Source: Eunapius fragilis
Taxonomy: Eukaryota > Porifera > Demospongiae > Spongillida > Spongillidae
Assembly (NCBI GenBank): GCA_963681505.1
Contig: OY811971.1
Span: 9,915,991-9,979,990, forward strand
DNA: 64,000 nucleotides
Reading direction: 5' to 3'
The notes under the pieces are model-generated. The model did no database searches, was not told where the DNA came from, and saw nothing but the letters and a program-made list of their open reading frames with translations. Each line of letters begins with the position of its first letter. Position 1 is the first letter of the stretch. Below, in pieces: positions 1-64,000 of the stretch. The position numbers and the translations under genes are program-made.

Positions 1-470
1 TCTATTCATCCAACTGTACCAAGTCAAAGTAGCAGTTAAATTTTTTAATGCGGGTATACAACTGTGTAGCCACAGCTTGTAATCAAGGAAATACGGTAAT
101 GGTTATCATTATATAGCTACTAGCCTGAAAGTCTTGTGGTTGTCTATAAAGAATGTGGCCCAGCCAAATCCTGTTCTCCTCATGGTTGCAGACAAATTTG
201 AAGGGACATTTGCTAGACTTGGAGCATGCCACTCCATCTATGACCAATGTTTTGTAACAGATGAGAAATGTTGAGAGTTAGGTATAGCAACATGACGTCA
301 CAGTGGATGAGTATTATTTTTCACATGAAGCTATAGTTCCCTTTATGAACCAATGAACCAAAATGCACCTATTAGAGGAGCACACAGTTGAGTGGGTGAG
401 AAGATACAACTTTGGATTTGGCATGCTGGGTGAGCAAGGTGCTGAATTGATTCACCCATCGTATCAATGC
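1..470. other. No gene recognised
   Basis: Only short reading frames occur here and none has a recognisable motif. The last exon of the lipase copy A gene was looked for in this stretch and was not found. Confidence 0.5.
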
Positions 471-479
471 ACTTTGTGA

Positions 480-480
480 A

Positions 481-528
<48 letters not shown>

Positions 529-545
529 ACACACACATACACACC
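480..545. repeat. (CA)n microsatellite
   Basis: An almost pure CA dinucleotide tract with two interrupting ATA units near its right end. Reading frames through it give Cys-Val repeats on the minus strand that have no biological meaning. Confidence 0.95.
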
Positions 546-992
546 TTTCAGACATAATAGCATTAAATACGTTGGCATGAGACAGGATGGACAAAATATA
601 CTTAGCAATTCAAATCTAGCTATGAACACCACTTACATGCAGTTCAATCAGAAACAAAGAAAAGAGGCTACGGTGCATCGTTAATGATCACTTCATAAGT
701 ATTGCTCCTGACTCAATCCATGCTCAGCCACCCACAAGGACAGCAAAACGTATGCCAAAACACACTGCTGCTTCATAGTATAAGTGGATTTATATTCACG
801 TACACAAAACACAACACGCGCGTTCTCTATTCCACTTGACAATGTTTGCCCGTTACTTTTGAAGCATATAAGCCGCGTCTCAGAAAAAGAGTAACATAAA
901 ACGAAAGCTCTATCTATGTACAATACCTTTGTAAAAGTCGTTTCTCAACTGGAAGTTCGCACGTCCCGGACTAACTAGCTTTGAAAACCTAC

Positions 993-1198
993 CTCCGCAC
1001 AAGTAGGCCGCTTTTGAACGACACTTCTCCAGACCGAAACCATCTTTGATGCCCAATCATACCTCGCTCAGTAGAGCACAGGTTCATCTTCAACAATACT
1101 TCGTCTAAAGGGTCATCACGTGTTCTATTCAGTAACTGTACAACGAATTCCAACGGGTACAAATCATTACAACCGTTGCTAGGTGAGGTAATTGCCAT
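993..1198 (-). CDS. Possible first exon of an unidentified gene
   Basis: An open frame begins with ATG at 1198 (MAITSPSNG) and runs about 68 codons to a good splice donor, CGGAG|GTAGGT, at 993. Its composition is protein-like, with mixed charged and hydrophobic residues such as LEFVVQLLNRTRDDPLDEV, and it does not overlap a repeat. No family is recognised. The next exon to the left was not identified: the nearest acceptor, 44 bases on, leads straight to a stop in this phase. It may be a genuine first exon of a gene leaving the window on the left, or a chance open frame. Confidence 0.3.
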
Positions 1199-2039
1199 TT
1201 CAAAATTTTGGGGCGTAGGACTTTTTGTCCATCGATTCAATGGATCGTAACACCCGTGATTGTGGGTGGAAGCAGGCTTATATGCGGCAGCAGATATGAC
1301 AATTACAGACAAAGGAGTACACTTTTACTGTATAATAAACATGTACTCCTTCACCAATGGAAATAAGTGGCCAGCGTTTAAATGTTCGTATCTTCACAAT
1401 CGTGAGCGTTTCACATATCTTATCATTTCTGAGAGTAGGACAGAATGGTGCCTGACCCCCCAACATAGATTTCATAAATTTATATGAATACTAAAAAAAT
1501 ATTTTAAAAAGATACTAACAAGGGTTGTCAGTTTCAACGGGTACAATCAGAGATCTACCCGGGTGAAAAATTTCGCGTTGCAACGCGTTGCAACGCGTTG
1601 CGCGGCGTTAATGAGCACGGTTACGTTCGACGACTTCGCAACGCGTTGCTACGCGTTGCCACGCGTTGCCACGCTAGAAAAATGTCCCTTTTTAACGCCA
1701 CGCGCGTGGCAACGCGTTGCAACGCTTAGGCTTATAACAAAATTCATAGCATTGGGATAAAGTTGCGTCGATGAATATTTTTAATTGTTACTATATATAG
1801 AGTAATGAAATCGAATGAAATTGATATCTTTGTTTATAATTTCTACAGCCATGACAAGTACAACAAAACAATGTCCCTTTTATGCCTTGGATGGGTCGGG
1901 CTGGGTCCACTGAATCCAAATCAAGATTGTCTTCATCCATTACAGTGGAGATCATGATAGTTGGAGCTAGGGGGTGATAGTTGGAGGGGTAAAAATTGGC
2001 ATCGATGTTATGTTTATAACAATTACCACCATGGTGGAC

Positions 2040-2640
2040 ATCCTGCAACACTTGGCTTCAACCTGTGTGATATTTAAAACGTTGCACACCATACACAAAG
2101 CATCACCCATTGAACTTACCACACATTGCCAAGATGCCACAAGCACCATGCACTCTACAGATACCATGTTGGGTATCCTGTAAGAAAGGCAACACTTGGC
2201 CTCAATCTGTGTGATATTCTAAATGTTGCACACCATACACATAGCAAACTGTACCCACTTGGAGGACACTATAGAGGCATCCTGTTAAGAAAGGCAACAC
2301 TTTCTAAATGTTGCACATCATACACAAAGCAGTACCCATGTAACTTACCACAAGATGCCAAAAGAACCATGCACTCTAAGACTCCATGTTGGATATCCTG
2401 TAAGAAAGGCTAACTTGGCTTCAAACAATTGCAACCTGTGTGATATTCTAAATGTTGCACATCATACACATAGCAGCACCCATTGAACTTGCCACACATT
2501 GCCAAGATATAAGAAGCACTATGCACAGGAGGCCACTTTTATAGTCACCTGTAGGAAAGGCAACACTTAACTTCAAACAACCTGTGCGATATTCTAAATG
2601 TTGCACACCATTCACAAAAAGGTGAAGACATACCTGCAGA
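2040..2640. repeat. Imperfect tandem repeat, units about 100-150 bp
   Basis: The phrase GGCAACACTTGGCTTCAA, or close variants, recurs near 2044, 2190, 2293, 2408 and 2560. Each is followed by a TGTGTGATATTCTAAATGTTG-type block and then ACCATACACA(A/T)AGCA. Spacing varies from 103 to 152 bases because units carry internal deletions. No coding capacity is apparent. Confidence 0.8.
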
Positions 2641-2929
2641 ACAACAAAATAGATCTCAGGTGCATTCAAAAGATCGCAGACCAAAGCTCTGTAAACATAC
2701 ATGTACACTAAACTCTATACGGGCTTCCGCAATTAGATGCACTTACGCTCCGCAACTGGGTAGCAAGATAAAAAATTGCTCACTTCTTCTTGTTGACCTG
2801 AAGAAATGTACGATTGAGCGCCAAGCTACTACGTAAAAAGGAATTAGTATATAACGTACGCTGTTTTTCCAATCCGTTTGAGTTGCAAGCTTGACATTGC
2901 GCACGTGCGGTTTAAAAATCAATTAGTAA

Positions 2930-3075
2930 ATATGACAATGTGTATAACTGACGGTGAGACCATGGCCGTATACTCAGTTCTACACCGTTATACGCAATGT
3001 GTATGACAGATTATGTATAACAGCGTGTATAACAATGTTATGCCGAGGGGTATAACAAACCTGTTTTACACTGTG
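2930..3075. repeat. GTTATAC/GTATAAC-rich segment, copy 1
   Basis: The hexamer family GTATAAC/GTTATAC occurs many times in both orientations within 150 bases, next to a fragment resembling AAAAATCAATT. Similar segments lie at 14060-14235 and 22205-22435, so this is a dispersed family rather than a local accident. Confidence 0.6.
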
Positions 3076-3663
3076 TTAAAACATTGCACTGCAATTTAAC
3101 ACATAACATAAGCCAGTGGCATGCTGAAATTTGAGCGGACTGTCGTATGCAACGTCTTTTAAGCAACGGTTGAAAATAGTGTGTATGATGTATGCGCGTA
3201 TAATGCAACGCCGTTCAGCCTGGGGACAAGTAATTACCGGTCCCCAGGCTGCTAGCAACGTGGAAATTCGCATAAATACGCCTTGCAACGCGTTGCAACG
3301 CGTAATTTTTCACCCGGGTACTCATTGAATACAAGTACATACACATGCAACTAAAAATTATCTACATACATGAAGTTGGTGGTAATACATGAAGGATCTG
3401 GAGGCAATGGTGGTGTAAAAATCAGGAAAACAAGGGTCGAGGTACAGTGTAAAATGTAATACTTATCATATCTGTAGGGCAATACATGTAAAGAGGGGGT
3501 GGGAAGCTCGGAACAAGAAAATAACGCTTTGTAACAACTAGAATTTACAGACATTCATAGAGAACATTATGTTTCATACCAAAACCGTGAACAAACTCAT
3601 ACTCAAAGTAGAAAAAAAACTTATAAGCAGTTTAATAAAATAAGTACAGGATGTAAACTATAC

Positions 3664-4480
3664 ATGGGACAGTCTCCGAGAAAATGATACATCACTATAA
3701 AAGTTATAAAATTTATTCACGTTTGCTTCACTATACCTTTGGAACGGTAAACGCTATTGACTTTATATTTTCAACACTTCATACTAGACCATTTCTATAA
3801 GGCAAAATAGATTTTGGCATTTTGGATTAGCCTCGTGCCAGGGTTACAACATCCAATTCTCCTTGGGGTTCAAACTGGCCATACCTTTGGGCAGGAAATC
3901 TCAATTCACTTCAAATTTGGTTTATACTAGAGGGATCCTGTACCTATGGATTTGTCCTGTTGGTTAATTCTTACTCAATCTGTTACAGAGATAAAGCTAT
4001 TCAAAGTGTGCGCACGGTTTCCCGCTCAATTTGCGCCAATGAATTAGACATTCAATGTATGGGAGGCGAGTACCTAAATCATTAGCACGAATCGAGTGGG
4101 AAACTGTGCATGCACTTTGAACAGCTACATGTACATGTATATGTCCGTAACGGATGAAGTAAGAATTAACGAGTAAGATTTAACGTACAGGACAAATCGA
4201 GGATCTCTCTGCGTATTAACCAAATTTGAAGTGAATTGAGATTTCCTGCCGAAAGATATGGCCAGTTTGAACCCCAAGAGGTATCGGACATTGCAACACT
4301 GGCACGAAGCTAATGGAAGACCCCAAAATCTATCTTACCATTTAGAAATGGTGTAGTATGAAGTGTTGAAAGTAGGAAGTCAATACCGTTTACCGTTCCT
4401 AAGTTATAGCGATTCAAACATGAATCATTTATATAAATATAGCTACATACCATGTATCAATTTCTCGGAGACTGCCCCAT
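3664..4480. mobile_element. Foldback (palindromic) element, long arms of about 300 bp
   Basis: The left end TGGGACAGTCTCCGAGAAAA at 3664 is matched in reverse complement by TTTCTCGGAGACTGCCCCA ending at 4480. The arms stay recognisably complementary for roughly 300 bases; for example, CAGGAAATCTCAATTCACTTC near 3891 pairs with GAAGTGAATTGAGATTTCCTG near 4229. The centre (about 3990-4190) is less symmetrical. No protein is encoded. One diverged half-copy lies at about 50655-50936. Confidence 0.8.
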
Positions 4481-4630
4481 ATATACTAATAGTAAACAAG
4501 TGAACTTTATATCAACATCCCAATTCTACATATGTACCTGGTAAAAAATGAGCAGTAATATACATTATGTATGTTTACTGCAATTGCATAATAGTACATG
4601 TACAATGTACATGTTGCATATTTCACAAAC

Positions 4631-7600
4631 CTCGAATGTTTACTCTCAGAAGAAATATTCCTCTGGATAAATTCTGATGCTGAAATTGGTACCAGCCTGT
4701 CACCATCACCATGCATCAAAAACAATGGAAGGGATATCAGATGCAAATTGTTGCGAGCTTGTCCTACAGCAGTCAGAAACTCATGTATAAATCTTGCTTT
4801 CATGCTCCCATGATAAATCAGTGGATCATCAACATAATTCTGAACCTGTGCAATAAATAATTGAAATCAGCTTCAAAACTGAAAGGCACCACCATATTGT
4901 ATACAACAATTTTGAACGCAACATAGGATCATCCAAGATCCAAATTTATACAGTAGATGTACATGTACATGTACATGTATACATATATGTACAACAACTG
5001 TTTCTGATACACTATACGTGAAGTATATTGACAAACATGTTACACATGCATCTACTGCACATACATACACATACAGTAATGAAATTATTGCAACCCACTA
5101 ACTTCTTCAGGAATTGAGCTGATATAATTGGAATCAAGTTTCCTCAAAGGTGCTTGTGGACAACAAATCATGATTATTTGGGCAGCAAATTGCTAGGGGC
5201 AATAAATTATAAATTTGAACCAGTGCACCAACATGAAAACTATTTAACTCACAACAGCATTTGCCACAAAGCTTCCATATGCAGGGACAGTGTCTAGTGC
5301 AGGAGCGCTCAGTAGGAGAGCAGAAATAAGTGACTGGTGCTGTGCTGCAACCAACGTAGCAATCAGCCCACCCTAAATGAGCAAATGAATACATGACATG
5401 TGTAGATGTACATGCACATGTTAGTGTTCCAGTTTGGACCAAACTGGCAGTACTATCAAACAGTTCAACACTGGCTTTACGTACATGAAAGACACAATTA
5501 TTTCGGAGTAAATTCAAAAAAATTCCCTCTGAATGGAGTTGCTTGTTTTTGTTTGAACTATGTATTAAATCAGGCATTTTGATAGGTAGAGCATAAGAAT
5601 CCTATGGTTCATACGAGCCCTCTAAACGCCAGAAATGGGTCATAACCAGTGAACTTGTTTTCTAGAGGCTTACTTCAGTCAATCAGACAAGCCACCTTAT
5701 TGAAAATAAGACAGATTTTAGAAATGCTTTCTAGTTCCTATTCTTTTCAATTGACTTGTTTAATTAAGAAATGAAGCATATTGCAGGCTATAGCAAAGAA
5801 AACCTACCACACTAGACTACACCCTCTTTCAGAGTCGTATATTGGTAGTATTAGGAAGTTGTCAGGATCGTCATTCAATGCTGCAGCAACCTTGAGAAAC
5901 ACCATATTTACATGTATATGTTCTACAAGCTTCACTTCATATTTAAGGTGAAAAGCCTAACAAATAAGATCATTTTACTCTAGGGAAATAGATTTTGACA
6001 CTTAACATATTTTTGCTGCAATGAATTGTCCAAATTGTTCACTTAATTAATATCCGTGACAGGGAAAACTGTCCATGATCTTAAGCAAACAGAACCAAAT
6101 ATCAGTATTGTACATGTACATGAACTTGTAAATAAACCTATCCATCTGTACATGACACATCAATTTTTGTTACCTGAACAAGTACATGTACATGTATGTG
6201 CATTGCTGTTATTTATTAATCCTGCTTGTGTGCAAATGTGTATGTAAAATAGCATGATGCCCAACTCACCATAGAGTGGCCCAGCATCATACTCGGTACA
6301 CCAGGATGCTTTGCTGTCATCTCTTCAATATGGCCAGCAACATCTTGGACAAAAGTGTCGAATGTCTCCACGTGAACCCTGTCTCCCTCACTATTGCCAT
6401 GTCCAACTGTAAAGCATAACAATACATGTACTTTCACACGGACATGTCGATAATGAGCAAAGGATACATGTACATGTACATGTACGTACCCTCATCCCTG
6501 TACACTGTAGATAAATATACACGGTGCAGGTGTAGTGCATGCACCCACCTCCCATGCAACCAATGTGACATGGGGGTGGCTTAATTTGTGGTGTGAATCA
6601 AGCAGAAAACTGCGCACACTTTTACATGAATGAGAACAAATGCACATAAAAATAAATCATAAAGACGAGGCCAAATGAAAAAATGTTCAGGGGACCTTTG
6701 CCTCTGCACAGGCCAAAGCTATAGACTGGTGTTGTGAGTGGGAATGAAATGACCTGGTTCCTCAAAGGCACATGATTGCTGAGCAGAGTAATGAAAAATT
6801 TACATAGTCTTATCGCTGTAATTGATAACATTGCCTACTACAATTAAATTATACATGTAGCAACAGGATGTCTCTATACACATCCTGAATTTGATGCAAT
6901 TAAATCAATTAACCTATAGCACGTAGATTCACAATAATTTGGCTAGAAAATGGGGGCGAGACTGGGTGGGGGTGAGGAGGGAAGGTCAGTCACAACTGCT
7001 CCTTTAACTTCATGTCAACTGATTAATCATCACAGTTAGCATTGCAGTGCTACAGCTTTACAAAGATATCCATGTGCAACATGTATTGTACCACTTATTA
7101 CAGTAGCAACAACTTGAAAGAAATCTGAAGGGTCATTGGCACATGCCTTGTTAATCCATATAGGATTTGACCCCGATTATGAATGTCATTAAAAAAACGC
7201 GACCCGCTTCTAACAAGACTCCCGACGAGCGGATGGCTTACCTTGTTATCGTCGTCGTACAAGAAGGCAACACCAAGCAGTTTCGTGTTTGTTTGATGTC
7301 ACAAAACCGCGTGGTTGTAGAGAACAAAACAATTTTCGAAACTCGTACCCAGTCCCACGTATTTCTCGTTCTTCTTCTTCTTCTTGTTCTTGACCACGCA
7401 TAACTCGGGATAGGAACACTTTTAAGAAATGAAAATCACACCAATGGCTTCAGAATTCGTTGGCATTCTCGCTTCTGTGGTCAAAACGTCTCGAGGCTAC
7501 ATGACATATATCGGTGGTTGTGTTAGCAAATCACGTATAGCTTACTGCACTGACACGACTCGGATAGGTCCTACGTCGCTCTTTATACGACGTACTAGCA

Positions 7601-10600
7601 GTATACATCATGTAATCAAATGTGTACGGTCTGGGCACTACACGTAGTGGAAATTAACTTTGGCGGTTATGTATTTATAATAACGTGCACGTGCGTACTA
7701 TAATCATTCTTGTTATTCGATCGTTGTAGATTTGACGCTCTTTGTAACTTAGTGAAGTTTTTTTTTTTTTTTCAAAATGCCTTCACGTCAGGAAAAGAAG
7801 AAAGCCAAACGACGAGCATAGTACGGCGCCCATAGTACCTCAAAACTAGAGACAACATATTAGATTCAGCCCGAGCGGAACTACAAAGCAGAGCCTGAAA
7901 AGAAGCGGGCCTCTCAACGTGAAAACTATCGAGCAGAGCCTGAAAAGAAACGGATCTCTCGACGCGCAAGGTATCGAGATGCGATTAGTAGGGGGGGAGA
8001 GGATGCTGTCTGCTTCTGGCCCGATACAAAATGCGTTCGTGGGTTCGATCGCGTTGGGGCACCAATTAATAACCTCTCTTCTATTTCGGCCGCCCCTTAA
8101 AGCCCCCTCAGATCCTGAAAAGGAACGGACCTCTCGACGTGCAAGGTATCGAGCAGATTCTGAAAAAGACAACGATTTTGCCATAGTCCTGAACGTGCAT
8201 CTCGCTCGGCGAAAAGAGTTAAGGTCACTCAAAGGTATGTCGTACCTTTACAACCTCCCTCTCATATCAAGATGGATAACTTAACATGCTATACGGCTCA
8301 TAATCGGGTATGAATAAAAATCAATGAAACAAGTAAATAAAAAACATTCTCTATGAGAAAGTTGGTGGCATATAGGATTTGAAGGCAATGGTGGTGTAAA
8401 AAGGAAGGAAACAAGGGTCTAGTAATAAGGGAAATGGAATAGTCCTATATTTAGCACACGAACAACATACTATATCCTACATATAGAAATGTGCTAGATA
8501 TAGGACTATTCCATTTCCCTTATTACTAGACCCTTGTTTCCTTCCTTTTTACACCACCATTGCCTTCAAATCCTATATGCCACCAACTTTCTCATAGAGA
8601 ATGTTTTTATTTACTTGTAGAATTGCACTCCACAGCATCTCGGTTGTCTCTAAAAGATCATTTACATGTTATTATCTGCCAGTAGAGACAAAACCAGAAA
8701 CTGGTTATTGGAACAGGTGAAAACTGTACTTCTACTTTTTTTAAATAGGGTGATGGTAGTCTGCACACAAAAGTAACAGAAGTGCTTTTAAATCTACATG
8801 CCATATTACATGTACATGTACACATGTATAAAGAATTTGTACATGCCGCCTGATAGATATGCAGTTTTCGTACCCAAAGGGTAAGGAACTTTGTGTGTAA
8901 AGTGTAATGCATACATGTATGCACACGTAAGGTACCAAATCGTAGTTGCAGTAGAGGAATGGTGTACATATTTACATGAAGCACGTGATATTGAAGATAG
9001 GATTTACATGTACCACATATTGCATTCGTTTTGGAAGCATTTCATGTGCTAGGTTTATAAGCGGTACATGAATAACACTTGTAAACACCCACGAATGAAC
9101 ATGCAGTAACATTGGAAGGAACAAATGTGAGGATGCATGTATACCTACCATGATCGTGGCCATATACAAATATCCCTCTCTCAGATAGGTATTTGCCAAG
9201 TTTATTGTATCGTCCCATGTACTCTGCAACTCCATGGCAGATGAAAAGTAGAGCACTGAGAAGGATGGCACAGGCAATACCAGTTTATGTCACTTCAAAG
9301 TAAAGATTAAACGTGCACATGTACAGAAAGCTCTCTCCGATATATTGATTGGACTGCAGATGCATTGAAGCATTGTGTACATGCATTATATGATTGGTGG
9401 AAGGTGCTACGACCAGTATATAGCTGTACACAAAGCACCAGGCATACATGTATAAATACTTGAATAGAAATATGTGTACACGAATGTCACAAAAAATGTC
9501 CCGCTTACACCATCCATCCAGACTTTGTGCAAATGTAATGTCAGCCTCTCAGCGGCTACATGTATATGAAACGGTGTGCATGTGATGTCATGAATAATGC
9601 ATGACCTCCACACAATAACTATGTTGCTGTGTTGATTGTTATAGGCAGTATTGACTAGCCATTCCCAGACCTATACGGTGCAGCGATGTAAGCTTGCTCA
9701 TTAAAAAAGGTCTCGAAATATGACCAGTTGCTCTAACTCGCTGTGTATCAAAATGTTAGTTGCAGTCCTGCACCATTGACACTGCACCAGGATGGGGAGT
9801 GGTGCATAGACAGTGTACAGTACATGTACATGTGCAAGTACAAATGTACACATGCCTATCTCTCCTATATTCATATACTTGTAAGAGGAGCAAATACAAA
9901 CACAGTACATGTATGTACTGTATATGCACCTAAACAGAATACATGTACTGTACATTAGAAAGAGCACTAGGATCATACAGTACGGGTCATAATAAAAGCC
10001 ATGTTCGGTTTTTTGTAGCACTAAGATATACATGTACAGAGCCCTTCTGGTCTGGTCTAATTCAGGCACGTAATTTGACATCATCAGTTTAGACAACATT
10101 AGCATTGCTTGATGGATATGTTGTAGAACATCACTTGGATGGACGTTTCCGCGCCAGTGCTTCAATTATCCAGAACAAAACTGCTAGTAAGTGTGGCCAG
10201 GCACAGACAGTGGTTTTATTCTGTAGACCAGAGGCTATGTAACGTGCAAGTCAGCAACCTCAGTGTTCAATCTACAGACAATGGACAGGACACAATAGAA
10301 ATTGTTGAGGACAAAAGGTATACAGTGTACGCAAGACCCTAGTGCATTGACTTATCTACATGCATTGTCAGGGAGATCACTGTTAAATGCATGCATGCAT
10401 GCCAAAAAACCTTAAGTGACACTCTCACAGACTATGAACATTGACAAAATGCCCTTTGAACTAACAAAATTTCTTTATCTAGACACTGTACATGTAACAA
10501 AAGGTTTGCATCCGTGTTATGAAGCTGTTCTCTGAGGCGCTACATCCTGCTACATGTGACCAAATAAAGTTATTAATTTTTTATGCAGTGAAAAAAAATG

Positions 10601-12472
10601 GGTGGTTATATACATGTACGCATACATGTCAATGAACAGTGTTCCTGTCACCTAAATGTATCCCCCTGAATATGATCCGCATATAAACCTGCTGCAGGTC
10701 AAGAAGGGTTGTTATATGGTAAGACCACAATACGTTATACTACTAAAGGACATTGTATGATGATAATTCATTTCAGATTGCTTAATTAACCATGCATGAT
10801 ATGATAAGCATGATACGGCTTACTCATTTATAATGAGGTGCAATACGAAATGAATTTTATTGATTTGCAGTGATAAACACACCAACTGCAAATGAGACTG
10901 CCTACTTTGCTGGGGTAATAATTGTAAATAGATTTGTACAATCTATGCAATACTTCCTGGCAAGGTGGAAGTGTGCAAGCTACTGATGAAACTATTCAAT
11001 ACATATACCTTGACTACAAATCACGCATATGGTGCACTATCTTTTCTAATTTGATGATGTCACCATATATGTAACTTGCTGTTGATGTGTATAAAAAAGT
11101 AATCTAAGACAGCTGCTCTCCCACACACTCCATCTCCCCCCCCCCCCCCCCCCCCCCTTTATTTATGTGGACAGTAATTCAGATCTGGAGTAATGTTTAG
11201 GAAATGGAATTGATAACTTGCCCCCCCAAGTAACCACTTGAGGAGTAATGAGAGCCCTTAGCCTGTACATGTATATACTAAATGCGTGTATTACATGTAA
11301 TCATTAAGCTATATATGGGACGGTGTCCGGCAAAATCACCCTTCTGGATAGTTTTTCAAAATTTTCCATGAACTCCAAAGAGCTTTTATCAAATGGTCCT
11401 TACGCATCCTAAATTGGACTATCCATCATAAAGTTATTAGGCATTGAATTTATAATTAGCCATACATTTCAATGCGAGCGTTACTTTTCTTTTGCTTGTC
11501 CTGGAAAATTTGATGAAGTATCATAAGGGTTATTTTGCTGGACACTGTTCCATATATATATATATATAGCCCACACTCGCTATCAGATGGGTACATACAT
11601 GTATAAAGGTATGGGCTTCATAACCGACCTACCGCCAAAACGCGAAGGTCGGGCTACGCCCAACTAATAGTAAGTTGGACCTCACCATTGTATTCCGTGG
11701 GGGCACCACCCAAAAAACAATAGGCATTGTCACAGACCGTGGCAAGAAAATTGCTGTTACCCTGTTTGTGCAATCTGATTACCGTATACACATTACTTTT
11801 CATCGTACATAGATAAGCTCTTACCGTACATGTACCCAATACTGTATATACAAAAGCCGTACAAGTGTGTGTTATTCTTAATTGCAAAGATCATGTGTGC
11901 CATTCCAGAGTTCGTAGCCTGAGGTTAATAGTCCACACGTATGGTCTTATGTCTATTCTGAAAACGTTGCGCACAACGTATGTCCAGTTTATGCAGTTTT
12001 CCCCATCAATCATTGTCTGTGCATGATGTAGTCGAGAGAGATGTGACGCTCGTTACCACTTTCCCTATAGCTGTTAGGTTGCGAGCGCCAACCCTCCCCC
12101 AGACCCTCGAGCTCATTAAAAACATATTGGACTCACGACTCTACACATACATTTGCTGTATCTATGGTTGGGTGCTTTCAATGTAGGCCTAGATAATTCG
12201 CACGCCCATGCGGGGCCCTGCAAAATGGTTGTGAGCAATTATGTCGATCCCGATATATACACTTACAGCACAGTATCCTTTGTATAGTAATGTAGGCCTA
12301 CAGTATTTCAAATCAATAAATTAACCTTTTTAAAAAAGGAGCAATTTGTGTTATCTTACTTGGGAGTGGCCTGAGGTTTCCAGGTCGTGACTGCTAGTCG
12401 ATATCCGTTCCACACGCTCGCCCTCTGGTCGGCTACGTCCCTACTAGGTCGCCGTTCTTCACTCTTATCCAT
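4631..12472 (-). CDS. MGLL: Monoglyceride lipase-like serine hydrolase, copy A (last exon not found)
   Basis: An alpha/beta hydrolase of the monoacylglycerol lipase family, known to cleave monoglycerides (including 2-arachidonoylglycerol in animals) to glycerol and fatty acid. Six minus-strand exons are clear: 12360-12472 (start MDKSEERRPS, ending at WKPQATP), 9149-9255, 6270-6406, 5253-5372, 5103-5192 and 4631-4845. Exon 2 holds the ICHG oxyanion-type HG motif, and the nucleophile motif GHSM|GG spans exons 3 and 4. Exon 6 carries the acid motif HGDGDR. Lengths match copy B exactly except exon 6, which is 215 rather than 216 bases near its donor, so the exit phase differs. The exon carrying the catalytic His was not seen down to position 1; it is either beyond the window or lost. 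The copy may therefore be a gene cut by the window edge, or a recent pseudogene. Introns of 60 bases to 3.1 kb hold MITEs. Confidence 0.8.
7160..8625 (+). mobile_element. Palindrome-bearing element with PEKKR-repeat ORF remnant, copy 1
   Basis: This 1.4-kb unit shares its promoter-like left part (GACCCCGATTATGAATGTC near 7168), an ATG reading MPSRQEKKKAKRRA at 7777, and a terminal palindrome with a second copy near 43764-49475. The frame after MPSRQ is interrupted by early stops, and further on it reads repeated modules of the type EPEKKR..R..YRA (about 7895-7975 and 8110-8165). Such modules are known from proteins of sponge and cnidarian mobile elements. Between the modules, 7985-8100 carries a piece of the G-rich hAT-MITE repeat (CTGGCCCGATAC). 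The whole lies in intron 2 of lipase copy A. Superfamily unknown. Confidence 0.55.
8330..8617. repeat. Near-perfect 288-bp palindrome
   Basis: Arms of about 127 bases (8330-8458 and 8492-8617) are almost exact reverse complements around a loop of about 33 bases. The left arm reads ACATTCTCTATGAGAAAGTT and the right arm ends AACTTTCTCATAGAGAATGT. Near identity of the arms points to recent formation or gene conversion. The same palindrome, more diverged and split by a retrotransposon, flanks 43891-48881. A shorter piece is near 3360-3440. Confidence 0.9.
10085..10345 (+). other. Plus-strand conserved segment in intron 1 of lipase copy A
   Basis: An open frame here ends with DTIEIVEDKRY just before or across a donor-like AAAAG|GTATAC. 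A related frame, ENETIEIVNNRY, with AACAG|GTACAT lies at 33968-34140 in the matching intron of copy B. Shared sequence continues after it (GCAAGACCCT then TTGACTTATC). This could be an exon of a nested gene on the opposite strand, or simply intron sequence carried along in the duplication. No family recognised. Confidence 0.35.
11137..11157. repeat. Poly-C tract
   Basis: About 20 consecutive C residues followed by TTTATTTATG. The length is likely variable and may be an assembly weak point. Confidence 0.9.
11312..11555. mobile_element. MITE with GGGACGGTGTCCGGCAAAAT ends, copy 1
   Basis: The left end TATGGGACGGTGTCCGGCAAA is mirrored by TTTTGCTGGACACTGTTCCATA at the right end. The interior contains GGATAGTTTTTCAAAATTTT, TCCTAAATTGGACTATCC and CATTTCAATGCGAGCG. 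The same order, inverted, occurs at 13165-13409, which shows a mobile family. It is non-coding and flanked by TATATA, consistent with insertion at TA-rich sites. Confidence 0.8.
11566..11690. repeat. Dispersed repeat, AGCCCACACTYGCTATC family, copy 1
   Basis: AGCCCACACTCGCTATCAGATGG... followed by CGAAGGTCGGGCTACGCCCAAC is repeated at 34445-34560 with about 80% similarity by eye. The two copies do not sit in collinear positions within the lipase duplication, so this is an independent interspersed repeat. Confidence 0.65.
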
Positions 12473-13160
12473 CGTCGATATTTACTAACAGATGTTGTTG
12501 TACACCCCACGTGCGCGTCAATGAATTAAATTTAGTACTTGGTTTGTTTTCTCTGGCGGGGGAGGGGGGGGGGGGGGGGGGGGGGGGGCATGCGCAGCTT
12601 GCGCCAGTGTGATCGTATTTTCAGAACCTGTTATATTTTTCTTACATGGTAGTACTATTTATATATACTTTTCTTTCACTTACGTATAAAATATATATAT
12701 TCGTGAGACGGAATTAGCCCCTGTCTGTTTTGCCGAAAGTGTTCTGCTTCCAAAAATAACTCTCTTCAGCTACCAGATAGTTACTACCACACATAGTAAG
12801 GGATAGTTTTTCAAGCATTATCAGAGCTCTTTCAACAGAGGCAGGGGCTACTTCCATCTCGCGGATAAAGTACGTATTAAAGTTGACATCGTCTCTGTTC
12901 TTTACTATATACTACTAGTGTTGTTGAAGTTGACAAGTTATTTGTGTATTAATTCAGGTATGGCGTTGGAAGACATGCATGCAGCTAATGAGATATTTGC
13001 TTTTAGACGTAGAAACACATCACAAACCCCCAATAAGGGTATGCGAGTAATCCGGCAGGACGTAGGTTGTACTTCTCACAACCACATCGAACACTGTCTC
13101 AACAACATCCGGAAATTTCCGAGTCCGGATCATGACGAACATGACGAATGCTTACGTCCT
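12473..13160. other. Upstream region of lipase copy A; no gene assigned
   Basis: It holds a poly-G run at about 12562-12588. A plus-strand frame from 12961 (GMALEDMHAANEIFAFRRR) begins after an acceptor-like TTAATTCAG and runs into the neighbouring MITE. No family recognised and no companion exon found, so it is not annotated as a gene. Confidence 0.4.
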
Positions 13161-13164
13161 GAAC

Positions 13165-13409
13165 TATGGAACGGTGTCCAGCAAAATCAACCTTGTGATA
13201 CTTTTTCAAACTTTCCAGCTGGACAAACTAGCGCTCGCATTGAAATGTACGGCTATAATTATAAATTCAGTGCTCAATAACTTTATGCTGGATAGTCCAA
13301 TTTAGGATGCTTAAGCACCATTTGATATACAAGCTCTTTGGAGTTCGCAAAAACTTGAAGAACTATCCAGAAGCCGGGTACGTGTGATTTTGTTGCACAC
13401 TGTCCCATT
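13165..13409. mobile_element. MITE with GGGACGGTGTCCGGCAAAAT ends, copy 2 (inverted)
   Basis: The ends TATGGAACGGTGTCCAGCAAA and TTTTGTTGCACACTGTCCCAT match the copy at 11312-11555. The interior blocks occur in the reverse order, so this copy is inverted relative to the first. Confidence 0.8.
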
Positions 13410-13454
13410 TAATACCTAATTGTATATAAACCATGCTGTGCCCAATTGATATAT

Positions 13455-13720
13455 AGGGTCATGGCAGCAATAAGGGACCTAGCATATATTACAAAGTAAG
13501 GAACCTCAAAGTTGACGCGTGCAATAAAAATGTACGCGTAATTAAACATTCAGGCCACGTACTGTAACTCCATGACTTATTTTCATGTAAAAAATTTTAT
13601 TTACAATACCATATAACTGTAATTCCATGATGGACTGGCTAATTTCCGTGGCCAGTGTGTATAAGAAAGAAGTTGTAGAGGACATATAGAAATAAAAGAA
13701 ATTTGAAAACTTGAAAAAAT
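13455..13720. repeat. Interspersed repeat with TGTACGCGT and ATTCAGGCCAC, copy 1
   Basis: The blocks GGTCATGGCAGCAATAAGGGACCT, AAAATGTACGCGT, TTCAGGCCAC, CTCCATG and GGACTGGCTAATTTCC reappear in the same order at 41262-41425. The second copy is shorter. No terminal repeats were recognised and it is non-coding. Confidence 0.6.
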
Positions 13721-14059
13721 ATGCCCGGCCCTTGCCTCGATCCCATATATATACGGGCAGAGATATGTACCTCTGCATGGATCGATCAGCCAAAAGTGTG
13801 TGGATAGCATGCATGACGTGATAGGAACCCCATGGGCTATATAGTTATTATGAACAATGCATGGTTTACACGCACAGTAACGACTACCGCATCACTCATG
13901 GCTTGACACGTATACGTGCATGCACAGAAAAAAAAGACCGCGAATCAATTTTTGATTTCATAAATGATTTTAAAATCACTTGTAAAATCATCTATGATTG
14001 AACAGAATTAATATTCTTACGCAGGTGTGCTCGATCATCTGTCACTATGGAAAAAGGCA

Positions 14060-14235
14060 GTTATACTCGATGTGTATATATTCAATATACATAGGGTTAT
14101 ACGCATTTGGGTATACTTCGGATATACACCATACGTATAACAGGCGTATAACTGATAAAACGTATTCATTCCTATCAGCCGCCATGTGTGAACACCTCGA
14201 GATATACACACTTGTGTATAACTGACTGACATCGA
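14060..14235. repeat. GTTATAC/GTATAAC-rich segment, copy 2
   Basis: Repeated GTTATACGC, GTATAACAGGCGTATAACTG and related words in both orientations. It lies next to AATCAATTTTTGATTTCA (13946), which resembles the AAAATCAAAAATTGATTT next to the copy at 22205-22435. Confidence 0.65.
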
Positions 14236-14506
14236 AATACATAATAACTGCTGTTAATGATGCTTTAATTATTGGTTTTCAAAGAGCTAACTTATCGCAT
14301 GAATGGTATATGCGTTCAATTCAAAAGGTAAAGTTACAGTAGTCGGATTAGGATATGTTAAGTCTCACAATTGTAGTAGTTTTACAGTCCGGCGAACAAA
14401 CGTGAATTTCTACGTGTGTCGCATCATACCCAATGCTTCTGTTTATTGGAATCTTTGTCACTGTACTTTATTGCCATCACATTACTTGTCTTACTCTTTT
14501 GGACAG

Positions 14507-17500
14507 ATTGGTAATTGGTTAAGCTTTCCAACGTGACAGACCTTCACCCCAGTGACAGTGCAAGAGGTCTTGTGACAGGGTAGGCGTGGCTGCATCAGTT
14601 GAGTATGTGGCATCCATTTTGTCTATTGTGCATGGGTATGAAATTGGTGATTGGTTAAGCTTTCCAATGTGACAGACCTTCACCCCAGTGACAATGCAAG
14701 AGGTCATGTGACTGGGATAGGTGTGGCTACATCAGTTGAGCATGTGGCATCCATTTTGTCTATTGTGCATGGGTATGAAATTGGTGATTGGTTAAGCTTT
14801 CCAATGTGACAGACCTTCACCCCAGTGACAATGCAAGAGGTCATGTGACTGGGATAGGTGTGGCTACATCAGTTGAGCATGTGGCATCCATTTTGTCTAT
14901 TGTGCATGGGTATGAAATTGGTGATTGGTTAAGCTTTCCAATGTGACAGACCTTCACCCCAGTGACAGTGCAAGAGGTCATGTGACTGGGATAGGTGTGG
15001 CTACATCAGTTGAACATGTGGCATCCATTTTGTCTATTGTACGTGGGTATGACATTACTCGTCTTATTCTTACGGACTGATTGGTGATTGGTTAAGCTTT
15101 CCAATGTGATAGACCTTCACCTCAGTGACAGTGCAAGAGGTCATGTGACTGGGGTAGGCGTGGCTACATCAGGTGAGCATGTGGTTTCCATTTTGTGTAC
15201 TGTATGTGGGTATGACATTACTTGTCTTCCTTTCACGGACGGATTGCTGGTTGGTTAAGCTTTCCAATGCAGCAGACCTTCTCCCCGGTGAAAGTGCAAG
15301 AGGTCTTGTGACTGGAGTAGGCGTGGCTACATCAGGTGAGTATGTGGCTTCCATTTTGTCTATTGTATGTGGGTATGACATTACTTGTCTTCCTTTTACG
15401 GATGGATTGCTGGTTGGTTAAGCTTTCCAATGCAACATACCTTCACCCCGGTGACAGTGCAAGAGGTCATGTGACTGGGGTAGGCGTGGCTACATCAGGT
15501 GAGTATGTGGCTTCCATTTTGTCTATTGTACGTGGGTATGACATTACTCGTCTTATTCTTACGGACTGATTGGTGATTGGTTAAGCTTTCCAATGTGATA
15601 GACCTTCACCTCAGTGACAGTGCAAGAGGTCATGTGACTGGGGTAGGCGTGGCTACATCAGGTGAGTATGTGGCTTCCATTTTGTGTATTGTATGTGGGT
15701 ATGACATTACTTGTCTTCCTTTCACGGACGGATTGCTGGTTGGTTAAGCTTTCCAATGCAGCAGACCTTCTCCCCGGTGACAGTGCAAGAGGTCATGTGA
15801 CTGGGGTAGGCGTGGCTACATCAGTTGAACATGTGACATCCATTTTGTCTATTGTACGTGGGTATGACATTACTTGTCTTATTCTTACGGGCTGATTGGT
15901 GATTGGTTAAGCTTTCCAATGTGATAGACCTTCATCTCAGTGACAGTGCAAAAGGTCATATGACTGGGGTAGGCGTGGCTACATCAGGTGAGCATGTGGT
16001 TTCCATTTTGTGTACTGTATGTGGGTATGACATTACTTGTCTTCCTTTCACGGACGGATTGCTGGTTGGTTAAGCTTTCCAATGCAGCAGACCTTCTCCC
16101 CGGTGAAAGTGCAAGAGGTCTTGTGACTGGAGTAGGCGTGGCTACATCAGGTGAGTATGTGGCTTCCATTTTGTCTATTGTATGTGGGTATGACATTACT
16201 TGTCTTCCTTTTACGGATGGATTGCTGGTTGGTTAAGCTTTCCAATGCAACATACCTTCACCCCGGTGACAGTGCAAGAGGTCATGTGACTGGGGTAGGC
16301 GTGGCTACATCAGTTGAACATGTGGCATCCATTTTGTCTATTGTACGTGGGTATGACATTACTCGTCTTATTCTTACGGACTGATTGGTGATTGGTTAAG
16401 CTTTCCAATGTGATAGACCTTCACCTCAGTGACAGTGCAAGAGGTCGTGTGACTGGGGTAGGCGTGGCTACATCAGGTGAGCATGTGGTTTCCATTTTGT
16501 GTACTGTATGTGGGTATGACATTACTTGTCTTCCTTTCACGGACGGATTGCTGGTTGGTTAAGCTTTCCAATGCAGCAGACCTTCTCCCCGGTGAAAGTG
16601 CAAGAGGTCTTGTGACTGGAGTAGGCGTGGCTACATCAGGTGAGTATGTGGCTTCCATTTTGTCTATTGTACGTGGGTATGACATTACTCGTCTTATTCT
16701 TACGGACTGATTGGTGATTGGTTAAGCTTTCCAATGTGATAGACCTTCACCTCAGTGACAGTGCAAGAGGTCATGTGACTGGGGTAGGCGTGGCTACATC
16801 AGGTGAGTATGTGGCTTCCATTTTGTGTATTGTATGTGGGTATGACATTACTTGTCTTCCTTTCACGGACGGATTGCTGGTTGGTTAAGCTTTCCAATGT
16901 GACAGACCTTCTCCCCAGTGACAGTGCAAGAGGTCTTGTGACTGGAGTAGGCGTGGCTACATCAGGTGAGTATGTGTCTTCCATTTTGTGTATTGTATGT
17001 GGGTATGACATTACTTGTCTTCCTTTCACGGACGGATTGCTGGTTGGTTAAGCTTTCCAATGCAGCAGACCTTCTCTCCAGTGACAGTGCAAGAGGTCTT
17101 GCGACTGGGGTAGGCGTGGCTACATCAGTTGAACATGTGGCATCCATTTTGTCTATTGTACGTGGGTATGACATTACTCGTCTTATTCTTACGGGCTGAT
17201 TGGTGATTGGTTAAGCTTTCCAATGTGATAGACCTTCATCTCAGTAACAGTGCAAGAGGTCATGTGACTGGGGTAGGCGTGGCTACATCAGGTGAGTATG
17301 TGGCTTCCATTTAGTGTATTGTATGTGGGTATGACATTACTTGTCTTCCTCTTATCGACAGATTGCTGGTTGGTTAAGCTTTCCAATGTGACAGACCTTC
17401 TCGCCGGTGACAGTGCAAGAGGTCATGTGACAGGGGTAGGCGTGGCTACATCAGGTGAGCATATGGCATCTATTTTGTCTATTTTACGTGGGAATGACAT

Positions 17501-17575
17501 AACTTGGTCGTACTCTTTCACACGGATTGCTTGTTTGTTAAGCTTTCCAACGTGACAGATCTTTACCCAGTGACT
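14507..17575. repeat. Satellite array: 20 units, mainly 163 bp, with 815-bp higher-order repeat
   Basis: The anchor AAGCTTTCCAA recurs at 14521, 14657, 14794, 14931, 15094, 15257, 15420, 15583, 15746, 15909, 16072, 16235, 16398, 16561, 16724, 16887, 17050, 17213, 17376 and 17540. Spacing is 136-137 for the first three steps, then 163 (164 at the last step). Two unit types differ in the block before the anchor (ACGGACTGATTGGTGATTGG or ACGGATTGCTGGTTGG). Their order repeats every five units: 15094-15908, 15909-16723 and 16724-17539. Each unit also contains GGGGTAGGCGTGGCTACATC. Units are open in several frames on both strands, but since 163 is not a multiple of three no continuous protein results. 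Treated as non-coding. Confidence 0.95.
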
Positions 17576-17905
17576 GTGGTAGGATGCGAACTGCTTTATT
17601 GAGCTCTGTAATCTCATTGTTCATTTTGACGCATATTTCAAATTTCATGTCCTACAGTGGACTAAATGCTGAACATAAAGTTGTATTAGTGACGTTTTTA
17701 TCAATGCTAACTTTTCATATCTGTTTGTGTTTTGACTTGTTATTGTTCAATATCAATTATATAATTTGCTTCAGTTTTTGTTTCATATTAATGAAGTGTT
17801 GTTCACTTAATGGAATAATCTGGTAAAAGTACCTTAACAACCATGCAGACTGCAATGAATTATACCTTTAACCAAAAACTTCATTTCATTTCAACATAAC
17901 TGAAA

Positions 17906-20764
17906 TTACAATTGAACAACTGTAGTAAACAAAGGACACACAATATTAACAACATCATGACCACAATCAAATGCTATTGGTTGTTTCTTAGCAATTGCAC
18001 ATCTACATATTATTCTGCTGACTGGAATAAATGTTGATGGACCTTCTGGCTCAAAATCTGTTGCAACAATCTTCAGAGGCCAAGAGACTGTATTTTCTCC
18101 AGGATGTTGACAGAACCATTTGACTTTAGCAAATAGGTGTTTTGTTTGACTATGAACAGTAGTGATAGCTGTGTTTGGTAACTGAATGGAATGTTGAATG
18201 AAGAACTGAACTTCTCCAAATCTAAGAACTTTCTGTTCAGGATCTATTGTCCCACCTAGCTTTGGAAATATTGCCATGATTGTGCATGAACGCATTGATC
18301 TAGCTCTGATGGAAATCAAATGTTCTCCATGGGCATGCAAGTCATAAAATTGTAAATGTGTTCGGCAAACAAATAGGGGGTGTGAAATGAACTGAGGATA
18401 AAGCCAGCTGTACACATTTGTGATGTTCTTTACTTCATCATCAGAAAAATAGTTTTCAAATATTCTAGGACCAATTGTATGAAATTTTAATTGTACAGCA
18501 TTAATTGAATTGAGAGGACAGATATAGTTTTGCGCATATATCTGACGCTCATAGCCATCTGTTGCTGTTTGCACCAAAGATCCTTCTCCAAACAGACTGC
18601 TTCCTTCATCAAACTGAATATAATCAAGTTTGGCAGAGGTTGATGTGGGAAAAGAAATCACATTCTGATATGAAATGAACTTTTTCATCATTTGAAGCTC
18701 AGGAGAAACCCAATTATTAAGAAATGACTGCATTATTCCATTAAAACGTTCAAATGGAAATACCCAGAATGACGAAATTGGACCAAAATCTAAAACACAT
18801 TCCTTTATGTGGCAATGTAAATGCATATTAGGTGTGCATGATTGAGACCCATATAATGTTTCAAATGTTTGGCAAAAAAGAATCAATTTTTCATCAGCTT
18901 TCTTCAAGTCTTCCTTAGATATAGAGTATTGAGATAGAATAATCGATGCCTCGACAAAGATACTCCAGCATGAGTAATGTTCAGATGGTAAAATATTATG
19001 CAGTGCGTACAAGGAATATATATTTGTCCAATTTCGCCACTGATCTGCTGTTAGGCTGCTAAACTTTGATGATATTTTATTTGGTATCCTTCCAATGCCA
19101 TGTGGCACATCCATTTCGTCAACCCTGTTTTGAATTATGTCTAATTCATTTGATGTTAACAATCCCATTTCCTTCCAAATGGTAATCATATGTTTGGCTG
19201 TACCCAGATATAAATTATGCATAGCATCAACAACATGTTGTCGAATTATGTTGAAGTATGGTAGTTTTACAAGAGCTGAGATCCTGACACCATACATCTT
19301 TTCAATGCGCTCCTGTTGAGATAAACAAATTGCTTTACCTAGAGCATTCACTGCTTCATTATGCATAACTTGAGTTCTTGGTATCCAAGTTTCTCTATTA
19401 AATCCTGAATAGTCAAGCTTTTCACCAAAACTATTACATTTAAATGTTTTCATGCACTTGGAGCATCCTTGGGTTGATGTATGACCAGTGAAGCCACACA
19501 CTTTTCTGGTTGCAGGAAGATCACAGGCTACTCCAAGAAGGCAGGCTCTAATTACAACTGGAAATGGATATGACTCTGGTTTGAAAACTACTCCATCCCA
19601 AAGGGTTAGTAAATCTTCAACCAATGGTTCAAGGTAAGGATTAAGGTTGTGGGGCTCGCTAGGGCCCGGTATGCATCCAACAACAATAACATTTTCTAAA
19701 AGGTACCTTTGAGAGCGTGGCAAGTTTAAAATAGTAAGATATAGAACACCAACACTGTATTGGACATGATCAAAGGGCTGGAACCAATCAACATTCAAAA
19801 GAAATGCTAAGTTATGAGGAAAATTCAAGAATGGTCTTTCCTGAAAATTCCTAAAATCATTCCACAAACCACCATCATAAATATCTGTTAATACTCCACT
19901 TGATACGGTTCTGTCATTCCATGCCCTGCAGAGTTGCATAAATCCAGGTCGTGACATTAACCTTTTAACATTTTCTATGATGCAATTGTAACTGTACAAC
20001 TTTCTTGGTAAAAGCTTGTAAGATGACAAGCTTTTTATTGTTTTGAGAAGTGATGCATTGCATGCAACTTTGCGACTTTTGTGAGGATGATTGGGAAATT
20101 GAATGTATGTACAGGTTTGAATGGTATGATTTCCACCACTGTACAAGGTATCACATTTTGGGCAGACACAATACTGCCTTATGCCTGCATTTGGTAGCAT
20201 TGCACGTTTTCTTAATGAATAAAGCGACGTTGGAATTTTATCCCTTAAGCTTCTTAATATGTGGTTTGATGGGATCAATGCATAAATTGTTTCAATAACA
20301 AACGCAACAAGATAAAGAAGTGATTGCAACCCTCTATCTGGTAAACCAAATTTCAGCTGAATAAAAGTCAAAAAACTCACCAATGTATTCACAAACGCAT
20401 TCAGGCGCATTTCCTCAGGAGTTGTAGTGAGTTCTAATTCAACGTCAATTTCAGCAACACTTGTGTCATCTGGAGCAACATCGGCACCTTCTTCGTCTCC
20501 CGGAAGAACCTCTACTCCTGCCATTTCCAAATCTACCTCGCCCGACTGTATGCCAAATATGTTCTCAGCTGACTCTTCCTCTGCGCTAGCACTGTGTGTT
20601 AACTCTGGCTCGGACTCAGCTCCTTCCGAGAAGGTTGCATTCTCATTTCGCAATGGAGTAACTTTTCTGGAACATACACCAGGTATTTTGTGTCTATAGT
20701 AAGTTGCTTTTGACACACTTTGATTGCATCCCATACACACATACTCATTTCCCTCGCCGTTCAT
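17906..20764 (-). CDS. TNP2-like DNA transposase (CACTA/EnSpm-type), uninterrupted 952 codons
   Basis: A single uninterrupted frame starts at 20764 (MNGEGNEYVCMGCNQ), with a CxxC...H..C zinc-finger-like N terminus (residues 10-32). It continues through an acidic linker into the conserved TNP2-type region. Hallmarks are the sequences around NLPRSQRYLLENVIVVG and IPGPSEPHNLNPYLEPLVE, ACDLPATRKVCGFTGH, VVDAMHNLYLGTAKHM, and FWVFPFERFNGIMQ. TNP2-type transposases mobilise CACTA/EnSpm-like elements, and relatives are frequent in sponge and cnidarian genomes. The C terminus carries CRCAIAKK...CGH...C, possibly metal binding. An uninterrupted frame of this length suggests a recent insertion or a domesticated gene. 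Terminal inverted repeats were not located. A divergent partner gene begins 54 bases away. Confidence 0.85.
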   Translation of the reverse strand: MNGEGNEYVCMGCNQSVSKATYYRHKIPGVCSRKVTPLRNENATFSEGAESEPELTHSASAEEESAENIFGIQSGEVDLEMAGVEVLPGDEEGADVAPDDTSVAEIDVELELTTTPEEMRLNAFVNTLVSFLTFIQLKFGLPDRGLQSLLYLVAFVIETIYALIPSNHILRSLRDKIPTSLYSLRKRAMLPNAGIRQYCVCPKCDTLYSGGNHTIQTCTYIQFPNHPHKSRKVACNASLLKTIKSLSSYKLLPRKLYSYNCIIENVKRLMSRPGFMQLCRAWNDRTVSSGVLTDIYDGGLWNDFRNFQERPFLNFPHNLAFLLNVDWFQPFDHVQYSVGVLYLTILNLPRSQRYLLENVIVVGCIPGPSEPHNLNPYLEPLVEDLLTLWDGVVFKPESYPFPVVIRACLLGVACDLPATRKVCGFTGHTSTQGCSKCMKTFKCNSFGEKLDYSGFNRETWIPRTQVMHNEAVNALGKAICLSQQERIEKMYGVRISALVKLPYFNIIRQHVVDAMHNLYLGTAKHMITIWKEMGLLTSNELDIIQNRVDEMDVPHGIGRIPNKISSKFSSLTADQWRNWTNIYSLYALHNILPSEHYSCWSIFVEASIILSQYSISKEDLKKADEKLILFCQTFETLYGSQSCTPNMHLHCHIKECVLDFGPISSFWVFPFERFNGIMQSFLNNWVSPELQMMKKFISYQNVISFPTSTSAKLDYIQFDEGSSLFGEGSLVQTATDGYERQIYAQNYICPLNSINAVQLKFHTIGPRIFENYFSDDEVKNITNVYSWLYPQFISHPLFVCRTHLQFYDLHAHGEHLISIRARSMRSCTIMAIFPKLGGTIDPEQKVLRFGEVQFFIQHSIQLPNTAITTVHSQTKHLFAKVKWFCQHPGENTVSWPLKIVATDFEPEGPSTFIPVSRIICRCAIAKKQPIAFDCGHDVVNIVCPLFTTVVQL

Positions 20765-20818
20765 TTTTAATTATTTTTGCGCGCGAAAAATCCACGTGGC
20801 TCACAAAAGCTTGCAGAA

Positions 20819-21993
20819 ATGGCAACTCCTCCTGCTGGTCGCGGTCGTCAGTCCCGCACACCTTTGACTCCAAGGAACCTTTGTAGTGAACAGAACCACG
20901 AAGCAGCTGGTTTCTCAGAATATAGGCAGCAGACGTCAGGGACAAACGCCACCAGCTTTTATGGACCTCGCCAGGGGATGCACATACCTCCATCAATCAG
21001 CATTCCTGTAGATGATGTGTCGTGGCTTCCAGGTCAGGCTCTACCGAATGACCATCAATCACACCAGCGGATAGTTTCAGCTGCTGTTGAGGAGATCAAG
21101 GCCCTCCTCGGTAGCGAAATTGCTAGGATCAACCAGGTCCTTCAGTCCACATGCGATCGCGTTTCGGCCTTAGAGGAGTCCTTAAAGGCCATTGTCGAGT
21201 CTCATGTGGGAGCAGTTACAGGCGCGAACAGTGAGAAGTCTTCAAAACGAAGAAGGATTACGCCACTATCTCTTCAGGTAAGCATTCAATTACACTTTTG
21301 CATGCACACGATATTTGTTCCTCCTTTTGAAAAGATGAAAATTAGAAAACTTCACGAGGCCTTTGGTGAAGACTGCCGCCTGAAAACAGATGAGCCGTGA
21401 GTTACGTGCTAGTTATTTTTGTTTTTCAGAACATTTCTAGGATATCCAGCGCTCACAACTGCACGGTTGTGGACAAAATCGTAGCTGAAATTGGGCCGGA
21501 TTTTGAGAACAGCGACATTCGAGGTTTGTTTGTGTAACTTAACATCAGTGAGCACTATTTTGATCCATATGTAGTTGGAGTAGCGACGTATAGACGGACA
21601 CTTAGACGAGAGAGTACCAACAAAGAAACAAAGCGGCGAGGAATTCGTTCTCGCCAACAACGCGTAAGCAAAGAAGTTAACGTATTACTTCCACAGTCAC
21701 GTGCTACTCCATGGCAGCTTTGGGAACGTCGGTCTAAACACCTTTTTGAAACGGAAAAGGAGTTCTGGGTGCTCCTTAACCCAACGCTGATGTCGGAAGA
21801 AGAAGAAGAAGAAGGAAAGATAAGGAGGAAGCGGCCAAGCTGGAGATCGGAGGAATTCAATTCTGCGCTGGATGACATTGATAAGAGGGCCGATGGATCA
21901 TCCAAAACAGCGCGAAAAGAACGCACTCTGGGTTCACCCGTGAGGCTCCCTCCTCCCGACGGACTTCTGCCGTGGATGCTGGCTGCTCAATAG
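20819..21993 (+). pseudogene. Basic partner gene of the TNP2-like transposase, one in-frame stop
   Basis: Exon 1 (20819-21277, MATPPAGRGRQSRTPL..., 153 codons) ends in a KSSKRRRITP basic motif, a likely nuclear signal, before donor CAG|GTAAGC. Exon 2 starts at 21430 after TTTTTCAG and reads NISRISSAHNCTVVDKIVAEI. It meets a TAA at 21535, and the same frame then stays open to TAG at 21991 through basic and Glu-rich stretches. The only alternative to a nonsense change is a 25-base intron (GTTTGT...CATCAG), which is shorter than expected. The divergent layout with the transposase, with starts 54 bases apart and a shared promoter region, suggests both belong to one transposon. Residues 100-140 look like a coiled coil. 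Family unknown. Confidence 0.6.
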
Positions 21994-22204
21994 AACTTTT
22001 TTTTTTTTTTTGTTACATCGACTGTACATGTACATGTATGTACCATTCCTTCATTGGCAACTGAATAATATTCGGATTAAAATGCGGGAGCTTTGCACGA
22101 AAGCGGAGCGCATTTCCAAGATTTAGTATGAAATGCTCGGAAGATTACAGCATACTAAACTGGGACTTGAGGTTAGTGACGTGACTAACGTACACACCCC
22201 TTAA

Positions 22205-22435
22205 AAAATACACGCTGTTATACACATGTTAATCTCGTTATACGCACTGTTATACCGTACGTGTATATAAGCGTTATACGAAATGCTGTGTATATAGTAT
22301 CCATACGCAGAGTTATACGCGGTGCGTATAACATGTGTATTCTAGTGTATAACATGTGTATAACGAATGAATACACGTATTATACTGTACTGTATAACTG
22401 TGTTTTTCCACAGTGTGTAAAATCAAAAATTGATT
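22205..22435. repeat. GTTATAC/GTATAAC-rich segment, copy 3
   Basis: The densest of the three segments, with more than ten GTTATAC/GTATAAC words alternating in orientation. It is followed by AAAATCAAAAATTGATTTGACG. The alternating orientation would let the strand fold into several short hairpins. Confidence 0.65.
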
Positions 22436-22898
22436 TGACGCTTTTTTCCCCCTGTGGTATAGATAGGATTAATAATGCGACATTGATCTTGAACCAGCAG
22501 AAGACAATCGCGCGTTTGTGGCTACAATAACCAAATTAAAGATCTGGTGCCGGGTACTGTGCCAAACAAAGCACCTGAGATGTTCCAAGATGTTAAACGA
22601 TCGTGGCAAGCTGTTATGGATGCTTACTGATAGAACCAATCAAGTACAGCTCGACCTGAGAATATGGAGGGAGCTTGATGCAGGGTGAAGGTATGTGGTA
22701 CATATCTGATAGCCCTTTTAACAAACTAGCTGAATCGGAATTGTGCATTATCATCAACACTGGTGAACTAGGGTTGGCGTACATAAGAAAATCACCATGA
22801 ATACATAGTGTTACATGTTGTTTATCATTGTATGGATTGTGCAGACAAAAGCAAGAACAAACACAGGTGCAACATAGATAAATCATCCACAACATTTG

Positions 22899-25800
22899 CT
22901 ATTGCCCACAATGAGATAAGATCCAGTCTGCAATGAGCTGAGCTGCTCTGTCTTGATCCTTGTCATGGAAAACATTGTGACCATTGTTAGAAAATACCTG
23001 GCATGAGTATAATGCAAAGGTAGATAAATATGCATTGCTGTTAAGACAATTATCACAAGCTATCACAAAATAAGTATGATTTAGTTCAATCGTATACATG
23101 TATTATTATAATAATTATTATAGTTCTAATTAAAAAAAAAATACTTAGCATTAAAAAAAAAAAAAGTATTACACTAACTAATCATAAATAACATATGCAT
23201 GCGGAAAGCTCTAGAGGTGGAACTTAGTATTAGAAATTACAGGATGGTTTGAAAAATATCTCGACCATTTTAAGTGCTGCTATTGAGACAAATACATTTT
23301 AAGTAGCGGGGATCCCAAACTATAAAATGTTGTTGGTCCATTCAAATCATCAGATATATGAATTCAGAGTGACCCGACTTTGCTAGACGGCGCTCTCACA
23401 CTCACTGATCAGTCAAGGATGTAATATCGGCTCACACTTTTGACCACCCTATCAAACTACACTCATTCCCGTGCTTAACCATCTTTTTATAGATTAGCAC
23501 CACTTACCGTTGCATTGAAACCTTTCAAACACTATAACCGCTTAGAGAGCTGCCATTATTTTCACACTAAATGGTTTATTTAGTTATTATAAAAAAATAA
23601 CTGCATTTATATTCACATTAATCATTTCTATACGCGATATGCCGTTATACTATAATGTTATCCATTTGTGCTTTTACTCATGAGTCATTTGACGTGAGGC
23701 TTTCATAAATAAGATAATTAGGCATGCAAGAGTGGGAAGAAACCTAAGCCAGTGCATGAGAGTGTATGGGAAAAGATCTTATCAGCTAGGGCAAGTTCCA
23801 TGTGTGTCCATCAAAAGTGTGGTTGAAGTGATCCTTTTCCGTGAAGACAAGGGCAAGTGGTACTTCCATCTGACCTACACCGCAGCTAGACACTCTAAAA
23901 CCCAGATGAGAGTTATGTTCGAGGTACAAGGCAAAGGTTTTTGGCAAGTCCATTATTCTTGCAGCAGGGGTCTACCCATTCTGCGAGCCCTGCCTCACAG
24001 CTACATATCCACTACAATCTGCAGTTGCCCCTCCCACTGCTACACAACAATACAATATTCCAACCACATTGATGACATCACCGCTATGTGGGGCAGTGAA
24101 GTATGACTCACCTATTGAGCCGAGCGGAGGATCAAGACTTGGTGCTGTGAGAAAGTCTCTGTCAGGGACACAGATTCGACAGCCTGAGGCCATTCACCCG
24201 GCTAGGAAAGCTGGCAATTATGGTAAGGGCTCATAGCAGAGGGCTTTATGTACAAAGCAGGAGAACTCAGCATAAACAGGAGAAGAGGGCAGCCCAAAGA
24301 GTCTCTAACTGGGAGGCATATAAGGTAATGTCAGAGAATCAGTTTGACAGGCTTCAAAAGGCCCTCACTGATCCAGAGCCATTTTGGACCTGTTGGTAGC
24401 GGTGCGACAGGGAGTGTAGACAATGCCCGAACCAACTTCAGGGGGATGCGGGTTAGGCATTTCTTTCCAGAGATCAGGGACAAGGCTATGTATGGACTGG
24501 ATTAATGACAATTGTGATAAGGAATGTGAGCCAGGAATAACACTTCCTTTAAATACTACATCAAAAGTCAAGTCGTTCCAAACTTACCGGAGTACATTAG
24601 TGGCATTGCCCACAAAGCTGTAGAGTGGGAACAGCAAGGCGCTGGTTGCACTCATTGGGAATCAAGCACCAGGGAAAGACAGGATTTGCTAATGGCCATA
24701 AAAGGCCCAATGTGAAGGCCAAACAGCACCACTTCGTAAAAATTATGCATGAGCTGGGAAAAGAACCCTTTCAGTACCGATGTTAGGGCAGACCACAATG
24801 TGTGGAATACTAGAGAATGTAATTGAAGAAAGGATGATGGAAGTTAGAGAAGAGAGGGGGCAGAGGTTCAAGTGGATGACATACATTGTACCACAAGGCA
24901 GTGCAAAGGAAGTTCTAAGGGAGGCTATACCGCATGGTGGTGTACAGAGTCAGTTACATGTACCAGTGAGCATGGAGAGGAAATCTTCTACCAAGGTGAA
25001 TCCGTTTTTAAGGCACATGATGGGGCCAGGAAAGATGGATGCCTCCAGATTTCATTGGACAACTGCTGAAGAAAGGAGAGGGGCCAGGTATAATGATAAT
25101 GGCTAAACAAGACATGGCAGCCATTAATGCTAAGAGATGCATTGAGGGAAGGCCCCATGCAAGCACATTACTCCTCATAATGTTTGCTACTATGGCTTTC
25201 ATGCCTTTGAGTATGGTAAAGCTCATGAGGGCTACTGGGATGGAGACAAAATGCTTGAGCTGGTGAATTTATACATGCTTTTAACTTCCTGCACCCTGAC
25301 GATCAAGCTCTCTTCATATTTGACTGGTCAAGCGGTCACTCGATATACCCATTGAATGCCAATGACTTTGATCATGAAGTATGGGGGAACAAAAAGGGGT
25401 GCAAAAATGCGGGCTGCTATACTTGAAGAGGGTTACCCACTATCCAATATGATGGTGAAGATGGGACATGGTCTGAGCCAAGGACATTCCAGAAAGGGGA
25501 TGTTCGGCATATGATCTTCCATAGTCCTCATTCTATTCACCAAGTCTGGATCCTAAGAATTGTGTCAATAAGCCAAAGGCATTTGCCAAGTACATGTACA
25601 ATGTACTATGGGAAAGGGGCCTTTTGAAACCAGACATGACATTAGATGGCAAATGGGTTGACGGACCAGGAAACAAGCCAGTTATGCACCTCTCTACATC
25701 AGCCTGTTATAAGTTGTCCCAGTGCCCAGACATTCTAAATCAAAAGTCTGCGTTCCCATGATAATATTCACGTATGATCAGGTGGGGTTGCAGTTTTGTT

Positions 25801-28800
25801 CACCAATTTTGGCTAGGTCCCTTTTCGCTGTCATATAATTATTTTCCTATTGTCTTCTTTTATAACACAGCAAACCCAGGGATGCCAGAACTAGTCCAAG
25901 TCTAACCATACTAAGGGGCTACATTTTTGATTAATCCATCATGGAGCTACTGAACTATTTACATATATATGCACAATAAAGAAATGAAAGTGTATTATTA
26001 ATTGTAATGTATACAGTAAGTCCAAAAACATACACGTGGGCCAGGTAAATATCTAAACCTACTAAATTTAATCTGCATTCCAATGACACATATATCCCCC
26101 CCCTCCCCACATGCATGTACAGCCCTTTGCAAACTTTGCTAATCATGCACTTTCTCATCATCCCCAATTTTCAATAGCATCAAAAATGGAGATAGCTATG
26201 GCCACTGTTTTGCTAAGCCATTTGAATAGGTTTCACATGTACTGTACATTGTATTAAAAACAAACGTTGACAAATAATTTCCCTAAAGCGAGTCATAAAA
26301 TGCACATGTAAAAAAGGTTTTTTGTGATACTTATTTTTTCTGTAACAAGCATCTACATGTACATGTTCTGTAGGTCACATGAATTCCATAACAAGCACAT
26401 GTTGTTCTACAGTGTATGTAAGGTGATGTCGACAAAGAGAAGAATGGGTGAAATGAAACCCTCAATCAAAGCAGAAATTTATAAGCAGTGCAATATGTGC
26501 ATTATATCTACATGTAATGTAAATATACATGAAGTGAACACAATACAAGTTCAGTGCATGTATACATGTACTATATATATCAACCAAGCAACGATATACA
26601 TGTACATTACAGTGATTGCATAATACATCATTACATACATGTACATGTACATGTATATTGCATATTATTACAAACCTCATATGTTTTGTTATCAGAGGAA
26701 ATATTCTTCTGGATAAATTCTGATGCTGAAATCGGTATCAGCCTGTCACCATCACCATGCATCAAAAACAATGGAAGGGATATCAGATGCAAATTGTCGC
26801 GAGCCTGCCCTATAGCAGTCAGAAACTCGTATATAAATCTTGCTTTCATGCTCCCATGATAAATCAGTGGATCATCAGCATAAATCTGAGCCTGTACATT
26901 AATTGAAATACGGCTTGTAAAATTGAAGACATCATGTATTCTACACAACAATTCTGTAACTAGAACGCAGGATAATTTAAATTTATTAATGTACTGACCA
27001 ACCAAGAATGCAACATTCATCAACTGTTTCTGACACACAATACTGCCAACAAGTACTGTACTGTATATTGCAACCCACTTACTTCTTCAGGAATTGAGCT
27101 GATATGATTGGGATCAACGTTAATCAAAGGTGCTTGTGGACAACAAATCATGATTATTTGGGCTGCAAATTGCTACAGCCATAATGAACCAGTGCACCAA
27201 CATTAACACTATATACATGTAACTTACAATTGCATGTGCAACAAAGCTTCCATATGCAGGGACAGTGTCTAGTGCAGGAGCGCTCAGTAGGAGAGCAGAA
27301 ATAAGTGACTGGTGCTGTGCTGCAACCAACGTAGCAATCAGCCCACCCTAAATGAGCAACAAATATTAATGTACATGTACATGTGTACGTACATGCACAG
27401 CTGAAAGTGTACATACAAGTATAGTTTGGACGGAACTGGCAGTAATATCAAACAGTTTTTAACTATTTGAACGCCAAGTGCATATACGCATACATGCTCA
27501 CTAAATGACAATAATCTGCCTCACCATTCATGCATGTGGTGTGGATCAAAATCACCTTGATTACCATTGTAGATGATACAAGTGCAATTCTGACCATTGT
27601 AAGTAAACTTATAGTCATACAAATATTTGAACATATTTGGGCCCAGTGTAAGAACATTTTGTGTGTCCAAATTGTAACTTGCTGGTACCCTTTGTTGCTA
27701 CAACTCATTAGCAAAAGGTGGAGGAGTGACATACTACACTGATCTGAGATATACATTCTTGTTCTTAGAGTACATAAAGTGGTGCATTAGTGAAGTGAAG
27801 TGAGGTCATCCGAATAATGGGGTTCTTCAGGCAGTGCAAGAAGACTTCGTAGATGTACTTATATGGTTACAAGTGCAGCAAGCATACGCATGCATCATCC
27901 AGTTGTGACTGATCAACACATTCCTGCAAGCAAGATCTAAATCATGCATGAATGGTGTAACGTTTGTGTGTGCATGCATGCATAAACGAACTTGGCGTTC
28001 AAAGAGTTAAACGTATTCAGTGCTGAACTGGGGTTAATAATAGCTATTAAGCCTTTGTATGTGTAGGGCAAATTAAGTGGAAACTGTCACAGGTTTGCTA
28101 TGCATACATGTACATGTACATGTACATGTAGCTATATACTGCACACACAACACCTTCATATACATTGTAATTCCCCAAATAGGCACATTGACAATGAATT
28201 AGGTGGAATACACATAGTTGAAATAACAAGCTCTCAAAGTTGCAAACAAAATAAACACATGCAACATGCGCATACTACATATCAGCACACATGTAGAATG
28301 CTTCCATGTACATGTATATATATCATGTACGAACTTGCAAGCAAACCCGATGCATCAATACTTTATGCATTGCTGTTATAAATTCTGCTTGTGTACATGT
28401 ACTTGACAAGTATAAAATAGCATGATGCACAACTCACCATAGAGTGGCCCAGCATCATACTCGGTACACCAGGATGCTTTGCTGTCATCTCTTCAATATG
28501 GCCAACAACATCTTGGACAAACGTGTCGAATGTCTCCACGTGAACCCTGTCTCCCTCACTATTGCCATGTCCAACTGTAAAGCATATCAAAAAGAAATAA
28601 AAATTAACAGTTTAACTCAATTTTCAACACTTCTTGCTACATTGAAAACTGCATGTAGGTATGACTGTAGGTTTATTAGATAGCTTACATGCTACAACTG
28701 TGCAATTAAAATGCTCATTTCCAGCCAAATCATACCATTAGTGCAATGCAAATCGCTTCCTGTCAGTCCAAGATGTGAATTTGTAATATTTCTTGTGCCA

Positions 28801-31800
28801 CACTATGTCCAAAACCGGCAGCTAGGCCTGCTACTGTATATAAAATTACAAGTACTTGCTTGTTTTTGTTCCAAACATCTTATTCTGGCTTCGTCTAAAC
28901 TGGCAGTGAACTAAATGCTATTGTCATGTGATATGGAGATAGGGAGAGGCATGTGGCAGGGAGGACCATGAGAAGCACTTGATTTAATTAAATATGGAAA
29001 TGCTTTAACTTGTCCTACTAAAGTTTAGCAACAACTTATTCTTAAGTTAAGGTGAATTAGAAATGAAATTGTGCATATAACATAGTTACAATAGGATCTG
29101 TTAGATATGTATAATTGAAAGATATCTGAAAATGACCCATTATAGAATTAGCCGCATACACCCCTACAAATGCAAATGTCAATCAATGTTGTCGCTGGGT
29201 GGGGGGAAGGGGGGGGGGGGGTCGTAAACATGGCGCTGTCCAGGGATGTTTTAGAAAGGGTGGTGGCATAAATGCCTGTCCCAGGGGGGTTACAGATGAA
29301 ACATGCAATGGTCCAGGGTAGGTGTAACCAAATAGAAGCTTCCCAGGGAGTACTTTAAAGCCTGTCCCAGAGGGTGTAGATAAAACAGACGTGAGTGTAT
29401 ATACATGTACTATCCCAGGGGGTTTACTTTGCCATCTGCAGTGGTGTGTATATTTAAATAATGGAATAGCCCATTGTTCAGCTGAAATCCAACAACTGAA
29501 CACCTTGGTTGTCCAACACATGTAATTCGCTGCTAGTATAGACAAACAGGTGTTGGAACTGGTGAAAACTGTAATCGTAATTTTTTTAACAGAATGATGG
29601 TAGTTTGAACTCGAAGGTATTACACATTCATACTCAATAATTACAGGTATCCTTAATGTACACACCAAAGTTGAAACGCTTTGGATGTTCCACCCAAAAC
29701 AAAAGTGGCTTTTCGCAACCCAAGGGGCAGATATGTGCAATGTTAATTTCAAATCATTAAGGAGTAAATGTACATGTACATGTAGCACATAAAGATAGCA
29801 CTTGCCATTAGGAAGATATACAGATTGCATTCTTTTTGGAAGCATTTTATTTCATAAAATACATCCATAAGCCCGGTTTATAAATGGGACATTAAGGTAC
29901 ATGAATACATCTGAGTACACCCACAAATGAACAGTAACATTGGAAGGAACAAATGTGAGGATGCATGTATACCTACCATGATCATGGCCATATACAAATA
30001 CCCCTCTCTCAGATAGGTATTTGCCAAGTTTATTGTATCGTCCCATGTACTCTGCAACTCCATGGCAGATGAAAAGTAGAGCACTGAGAAGGATGGCACA
30101 GGCAATACCAGTTTATGTCACATCTAAGTAATGATTAAACACGTACAAGCATACATGTACATTGGTTGAAAGCTTACAAGGTAGTGGATACCAGTATATT
30201 GCTGTACACAAAGCAGCAGGCATACTACCATAATGATAACTATAGTTGTAGTGCGGAGATCATGTGTTGTTCATACAATGACATGTACACCATTTCATAT
30301 ACATGTACACATAGCCACTGTGAGGCTGACATTACATACATGTACATGTAGTGGTATTTTTGCACAAAGTCTGGATGGCTGGTCTAAAGTAGGTGGTACA
30401 TTTATTGTACACATATTTCTATTCAAGCATGTTGATTGTACTGCTCTAGCCATTCCCCAGACCCATACGGTGCAGCACTTTGCATATAATGCATAACCAT
30501 GCTCATAACAAAAGTGTTCAAAACGTGACTAGCTGCTCTAACTGGTTACATGTGTATCCTTCACATCAATTCCAGGGCAAGATGAAACCCAAACTTTATG
30601 TCTATACAAGAACATGTACATGTCTGTCTACATGTACATAATATCTACACATGTACATGTATATGATCAAGTGAAGCAGGAATTTGTGTATTCCTTGGAT
30701 TGCATTGCACAATCTAGGAATCCTTACTATTGGCACCAAATCCAAGGATTGCACATGGTATTCCAGGATTGCGCAAATTTTTGCATGTGCACAATCCTAG
30801 AATATGGCACCTGTGCAATCCTTGGATTTGGTGCCAAAGTAAGGATTCCAAGACAAACAAAAAGTGGTGTTTAAGGAGTTTTGCAAAGATCCTTTTATTG
30901 ATGGTGACAACAAAGGAAGCAAAACAATCTCCAGAGCAAAAGGAGAGAACATTACCAGGCTGCTCAAAAAAAGAAGGGGACCTGAACGACTACACTCCTA
31001 AGTTCAGGCATTGCATGAGTGAAGAGCAAAGGGTTCAGCTTGTATCCCATTCAGCTTTGGAACTTAAGTGAATACCTGCCAAAACTAGTATGAGTGGGAA
31101 GCTTTGTATTTTTAGTACATGTAGCTTGGCAATGCTAGATACAATGTATTAATGAAAGTTATACTTAGAAGAATTTGAATAACACCAGTACTGTCACTGG
31201 CTGGAGGCGTATTGCATTTGTGGAGATTTCTATGATGTCATTTATATAGGTACATATGTGTGGTGCACGGTTTGGTGGTACTACATGTATACCCAAATGT
31301 ATACCCAGGATTTAAATCCTGATATTCTGATCAGTTCAACACTGCAGTGTCACGGTATTGTTGTGTGTGCATGTGATGAATGCTCGGCACGTGACCAAAG
31401 ACAGTCAACACCTAATCCAACATGGAGGCAGTGGTGCGTGTGTGACGTGCTGTGTGAGGTTGAAGACTAGTACGTCGGCACAACCTCGTGGTATGGGACC
31501 GTGGAAGAAGGAATGAATGCACTGAGAGAGGGCGAATGCCAGGTGAGGTTGTTACTAAAGCGCCGGAGCCAGAGCCAAAAGGGTCAGAGCCTGAGTACAC
31601 AGGCTAGTGCCAGAGCCTGCACCAATGGTCATAGACAAGGGCGAGAGGCGAGACTTAGTGGAATCTAGAGAGACAAGATGGCAGAGACAGCCAGTGTCCA
31701 GAGAGACCAGATGGCAGAAACCCTAAGAAAAATTATGGCATGTCTTGGCATGTCTTGGCGTGACTTGCCAGTTTTCAGCATGAAATGGCAAGTCATGTAA

Positions 31801-34800
31801 TTCACTTGCAATGTATTATGCAAGATTTAGCAAGTCTTGGCAAGTCGTGTAATGTCTTGCTATGACTTGCCATGATTCTGTCATGACATTTCTTACCATG
31901 ATACGCATTAACATATTATTCCATGACACGCCAAGTTTAGGCAAGTCATAGTGACATGGAAGTACTAAAATAAAGCTGCAACCAAGAATTTCACCAGAAC
32001 ATCTATTTCTTTGAACTTGGTTTATGTTATGGATAAGTGCCAATATCCACCATGCACACATGAGGTGATCGAATAGTTCAAAGTAATAACTGATTGAAAT
32101 GACAGCACAACAGTTAGGGTTAGGGATAGAAGCATCCCGAAAGTATGAACGGTAACAGCAATACTTTCTAACATGAGAGCACTGTCTCAAGCTCCATATT
32201 AGCACGTGAATATCAATATGCGCCCACAATGAAAATGTAATGATTCGACACATGCCCACAAGTAGATGGCTGCGCTCAGAACGTACAGGCGAAATCATGT
32301 TCCATCGAAGAAAGCCCTGGACGACGGAACTTTTTCTGAAGAGCCGCTTGATCAAAACAGTAAGTTGTTTTAGGCCCTGTTATTAGCAGCTAGAAATAAT
32401 GAGATAACTGTCCTAATGCGCAACTTTTTAGTTCATAACTTCAGGGCTGATAAAGTCAATTGATGTCTCAAATGTATGCCATGTCATGGCAAGCCATTGT
32501 AAATCATGGTATGCAATGCTAAGTCATGGCATAATAAGCACAATTAAACATGGTATGGCAAGTTATGCCATTACTCAGATCCAAATCATGGCATAACATA
32601 CCAGAATTTTTCTTAGGGAACAGCCAGTGTACAGAGAGATAAGATGGCAGAGACAGCTTGTGGCCGGTGAGACAAGAGGAAAGTCATAGAGGAGCAAGAA
32701 GGATCAAAGCATGACACCTTGCAGAACAAGGACCTTCTGAAAGTGTACTTGGTATTAAGGGAAGATGAGATGCAGTGAAATGGCATTGTTGTGTGTGGAA
32801 ATGATGTTTGATCAGCATGTGACCAATGAAATGCACTCAACACCTAATCCTACAAACACAATTTTCCACGGGGGGTCATGATGACCTCTCCTTATAAGTA
32901 ATATTTCGGCCAGCCTCCATGACAATCATAGTGTTAAGTGTGTTCAAATACAACATTGTGGAGAATACATAATCAATAATCACCTTCCCTCCCAATCGGA
33001 TGATCAGCCTTGATCCCAAGTCACATGCTCAGACTCCCTCCAAATCAAATGATCAGCCTCCCTCTGAATCAGATGATCACCCTTGATCCAAATCAGATGA
33101 TCAGACTCCCTCCAAATCAAATGATCAGCCTCCCTCTGAATCAGATGATCACCCTTGATCCAAATCAGATGATCAGCTTCCCTCCAAATCAGATGATCAC
33201 CCTTGATCCAAATCAGATGATCACCTTCCCTCCAAATCAAATGATCAGCCTCCCTCTGAATCAGATACTTGGCATCTTTCCATGTCACATGCTCAGATCA
33301 GATTATCAGTTTCAAATCACAGCACGTAAGTTTAACAAGCATGGTACCGGCAAAATGTTGACAGGATGCAAGTAATACACTAAAGGAAGACATAAGAAGG
33401 TATATACAATGTACCTTTTACCACTGCTGTGAACTTGCGATATATGGGTGTTTCCATGTGCAAGTACTACAGCTTGCATATGTGTGTGTTTTTATGTAGA
33501 TCCTAATATTCATTGTGGGAGATTCTGTCAGTGTTCGAATCCCAAAGATTGATTGGTCATCTACATGTACAGACTGCCCTTTGTTCAGATTTAGATCCCA
33601 GCTCTTGATTTGGATCACTTTGACAAAGATTATTATCATAATGGAGGATTATGTGACAAGCACATAAATGGAGCCAGCAGGCTTCTATCACAACAATTTC
33701 CAGCTGTTCCAATTTAATATCCTTAGTCAGACTGATGACGTCGTACCCATCATGGACAATTGTAAGTTGTACTCTATTATTTTAATGTGACGTATAGCTC
33801 AATTGAAACCTATCCTCAACTTATAACTTATACTTACATGTACATGCCATTGAATGCTGAATACTCGAAAGATTTACCTGTTTAAAATGACAAGTTGTAT
33901 GCGAACTTTTTCTCACTCACAGCCGTACAAAGATTCATATATTGTGAATGAAAACCATCAGCTCTGAATGACCCATCTTGTAACAAGTTCAGTTTCCATT
34001 CACGTCATCATCACTCGAGTCATCCAAGGTGAAAAAGGGCTTACAAGCTGTCAGGGGAGTTTATTAAATTGCACTGTGCCAGGATCTTACGAGTACAAAG
34101 AAAACGAGACAATAGAAATTGTGAACAACAGGTACATGTATTGTATTGTAAGATGGCATGCAATCTCATAAATTATGCAAGACCCTCTCAGGTTAAATCT
34201 TATTGACTTATCAATTATCTAGTCCCTTGAGACATATACGAATTGCATGTGAAAATTTGAAGTATCATTGTATATGCCGTTCATATAATACACATGTACA
34301 TATCAAATAGACAAACCAAACAAACTAAAGCATTTTCCAAATCCAATTAACAATGTGAGCTCACCATGCATTATGCACTAAGTGCTACGATATTCACATA
34401 CACCAACCTAAATCATATTTAAAAATCACCACCAGAGCTAATAATAGCCCACACTTGCTATCCGATGGATATACAAATCTTGGAATATAGGCTTGATACC
34501 TGACCTTCTGCCAAAATGCAAAGGTCGGACTACGCCCAACTGCCATCTAACTTAAAAGTTAGCACAGATTGCTTCTACATAGCTGATATTGAAGCACTCT
34601 TTGCTAAACAATAAAGTTATGGTGGTGGGAACACATTTCCTAACTTCAACTTAATAGATGTATTAATGTCTATTTGCGCCCGTGTGCACAGGTGTGCATA
34701 CTGTACGTACAGTGTGTACAGGTGTGCACACTTTATTTACACCTTCATATCTTTAACAGTTGCTGGATTCCTGTAGCAGATTTTACATCATTTTAAAGAT

Positions 34801-37800
34801 GGGTCTTTGCAGAATGTGGGGAAATATAGAACATAAAAAACTGCACTTAAAACTCATAGTTTTTTTGGCCAGAAAAGCAATCAAAAATTCGTACGCACGT
34901 GACATTTAAAAACAAATATGGAGGTACTGTGAGTCTGTAGTTCAACGAGAGAGGCCAGAGTTCTTAGGACCCGCCCAGTGTCCACTTGCGCTTGGTTACC
35001 AAATGGCGTGTTAACGAAATCAATTAGCCCACTGTTGGTGCTAACAACGCAGCTCTGACTCACGAACGCGGGGCGACAGTCAGCTAGGGGCTGCAAACAG
35101 ATTTAAAAAAACTCTAGGACGTGGCAGGGCAGTCAGTTAAAGGAACTGCAAACAGGTTCACAAGCTGTGGGGACTGCAAGCAGATTAAAATACTAGAGGA
35201 CTTGGCAGGGCATAAAGTAGTGTAGTGCACATTGGTTCACAAGCTGTAGAACGTGGCAGGGCAGTCAGCCAGGGACTGCAAACAGGTATACAAGCTATAG
35301 AACATGGCAGGCCATAAATAGGAGCCATTGAGAGGACAGAGCAAGCAGTTGTTTCTGTCTTGTACATGTGTATGTGGGTAAGTATTTGCTGTTTGATGAC
35401 AACGAAAGGCCAGCTAGCTCATTCAGTGTTTCAATGGTGGAATACTGCATCTTCAAGGGCTATCTTATGTACATGTTATGCCATTCAATGCTTGAGCAAA
35501 TAGTAACAATTAAGGTCTGTAACCATGCTGCCATGTGCAGTATTAAAGTGTGCACAAGTGTACACACTGTATTTTCAAACTCAACAGAAAAAATAAAAAA
35601 GAACTGATTAAATTGATTTCATATACAAGTAATAGAACGTACTGTCCTCTATCAGGAACATATTTCAAGTACACAAAATGCATTATGGGTGTGGTGCATT
35701 TTACAGTGTGCACACCTGTACACAATTTAAAAAGCCAGGCCCGAGACACTGCTAGTGAAATACATGGAATTTCCTTACATTGCATTGGAATAGTAAAACT
35801 TATGTATGAACTTACTACCCACTTTCATTTGCAGTCCACTAACTTTGACATGTGCCTTTTAGTGACAAAATTTTTGTAATAAAGCAGTAACTGAAGCTGC
35901 TCCATTATCATAGATTAAGCAGTATATTTCAGGACCAGAATTCTACTACACATCAGTGCATCACTGGGGAATAATATACATCAATTTTACAGCCACTGAG
36001 TTTAATGTGGGGTAATAATGATTCGAATTGTAAATAAGGTAAAGCATGCACGCGTGTGCACACTTTCCGAAGCAAATAGACAATTAATCTAAAAAATTCC
36101 TGAGTGCACAATCAAGTACTGTAGCCATAAAACCCTAAGTGACACTCTACAGACTGAACATTGACAGAATTTCCTTTCAAAGTACATTTATGAAGCTATT
36201 TACTGATGTGCTCCATCCAGCTAGATGTACATGTGACCAAAACATAAAAATTATTTGCACTCAAAGATAAAAATAAATAAAAAATTTAAACAAGGCATTA
36301 TATTTATAATGGATTAAGACTACCATAAGACAATAACAAAGTGCCATACGTTGGTCTCCCTTGCGACATATGGTTACAACTACACTTTATAATGCATGCA
36401 TTTGGAACAGATAAACATCAAAGGCACTAAATAAAGACATTACATCTTGGTTACATGGCGGCCCATAGCTGTAGCAGTATGAAGATTTAACCTGCCCCAT
36501 CAATTCCAATTCTTTAAACATCATTCCTTATCAACACCAAAAATCTCTGAATTCCTGTCCACCTACATTGTACATGTACACCTGAGGTGGAGGGGGGGGG
36601 CTGTCTGTTATGGTCATTGATTACTTTATATAGAACATGCACTCGGTACCAAGGGGTACCTTCAGTTCTATACCCTTCGGTTCTATACTCTGAAGTCAGA
36701 GGATGGCGCAGTCATTAAAGCAAATGCTTAAGTTGGAAGTTGGAAAGATGCCTGCAACCTGGGCAGTGATTTGTGGATTGCAATCACTTGTACCACAAAA
36801 ACTGAAGCCTTTTTACCCCAAGCCTCAAAGGAGTCAACTGATAGAGGGGTTAACACCCACCCTGCAGCAAAGCACTTGTCTCCTGTTCTCCGTTACCTCA
36901 AGGACTGCACCAACCAAAGTTGAAGGATTTAGCAGTGAGACAACAGTAATGCCCAAAGCAACGGGCCGTCCAAGATCCCAGAATATCAGCAGGTAGTTAC
37001 TGCAAATGCGTCGGGAAAAGAGCCCAGTGCCAGCATCACCTAGGACCAATCCATGCGCACGGTGAAGGAAATGTGCACTATAGAAGTTGTCCTTGACTTC
37101 AGGTAACATCACCCAAACATTTGCATGTTAAATTGCGTGGTGTCCAAGAGGTCCAGACTACTGTGGGCAGGCCAGAAGGCATACTGGGGGTATCTAGGCC
37201 CAGCCACCATTTGATAGCTACCCGGAGTTCAGTTGGGTCAAGATTTGACCTAGGGATGTGGAGGGAATTACTGATATCCAAGATGTTGCGTGGGGGGTGG
37301 GGGGCTGTCAAAACTGATAGCAGCCTAGCCTTGTTAGCAGTAGAGGATTCATGGAAAAGGCCTTGAAAGCGATAGCCATTTAAAGACAGAAGATTCTGTT
37401 TGACAGGTGTGAGAACACAGAATTGACAGAAAGTTTCTCAATTGGAAAATTGAAGTGAAAAATGAAGTGGTCCAAGGCATTTTTAAGGTGCATGCCATCA
37501 AAACCATAAACACCAGTGGAACTGGAGGAGGCAGTAAATGCTGAGCTGGAATGAAGGGACAGTGACCGCAACCCTAGACCACCACTGTTGAAAAGCAGGG
37601 GTAGTGAGGGTACCAAAATACTGACCGAAGTGAGTGATGTATCAGTATTAATAAAAATTTACAGATTCATGTTTATGAGATATTTCTAAAATAAAAGAGA
37701 TATATTATATTTTAAGTGTGGGGGTGCCCTTGAACTATTACTGTGGTAATAGTTCTGCACCACAACGCCACTGGTTGAGACCAAGCTACGCCTTCCACCA

Positions 37801-38416
37801 TGCCTCAATAAAATCAATCAGCCCATCAGCAAAAAGCTTGAAACATCTGCATGTAATTCAGTTGGTGATGAGCGAGCCAAGACTAAAGTAACTTAACCTG
37901 CAAAAGCTACACCATAAACTTAAAGCCACTTGTGGGTCTATGGCAGTATGCGGAACAAAAGTTTGCGAGCTTCGAGACGTTTTGAGGCAATAAATTAAAG
38001 TTTGGCACAGTATATGCAATCGCCTATCGGGCATGCACCCTAAGATCTCGAAATGAGGCAAATGGGAAACCTTTAGCTTCGATGGGAAAGAGGGGGTGCA
38101 TTTAGGGATATTGACATATAGGCCAACTGGCCAAGATGGGGTCCTAACAGGGGCACAAGGATATAATTCTCACCCTTAATTCTTCCCCCGATGCCACAGT
38201 AAATGTTCTTAAGTTTATACGTATATGGTGTAAAGCTTATTCTGAAAGCGCTGCGCAAATTCGTTTGTCTATACATAGCTGTACATGTAGATGTGTGACT
38301 TACTTGGGAGTGGCCTGAGGTTTCCAGGTCGTGACTGCTAGTCGATATCCATTCCACACGCTCACCCTCTCAGTCTGATCGGGTACGTCCCGACTAGGTC
38401 GCCGTTTATCACCCAT
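22899..38416 (-). CDS. MGLL: Monoglyceride lipase-like serine hydrolase, copy B (complete)
   Basis: Hydrolyses monoglycerides if it acts like its family. Seven minus-strand exons join in phase: 38304-38416 (start MGDKRRPSRD), 29977-30083, 28438-28574, 27228-27347, 27083-27172, 26676-26891 and 22899-22997 (stop TAG at 22899). The 882 coding bases give 293 residues, close to the roughly 303 of vertebrate MGLL. Seen directly: NGYRLAVTTWKPQATP at the N terminus, CHGVAEYMGRY (oxyanion region), GHSMGG with Ser118, MHGDGDR with Asp238, and NNGHNVFH with His268. These positions nearly equal human Ser122, Asp239 and His269. Residues 160-189 (IIMICCPQAPL) form the lid-like membrane-contact region. All introns have GT-AG ends. 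Intron 1 is 8.2 kb and intron 6 is 3.7 kb, and both are filled with mobile-element remains. Probably cytosolic or membrane-associated. Confidence 0.9.
23732..25760 (+). pseudogene. Decayed DDE-type DNA transposase
   Basis: Scattered plus-strand pieces match the layout of a DDE transposase common in sponge and fungal genomes. They are a piece around GESVFKAHDGARKDG near 24995, KKGEGPGIMIM near 25070, YGKAHEGYWDGDKMLELV near 25220, ALFIFDWSSGHS near 25310, and VLWERGLLKPDMTLDGKW near 25600. The pieces lie in different frames, with many shifts and stops, so no functional protein can be made. It sits in intron 6 of lipase copy B in the opposite orientation. Ends were not defined. Assignment rests on motif order only. 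Confidence 0.55.
29200..29222. repeat. G-rich tract
   Basis: A run of G residues broken by AA in intron 2 of lipase copy B. A reading frame through it on the minus strand gives Pro-rich sequence of no likely meaning. Confidence 0.8.
30700..30856. mobile_element. Hairpin element built on GGATTGCAC / GTGCAATCC
   Basis: GGAATCCTTACTATTGGCACCAAATCCAAGGATTGCAC is mirrored, with one base changed, by GTGCAATCCTTGGATTTGGTGCCAAAGTAAGGATTCC. Between the two arms, further GGATTGCGCA/TGTGCACAATCC pairs occur. The whole segment of roughly 140 bases can fold into one long stem. Non-coding, in intron 1 of lipase copy B. Confidence 0.8.
31640..32690. repeat. Short tandem repeat (about 42 bp) interrupted by the element at 31721
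   Basis: GAGAGACAAGATGGCAGAGACAGCCAGTGTCC, GAGAGACCAGATGGCAGAAA and, on the far side, CAGCCAGTGTACAGAGAGATAAGATGGCAGAGACAGC are copies of one unit. Their arrangement shows the array existed before the insertion. Confidence 0.7.
31721..32618. mobile_element. Non-coding element with CCCTAAGAAAAATT ends and CATGGCAAG-type internal repeats
   Basis: The left end CCCTAAGAAAAATTATGGCA and the right end AGAATTTTTCTTAGGG are inverted repeats. Just inside each end are many copies of a palindromic word family (TGGCAAGTCATG, ACTTGCCATG, TTGGCAAGTC). The middle part (31970-32400) has a different composition. The element splits a GATGGCAGA(G)ACAGCCAGTGT tandem repeat: GATGGCAGAAA precedes it and AACAGCCAGTGT follows, so AA is duplicated or was the target. 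Superfamily unknown. Confidence 0.75.
33008..33270. repeat. 24-bp minisatellite (ATGATCA-CCCTC family)
   Basis: About eleven tandem 24-base units with variants such as AAATCAGATGATCACCCTTG and AAATCAAATGATCAGCCTC. Because 24 is a multiple of three, both strands read as perfect octapeptide repeats (LPPNQMIS/LDPNQMIT on plus, READHLIW/IKGDHLIW on minus). No splice or start context supports translation, so it is taken as non-coding. Confidence 0.9.
33700..34175 (+). other. Plus-strand conserved segment in intron 1 of lipase copy B
   Basis: Matches the segment at 10085-10345, with shared ETIEIVNNR before a donor-like AACAG|GTACAT. It extends further left than the copy A segment, with donor-like AATTG|TAAGTT at 33762 and acceptor-like CTCACTCACAG at 33922. 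If this is a nested gene, only fragments are visible. Confidence 0.3.
34445..34560. repeat. Dispersed repeat, AGCCCACACTYGCTATC family, copy 2
   Basis: AGCCCACACTTGCTATCCGATGG followed by CAAAGGTCGGACTACGCCCAAC; a counterpart of 11566-11690. Confidence 0.65.
35090..35330. repeat. Tandem repeat, units about 65 bp (GGACGTGGCAGGGCAGTCAG)
   Basis: Blocks reading ACTGCAAACAGGTTCACAAGCTGTAGAACGTGGCAGGGC, with variations, recur about four times. No coding signal. The flanking 34560-35090 and 35330-36580 hold nothing recognised apart from AT-rich intron-like sequence. A segment near 36120-36240 matches 10410-10550 and so marks the lipase duplication. Confidence 0.7.
36660..37616 (-). mobile_element. 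LINE-like retrotransposon fragment (C-terminal part of reverse transcriptase ORF)
   Basis: On the minus strand the order is GGLGLRSLSLHSS (near 37580, the thumb region of this RT family), then ELRVAIKWWLGL with a degraded zinc-binding region, then a degraded nuclease-like domain seen as WDLGRPVALGITVVSLLNPS (near 36980). This order matches the C-terminal half of LINE-type proteins frequent in sponge genomes, which read RPADVLV..W..GKPAALDVTVTSPLNP. Several frame breaks and stops separate the parts. It lies in intron 1 of lipase copy B. Confidence 0.65.
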
Positions 38417-38599
38417 TGTCGATATGTAGGGTGAAAAATAGTGTAAGCCGTAAAGTTGTATATAATATGGTTTCAAGTCACGTGACGTCGCGACAACCGT
38501 TTAAATTAATTATCAGGAACTACGATTTGGAATTGACCCGGGTCGTGAAATCATTAACAAAACGCGACCAGCGTATAACATGCGCATGGACCTGACCAA

Positions 38600-39210
38600 G
38601 GTGAAGTTCATCCTACTGTAAATGTCTGCCAAGATGTAAGGCTTGGGAGAGGACATGTTGATGGCAAGGTGAGATGCCAACCTACCAGCAGAATGTGAGG
38701 TGAGCCTTTGCAGAACATCTCAGCAGCTAATAGAATGCACATTCACCCCATTGCGAACATTGGTGAGAAGCTTGCGAGTCTCGCGATCCGCTGCCGCCGT
38801 AGAAGCTGCACCAGATGATCTGCATGACTCCCGTAGTATGGCTGGGCAAAGAGGAGGTGTTACAGTGACATCCAAAGCTGCAGGCTTGCCCCTGTCCCAC
38901 CCAGCAGTGAGCACATCTGCAGGTCTGGTTGTGGTTGTGATCTCTTATAAGACCATAACCCTTCTCACTCAGATGAGCTCGCCGACAGAAGTCCACAAAG
39001 ACATCACGCAAGTGATTGTGCCTTATCACCTCATCTCCCCCATGCCTGCAGGTTACAGCGTGGCAACCCAGCTAGGGGATCAAGAGCCACATCCTGGCAA
39101 AAGGGGTACACAGTCCTACCAAAAACCCCACCTAGCCACCACCTCACTGCAATCTGGAACTCATTGGACTCCTTATGTAGACCTGAGCCCATATGGAAGG
39201 GACCGCTGAC
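38600..39210 (-). mobile_element. LINE-like endonuclease-domain fragment 2
   Basis: LGCHAVTCRHGG, then RHNHLRDVFVDFCRRAHLS (near 39020), then GWDRGKPAALDVTVTPPL (near 38905) and AASTAAADRETRKLL (near 38800) on the minus strand follow the same family order as the fragment at 36660-37616. The pieces are in two frames, so it is broken. No RT core is present. Confidence 0.7.
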
Positions 39211-39312
39211 ATTATAATATTATTATTATTACATTATTATTATTATTCATAATAACATTTTTAAATGACATGAATATACAGAAACAACACTGATTAAATA
39301 CAAAGTACAGCT

Positions 39313-39840
39313 CTACAGTACACGAGCTATCCTAGAGAGGATAGCTGTAGCATTAGCCTTGACCAGGTGGAGATTCAGTCGGCCATAGATTTCATTAAGT
39401 ACGATGGACTTTGGCCGACACATGGAAGTGGCAAGTCTAGAGGCTACAGAGGAGATAATGGCAGTGGCTTCTTTTCCCCAAGCTCCATATGTTTCAACTA
39501 CCATAGGGACACATACCCATCCTAGATCTGAGCACTTGGGGTCATTGGCGTGGTGTTTCCTAGACTCAGTGGCCTGGGCAGCAGCTGTGGCCGACACTCC
39601 CGCTTCCAACAAATTAACAGGGTTTAGCGGTGAGGTGATGGACACATCTAATGCTGCTGTTCTGCCCAAAAACCAGTTAGGAAGAAGTATGTCAGCTGGA
39701 CGGGTCTTACATTACAACATTAAACAGTAGCTGCTACACGAGAGAAGGAGTCCCTGGCTTCTGTTCCCCAGCACCCATAGGTCTCGACGGCCAGTGGAAT
39801 GCAAACCCACCCCAAGGCCCTGCACTTGGGGTCATTGGAG
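39313..39840 (-). mobile_element. LINE-like endonuclease-domain fragments 3 and 4
   Basis: From 39669 to 39313 one open frame reads GRTAALDVSITSPLNPVNLLEAG, LGWVCVPMVVETYGAWGKEA and a C-terminal YGRLNLHLVKANATAILSR, ending with a stop. It is the best-preserved C terminus of this family in the window. Immediately upstream, 39730-39840 holds another partial copy of the region around the GWVC..AVETYG motif, truncated at both ends. The repeated truncation points are what is expected of 5'-truncated LINE copies stacked beside each other. Confidence 0.75.
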
Positions 39841-40025
39841 ATGTGTTATTATTACGTCTTAACGAGCCATTATACACGCGACGGTAACGAGTGGAAATAT
39901 ATTATCTCTGGTCGTCGAATGCATGCCGATCGTCATTGTAACACAGCCAAACGGACGTGACGTTTAAAATAATTACATTCCTTGCTCCTGTTGATATTCA
40001 TTTCTTGAACTTTGTATCTGACTCT

Positions 40026-41247
40026 ATGCGTGTTAAGTACGCTATGCTGAAGGCGATGTTTATTTTGATGACTCTGCCTCTGCTGCTTTCAGCCGTTCAG
40101 CCTGGTAAGTCGCGATAACGCGTGAACTATACAAAATGTCAAACTGAACTGTTACGAAAACTAATAAGTCATGCTCAACTCCATACAGCAAATTTTTTCG
40201 GTTCATCGATTTTAACCTGCATTTATCATGAAGTACTTGAATAACGTACATGAATGTACTTAAAAATCTCGCGCGATCGGCACAAATTGGCTACTGCGTT
40301 TACTTAATTACATTTTTGCGGCTGGAATGTGTAGCCAAGTAAATATTTATTATATACCGACGCTTTTGGTTAATGGACTGATTGTGATACAGATTATTTA
40401 GAAATAGAAATATGAAATGCATTTTACATTATATATTATACCCAATAGAAAAGTGTGTTTGTAAGAATGGAGAGAGCTGCAAGAACTCAACAGACAACCA
40501 ATGTAACAACATTGGAAGCTATTGTACATCTACAAAGTGCCAAAATGGGGGAACATGCATAAATGGAATCAACTCTTATATCTGCATCTGCGATATTGGT
40601 TTCACAGATAGGAATTGCACGACTATTATCAATAAATTCTTACACATGTACATGTCCTCCGGGTTATACAAGACCCAATTGCAGTATTTAAATGTATATC
40701 CAATCCTTGCCTGAACGGAGGAACCTGCTTGAACGGAATCAATAGCTACACTTTTACCTGCCCTCCTGGCTATACAGGCAGCAACTGTGGAGATAGTTGC
40801 ATATCCAAGCCTTGCAGAAATGGAGGAACGTGTTTCAATAGATTCAAAACATTCACATGTAATGGTTACAGCGGTGTCACTTGTAATCAGACTATTAATA
40901 ACTGCATTTTTCACCCGTGTATGAATGGAGGAACCTGTGCGAACGAACGTATGGAGGTCTCACTTGCTCCACAAGTATGTATTCTACCTTTAATCATTGC
41001 ACAAATATTTTTGCATTCACTTATATGTAGGGGAGTGCACCAGTACCTATTGCTTGAATGGATCGATGGACATGCAGTGTGAGTCTGGATGTCAATCTAC
41101 AGTGCAAGTATTATGAATGAGAGTGAGAGATTCAGCAATAAAATAATCTTATTACTTTAATTAGGTGTCCTGATGAAACTACAGGACCTCAATGTCAGTA
41201 TTATAATGGCGCCATCATCAATTTCATAAGTACAAGTATCCCTAAAG
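40026..41247 (+). pseudogene. EGF-repeat secreted protein, pseudogene copy
   Basis: Paralog of the gene at 51466-53514. Exon 1 (40026-40104) is intact and encodes the same signal peptide, MRVKYAMLKAMFILMTLPLL, with donor CCTG|GTAAGT. The EGF exon has lost its acceptor phase: neither TTTAG nor ACAG near 40395 keeps the frame. It is also missing part of EGF module 2 and shifts frame after CTTIIN (about 40630), and again near the module ending TFTCNGYSG, where residues are deleted. A further module (STYCLNGS near 41040) and the exon CPDETTGPQCQYYNG (41165-41247) remain. A host gene copy that has decayed through deletion between similar EGF repeats. Confidence 0.8.
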
Positions 41248-41261
41248 GTAATTATTATAAT

Positions 41262-41425
41262 GGAGTCGTGGCAGCAAGCAGGGACCTGGCGCAAATTATA
41301 ATATTTTCCTGGAAGGAGCATCAAATTAAATTTGACCTGTTAAATTAAAATGTACGCGTTAAAAATATTTCAGGCCACTGCGACTCCATGTTGGACAGAC
41401 TAATTTCCAGTGCATAAAAGATTTG
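41262..41425. repeat. Interspersed repeat with TGTACGCGT and TTCAGGCCAC, copy 2
   Basis: Counterpart of 13455-13720, lying just left of the LINE in the EGF cluster. Confidence 0.55.
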
Positions 41426-41544
41426 GAGAGGCATAAGTGTCTATAAACGTAGGCATTAATCACTGTACCATAAATACTATGCAACTAATAGTGTTTGCCA
41501 TGAGATATTTGGCATCAGGTGAAAGTTTAGTTCAATTGCAATTA

Positions 41545-42571
41545 AATAGTTTCTTTCATCGTAAATGTAGTTCCTCAGGGTTCTGTCTTAGGTCCACTTC
41601 TTTTTCTCATATATATTAACGACCTTCCAGATTGTTTGTCATCACCTGTTAAAGCTAAAATCTTCGCTGATGATACTAAAATGTATTTTCATCATTCTAC
41701 TGGGGATACATCTCCATTTGTAAGTTCATTATCTGCATTTTGTGATTGGGCATCTAATTGGCAACTTAGCGTTGCCTTTCAAAAATGCAATGTCATCTCC
41801 TTTGGAAAGCAAATATCTGATACATCATTCTCATTATGTTGGATTACCTTAGAGCAAGTATCTTATATTCGTGATCTTGGTGTTTATGTTTCATCAGATT
41901 TTAAACCTGGAATTCATTGCTCATCCATAGCGGCCAAAGTGTATTCTAGATGTTCTCTACTTCTAAAAGGTTTCCATACTAGTGATGTCAGCATTCTATT
42001 ACGTGTATTTAAAACCTACGTTAGGCCACTTTTAGAATTCAACACTCCAGTCTGGAATCCTTGGCTGTTTAAAGATATTGAACATATAGAAGGAGTACAG
42101 CGTTACTTCACACGAGAAATTTATAAACGTGCAAGGCTTCCTCGCATGGATTATGCATCCAGGTTAGCAAATCTTAATTTGTCATCATTAGAATATCGTC
42201 GTGTCTATTTTGACCTTACAATGTGTTACAAAATTGTGAATAAGCTTTTGGATATTGATGCAGCTGAGATGTTTACAGTCATTTCAAACGTTCATTCCAC
42301 TCGTGGGAATTCATACAGGCTCCAGTCGGTCACCATACCTCGTCATGATTTTCGGCTATACTTTTTTCATCTCGGGTTGTTCCTATTTGGAATTCTTTAC
42401 CACAACATGTTGTATGTGCAAAGAATATCATCACCTTCATGTGTCGCCTCAAAACTGTAGATCTATCTCCCTTTTGTAAACTGTATCCATTTAAATAGGA
42501 AGTATATAAGTGCATTTACACATGCCATTACTTGCCTCTTCAGTGCATTATCTGTACAATGCATTGAGAAA

Positions 42572-42613
<42 letters not shown>

Positions 42614-42615
42614 GT
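41545..42615 (+). mobile_element. 5'-truncated LINE with (ATT)n tail
   Basis: A reverse transcriptase of CR1/Jockey-like type: VPQGSVLGPLLFLIYINDLP (41567-41626), then KIFADDTKMYFHH with the catalytic FADD box, WQLSVAFQKCNV and IRDLGVYVSSDF. The thumb-to-tail region follows (RPLLEFNTPVWNPW, ERVQR-like EGVQRYFTREI). The frame is open from 41636 to about 42360 and then shifts. The 3' end is an (ATT)n microsatellite at about 42570-42613, as in LINEs that end in short tandem repeats. Fingers, endonuclease and ORF1 are absent, so it is dead on arrival. It lies between two EGF-gene remnants. Confidence 0.85.
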
Positions 42616-42759
42616 GTAGCTTTGTTATCAATGCTAGGGTGGCTACAACAATGGACTTGCTTGAAGGCTAGGGTAGTTTTGTGCAAGTTTGTGTGTAGTA
42701 ACGTGTATATATGTGCATTTATTTTATTGTTTATTATTTAATTAAATATATTTAAAGTG

Positions 42760-43700
42760 TTAATAAGTGGAATGTTGTTGCGAAATAAAATAAATTATGA
42801 CCATTTGATCGCATCGAGAAGTAATCAAATACGGACAAATAATGTTTGCATGTTTGCATTGTTGGATGAAACACATTTCAGAGGCCTAAAATTTAAGTCA
42901 AGCTCTGGAAGCAGTGTGAACATCAATGATTGTGGTATCCATTGTGATGTAGATTGTTTAGCAGTAGACTGTGCTGTTTCCATGCTCCTTTCATATTAAC
43001 ACAAATAAAATCCATATAACGTGCATTTTATATTATAATTATGCATACATGCTTTATCTTATTCATTTTTTTGATGACAGAAGCTTTTTATCAGTAAAAT
43101 TTAAACTTCATTGTTTGGATTCTTAATAATATCAAAAACAAGAAGGATTAAAAAAACGACAGTAAATATGATAATCACCCATAGTATATCTCAAGGTTCA
43201 CCCTACAGGTAATTATCCACACTTGGGTTAAATGTAATGTTTAATAGATAAGCATTTATTGATGTACTACATACTATCAGTATAATAAAAAATATGGCAC
43301 TGATTATAGTTTATTGTGTATTTTCATGAGCACATCATGTTTGGAGCCAGGTGAAGAAATGGTGATTATATTATAAAAGTGCAATGGTAATCAGTTGTGA
43401 CAAATTTGTAGATTTATCTTATTCATTTAATTATGCTTGAACATTTAAATTTTTGTATGTCTTACAACAAATGCCGACAGTTAAGAGTGATGCCCAGATG
43501 CCTGCAGAAGAATAGTTATAAAATGAACTAGCCAAGCTATAATAATATGCATTAATGTCATTAGATGGTACAACGTGTACATGTATATATTGAATATGTG
43601 CACAATCTTTACCATGCAATGTTTGCAACTCTACCATCATCACTCCTTGCTATCATTTTTATTTAGTAATTTTAAAAAATATTTCAACACACAAATGGAA
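42760..43700 (+). pseudogene. Third EGF-gene copy, remnant lacking the EGF exon
   Basis: 42800-43000 matches intron 1 of the intact gene (52050-52250), for example AGTGTGAACATCAATGA and ATTGTGATGTAGATTGTTTAGC. From about 43165 the match resumes at the last EGF-type exon and its donor (CAAGGTTCACCCTACAG|GTAATT). It ends with the terminal exon ATGCCGACAGTTAAGAGTGA...GAAGAATAG (43463-43508), whose acceptor is damaged (ACAAC instead of CCCAG). The EGF exons between were deleted. Promoter and signal exon are absent. Confidence 0.75.
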
Positions 43701-43890
43701 ATTTCAGTTTATTAATTCCCAATGACAGGGTTATGATATAAAGGATTTCATAGATAACATGTAACTAAAAACCTATTCTATGAGAAATTTGGTGATATAT
43801 AGGATTTGAAGTGTAAAAAGCAAGGAACCAAGGTCTTATCAGAAGAGAAAACGAAATGCACACAATCAACACATGCCCTAGAAATGTGAC

Positions 43891-44003
43891 TGTAGCGCAT
43901 GCGCTATAGCTGCTCTTATTATGGACATGCGCAGTGTTTACACCTGAGGGTATTTAATGGCGTGCTGTACGATCTTATTTGATTAAACACTTGGATTGCT
44001 ACA
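43891..44003 (+). repeat. Left LTR of the Gypsy element
   Basis: 113 bases beginning TGTAGCGCATGCGCTATAGC and ending GGATTGCTACA. Preceded by the TGAC target duplicate. Confidence 0.95.
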
Positions 44004-44037
44004 CTGGTGTCAGAAGTGGGATCGGACCGAATGCTAC

Positions 44038-47000
44038 ATGGCCGAGCAGGAAGAGCGGAAGGCTGTTCGGTTTAGCGCTAGACCGCCCGCTCGGTTTGCT
44101 AAGGGCGCTGACTTCAATCTCTGGGTCAAAAGGTTAGAACTGTACTTCAGGGAAGCGAAGGTCCCGGATAACAAGCGAGGAGAAGAGTTGGTAGCGCTGT
44201 TGGAAGACGACGCATTTCGGGTAGTGAGTCAGTCGGGTTTTGTTAGCGGTGACGGGGTGGAGTATGAAGAGGTGAAGAAATGTCTGCAGGAGCAGTATGC
44301 GCCAAAAGGAGTCGAACTGGAATGGCAGCGCAAACTGCACTCAGCCCACCAGGAGAGACCCGAGACCCTGTTAGAATTTTCAGGGCGGTTGCGGATGCTG
44401 GCGGACAAGGCTTACCCTTCGTGGTCGGCGGAAAGACGACTTGAAATGGCGCGTGAGCAATTTATTCACGGTGTTATCTCTCCTTCTGTGCAGATGAGGC
44501 TTTTGAGGAAGCAACCAGAGTCGTTGGAGGCTGCACTTGCTTTGGCTAGCCAGTGGGAATCAGTGGAGCTGGCTCAACAAAGCCTACGCGGAGAGAAACA
44601 GGGGTCAGGTGCGAGTCTTGCCGTGTCAGGTGAACGAGACCTGGTACAAGGTGCATTGCGAGCTAATACGGTGGAAGAGTTGGCGTTACAAGTCCAACAG
44701 CTGTCACAGGAGATTAGTAAGTTGTCAAGTCGGGAAGTCGGTGAGAAAAGGAGCGCTCCGAAAAGGGTCCCTGTCTGTTGGAACTGCAAGCAAAAAGGGC
44801 ATATACGGCGCAATTGTCCTCAGCGGAAGGAACGGAATGTATCTCCGAAGGAGATTGGGAAGGACAGGTCAGTGAAGTACACATCGGCTGTGGCATGCAC
44901 GTTGATACTGCAGGGTATGGTTGGGGGTCGTCCCACACGTATGCTAGTGGATACAGGATCATCCGTTACCCTTGTGCATGAAAAGGTGTGGAATGACATT
45001 TCTCAAGACAGGAAACTCTTGACACCCCAATGTCCTGTGATGGCAGTTAATGGAGACTCGTTAAGTCTATGTGGACAGATTGACCTTGATCTTATGGTGG
45101 GAAAGCATGTGAGAACTCATACTGTCCTTGTTGTGCGTGAGATGACGCAGGAGTGTTTATTGGGAACAGACTTTCTAGAACAATACGGGTGTGTTGTTGA
45201 CCTGGGGAGAAGAACAATGATCATGTTAGGCGAAACAATACCCCTAGACACCTTGTACGGGTCGTGTATTTCTACATGTCATGTGTTTGTACAGGAGACA
45301 GCTGTCGTGCCACCCTATCACGAGATGCGATTGCAGGTTCAGTTGGAAGGTGCGAAAACGGACGGGGACTATGTGGGTCTGTTCCAGCCAAAGGCGGAAA
45401 TGTCTACTCAACGCGGACTTCTGTTTGCCTGTTCTGTATCTCCTGTCCATGATGGCAAAGCAGTAGTTCAGCTGGTGAACCCCTCTGCAGTTCCTGTAAC
45501 ACTGCATTGCAAGGAGAAGGTTGGTCAGGTATCCCCATGGGATGGAAGAGAGGGAGCGAATATGGTTGAGCCTGCATTGGGCACACGGCTTCCAGCCCGA
45601 TCAACAGAGGCAATTGGTAAAGCAGTTGGGGAATTAATGGGTGACACATCGGGGTTGTCAAGGGAGGAGTGTGCTAAGTTGAAAACAATTTTACATCATT
45701 TCTCAGATGTAATTTCTGTAGGTGACGGTGATTTAGGGCGTACCAATGTCTTACGTCATACCATCAACTCAGGTGACACCCCCCCTGTTCATCAGCCGGC
45801 GCGGAGGCTTCCGTTTCATCAACGTGACGTGGTACAGAAAATGATCCAGGGAATGCTCCAACAGGGGATAATAGAGCCGTCCGGAGGAGCATGGGCCTCG
45901 CCTATTGTTCTGATTAGGAAAAAGGACGGTTCATACAGGTTTTGTGTAGATTTTCGTCGCCTGAATAGCGTAACAAAAAAAGACGTGCACCCTCTTCCCA
46001 GGATTGATGATGCTCTGGACACTTTATCCGGCTCCAAGTGGTTTTCAACCTTAGATTTGGCAAGTGGCTACTGGCAGGTAGAAATGGATCCTGCGGACAA
46101 GGAGAAAACTGCGTTCATCACTCCGTTTGGTCTACATCAGTTCCGAGTAATGCCGTTCGGACTAACGAACGCTCCAAGCACGTTTCAGCGGTTAATGAGT
46201 ATGGTCCTGGCAGGACTCAGTTGGGTAACATGCTTGGTATACCTTGATGATATCATCATTTTTAGTCGAACGGTGGAAGAGCACTTGCAGCGGCTTACAG
46301 AGGTGCTACAGAGGCTTAAGGAGGCGGGGCTGAAGATCAAGCCTAGCAAATGCCATCTGCTTTGCAAGAGTGTGCGGTATCTGGGCTACGTGGTTTCAGA
46401 GAAGGGTATAGCTGCGGATGCTGACAAGATCAAGTGCGTCGAAAACTGGCCTACGCCCACTGATCATGAAAGCCTGCGACAGTTCTTGGGGTTTGCTTCC
46501 TATTATAGGAAATTCATTCGCAATTTTGCAGACACCGCTGCTCCTCTTCATGCACTAACAGAAAAATCCAAACCCTGGCATTGGACTGAACTGTGTGATA
46601 AGGCATTTGTGGCTTTAAAGGGTAAGTTAGCTTCGCCCCCTATTTTATCCTTTCCACAGTTCGACAGAACATTTGTGGTTGATGCTGACGCCAGTCAGGA
46701 GGGTGTTGGAGCAGTACTATCACACTTGGACGATGGAAGGGTGATCGCATATGCTAGCAGGGTGCTTACAAAGGCGGAATGCCAATATTGTGCAACGAGA
46801 CGTGAGTTGTTGGCATTGGTATGGTCAGTTCGTCAGTTTCGGGCTTATCTATGGGGACGAAGGTTTATTGTTCGCACCGACCACAGCGCGCTTCGTTGGT
46901 TACGTAGTTTTAAAGACCCCCAGGGCCAGGTGGCGAGGTGGCTAGAGATTCTCGCTGAATTTGATTTTGATGTTATTCATCGTCCAGGTCTTCGTCATGG

Positions 47001-48741
47001 CAATGCAGACGCCCTTTCAAGGATCCAGTGTAAGCAATGTGGTATGCACAATGGCATTGCCACGCCGTGTTTGTTCCACAATGCGTTTGGGGCCGTTAAT
47101 GGTAACGGTGGTAATTTGTGGTCTGGATCGAATGTGCATTCTGAGGCAGGCCTCTCCGTTTTGCCACTGGAGAACTCTAAGGAGATGCAGGGGTCTGATG
47201 CTGATCTTCGAAGGGTAATTTCCTGGATAGAAAACTCGTCTCCACCAGCTGCTTTGCCAAGTGAGGGCAGTTACACTCTGCAGACATTGTGGGCACAGTA
47301 TAAACACCTGGTAGTTCGGGATGGGGTTCTGTTTAGACAGTGGGAAGATGTTCCGGGAAAGGGTTGCAATAAACATCTTCAGTTGGTAGTACCTCGGAGT
47401 TGGATAGGCTCTGTCCTGCAGCAACTTCATAGCTCTCCCAGTGGTGGCCATCTTGGAATGTTCAAGACTTTGGAGAAAGTCCGTTCCCGTTTTTACTGGC
47501 CGGGTCAGCGCCATGACATCGAAGACTGGTGTCGAGCTTGTGAATTGTGTGCGGCACGGAAGTCACCTCCACGGCGCAATCGTGCCCCAATGCAGCAGGT
47601 GTTGGCTGGTGGCCCATTCCAGCGTGTGGCCATGGACATCCTGGGTCCTCTGCCGCTCACGGATAGAGGGAACAAGTACATTCTAGTGTTAGGGGATTAT
47701 TTTACAAAATGGGTGGAGTCTTATCCAATACCTAACATGGAAGCAAAAACTATTGCTAACGTGTTTGTTAGTCATTTTGTCAGCAGGTTTGGAGCCCCTG
47801 ATGTTCTGCACACCGATCAGGGGAGGAACTTTGAGTCCGCCCTGTTTAAGGAAGTGTGTTTGCTGTTGGGAGTTCAGAAGACAAGGACTACGCCTTATCA
47901 CCCGCAATCTGATGGGCTGGTCGAACGCTTTAATCGAACTTTGCTTGATCTCCTTAGCATTGCATCGAGGGAGGATGAACAGAATTGGGACCTCTGTATT
48001 CCAGCAGTGATGCTAGCCTATCGTACAAGTGTGCAGGAGTCCACTGGGTGTACGCCATATTTCCTCCTCTTCGGACGTGAGGCCAGGCTGCCGGTGGATG
48101 TCATGTTTGGGTTGCCTCCAAATGTTCCACCTCAGCCGGTACACCAATATAGCAAAGATTTGAGAGCTCGACTGGATACTGCGTATGAGAGGGTGCGAGA
48201 ACGGTTAGGTTGGCGGCAGCGCCGTCAGAAGATGGTGTATGACCGCAGACGGACGGGAAGGCCGTATGGGATTGGTGAATGGGTTTGGTTGTATTGTCCT
48301 GCTGTGCCCAGGGGGAAGTCGGCTAAATTACACTCTTATTGGCAGGGTCCATATAAAGTTGTGAAAGTGTTCAGTAATGTGTTATACTTGATCCAACACA
48401 GGGACTCCACTCGCAAGAAAGTTGTTGTTCATTTTGACAGGTTGAAGCCGTGTGCACGGGGAGGTACATACGAACAAGGGACAACCGCACCACGTGATGC
48501 AGCTGTTTTTTCTGAGGCTGAGGAATCAGATGTATCCGATGCTGAGGAAACTGAAGATGATAACTTGGTGATTGCTCCTCAAGAGGATAATCTCGAGCCA
48601 GAGCGCCAGGAGGAGCAACATGAAGTGGAGCCTCGGGATGATCAGCAGGAACAGCCGCCAGTGGAGCCATTGCCACTTCTCCGACAGTCGAAAAGATTAA
48701 GGAGTCGGCCGGACAGATTTGGAACAAACATTTTTGACTAG
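44038..48741 (+). CDS. Gag-Pol polyprotein of the Gypsy element
   Basis: One open frame of 1,567 codons from MAEQEERKAV. In order it has a Gag-like region; a CCHC zinc knuckle CWNCKQKGHIRRNC near residue 245; aspartic protease with VDTGSS near 303; reverse transcriptase with YLDD near 734; RNase H with VDADAS near 880; integrase with its HHCC zinc finger near 1132 and the DDE core from about 1198; and a GPY/F-like module followed by an acidic, Glu-rich tail. Gag and Pol share one frame, so no frameshift signal is needed. An in-frame ATG at 43996 lies inside the LTR, so 44038 is the likelier start. Looks whole. Confidence 0.9.
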   Translation: MAEQEERKAVRFSARPPARFAKGADFNLWVKRLELYFREAKVPDNKRGEELVALLEDDAFRVVSQSGFVSGDGVEYEEVKKCLQEQYAPKGVELEWQRKLHSAHQERPETLLEFSGRLRMLADKAYPSWSAERRLEMAREQFIHGVISPSVQMRLLRKQPESLEAALALASQWESVELAQQSLRGEKQGSGASLAVSGERDLVQGALRANTVEELALQVQQLSQEISKLSSREVGEKRSAPKRVPVCWNCKQKGHIRRNCPQRKERNVSPKEIGKDRSVKYTSAVACTLILQGMVGGRPTRMLVDTGSSVTLVHEKVWNDISQDRKLLTPQCPVMAVNGDSLSLCGQIDLDLMVGKHVRTHTVLVVREMTQECLLGTDFLEQYGCVVDLGRRTMIMLGETIPLDTLYGSCISTCHVFVQETAVVPPYHEMRLQVQLEGAKTDGDYVGLFQPKAEMSTQRGLLFACSVSPVHDGKAVVQLVNPSAVPVTLHCKEKVGQVSPWDGREGANMVEPALGTRLPARSTEAIGKAVGELMGDTSGLSREECAKLKTILHHFSDVISVGDGDLGRTNVLRHTINSGDTPPVHQPARRLPFHQRDVVQKMIQGMLQQGIIEPSGGAWASPIVLIRKKDGSYRFCVDFRRLNSVTKKDVHPLPRIDDALDTLSGSKWFSTLDLASGYWQVEMDPADKEKTAFITPFGLHQFRVMPFGLTNAPSTFQRLMSMVLAGLSWVTCLVYLDDIIIFSRTVEEHLQRLTEVLQRLKEAGLKIKPSKCHLLCKSVRYLGYVVSEKGIAADADKIKCVENWPTPTDHESLRQFLGFASYYRKFIRNFADTAAPLHALTEKSKPWHWTELCDKAFVALKGKLASPPILSFPQFDRTFVVDADASQEGVGAVLSHLDDGRVIAYASRVLTKAECQYCATRRELLALVWSVRQFRAYLWGRRFIVRTDHSALRWLRSFKDPQGQVARWLEILAEFDFDVIHRPGLRHGNADALSRIQCKQCGMHNGIATPCLFHNAFGAVNGNGGNLWSGSNVHSEAGLSVLPLENSKEMQGSDADLRRVISWIENSSPPAALPSEGSYTLQTLWAQYKHLVVRDGVLFRQWEDVPGKGCNKHLQLVVPRSWIGSVLQQLHSSPSGGHLGMFKTLEKVRSRFYWPGQRHDIEDWCRACELCAARKSPPRRNRAPMQQVLAGGPFQRVAMDILGPLPLTDRGNKYILVLGDYFTKWVESYPIPNMEAKTIANVFVSHFVSRFGAPDVLHTDQGRNFESALFKEVCLLLGVQKTRTTPYHPQSDGLVERFNRTLLDLLSIASREDEQNWDLCIPAVMLAYRTSVQESTGCTPYFLLFGREARLPVDVMFGLPPNVPPQPVHQYSKDLRARLDTAYERVRERLGWRQRRQKMVYDRRRTGRPYGIGEWVWLYCPAVPRGKSAKLHSYWQGPYKVVKVFSNVLYLIQHRDSTRKKVVVHFDRLKPCARGGTYEQGTTAPRDAAVFSEAEESDVSDAEETEDDNLVIAPQEDNLEPERQEEQHEVEPRDDQQEQPPVEPLPLLRQSKRLRSRPDRFGTNIFD

Positions 48742-48768
48742 AGACAGATTCACTAGGAGGGGGGATAG

Positions 48769-48881
48769 TGTAGCGCATGCGCTATAGCTGCTCTTATTAT
48801 GGACATGCGCAGTGTTTACACCTGAGGGTATTTAATGGCGTGCTGTACGATCTTATTTGATTAAACACTTGGATTGCTACA
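48769..48881 (+). repeat. Right LTR of the Gypsy element
   Basis: 113 bases identical by eye to the left LTR; followed by the TGAC target duplicate. Confidence 0.95.
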
Positions 48882-49649
48882 TGACTATTACATTTTCCCT
48901 TCTGATATTAGGCCTTGTTTTCTTGCTTTTTACACCACCAATTGCCTTCAAATCCTATATATTGTATACCACCAACTTTCTCGTAGAGAATGTTTTTAGT
49001 TACTTGTTTCCTTGATTTTTGTTCATACCCAAATCATTGAAATCACTGTGAATATTATGTATCGCTGTAGGATGCCCGTGCCGATTCTAGAACATCGTCT
49101 CGAAATTTGCACGTCGTTTCACTAGTTTCTTTACCTGACGTGAAGGCATTTAAAACAACTTTACTACAAAAGAGGTTACACCAAACGACGATTGAAGCAC
49201 CAAAGCGTTTACTCTAGTTGTTCGACAAACTTTAGATATCTAAATTACGTCTTACAAGTTATCTAATTATATGCATCTTAGATATAGACCGTACTGTTCG
49301 CGCGGTTCTGTGACGTAAAACAACGACGAAACGGCTCATTTTTTTGTCAACTTCTAGTTCGATTGCTATAACAAGCTAAACGATCCGATCGTCGTTAGTC
49401 TTGTTAAAGACGTCGACGGGTCGCTTATTTTTAATGTGTTCCATAGTCGGGGTCAAATCTTAGATGGAAGTTTCTAGCGAGACTTCTAATGAACTGTACA
49501 GGTATACAATCTTGCGCTCCGATACTTGTTTAGAGAACAGGGAGACTTCGTGTGGCTGTAAAACCTAGCTAAGAGCCTTAGCAATGCATACTCATATTTT
49601 ATTAAGAATCAGTTCATAATGTACTACATGTAAGCGTTATACGATCAGT

Positions 49650-49850
49650 TAACAAACGATTAAAGTCATTGTCTCCCTATAGTAACGTCATAACACACCA
49701 TCTCACTTTTGATTGTTGGTAGGTGCGATTGAGTAGCTCCAAAGTCATGTAGCTATAACATTGGCTTGTTCTGCATGTTTATTTAGTTATCCGTTGTGGA
49801 GATACGACTAGCCCGATGTGCGCTAAAGACTTACACAAACTACAGACCAA
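49650..49850. repeat. Duplicated downstream flank of the EGF gene, copy 1
   Basis: AACGATTAAAGTCATTGTCTCC and CCAAAGTCATGTAGCTATAAC with GCCCGATGTGCGCTAA recur at 53808-54000 downstream of the intact EGF gene. This shows that the region beyond the mobile elements still belongs to the duplicated EGF unit. 49850-50650 holds nothing recognised. Confidence 0.7.
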
Positions 49851-50654
49851 AAAACATTATGAAACTTGTGGTTTGAGGATGGAACACATTCCCAGATACA
49901 GACGTTGTCATGGGTGCCACAGACTGTTACAAACTGACCACCGCTATTTAAAAAAGAAATCAATGGGGTATTCCATTTAATAATTTTAAAACAAATATGT
50001 AAATTAAACTGAAGCTTTAACAGTGATCATAGAAAAGCGTTGCTCAAAGTCAATGATATTTTTTAGGATGATTTTACAGCTTAATTTGACAACTACGCAC
50101 ATATATAGTTCCCCAATACTTCAGACAATTTCAGTGTAACAAGCCGGCTTAAGGGTAAGGTCATGTTCCTTAGAAATCGTGTCCCTGTCGATTCGGTCAA
50201 ACACTATTACTTTGGGTGCCACTCATTGCGTGGCCATTTGTAGGCTCACAAACTATAACAGTACGTCAGAGCCATAAGATATGCATGGTGCACGGTGTAT
50301 CAGCTAGGCTATAGGCCAGAGGCGTGGCAAAGTTTATGCCCCACCCGTTACACCTGATGTTGTGCGCGCGTATCGGTCTGGTAGTACATGTATGTACCGT
50401 CATAGATATTAATATCTATGGTACCGTTTTGTGTATGGTGAATGCGCGCATTTCGATCGCTTAATTAGAAGAAAACCACTGACGTTTGTAAGAAGCGGAA
50501 ACACGGTGGTACTTCAGTTGTACATGTTAATGTACTGGCATGGGCTCGGGAGGTTATGAGCTCGAGTAGCGGGAACCAGGTTGTAATAATTAATATAATG
50601 GCGCGAAATGAAAGAGAAATGTGCAATTAATTTGCACAGCTGTATCTCCATATC

Positions 50655-50936
50655 GGATCAAGTAAAAATTTAAATCAATAGTTACCAAAATCGAAGCGAA
50701 TTGAATTTTCCTGCCAAAAGATATAGAGCGTTTGAACTCCAGGGGGGCATATCGGACGTTGCACCACTGACAAGAAGCTAATGTAATACTCCAAAGTGTA
50801 TTTCACCATTGAGAAATGGTATAGTATGAAGTGTTGAAAATAGGAAGTAAATAGCGTTAACGTTCGGAAGCAATAGCGATTCAAACGTGAATCATTATAT
50901 ACGCAATATAGCTACGGGCGGAAACTGTCTCATATG
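50655..50936. mobile_element. Half copy of the foldback element
   Basis: Collinear with 4205-4480 (CCTGCCAAAAGATATAGAGCG, TAGTATGAAGTGTTGAAAATAGGAAGT, ending GAAACTGTCTC). Only one arm is present. Confidence 0.7.
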
Positions 50937-51052
50937 GTCTTATCGAGCCATTTTACACACGGCGGTCACGAGTGGAAATATATTATCTCTGGTCGCGTGT
51001 ACGTCGAGTGCATGCCGATTGTATAACTCATACGGACGTGACGTTGTCAATA

Positions 51053-51407
51053 GAGCTCTTTCGTGGTCACATGACGCGTGGGCTTTAATTGAGTTAATTG
51101 CTTTATTGTCCGCCATATTGGTGCTCGGAAATGTATGGTGGTTTGGTACTTTTGATACGTATAACTCGGGCTCCAAGGGCACAAGTAAAAATCATATTTT
51201 TACAAATGTTAGTCATGTGTTAGACCACAATAATATATATTTTAAAGACACTCTGAAGTAATCGAAAACTACCCATACCAGAGATAATATATATCTCTGC
51301 CCATACTCAGAGATCATATATATGATCTCTGCCATACTACTCCGAGCACCAATATGGCGGACTAATTATAAGATGAATACTATTAAGTCACGCGATGAAA
51401 GAGCTAA
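51053..51407. mobile_element. MITE absent from the paralogous promoter
   Basis: The ends AGCTCTTTCGTG and ATGAAAGAGCT are inverted. Inner blocks GTCCGCCATATTGGTGCTCGGA and TCCGAGCACCAATATGGCGGAC are also inverted. The promoter regions of the two EGF copies align on both sides (GGACGTGACGTT left, ACATTCC then GCTCCTGTTGATATTCATTTC right), but the pseudogene copy near 39960 has no insert. The MITE therefore arrived after the duplication, or only in this copy. Confidence 0.8.
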
Positions 51408-51465
51408 CATTCCTCGCTCCTGTTGATATTCATTTCTTGAACGCTGTTACTTTGTATCGGACTCT

Positions 51466-53514
51466 ATGCGTGTTAAGTACGCTATGCTGAAGGCGATGTT
51501 TATTTTGATGACTCTGTCTCTGCTGCTTTCAGCCGTTCAGTCTGGTAAGTCGCGATAACGCGTTAACTATATATACAAAATGTCAAAACTGTTACGAACA
51601 ATCAATAAAAATATTCTATATAAACTTTCCCTCTACAGCACATTTTTGGTCATCAATTTTAATGTGCCGTTGATCATGAAGTATGCGATATACCTACATG
51701 CACGTACTTCAAAATCTCGCGCGATCGGCCCCAAAGCGGCTACTGTGTTTATTTATTCTCTTAATTACATTTTTGCGGCTGGGAAGTGTAGCTAAGTAAA
51801 AATCTAAATGAATTCATATACCGTAACTCCAACGCTTTTGGTTTATGTACTGTGGGTCTCCATTGACCAATATTAATATTTCTACTTCAAAAAGCAAGTG
51901 TTTAAAGATTAAATGACGTTGTTTAAGTAATTCAAAGTGAGATCTAACAGAACTGCATGAAGAATTATCGGGGATATGTGTTTCGAGAAACGCTCTCTGC
52001 ATTCGAATCGGAAAGTACAGACTTTAGTTTCATATTAGAATTATGGCCATTTGCCGCATTGTGCATGTTTTTCATGATAACCCATTGTTGGAGGAAGAAC
52101 ATTGCAGAAGCCTATACAATTAAAGCCAAGCCCTAGAAATTTTCTGCAGTGTGAGCATCAATGAATGTGGAGTCCCATTGTGATACAGATTGTTTAGCTG
52201 TAGGCTGTGATGCTTTTATTTATTATCGTGCATGCTCCTTTCATTTTATGATCACTTGCAGGCATGGATAGAAATATGAAGTGCATTTTACATTATATGT
52301 TATACCCAATAGAAAAGTGTGTTTGTAAGAATGGAGAGAGCTGCAAGAACTCAACAGACAACCAATGCAACAACATTGGAAGCTATTGTACATCTACAAA
52401 GTGCCAAAATGGGGGAACATGCATAAATGGAATCAACTCTTATATCTGCATCTGCGCTGCTGGTTTCACAGATAGGAATTGCATGACTATTATTAATAAC
52501 TGCAACTCTCAAATGTGCCTGAATGGAGGAACATGTGTAAATGGAATAAATTCTTACACATGTACATGTCCTCCGGGTTATACAAGCCTCAATTGCAGTA
52601 TTGTTACAAATAAATGCATATCCAATCCCTGCCTGAACGGAGGAACCTGCTTGAATGGAATCAATAGTTACACTTGTACCTGCCCTCCTGGCTATACAGG
52701 CAGCAACTGTGGTACTATTGGAGATAGCTGCATATCCCAGCCTTGCAGAAATGGAGGAACGTGTTTAAACAGATTCAAAGCATTCACATGTGTTTGCCCT
52801 CATGGTTACAGCGGTGTCACTTGTAATCAGATTATTAATAACTGCATTTCTTACCCATGTAAGAATGGAGGAACCTGTGTGAGTGAACTAGGCAGCTATA
52901 AATGTTTATGTCCACCAACGTATGGAGGACTCACCTGCACCTCACGTATGCATTCTTATACCTTTAACCATTGTATAGTTGTATTCACTTATATGTAGGT
53001 GAGTGTACCAGTACCTATTGCTTGAATGGAGGGACATGCAGTGTAAGTCTGGATGTCAATATACAGTGCAGGTATTATGAATGGGAGTGAGGGATTCAGC
53101 AATAAACCTAATCGTATTACTTTGATTAGGTGTCCTGATGAAACTACTGGACCTCAATGCCAATATGATAATCGCCCTATAATATATTTCAAGGTTCACT
53201 CTACAGGTAATTATGTATATATTATCTGCACTTAGGTTAAATGTCACGTTTAATAAGTAAACATTTATTGATGTACTACTATCAGTATTAGAATAAGGTA
53301 CCAATTATTATTTATTGTGTATATTCATGCATGAGCATATCCTGTTTGGAGCCAGGTGAATAAACGGTTCATTACATTACAAAGTGCAATGGTAATTAGT
53401 TGTGACAAATTTGTATATTTATCTTATTCTTTATACTAGAGCGTTTAATTTTTTGTGTCTTACCCAGAAATGCCGACAGTTAAAAGTGATGCCCAGATGC
53501 CTGCAGAAGAATAG
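51466..53514 (+). CDS. Secreted protein with six EGF-like modules
   Basis: Five exons join in phase: 51466-51544, 52262-52945, 52999-53071, 53130-53206 and 53468-53514, giving 319 residues. The N terminus is a signal peptide (MRVKYAMLKAMFILMTLSLL, cleavage around SAVQS). A Cys-rich lead-in CVCKNGESC is followed by modules of the form C....PC.NGGTC.NGINSYTC.CPPGY.G..C, and the sixth spans exons 3 and 4 (STYCLNGGTC, RCPDETTGPQC). The tail ends DAQMPAEE with no membrane segment, so secretion or matrix location is inferred. The large exon holds five modules. Module spacing resembles Notch/fibropellin-type EGF repeats, but no orthology is claimed. Two decayed paralogs lie 10 kb upstream. Confidence 0.85.
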
Positions 53515-53807
53515 TCATAAAGTGAACTAGCCAAAATATAATTAATATGCATTAATGTCATTAGATCGTACTACATGCATATGCATGTAATATTTGCCTT
53601 TGAATATGTACACAATCTTTATTCTGCAATGCATGTTTACAACTCTACCATCATCACTCCTTGCTATCATTTTTATTCGGTAATTTTAAAAAGTATTTCA
53701 ACAAACAGAAGTGCACCAAGCTCAACAGGGTATGTGTCCCAATGGCTGTATCAGTACACGTACTATATAAAATGTACTTTGCCTTTCAATCACTATATAT
53801 ACTATTT

Positions 53808-54005
53808 GTTAACGATTAAAGTCATTGTCTCCTTATTATACACTACAGTAACGTCATACCACAACAGTTCACTTTTGATTGTGTTTGAATACCTCCAAAG
53901 TCATGTAGCTATAACATTGGCTTGCTCTGCACGTATATATATATATATTTAGTCACCCGTCGCGGACCAGAGAAATTAGACGAGCCCGATGTGCGCTAAT
54001 GATTC
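53808..54005. repeat. Duplicated downstream flank of the EGF gene, copy 2
   Basis: Matches 49650-49850; contains an extra (TA)n run at about 53936-53948. Confidence 0.65.
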
Positions 54006-54046
54006 AATGCGCGCATGCATGATCAAGGTTTTGAGGGGACCAATCG

Positions 54047-54530
54047 TCAAAGCCCCGGCCACTCCTCCACTTTACGACCCCTTAGACATAGGCTGGCTGC
54101 TCTGATGATGGCAAACCAAAGCTTTGCATTGATGTAGCGCACGTTTGTGCATAAGACTTCTTCCATTTGCTTGCTACACAGTTCATGTAGCCATTCTCTT
54201 AGGTAAATGCCCAGCGGCTTCCCGATGCAGAAGTCCACTGTGCGAAACGTCCTGAGCTCCCGATTCAAGAAATGATTCCGGCGTACGACTATTGTAGGAT
54301 GGTGCATCTGTATCAATAACCTTGTAGTCAAATAGAGGTTTCCAAGCGCCACGTACTCCCAAATTAAGCTGCAGTCCTGAGTCACCAACATGTGTTTCTA
54401 CCTCTCTGACAATTGATTCTCTGACAACCTGTGCACACCTTTGCAGTAATATTGCCAATACAATCTCTGATCTCGTTACAAGAGCATGTTGCATTGTTAG
54501 TGAGGCTCCACAACAACAACACACTTTAAA
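54047..54530 (-). mobile_element. LINE-like RT-associated C-terminal fragment (second family)
   Basis: The minus strand shows a zinc-like CCCCGASLTMQHAL, a region VRGAWKPLFDYKVIDTDAPSY and, in another frame, AKLWFAIIRAASLCLRGRK. This is the order of the C-terminal domain of a sponge/cnidarian RT family (CxC...T..HAL...; FDVRV.NP.APS; LLR.....LRGSR). At least one frame break and several lost motifs. RT core absent. Confidence 0.5.
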
Positions 54531-54892
54531 GGTATAAGTCTGTCAGACCCACCAACAATCATATGAACTTTCCAGCTTAGCACAATGCAGGGTGCACGTT
54601 CAGTGAGCCAGCTGAAACCTTTTAACATTCCATGGAGCTCTATAAGTGGGAATTCATGCATCAGACGATGTGTTGGAAATAAGATACTAAAATACCAGAA
54701 TTAAAAGGTATCGCAGCCAGCGCACCCACGTATTGCTTAGTACACACATTACACAGGCTCATTAATTGAAAAAGGTGGATGTAATATAAGGCACCTAGCA
54801 GTTTAACACATTTCTGTGCTGGAGAATTTAAAATGTTTGGAATCGATTATATCTGGCATTTTCCATTCAACTTATAGAGCTACGTACATGAA

Positions 54893-55075
54893 TCCTCAAG
54901 GAAGTACAGAGCTGACTGGACACCTCCAGCAGTCAGTGCAGTGTCGTGAGGTGGCACTTGCATGGACGCTATAATGTTGGGACAGGCAGGCAGAACTGCT
55001 TGGCATTGTACACTGTCATCCATACAATACGTAGTGCAACTGATGTAAACTTCACCCTTAAACTCTGGCTCTCGT
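54893..55075 (-). other. Exon-like open frame, unidentified
   Basis: About 60 minus-strand codons (REPEFKGEVYISC..., ...TALTAGGVQSALYFLEDSC) end at a donor-like sequence, C|GTACGT. There is a stop directly upstream and no clear acceptor, and no partner exon is seen. It may belong to a further mobile element. Confidence 0.25.
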
Positions 55076-55079
55076 TAGA

Positions 55080-57090
55080 TATCTTGCATGACCATTACTA
55101 GCATTGTGGCAGAAGAAGGGGAACAGCATGGAAAGTAGATTTAATTCTGCCTATCAGACATTGATGTTTAAATTTGTATTATTTATTATTTAATGTTTAA
55201 TCGTCATGTCGTCGTCCGTATACCGTAGTTAGCGACTTAGCGTCCTCAATTAAGGACGCGCTTTTTTGAACTATATTGCCATTAAGAAGTGCGTATAATA
55301 TAAGAGCACCTATTTCATTTTCCGATTGTACAAAGGTCACACCATCTTTTTCAACTTTTGATCAAAACAGCTGGCTTATACTGATTTTGACAATTTTTCC
55401 ACCTATTTTAGCGGTGGAATCGGCCTTTTTTAACAATGACTTTGACACAGCATATTGACAGAATTATGATCGACAAGTATATTTTCAGAAAGCTGGATGA
55501 TTGAGCATTGCTTTAATGCTTTTCATTAGAAATCTGGCGTGTGGTTTCTACATTATCAGCAATTTAAGTTTTGTCAGGCTTTGAAAGAATTTCATTCATT
55601 AATGATTTGGTAGTCACCTCTGACCTCAGTAAGCACAGTTTGTACTATTGGCATTGCGGCTGTCAACTTTCAGTACAAGAAATATGCGATTCTATGGTAC
55701 TGCTTTCCATTCATATGTTACTGATTCCAACGTGACGCCTTCGATTTCCTTATAAGGAATTGAAAGATGACTGGAAAATTTACTATTAGCATGCGACCAA
55801 TTCCATTATACTTTTGATCAATGATTATTCTAACAACCAAGCTGATGTCATTCTTTTTATACTTCATCAACGCCCTTATATGTTGAAGACCGTGCTCGCA
55901 TAGTTTGAAGGGAAGATTAGAGTATAAATCGTCTTCGATCATTAGAGAACTTGTGATGGTGATGCATCACTCCATCCGGCTACATACAGCAATCTTAGAC
56001 CTCGCTCTCTACACGGTTGCACAGAGTGCCATTAAAGGTACAGGCTAAATTATGTACTGATTAAAGTTTACGTTGCTGCATGACAGACAGTTAGACAATG
56101 AAATCTAAATGTGATCGTTGGAATATAATGTGCGTTCAATCCCGGTGCTCTTGTGGCGCTGTCTTTCCTTCACTATAAACACACTGCACTTTCTTGCAAA
56201 AAAAAACTCTGAGACCTGTCAATTTACCGGCCGTCACATTGCTGTAATTTGAGTATTATTGCTGCATGGTTGGCTAGACAGCCTCTCACTAATCAATCAC
56301 CGATCCTACCAGGTACGTCCACCTACCAATGAAGTATTTCAGTGCTATGTGAAACCACATGTAGTACAAACATAACTTACTCGGATGATGCTGTGCTAAG
56401 GTGTGCTTTATATTAGAGGATATGAATGAATGCATACCAAGGATAAGCTATTTTATAAGTGCAGGACACTGCCACACAATATTACGTACACCATAAAAAT
56501 GCTATTGACATCCAGCCCAGACCAAACTCGAGGTTATAATGGTGGGTAAATATTTGCAGCAACTTATAATTACATGTGCATGCAGGTGACACGCTGTAAG
56601 CGTCCAATAAACAGGATAAGCATCTGGAAAGTAGCATTGCTACTGATAGCTAGACTAATTCAAAGGGAGCGACAGTCCTCACCGGTACATTTCAGACTTA
56701 TCCTAAGCAGCAGTAGACATGAAGATTCCAATTCAAACAGATCGGATTTATTGCATGGATTGTAAGACAAAGGACTTCATATGAGAGCAGAGGTTATTAA
56801 AGATGTTCATGCATTCCAATGTATCAATTGTTTCATATTCAATACCTTGCAGCCATAAACAAATTATGATTCTCATCACAGGTCTTCTCATTTGAAAATT
56901 CGGTTCCATATTCCACAGAAGTATTCTATATTGGATTTCATATTATTATTTTGTTAACTCATGCAGTTCCCTCCATATTGCTGAATTAAACCACATTGCA
57001 ATACATTTACATGGAAATAATATAGACATGTTACAACTATTATTAAGAATGTCATGTAATGAGGGTCATAAGCCAATCATCCATTTTTGG
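55080..57090. other. AT-rich intergenic stretch, no gene recognised
   Basis: Short frames only, none with a motif or a coherent exon set. The GAATCGGCC and AATTTTT sequences near 55270-55450 show weak symmetry and were not developed further. Confidence 0.5.
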
Positions 57091-57094
57091 CAAA

Positions 57095-58272
57095 TTACAG
57101 TGTCATTTTCTTCTTTGAAACCTGCAAATAATGTCAAAGGCCGTCAGCATTTGGAATAATAGGCACTCAAATTCATTATGATATAACATTACATTTTTTT
57201 CGAGATGGTTAATGTTATATTCATTGATTCGAGACATTTTTCCACCTTCATGTATTTGAATCACTTCAAAGTATGCAGCCCGAAGTCCTTTGATGTATTT
57301 AGCTTGCCGTTTTAGCTTCAACCGTAATTTCTCCTATTCACATGGGAGGATATTAAAATCAAGCCTCAAATGTACTATGCTGTATTGCTGAATTTAGTAG
57401 TTAAAAATAATACTGTCTTACATCTTGTGCAGCATTTATTTGTGTGCCATGTTCAGATGAGTAGCAGCAAGTTGTTTGCGGACAGCTTTAAAACCACATT
57501 ATCCATTAGCTTACTCGATCCATAATCAGCCTAACCTTGAGTTATCTTTATGTATTTGCACCTCCACATTCTGTTCATTCCCTTGAGGTTCTGATGAAAT
57601 GAAAGTGCTGTGATCCTTCTTGAGGGTAATAGAAAGAAATATAACGGCCTAGTTGCATGCCTTTTTCAATATTCTTTAGTTGACAAACCTTGGATGTGAT
57701 GCTCTGGTGTATCCATGCAGAACTTGATGTTGTAGGAATGCTAGGTTCCTGGAATTTATAAAATATCTCACACATGTATGCCACAAAATGGCCTTACCAT
57801 TGTGATGTCCTTTTTACAATTGTTTTTGGACTTTCCTGTACTAAAGGATCATCAAAACTTTCATAATATCCATATCTCGTAATTAGTCATTATATAATAA
57901 ACCGCCCATCATTCCCTTCTCTTAAAATATGGTAAAGTTTAAACTGCTGATACTGGTTACTCCATCATTAACAACAAGCATCATATGAATTACATACCTG
58001 TCTACTGCCTGATTGTGAAATTGATAGTGTTGACATAAAAATACGAGATATGGTTTATTAAACTGTCCAATGTATATTGTGCTTACTTCTAGAGATTCCT
58101 TTATCTGCAGCATAGAAGTGAGCTCAGCACACTGTTTAAGTGCTGTCTCTTTGTCTTTTTGAGCCACTGCAAGCTGATGCTGGAGCTCCTTTATTTCATT
58201 TATGAACTTCGCATTTTGGAACAATGTATCTGACAGGCAGTCACGAAGTTGCTTGATTTGGATGTCATGATT
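57095..58272 (-). CDS. Coiled-coil protein of unknown function, 3' exons
   Basis: Six minus-strand exons connect in phase: 58087-58272 (62 codons), 57689-57748, 57536-57618, 57422-57485, 57193-57333 and 57095-57121 with stop TAA. The first seen exon is heptad-rich (KFINEIKELQHQLAVAQKDK, ALKQCAELTSMLQIKESLE) and almost certainly a coiled coil. The middle exons are short and Ser/Thr/Gln-rich, and the penultimate exon is basic and helical (EKLRLKLKRQAKYIKGL). Introns are 64-340 bases with good GT-AG ends. If the last 71-base intron is retained, the frame ends at 57103 instead. The start lies further right. A candidate upstream exon at 59010-59118 (FLQWEIQKSAVGKRKAM) does not join in phase without another exon. 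Not recognised. Confidence 0.65.
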
Positions 58273-59316
58273 CTGAACACAATTTGATGCATAAGGGACT
58301 GAATTCGAACTTATTGTTAGTAGTTAAATTAACCAAAATATTTACTGCACCTGCCTCAATGATTGGCCTATGTGCTTTTCGTTGTAATATTAAAGAATGC
58401 ATTATTACTCTCTATTGCACACTTTATGCTAATTATACTGGTACTGATCAGGCATGGATATAAATGAACAGGTGATAAATTAAATCGATTGATGCCATGA
58501 ATTACGAACAATAAACTAGCAGCATGGCTTGGGTACCTGGTTTGAAATTTCTTAGCGATCGGCTCGGACTTCTTTTATACATGTTTATAAAATTAACTCA
58601 TGTGCGCGTGCCGCTAACTTAATTACTACAATAAGCTAGTTTCTTGGTAACATTTCAACCCTGCGTCCGGTTTCATGCTGTTGCTATGGATTTATATTAC
58701 ATGAGAAATACACTTATACAACAAAAACCATCACATCAGAGACAAGCAAGCCCGTTAACTCGACTAGGTACGCATGCCATATCCATGGCACTTAGTCTAA
58801 ACTGCGGCAATGATGTGTATAATATTGATTTTAATGCTATTTAACATATTGTATAAATTTATCCTGTGTGTCATGAGGACTGATGAATGAAGTATGTACT
58901 GGTGGTTGAATCGGCTATCGTCACAATACTTCCACTAAACACTGATCTGCGATGTATCACACGGTACATATATAACACATGTACACACAGATGCTGGTAT
59001 TTTTTTTACCTCAATGGAATTGAAAGTCTTTCCTTTTCTTTTATTGTCATTGCTTTTCGCTTTCCAACAGCGGATTTCTGTATTTCCCATTGCAAAAATA
59101 GGTATTCAAAAGGTTCGCCTAATCTTTACTGAGACGCTAACGATCAATTAATAAAAATGGCAAGACGCTACATGAATTAAAGAAACTCGTTGCTATACGT
59201 TACGCTTGTGAATGGAATGTGACCGTATAGATATATACATGTAGGCTATAGCTAACTAACACAAGACGAAGTGCTAATGCAGGCTGTGCATTACTTCTTA
59301 TATTTCAGTACTCATG

Positions 59317-59641
59317 CAGGGGCGGATACAGGGTTTTCCAAAAGGGGGGGTTGAGACCCGCGATACGAAATGCGGGGGGGGGGGGGGGGGTGCTGTCCGC
59401 TTCAGGCCCGATACGAAAAGCGGGGGGGGGGGGGTGCTGTCCATTTAAGGCCCGATACGAAGAGCGGGGGGGAGGGGGGGGGGGGGTGCTGTCCATTTAA
59501 GGCCCGATACGAAAAGCGGGGGGAGGGTGGGGGGGGGGGGGGCCAGCGCTTCAGGCCCGATACAAAAAGCGGGGAAGGGGGAGGGGCTGTTTAGCAGAAG
59601 AGGGGGCGTTACCATATATGAAAGGGGGGTTGCAACCCCCA

Positions 59642-59673
<32 letters not shown>

Positions 59674-59687
59674 TGGATCCGCCTCTG
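59317..59687. mobile_element. hAT-like MITE with G-tract internal tandem repeats, copy 1
   Basis: The ends CAGGGGCGGATACAGGG and CCCTGGATCCGCCTCTG are inverted repeats flanked by the 5-bp duplicate TCATG. The interior is a tandem repeat of GGCCCGATACGAAAAGCGG followed by a long G run and TGCTGTCC, about five units, and it ends in a long C run. CAGGGGCGGATC-type ends are usual for hAT elements, and a 5-bp target duplication fits a hAT subgroup. The superfamily is inferred. Confidence 0.85.
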
Positions 59688-59837
59688 TCATGAGTCATGA
59701 TCAATGAGGTGTGTGGTAGATTGCGAACCATCGGGCGTACTTCCATGCACATAAATGCTCTAGTGATGTAAATCGACCCGGCCCGTTCATAACTAGCCTA
59801 TATAAATAAAGCCTGCATGATCGGGCATGTACGTCCT

Positions 59838-60293
59838 CAGCGGCGGATACAGGTTTTGGGGGGGGGGGGGGGCACGGATGGTGGGTGTGGCTGGGGGTGG
59901 GGTCGGCTTCTGGCCCGATACGAAAAGCGGGGGGGGGGGGGGGGGGGGGTGCTGTCGGTTTATGGCCCGATACGAGGAGCGGGGGGGGGGGGGGGGGGGG
60001 GGGGTGCTGTCGGATTCTGGCCCAAAACGAAGACCGGGGGGGGTGCTGTTGGTTTCTGGCCCGATACGAAGGGCGGGGGGGGGGGAGTATGATCGCGTAT
60101 CGGGGGCCCGGGATATAGTACAGTAGTAGATAGAGTTCATGCGTGCGGATATCAATAGACAGGCAAGACAGCGCAATCGTGCAGCTATATTATAAAATGC
60201 GGCCCGAAAAGTTATGAATTTATTAATGAAGGGGGGGGGGGGGGGGGGGGGGGGGCACGTGCCCCGAGTGCCCCCCCCCTGGATCCGCCGCTG
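59838..60293. mobile_element. hAT-like MITE with G-tract internal tandem repeats, copy 2
   Basis: The ends CAGCGGCGGATACAGG and CCTGGATCCGCCGCTG are flanked by the 5-bp duplicate GTCCT. The left half has about five units of GGCCCGATACGARRAGCGG plus a G run and TGCTGTCGG. The right half (60075-60230) is unique sequence. It belongs to the same family as copy 1, and the interior differs in unit number and G-run length. Confidence 0.85.
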
Positions 60294-60509
60294 GTCCTTC
60301 CCTTGGCTAAACAAAATTCTGTATCTAATAACATAGTTAAGCGTTGCTACGTTACAAGCAAACAAATAATCACGTGATTTAAACGAGCGCGTAAATAATA
60401 TATGTCTAGAAACGTATTGGAAGTACTATGTAGTGGAAGGTTCTCTTTACTTTCTCTCCGCTTATTGCTGTAATGATAATTTTTCCAATTCATTTTTTGC
60501 AGTTTTGAC

Positions 60510-63500
60510 ATGGTTCACGACAGTAGCGGTCAACCAGCCCCCTCTAGGCCTACCTCTCAGCTCGTGAGTGCATATCTGTGCGTCCGTGTGCACGATGCAT
60601 CCGTCGATACATTTTATCTTATTTTCGCTTCGCTTGTTACATGTAGCTGAGGCCTGACAGCCAACTATCTCTTCAGTATCTCCCACCTGAAGGTATTATT
60701 TATTAACCCCTCCCCTACCTTAGCTTTATATTTGTGTATATATTGACGTCAGAGGGCCTCAGACCCCTTTTATGAAGCCTCAGCCCTTTTACATCAGACT
60801 CACCACCACTTTCCCCCTCCATCTTATGTTCCAGAACCCGTCACATTCCATCACATCCCTCTATCTGTCGAGTCATGGATACTTGACCCAGAAGCAGAGA
60901 AGAGAGGGAAAGATGGTGATGAGGAGGAGGAAGAGGTGTGTGCCACAGATAACCTCTACAGTCGCATTCACCAGCTGTCAGAGAAGATCAAGAGTGACCT
61001 GACATTGGGCAAACCTGGTGTGGTGGGTGACATAATGCAGTCAGAGGGCAGAGGATATCCTGCTGCTGCAACCGATGACAGGTCTCCTGCACCTTCACAG
61101 AGGGTGGAGGTGGAGGACGAGAAGCTTCAGAAGGCGTTAGCAAAGATGGCAAAGCTTGATGCAAGGTTGCTTGAGCTCGTCAAAGTTAGTCCATATTGGC
61201 GTCTAGTAGGGAGCTAGGTCTTGTGCCTCATTGTTTCCATGCTTGGAACTACACCACAGTGTTAGCCTGTTATGGGATGGTGCATACGTGGTAAATGAAT
61301 ATGTGGGTGCGTGTATTGATTGTGAGGTGAGTTACCACTGAATGGGCCTGCAGTTCGTTTCATATGTAGAGTTATGAGATATGCACTTATATGTACATGT
61401 ACTGCAGGGGTACGTGTAGTAGCTATGCATGTACATGTTCCCGGGGGGGGGGGGGTAGCTATACATGTACTGGAGGGGTACGTGTAGTACATGCAGTGCT
61501 ATCCATGTTTGTGTATCGGAGGGGGAGAGGGGGGAGGGGGTAGTAATGTAATTTATGTTATTGTATAGCACGTTATTTCTACAGAAGGAAAAGGAAGTGA
61601 AGAAGCAAACAAAGCAGCAGAAGCAGCAGATGGTTGAAGGTGGTATGTCTGATGCCACTCTATGCCTCGAAGATGGTCAGTACCACACGTTACTGTACTT
61701 ATATGTGTGCAATGTTGTACTGTATAACGCATGTGCACCCATACGTACATGGGGAACCTTAAAAAGCTTGTTACAAGCTGTGTCTGTCAGCTGCTTTTTT
61801 AAGAATATCATGTTTGAGTACAATTTTATTTATATTGAAACTAATGTAGTTCCTGATGGATGTTCATGGTAGCTTTAATTTGTATATGTACATGTTTATC
61901 CAAGGTTGTACGATGTTTTTATTTTCAAGCTTTAAGGGTGGAGACAATACATGTATGTGTACATCTATGCTTATTACTTTGGCTGAAATACATGTGTCTG
62001 CTTGTCGCTATTTAAAAAGCTAGTACATGTAAGTTACATTGCTTGTAGAGATATGGGAGCAGTACCAAGGATATTGAGTAGATTTTCACCTGAAGATGGT
62101 TAATTGAATGAATAACATTTTCCCCTGTTTTTTAAGACGCCTTGGATCCGATGCTCCCTGTGTTTGCTACCCAGCCCCAAGATCGTGACAAGGCTCAGAA
62201 CATTTCCAGAGGAACCATTGATGTTGAAGAAGGTACTGTCTGTTTGGTAGGGCCGTAACAAATGTGAACGTCCCTGTCTCCATCCCTAATGCCACCGAAG
62301 GCACCATGGGGTGGAATGCTGGTGAGAATGATGTGGGTGTGACTTCACAGAACAGTTCAGATACACAGCATGTTGACTACATAAAACGAAACATTGAGGT
62401 CTGTGTAACGTGGGTTTGTGTGTGTTGTGTAGGTTGCTATGTACATGTACAGCAAACACATGCTGCATACACAAGTCTGTGCATGTACATGTACATCTGG
62501 TTGATCAGACATGTATACTGTCACATTATGAATAACGTAGAGGTACATTGTATGTTATACATATACATGTAGCATGTTAGTGGTGTGCACACGTGTATCC
62601 CCTACACATGTACATGTACTGTCTGATCAATATGCTGTGACATACATGTACTCTACAGCATGTGACAGTATGCATGTCTGTGCTGATACATGTCCATTTA
62701 TGAACATGGTGTGTGCGTGTATGTATGACATGGCGTACGGTGTGTTGATCACATACATGAACATGTGTGTACACTGCATGCGTACATGTGTACGAATGCA
62801 CCACCTGTGACAGTATTGCTGTTCCTCTCAGGTGTCTGGTGAAGCAGGGGGAATGTTTGCCATGACTAGCTCTGAGAGGCACAGGCTGGACGAACTGATA
62901 GACGAAGAGGAAGACCAGGTGTGGCCATTGTGCACCACGCTGTTATGTGCATGCACAATCTACATGTACGTAAATCTGATGTATTTTGTGTAACCTACTA
63001 CAGTGCATTGTACTTCTCTTCTTCTTACCCTCCTTTCCTCCCCTCCCTCCAACCCTTCCTCCTTCATGTGTACCAATCCCATTCTTCATGTCATTCATCC
63101 CCTCTCAATGTACTTTTCCAAAAACAGCCAAATGATGGTATTGCTGTACTACCTGTGATGTCCACTGCAGGGTACAGGTATGGTGAGCAGGATCTGTTGA
63201 GGCTGAAGGAAATTGATAGGTCAGTGTGTCTTTCTGTATATACTCTTGTGAGCACATATATACATGGTCCTAGTTAAATTCAATGATGTGTATTGAATTA
63301 ATATGGGTTAAGTAATTTGTACATGTACAGTGTACATGTACAAAAATTTGAAGACATACAATGTAAGCAAATTGCACCAATACCACCTGATCGCATGTAT
63401 ATAATGCATACAAAATATCTGTGTTTGCCACATTCACAAATATTGATCTGTAATTCCTGATAGCATCATTTCCATGATCCAGTTACTTTTTACAAATGTC

Positions 63501-63610
63501 CATCATCCACACCTGTCCTATTATTATATAATCTACATGTATCAGGAACAATAATCTGTTCATACAGATAATGTTTTGCAGGCGTGTTCATGTGGATGTG
63601 TGTGTGCGTG

Positions 63611-63644
<34 letters not shown>

Positions 63645-64000
63645 ATGTACATTTTACATGTGTCTACTGCATGTTAGCCCACAATGCAGCAAATTTGGTT
63701 GTGTTGGACCACTTGTGCACTTTGGTGTGTTTGTGTACATTCCAGGGTTGAGGTGGTGAAGGGTAAGGAAGGGCTTGGAACAGTCGAAACTAGGTAGAAA
63801 AATTCATTCTATGCCTAAAAATTTTCCTGACGTTTAGAATCACATTTTATAAGGAAACCCTTGTCAGTTTTGTGTATGCTTGCTGTTTCGTGATGACTAG
63901 CTATTGTGTAATCACTAACTTTATTTGTGCATGACAGTTATTACACAACAGCAATCATCATTTGCTTTTAAGAAGGCCAGAAATTGAGCCCCATGTATGC
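60510..64000 (+). CDS. FSIP1: Fibrous sheath-interacting protein 1 homolog (5' part, runs off the window)
   Basis: FSIP1 is a coiled-coil protein linked to sperm flagellum and ciliary function. Exons: 60510-60563 (MVHDSSGQPAPSRP), micro-exon 60677-60692 (or 60647-60692, also in phase), 60835-61184, 61585-61675, 62137-62232, 62301-62398, 62832-62918 and 63128-63219; a tiny 63746-63762 is possible. Landmarks match the vertebrate protein in order: LQKALAKMAKLDARLLELVK|KEKEVKKQ, DYIKRNIE, SERHRLDELIDEEED, and VLPV...GYRYGEQDLLRLKEID. Introns have GT-AG ends and the phases agree. Exon 3 is acidic near its start (DGDEEEEE). The gene is head to head with the coiled-coil gene, and two hAT-like MITEs separate them. 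The 3' end is outside the window. Confidence 0.85.
63607..63646. repeat. (GT)n microsatellite
   Basis: A TG dinucleotide run of about 20 units with one CGTG interruption near its start, within an FSIP1 intron. Confidence 0.95.

Follow-up and report, generated by a model that had tools for sequence, protein, structure and literature searches.

The 64,000-nucleotide stretch of DNA analysed here (the window; C1:9915991-9979990, where C1 is the contig that carries it) lies within a family of monoglyceride-lipase-like genes that very probably expanded in tandem within one lineage and partly decayed; one copy in the window (copy B) is apparently complete. Searching the genome (219 Mb in 24 contigs) exon by exon with the protein of copy B as the query gave 56 matches at E-values up to 0.1. 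Among them we recognise seven lipase copies, all on the minus strand, at C1:9.55-9.955 Mb, and a diverged eighth copy (c8) at C1:15.34 Mb. The two paralogs reported in the initial annotation of this DNA were thus too few. Overall, this is ordinary gene duplication in an animal genome; matches to PF00110 (wnt), a family with none in 14 control genomes, indicate an animal. It is a clean example of how genes for a lipid enzyme multiply in tandem and decay, with little significance when taken alone.

Copy B is predicted to be a complete gene

Copy B occupies positions 38416-22899 of the window on the minus strand, and its seven exons make up a complete frame. Exon 1 (38304-38416, 113 nt) starts with the ATG and is followed by exon 2 (29977-30083, 107 nt), exon 3 (28438-28574, 137 nt, with the GHSM of the nucleophile elbow, including Ser118, at its end), exon 4 (27228-27347, 120 nt), exon 5 (27083-27172, 90 nt), exon 6 (26676-26891, 216 nt, encoding Asp238), and exon 7 (22899-22997, 99 nt including the stop, encoding His268). 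When joined from the sequence, these exons give 882 nt in one frame, i.e., 293 amino acids and a stop. All six introns read from the sequence have GT-AG borders, and the longest spans 8.2 kb. An 80-nt version of exon 5 was rejected because it gives stops; the acceptor 10 nt upstream produces the 90-nt exon and an open frame. From these features, we infer that copy B is spliced in this way in vivo. The description of copy B as a gene for a complete 293-residue enzyme is therefore upheld, as are the junctions previously placed at 38304/30083 and 26676/22997, which coincide with exon borders carrying GT-AG in the sequence. It had also been remarked that no exon exceeds 216 nt and that introns reach 8 kb, which agrees with the sizes given above. 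Short exons escape single-frame gene finding in intron-rich eukaryotic genes generally.

The spliced product matches the PF12146 profile (Hydrolase_4) over positions 2-239 of 239, with 214.7 bits for a cut-off of 27. This score and the presence of exons of the same size in the other copies exclude chance as the origin of these exons. Among the sequences of solved structures, 67 match the protein at an E-value of 0.001 with phmmer, and the top match is 3jw8 (E = 1.8e-47). We looked at the best 60 of these 67, and the 12 best among them all carry the name of a monoglyceride or monoacylglycerol lipase, which, together with the match to the whole PF12146 domain, supports the type of enzyme initially proposed. 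No NCBIfam model matched copy B at its cut-off (23 matched below it); these models are prokaryotic.

The positions of the Ser-Asp-His triad are filled in copy B by S118, D238, and H268, which we take to be the catalytic residues. Ser118 lies in the elbow GHSMGG and Asp238 in HGDGDR, and both align with the human enzyme, as had been claimed for the whole triad. For the histidine, the claim holds only after a shift of one residue: phmmer pairs the His of the best solved chains with Asn269 of copy B. We placed it at His268 because copies B and c2 match without gaps in this region and phmmer aligns the YH of c2 (in YHEILHD) to that of the solved chains. The c2 protein in this comparison was two residues short, and the c2 frame ends two residues past an out-of-frame TAA. 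Judging from its sequence, copy B encodes a putative serine hydrolase expected to cleave monoacylglycerols into a fatty acid and glycerol via Ser-Asp-His.

The structures 3jw8 and 3hju, presumably of human MGLL, resemble copy B in having the whole alpha/beta hydrolase domain, the GHSMGG elbow, and the Asp and His positions. Both proteins also have an HG motif near the N-terminus, which reads HGAGEHSGRY in MGLL and HGVAEYMGRY in copy B; the core of this motif is HGVAE in copy B, HGAGE in the human chain, and HGVGE in c2. The region of the histidine differs more, with GHNVFHD in copy B and YHVLHK in the human chain. The alignment with the monoglyceride lipase of Mycobacterium tuberculosis (6eic) covers residues 23-288 of copy B and scores below the best solved match (129 versus 165 bits). 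This bacterial gene lacks introns.

A tandem cluster of seven copies

Beyond copies A and B, the cluster includes five copies on the minus strand. The copy c1 (C1:9.5586-9.5543 Mb) has exons 2-7 at exactly the lengths of copy B, and its exon 1 is uncertain (the candidate at C1:9567000 has an E-value of 0.0154). All seven exons are present and open in c2 (C1:9.5795-9.5704 Mb) and c5 (C1:9.8025-9.7876 Mb). Two others are incomplete: c3 (C1:9.6021-9.5863 Mb) lacks exons 2-3, its alignment skipping positions 9943913 to 9947119 of the copy B region, and c4 (C1:9.7836-9.7770 Mb) lacks exons 6-7. In summary, three of the seven copies have all exons open (c2, c5, and B), three are broken, and one (c1) lacks a confirmed exon 1. 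The diverged c8 lies on the plus strand (C1:15.341-15.347 Mb) and has exons 2, 3, 5, and 6 at the lengths of copy B, with an exon 7 of 96 nt. Its exon 4 is 107 nt long by pattern (a donor 13 nt further on would give 120), and its start codon is unsettled. Five other places matching PF12146 (in contigs C13, C15, C14, C3, and C11) were set aside as other alpha/beta-hydrolase frames, by reading only.

The copies of the cluster are neighbours on the same strand, share their exon structure, and have similar introns, as is typical of tandem paralogs. A pair made of an A-type and a B-type copy occurs three times on C1 (c2/c3, c4/c5, and A/B). The shared intron positions of copies A and B were initially presented as noteworthy. 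They do hold, but are no surprise, because a recent tandem duplication suffices to explain them: only 15 of 453 nt differ between the two copies in exons 2-5. We propose that duplication, possibly by unequal crossing-over, copied an A-type and a B-type gene as one unit, together with their introns and flanks, and that this would have produced the three pairs, beside which c1 would be an older copy. Decay may then have proceeded by a 1-nt deletion and the loss of exon 7 in copy A, by a deletion removing exons 2-3 in c3, and by the loss of exons 6-7 in c4.

The flanks are repeated as well. A segment at positions 866-2501 of the query 56000-58500 of the window is mostly repeated, at 94-97% identity, at C1 9.615, 9.727, 9.827, and 10.052 Mb (40 of 90 candidate places were scored). 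With the window itself, the segment occurs at five places on the same strand (C1:9.615, 9.727, 9.827, 9.973, and 10.052 Mb), and lipase exons were found beside only three of them.

Could the apparent repetition consist largely of unmerged haplotypes, the pairs A/B and c4/c5, and the copy on a second contig described below, being alleles placed side by side or mis-scaffolded? A 200-N gap (C1:9904733-9904932) separates c4/c5 from A/B, so part of the repetition could have this origin. In the pieces of c4/c5 longer than 700 nt, about 1.5-5.8% of positions are substituted relative to the window and gaps are many, which is consistent with the same idea. The copy on the second contig is flanked by runs of 4,128 N and 200 N; on the left it begins in a tandem array, and on the right it ends just beyond a repeat. 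However, three pairs, and five places of the flank segment on the same strand of C1, exceed what two haplotypes would give. The pairs also differ in structure: exon 6 is present in A and absent from c4, and c3 lacks exons 2-3. We thus regard haplotypes as an unlikely explanation for most of the repetition, and favour tandem expansion.

A copy of the B region on a second contig

The region of copy B recurs on another contig (C2). The block extends from position 15480 of the window to its end at 64000 and continues to C1:9987467; on C2, it spans 12822102 to 12872646 (50.5 kb). Its left point was set by collinearity because the left edge lies inside a tandem array. This array has units of 163 and 137 nt and occupies positions 14507-17578 of the window; the C2 copy begins within it, after the N run. 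For the repeat beside the right edge on C2, 40 of 228 candidate places were scored. We found no substitutions between the two blocks in the approximately 29 of 50.5 kb compared. They differ by indels of 11 nt, 1 nt, 1 nt, approximately 448 nt (from match offsets), and 4,995 nt.

The largest difference is due to a Ty3-type element (approximately 43892-48881 of the window). Its direct terminal repeats are identical (113 nt or one less), its frame of 1581 residues includes RT, RNase H, and integrase domains, and 5 nt of target sequence are duplicated at its ends. The site is empty in C2, where the 5-nt target is present once, which suggests a young, perhaps heterozygous insertion. The absence of this element and the other indels show that the C2 copy is not simply the same contig placed twice. 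It is most likely a misplaced second haplotype. A true recent segmental duplication between chromosomes, predating the Ty3-type insertion on C1, would also account for the lack of substitutions where the blocks were compared and for the clean empty site with its single target, but the N runs at both edges, which lie in or beside repeats, are typical of a misplaced contig and make such a duplication quite improbable. The probable misplaced haplotype would raise copy counts in the assembly.

Copy A is most likely a pseudogene

Copy A lies at positions 12472-4631 of the window on the minus strand, where we found six exons: exon 1 (12360-12472, 113 nt, with the ATG), exon 2 (9149-9255, 107 nt), exon 3 (6270-6406, 137 nt), exon 4 (5253-5372, 120 nt), exon 5 (5103-5192, 90 nt), and exon 6 (4631-4845, 215 nt). 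The last has a 1-nt deletion near its end relative to the 216 nt of copies B, c2, c3, and c5, and the missing base costs copy A its phase. The initial annotation had listed six exons for copy A and seven for copy B, with correct lengths, except that exon 6 was treated as equal in the two copies; the identity of phases that it described breaks down at this exon. Near-equal exon lengths recovered by eye may thus mask a frameshift.

We searched for exon 7 of copy A, which should carry the catalytic histidine, using exon 7 of c2 and B as DNA and protein (blastn and tblastn, E-values up to 1). No such exon turned up in the 40,620 nt that follow exon 6, of which 200 are N, and the gap at C1:9904733-9904932 is therefore a hole in this search. 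The search returned five blastn and two tblastn rows. The best one (C1:9904208-9904149, E = 0.010) has 20 residues at 40% identity and excludes the part of the histidine. It is too weak to be taken as exon 7 and could conceivably be a remnant of it. The sequence of c2 below C1:9571160, which holds its exon 7, has no counterpart in the region downstream of copy A. A complete Ser-Asp-His triad was accordingly not found for copy A within the searched stretch, including its 200 N.

The frameshift in exon 6 and the failure to find exon 7 do not support copy A as a second complete gene, lead us to reject a reading of the window as two intact paralogs, and suggest that copy A is most likely a pseudogene. 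It might still produce a functional protein, truncated or with an alternative end, since its frame is open through exons 1-5 and most of exon 6, with the residues of the family retained through the Asp. Given that the 40,620 nt downstream, including 200 N, yielded no exon with the histidine, and that the c2 sequence containing exon 7 is absent there, we consider this decidedly unlikely and retain the pseudogene. A multicopy element of 1.76 kb with 43-nt terminal inverted repeats (1556-3320) adjoins the end of the main similarity between A and c2 (approximately 3319).

History of the copies and selective constraint

We counted informative sites in exons 1-5 among five copies (A, c2, c4, B, and c5), leaving out c3 and gapped columns. 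Eleven of the 20 sites separate B and c5 from A, c2, and c4, and all are in exons 1, 4, and 5. The sites of exon 3 conflict: c4 goes with c5 at two of them, B with c2 at one, and A with c4 at one. This weakly suggests gene conversion of exon 3 between the A and B types.

Long-term constraint on the family is seen in distant pairs: B and c1 have a dN of 0.205 and a dS of 1.30 over 555 nt (exons 2, 3, 6, and 7). Between B and c8, dN is 0.243 and dS is 2.63, which is saturated (exons 4 and 5 left out). Young pairs show no clear constraint. There are 16 nt and 11 residue differences between B and c5 over 648 nt (dN 0.022, dS 0.034), and A and c2 show a dN of 0.014 and a dS of 0.035 (648 nt). Since constraint is not visible among the young copies, any single one of them could be drifting.

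Exon 7 is identical over its 99 nt in B, c5, and c3. Around the catalytic histidine, B-type copies have GHNVFHD, versus YHEILHD in c2, HHEILHD in c1, and NHEVLHD in c8. It seems very improbable that these sequences reflect a paralog whose active-site loop has changed and which gene conversion is carrying across the array, giving a substrate-shifted enzyme.

Comparison with other sponges and further features of the window

In the collection of papers searched, we found nothing on monoacylglycerol lipase with Amphimedon, nor on monoglyceride lipase with Porifera. In Ephydatia muelleri, many clusters of duplicates share identical intron-exon structure (PMC7385117, section 6) and segmental duplication is widespread (PMC7385117). 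The examples of tandem clusters given there are other gene families, and the word 'lipase' is absent from the main text of that article (PMC7385117).

The window also contains a 952-amino-acid open frame matching Transposase_21 (tnp2) on the minus strand between copies A and B (17906-20764), and a tandem repeat of 24/72 nt (32971-33266) within an open frame in which the peptide NQMI is repeated. Two frames are of the EGF type: one at 40412-40714, identified by reading, and one at 52264-52998, with five EGF stretches, whose surroundings are repeated beside c3 and c5.
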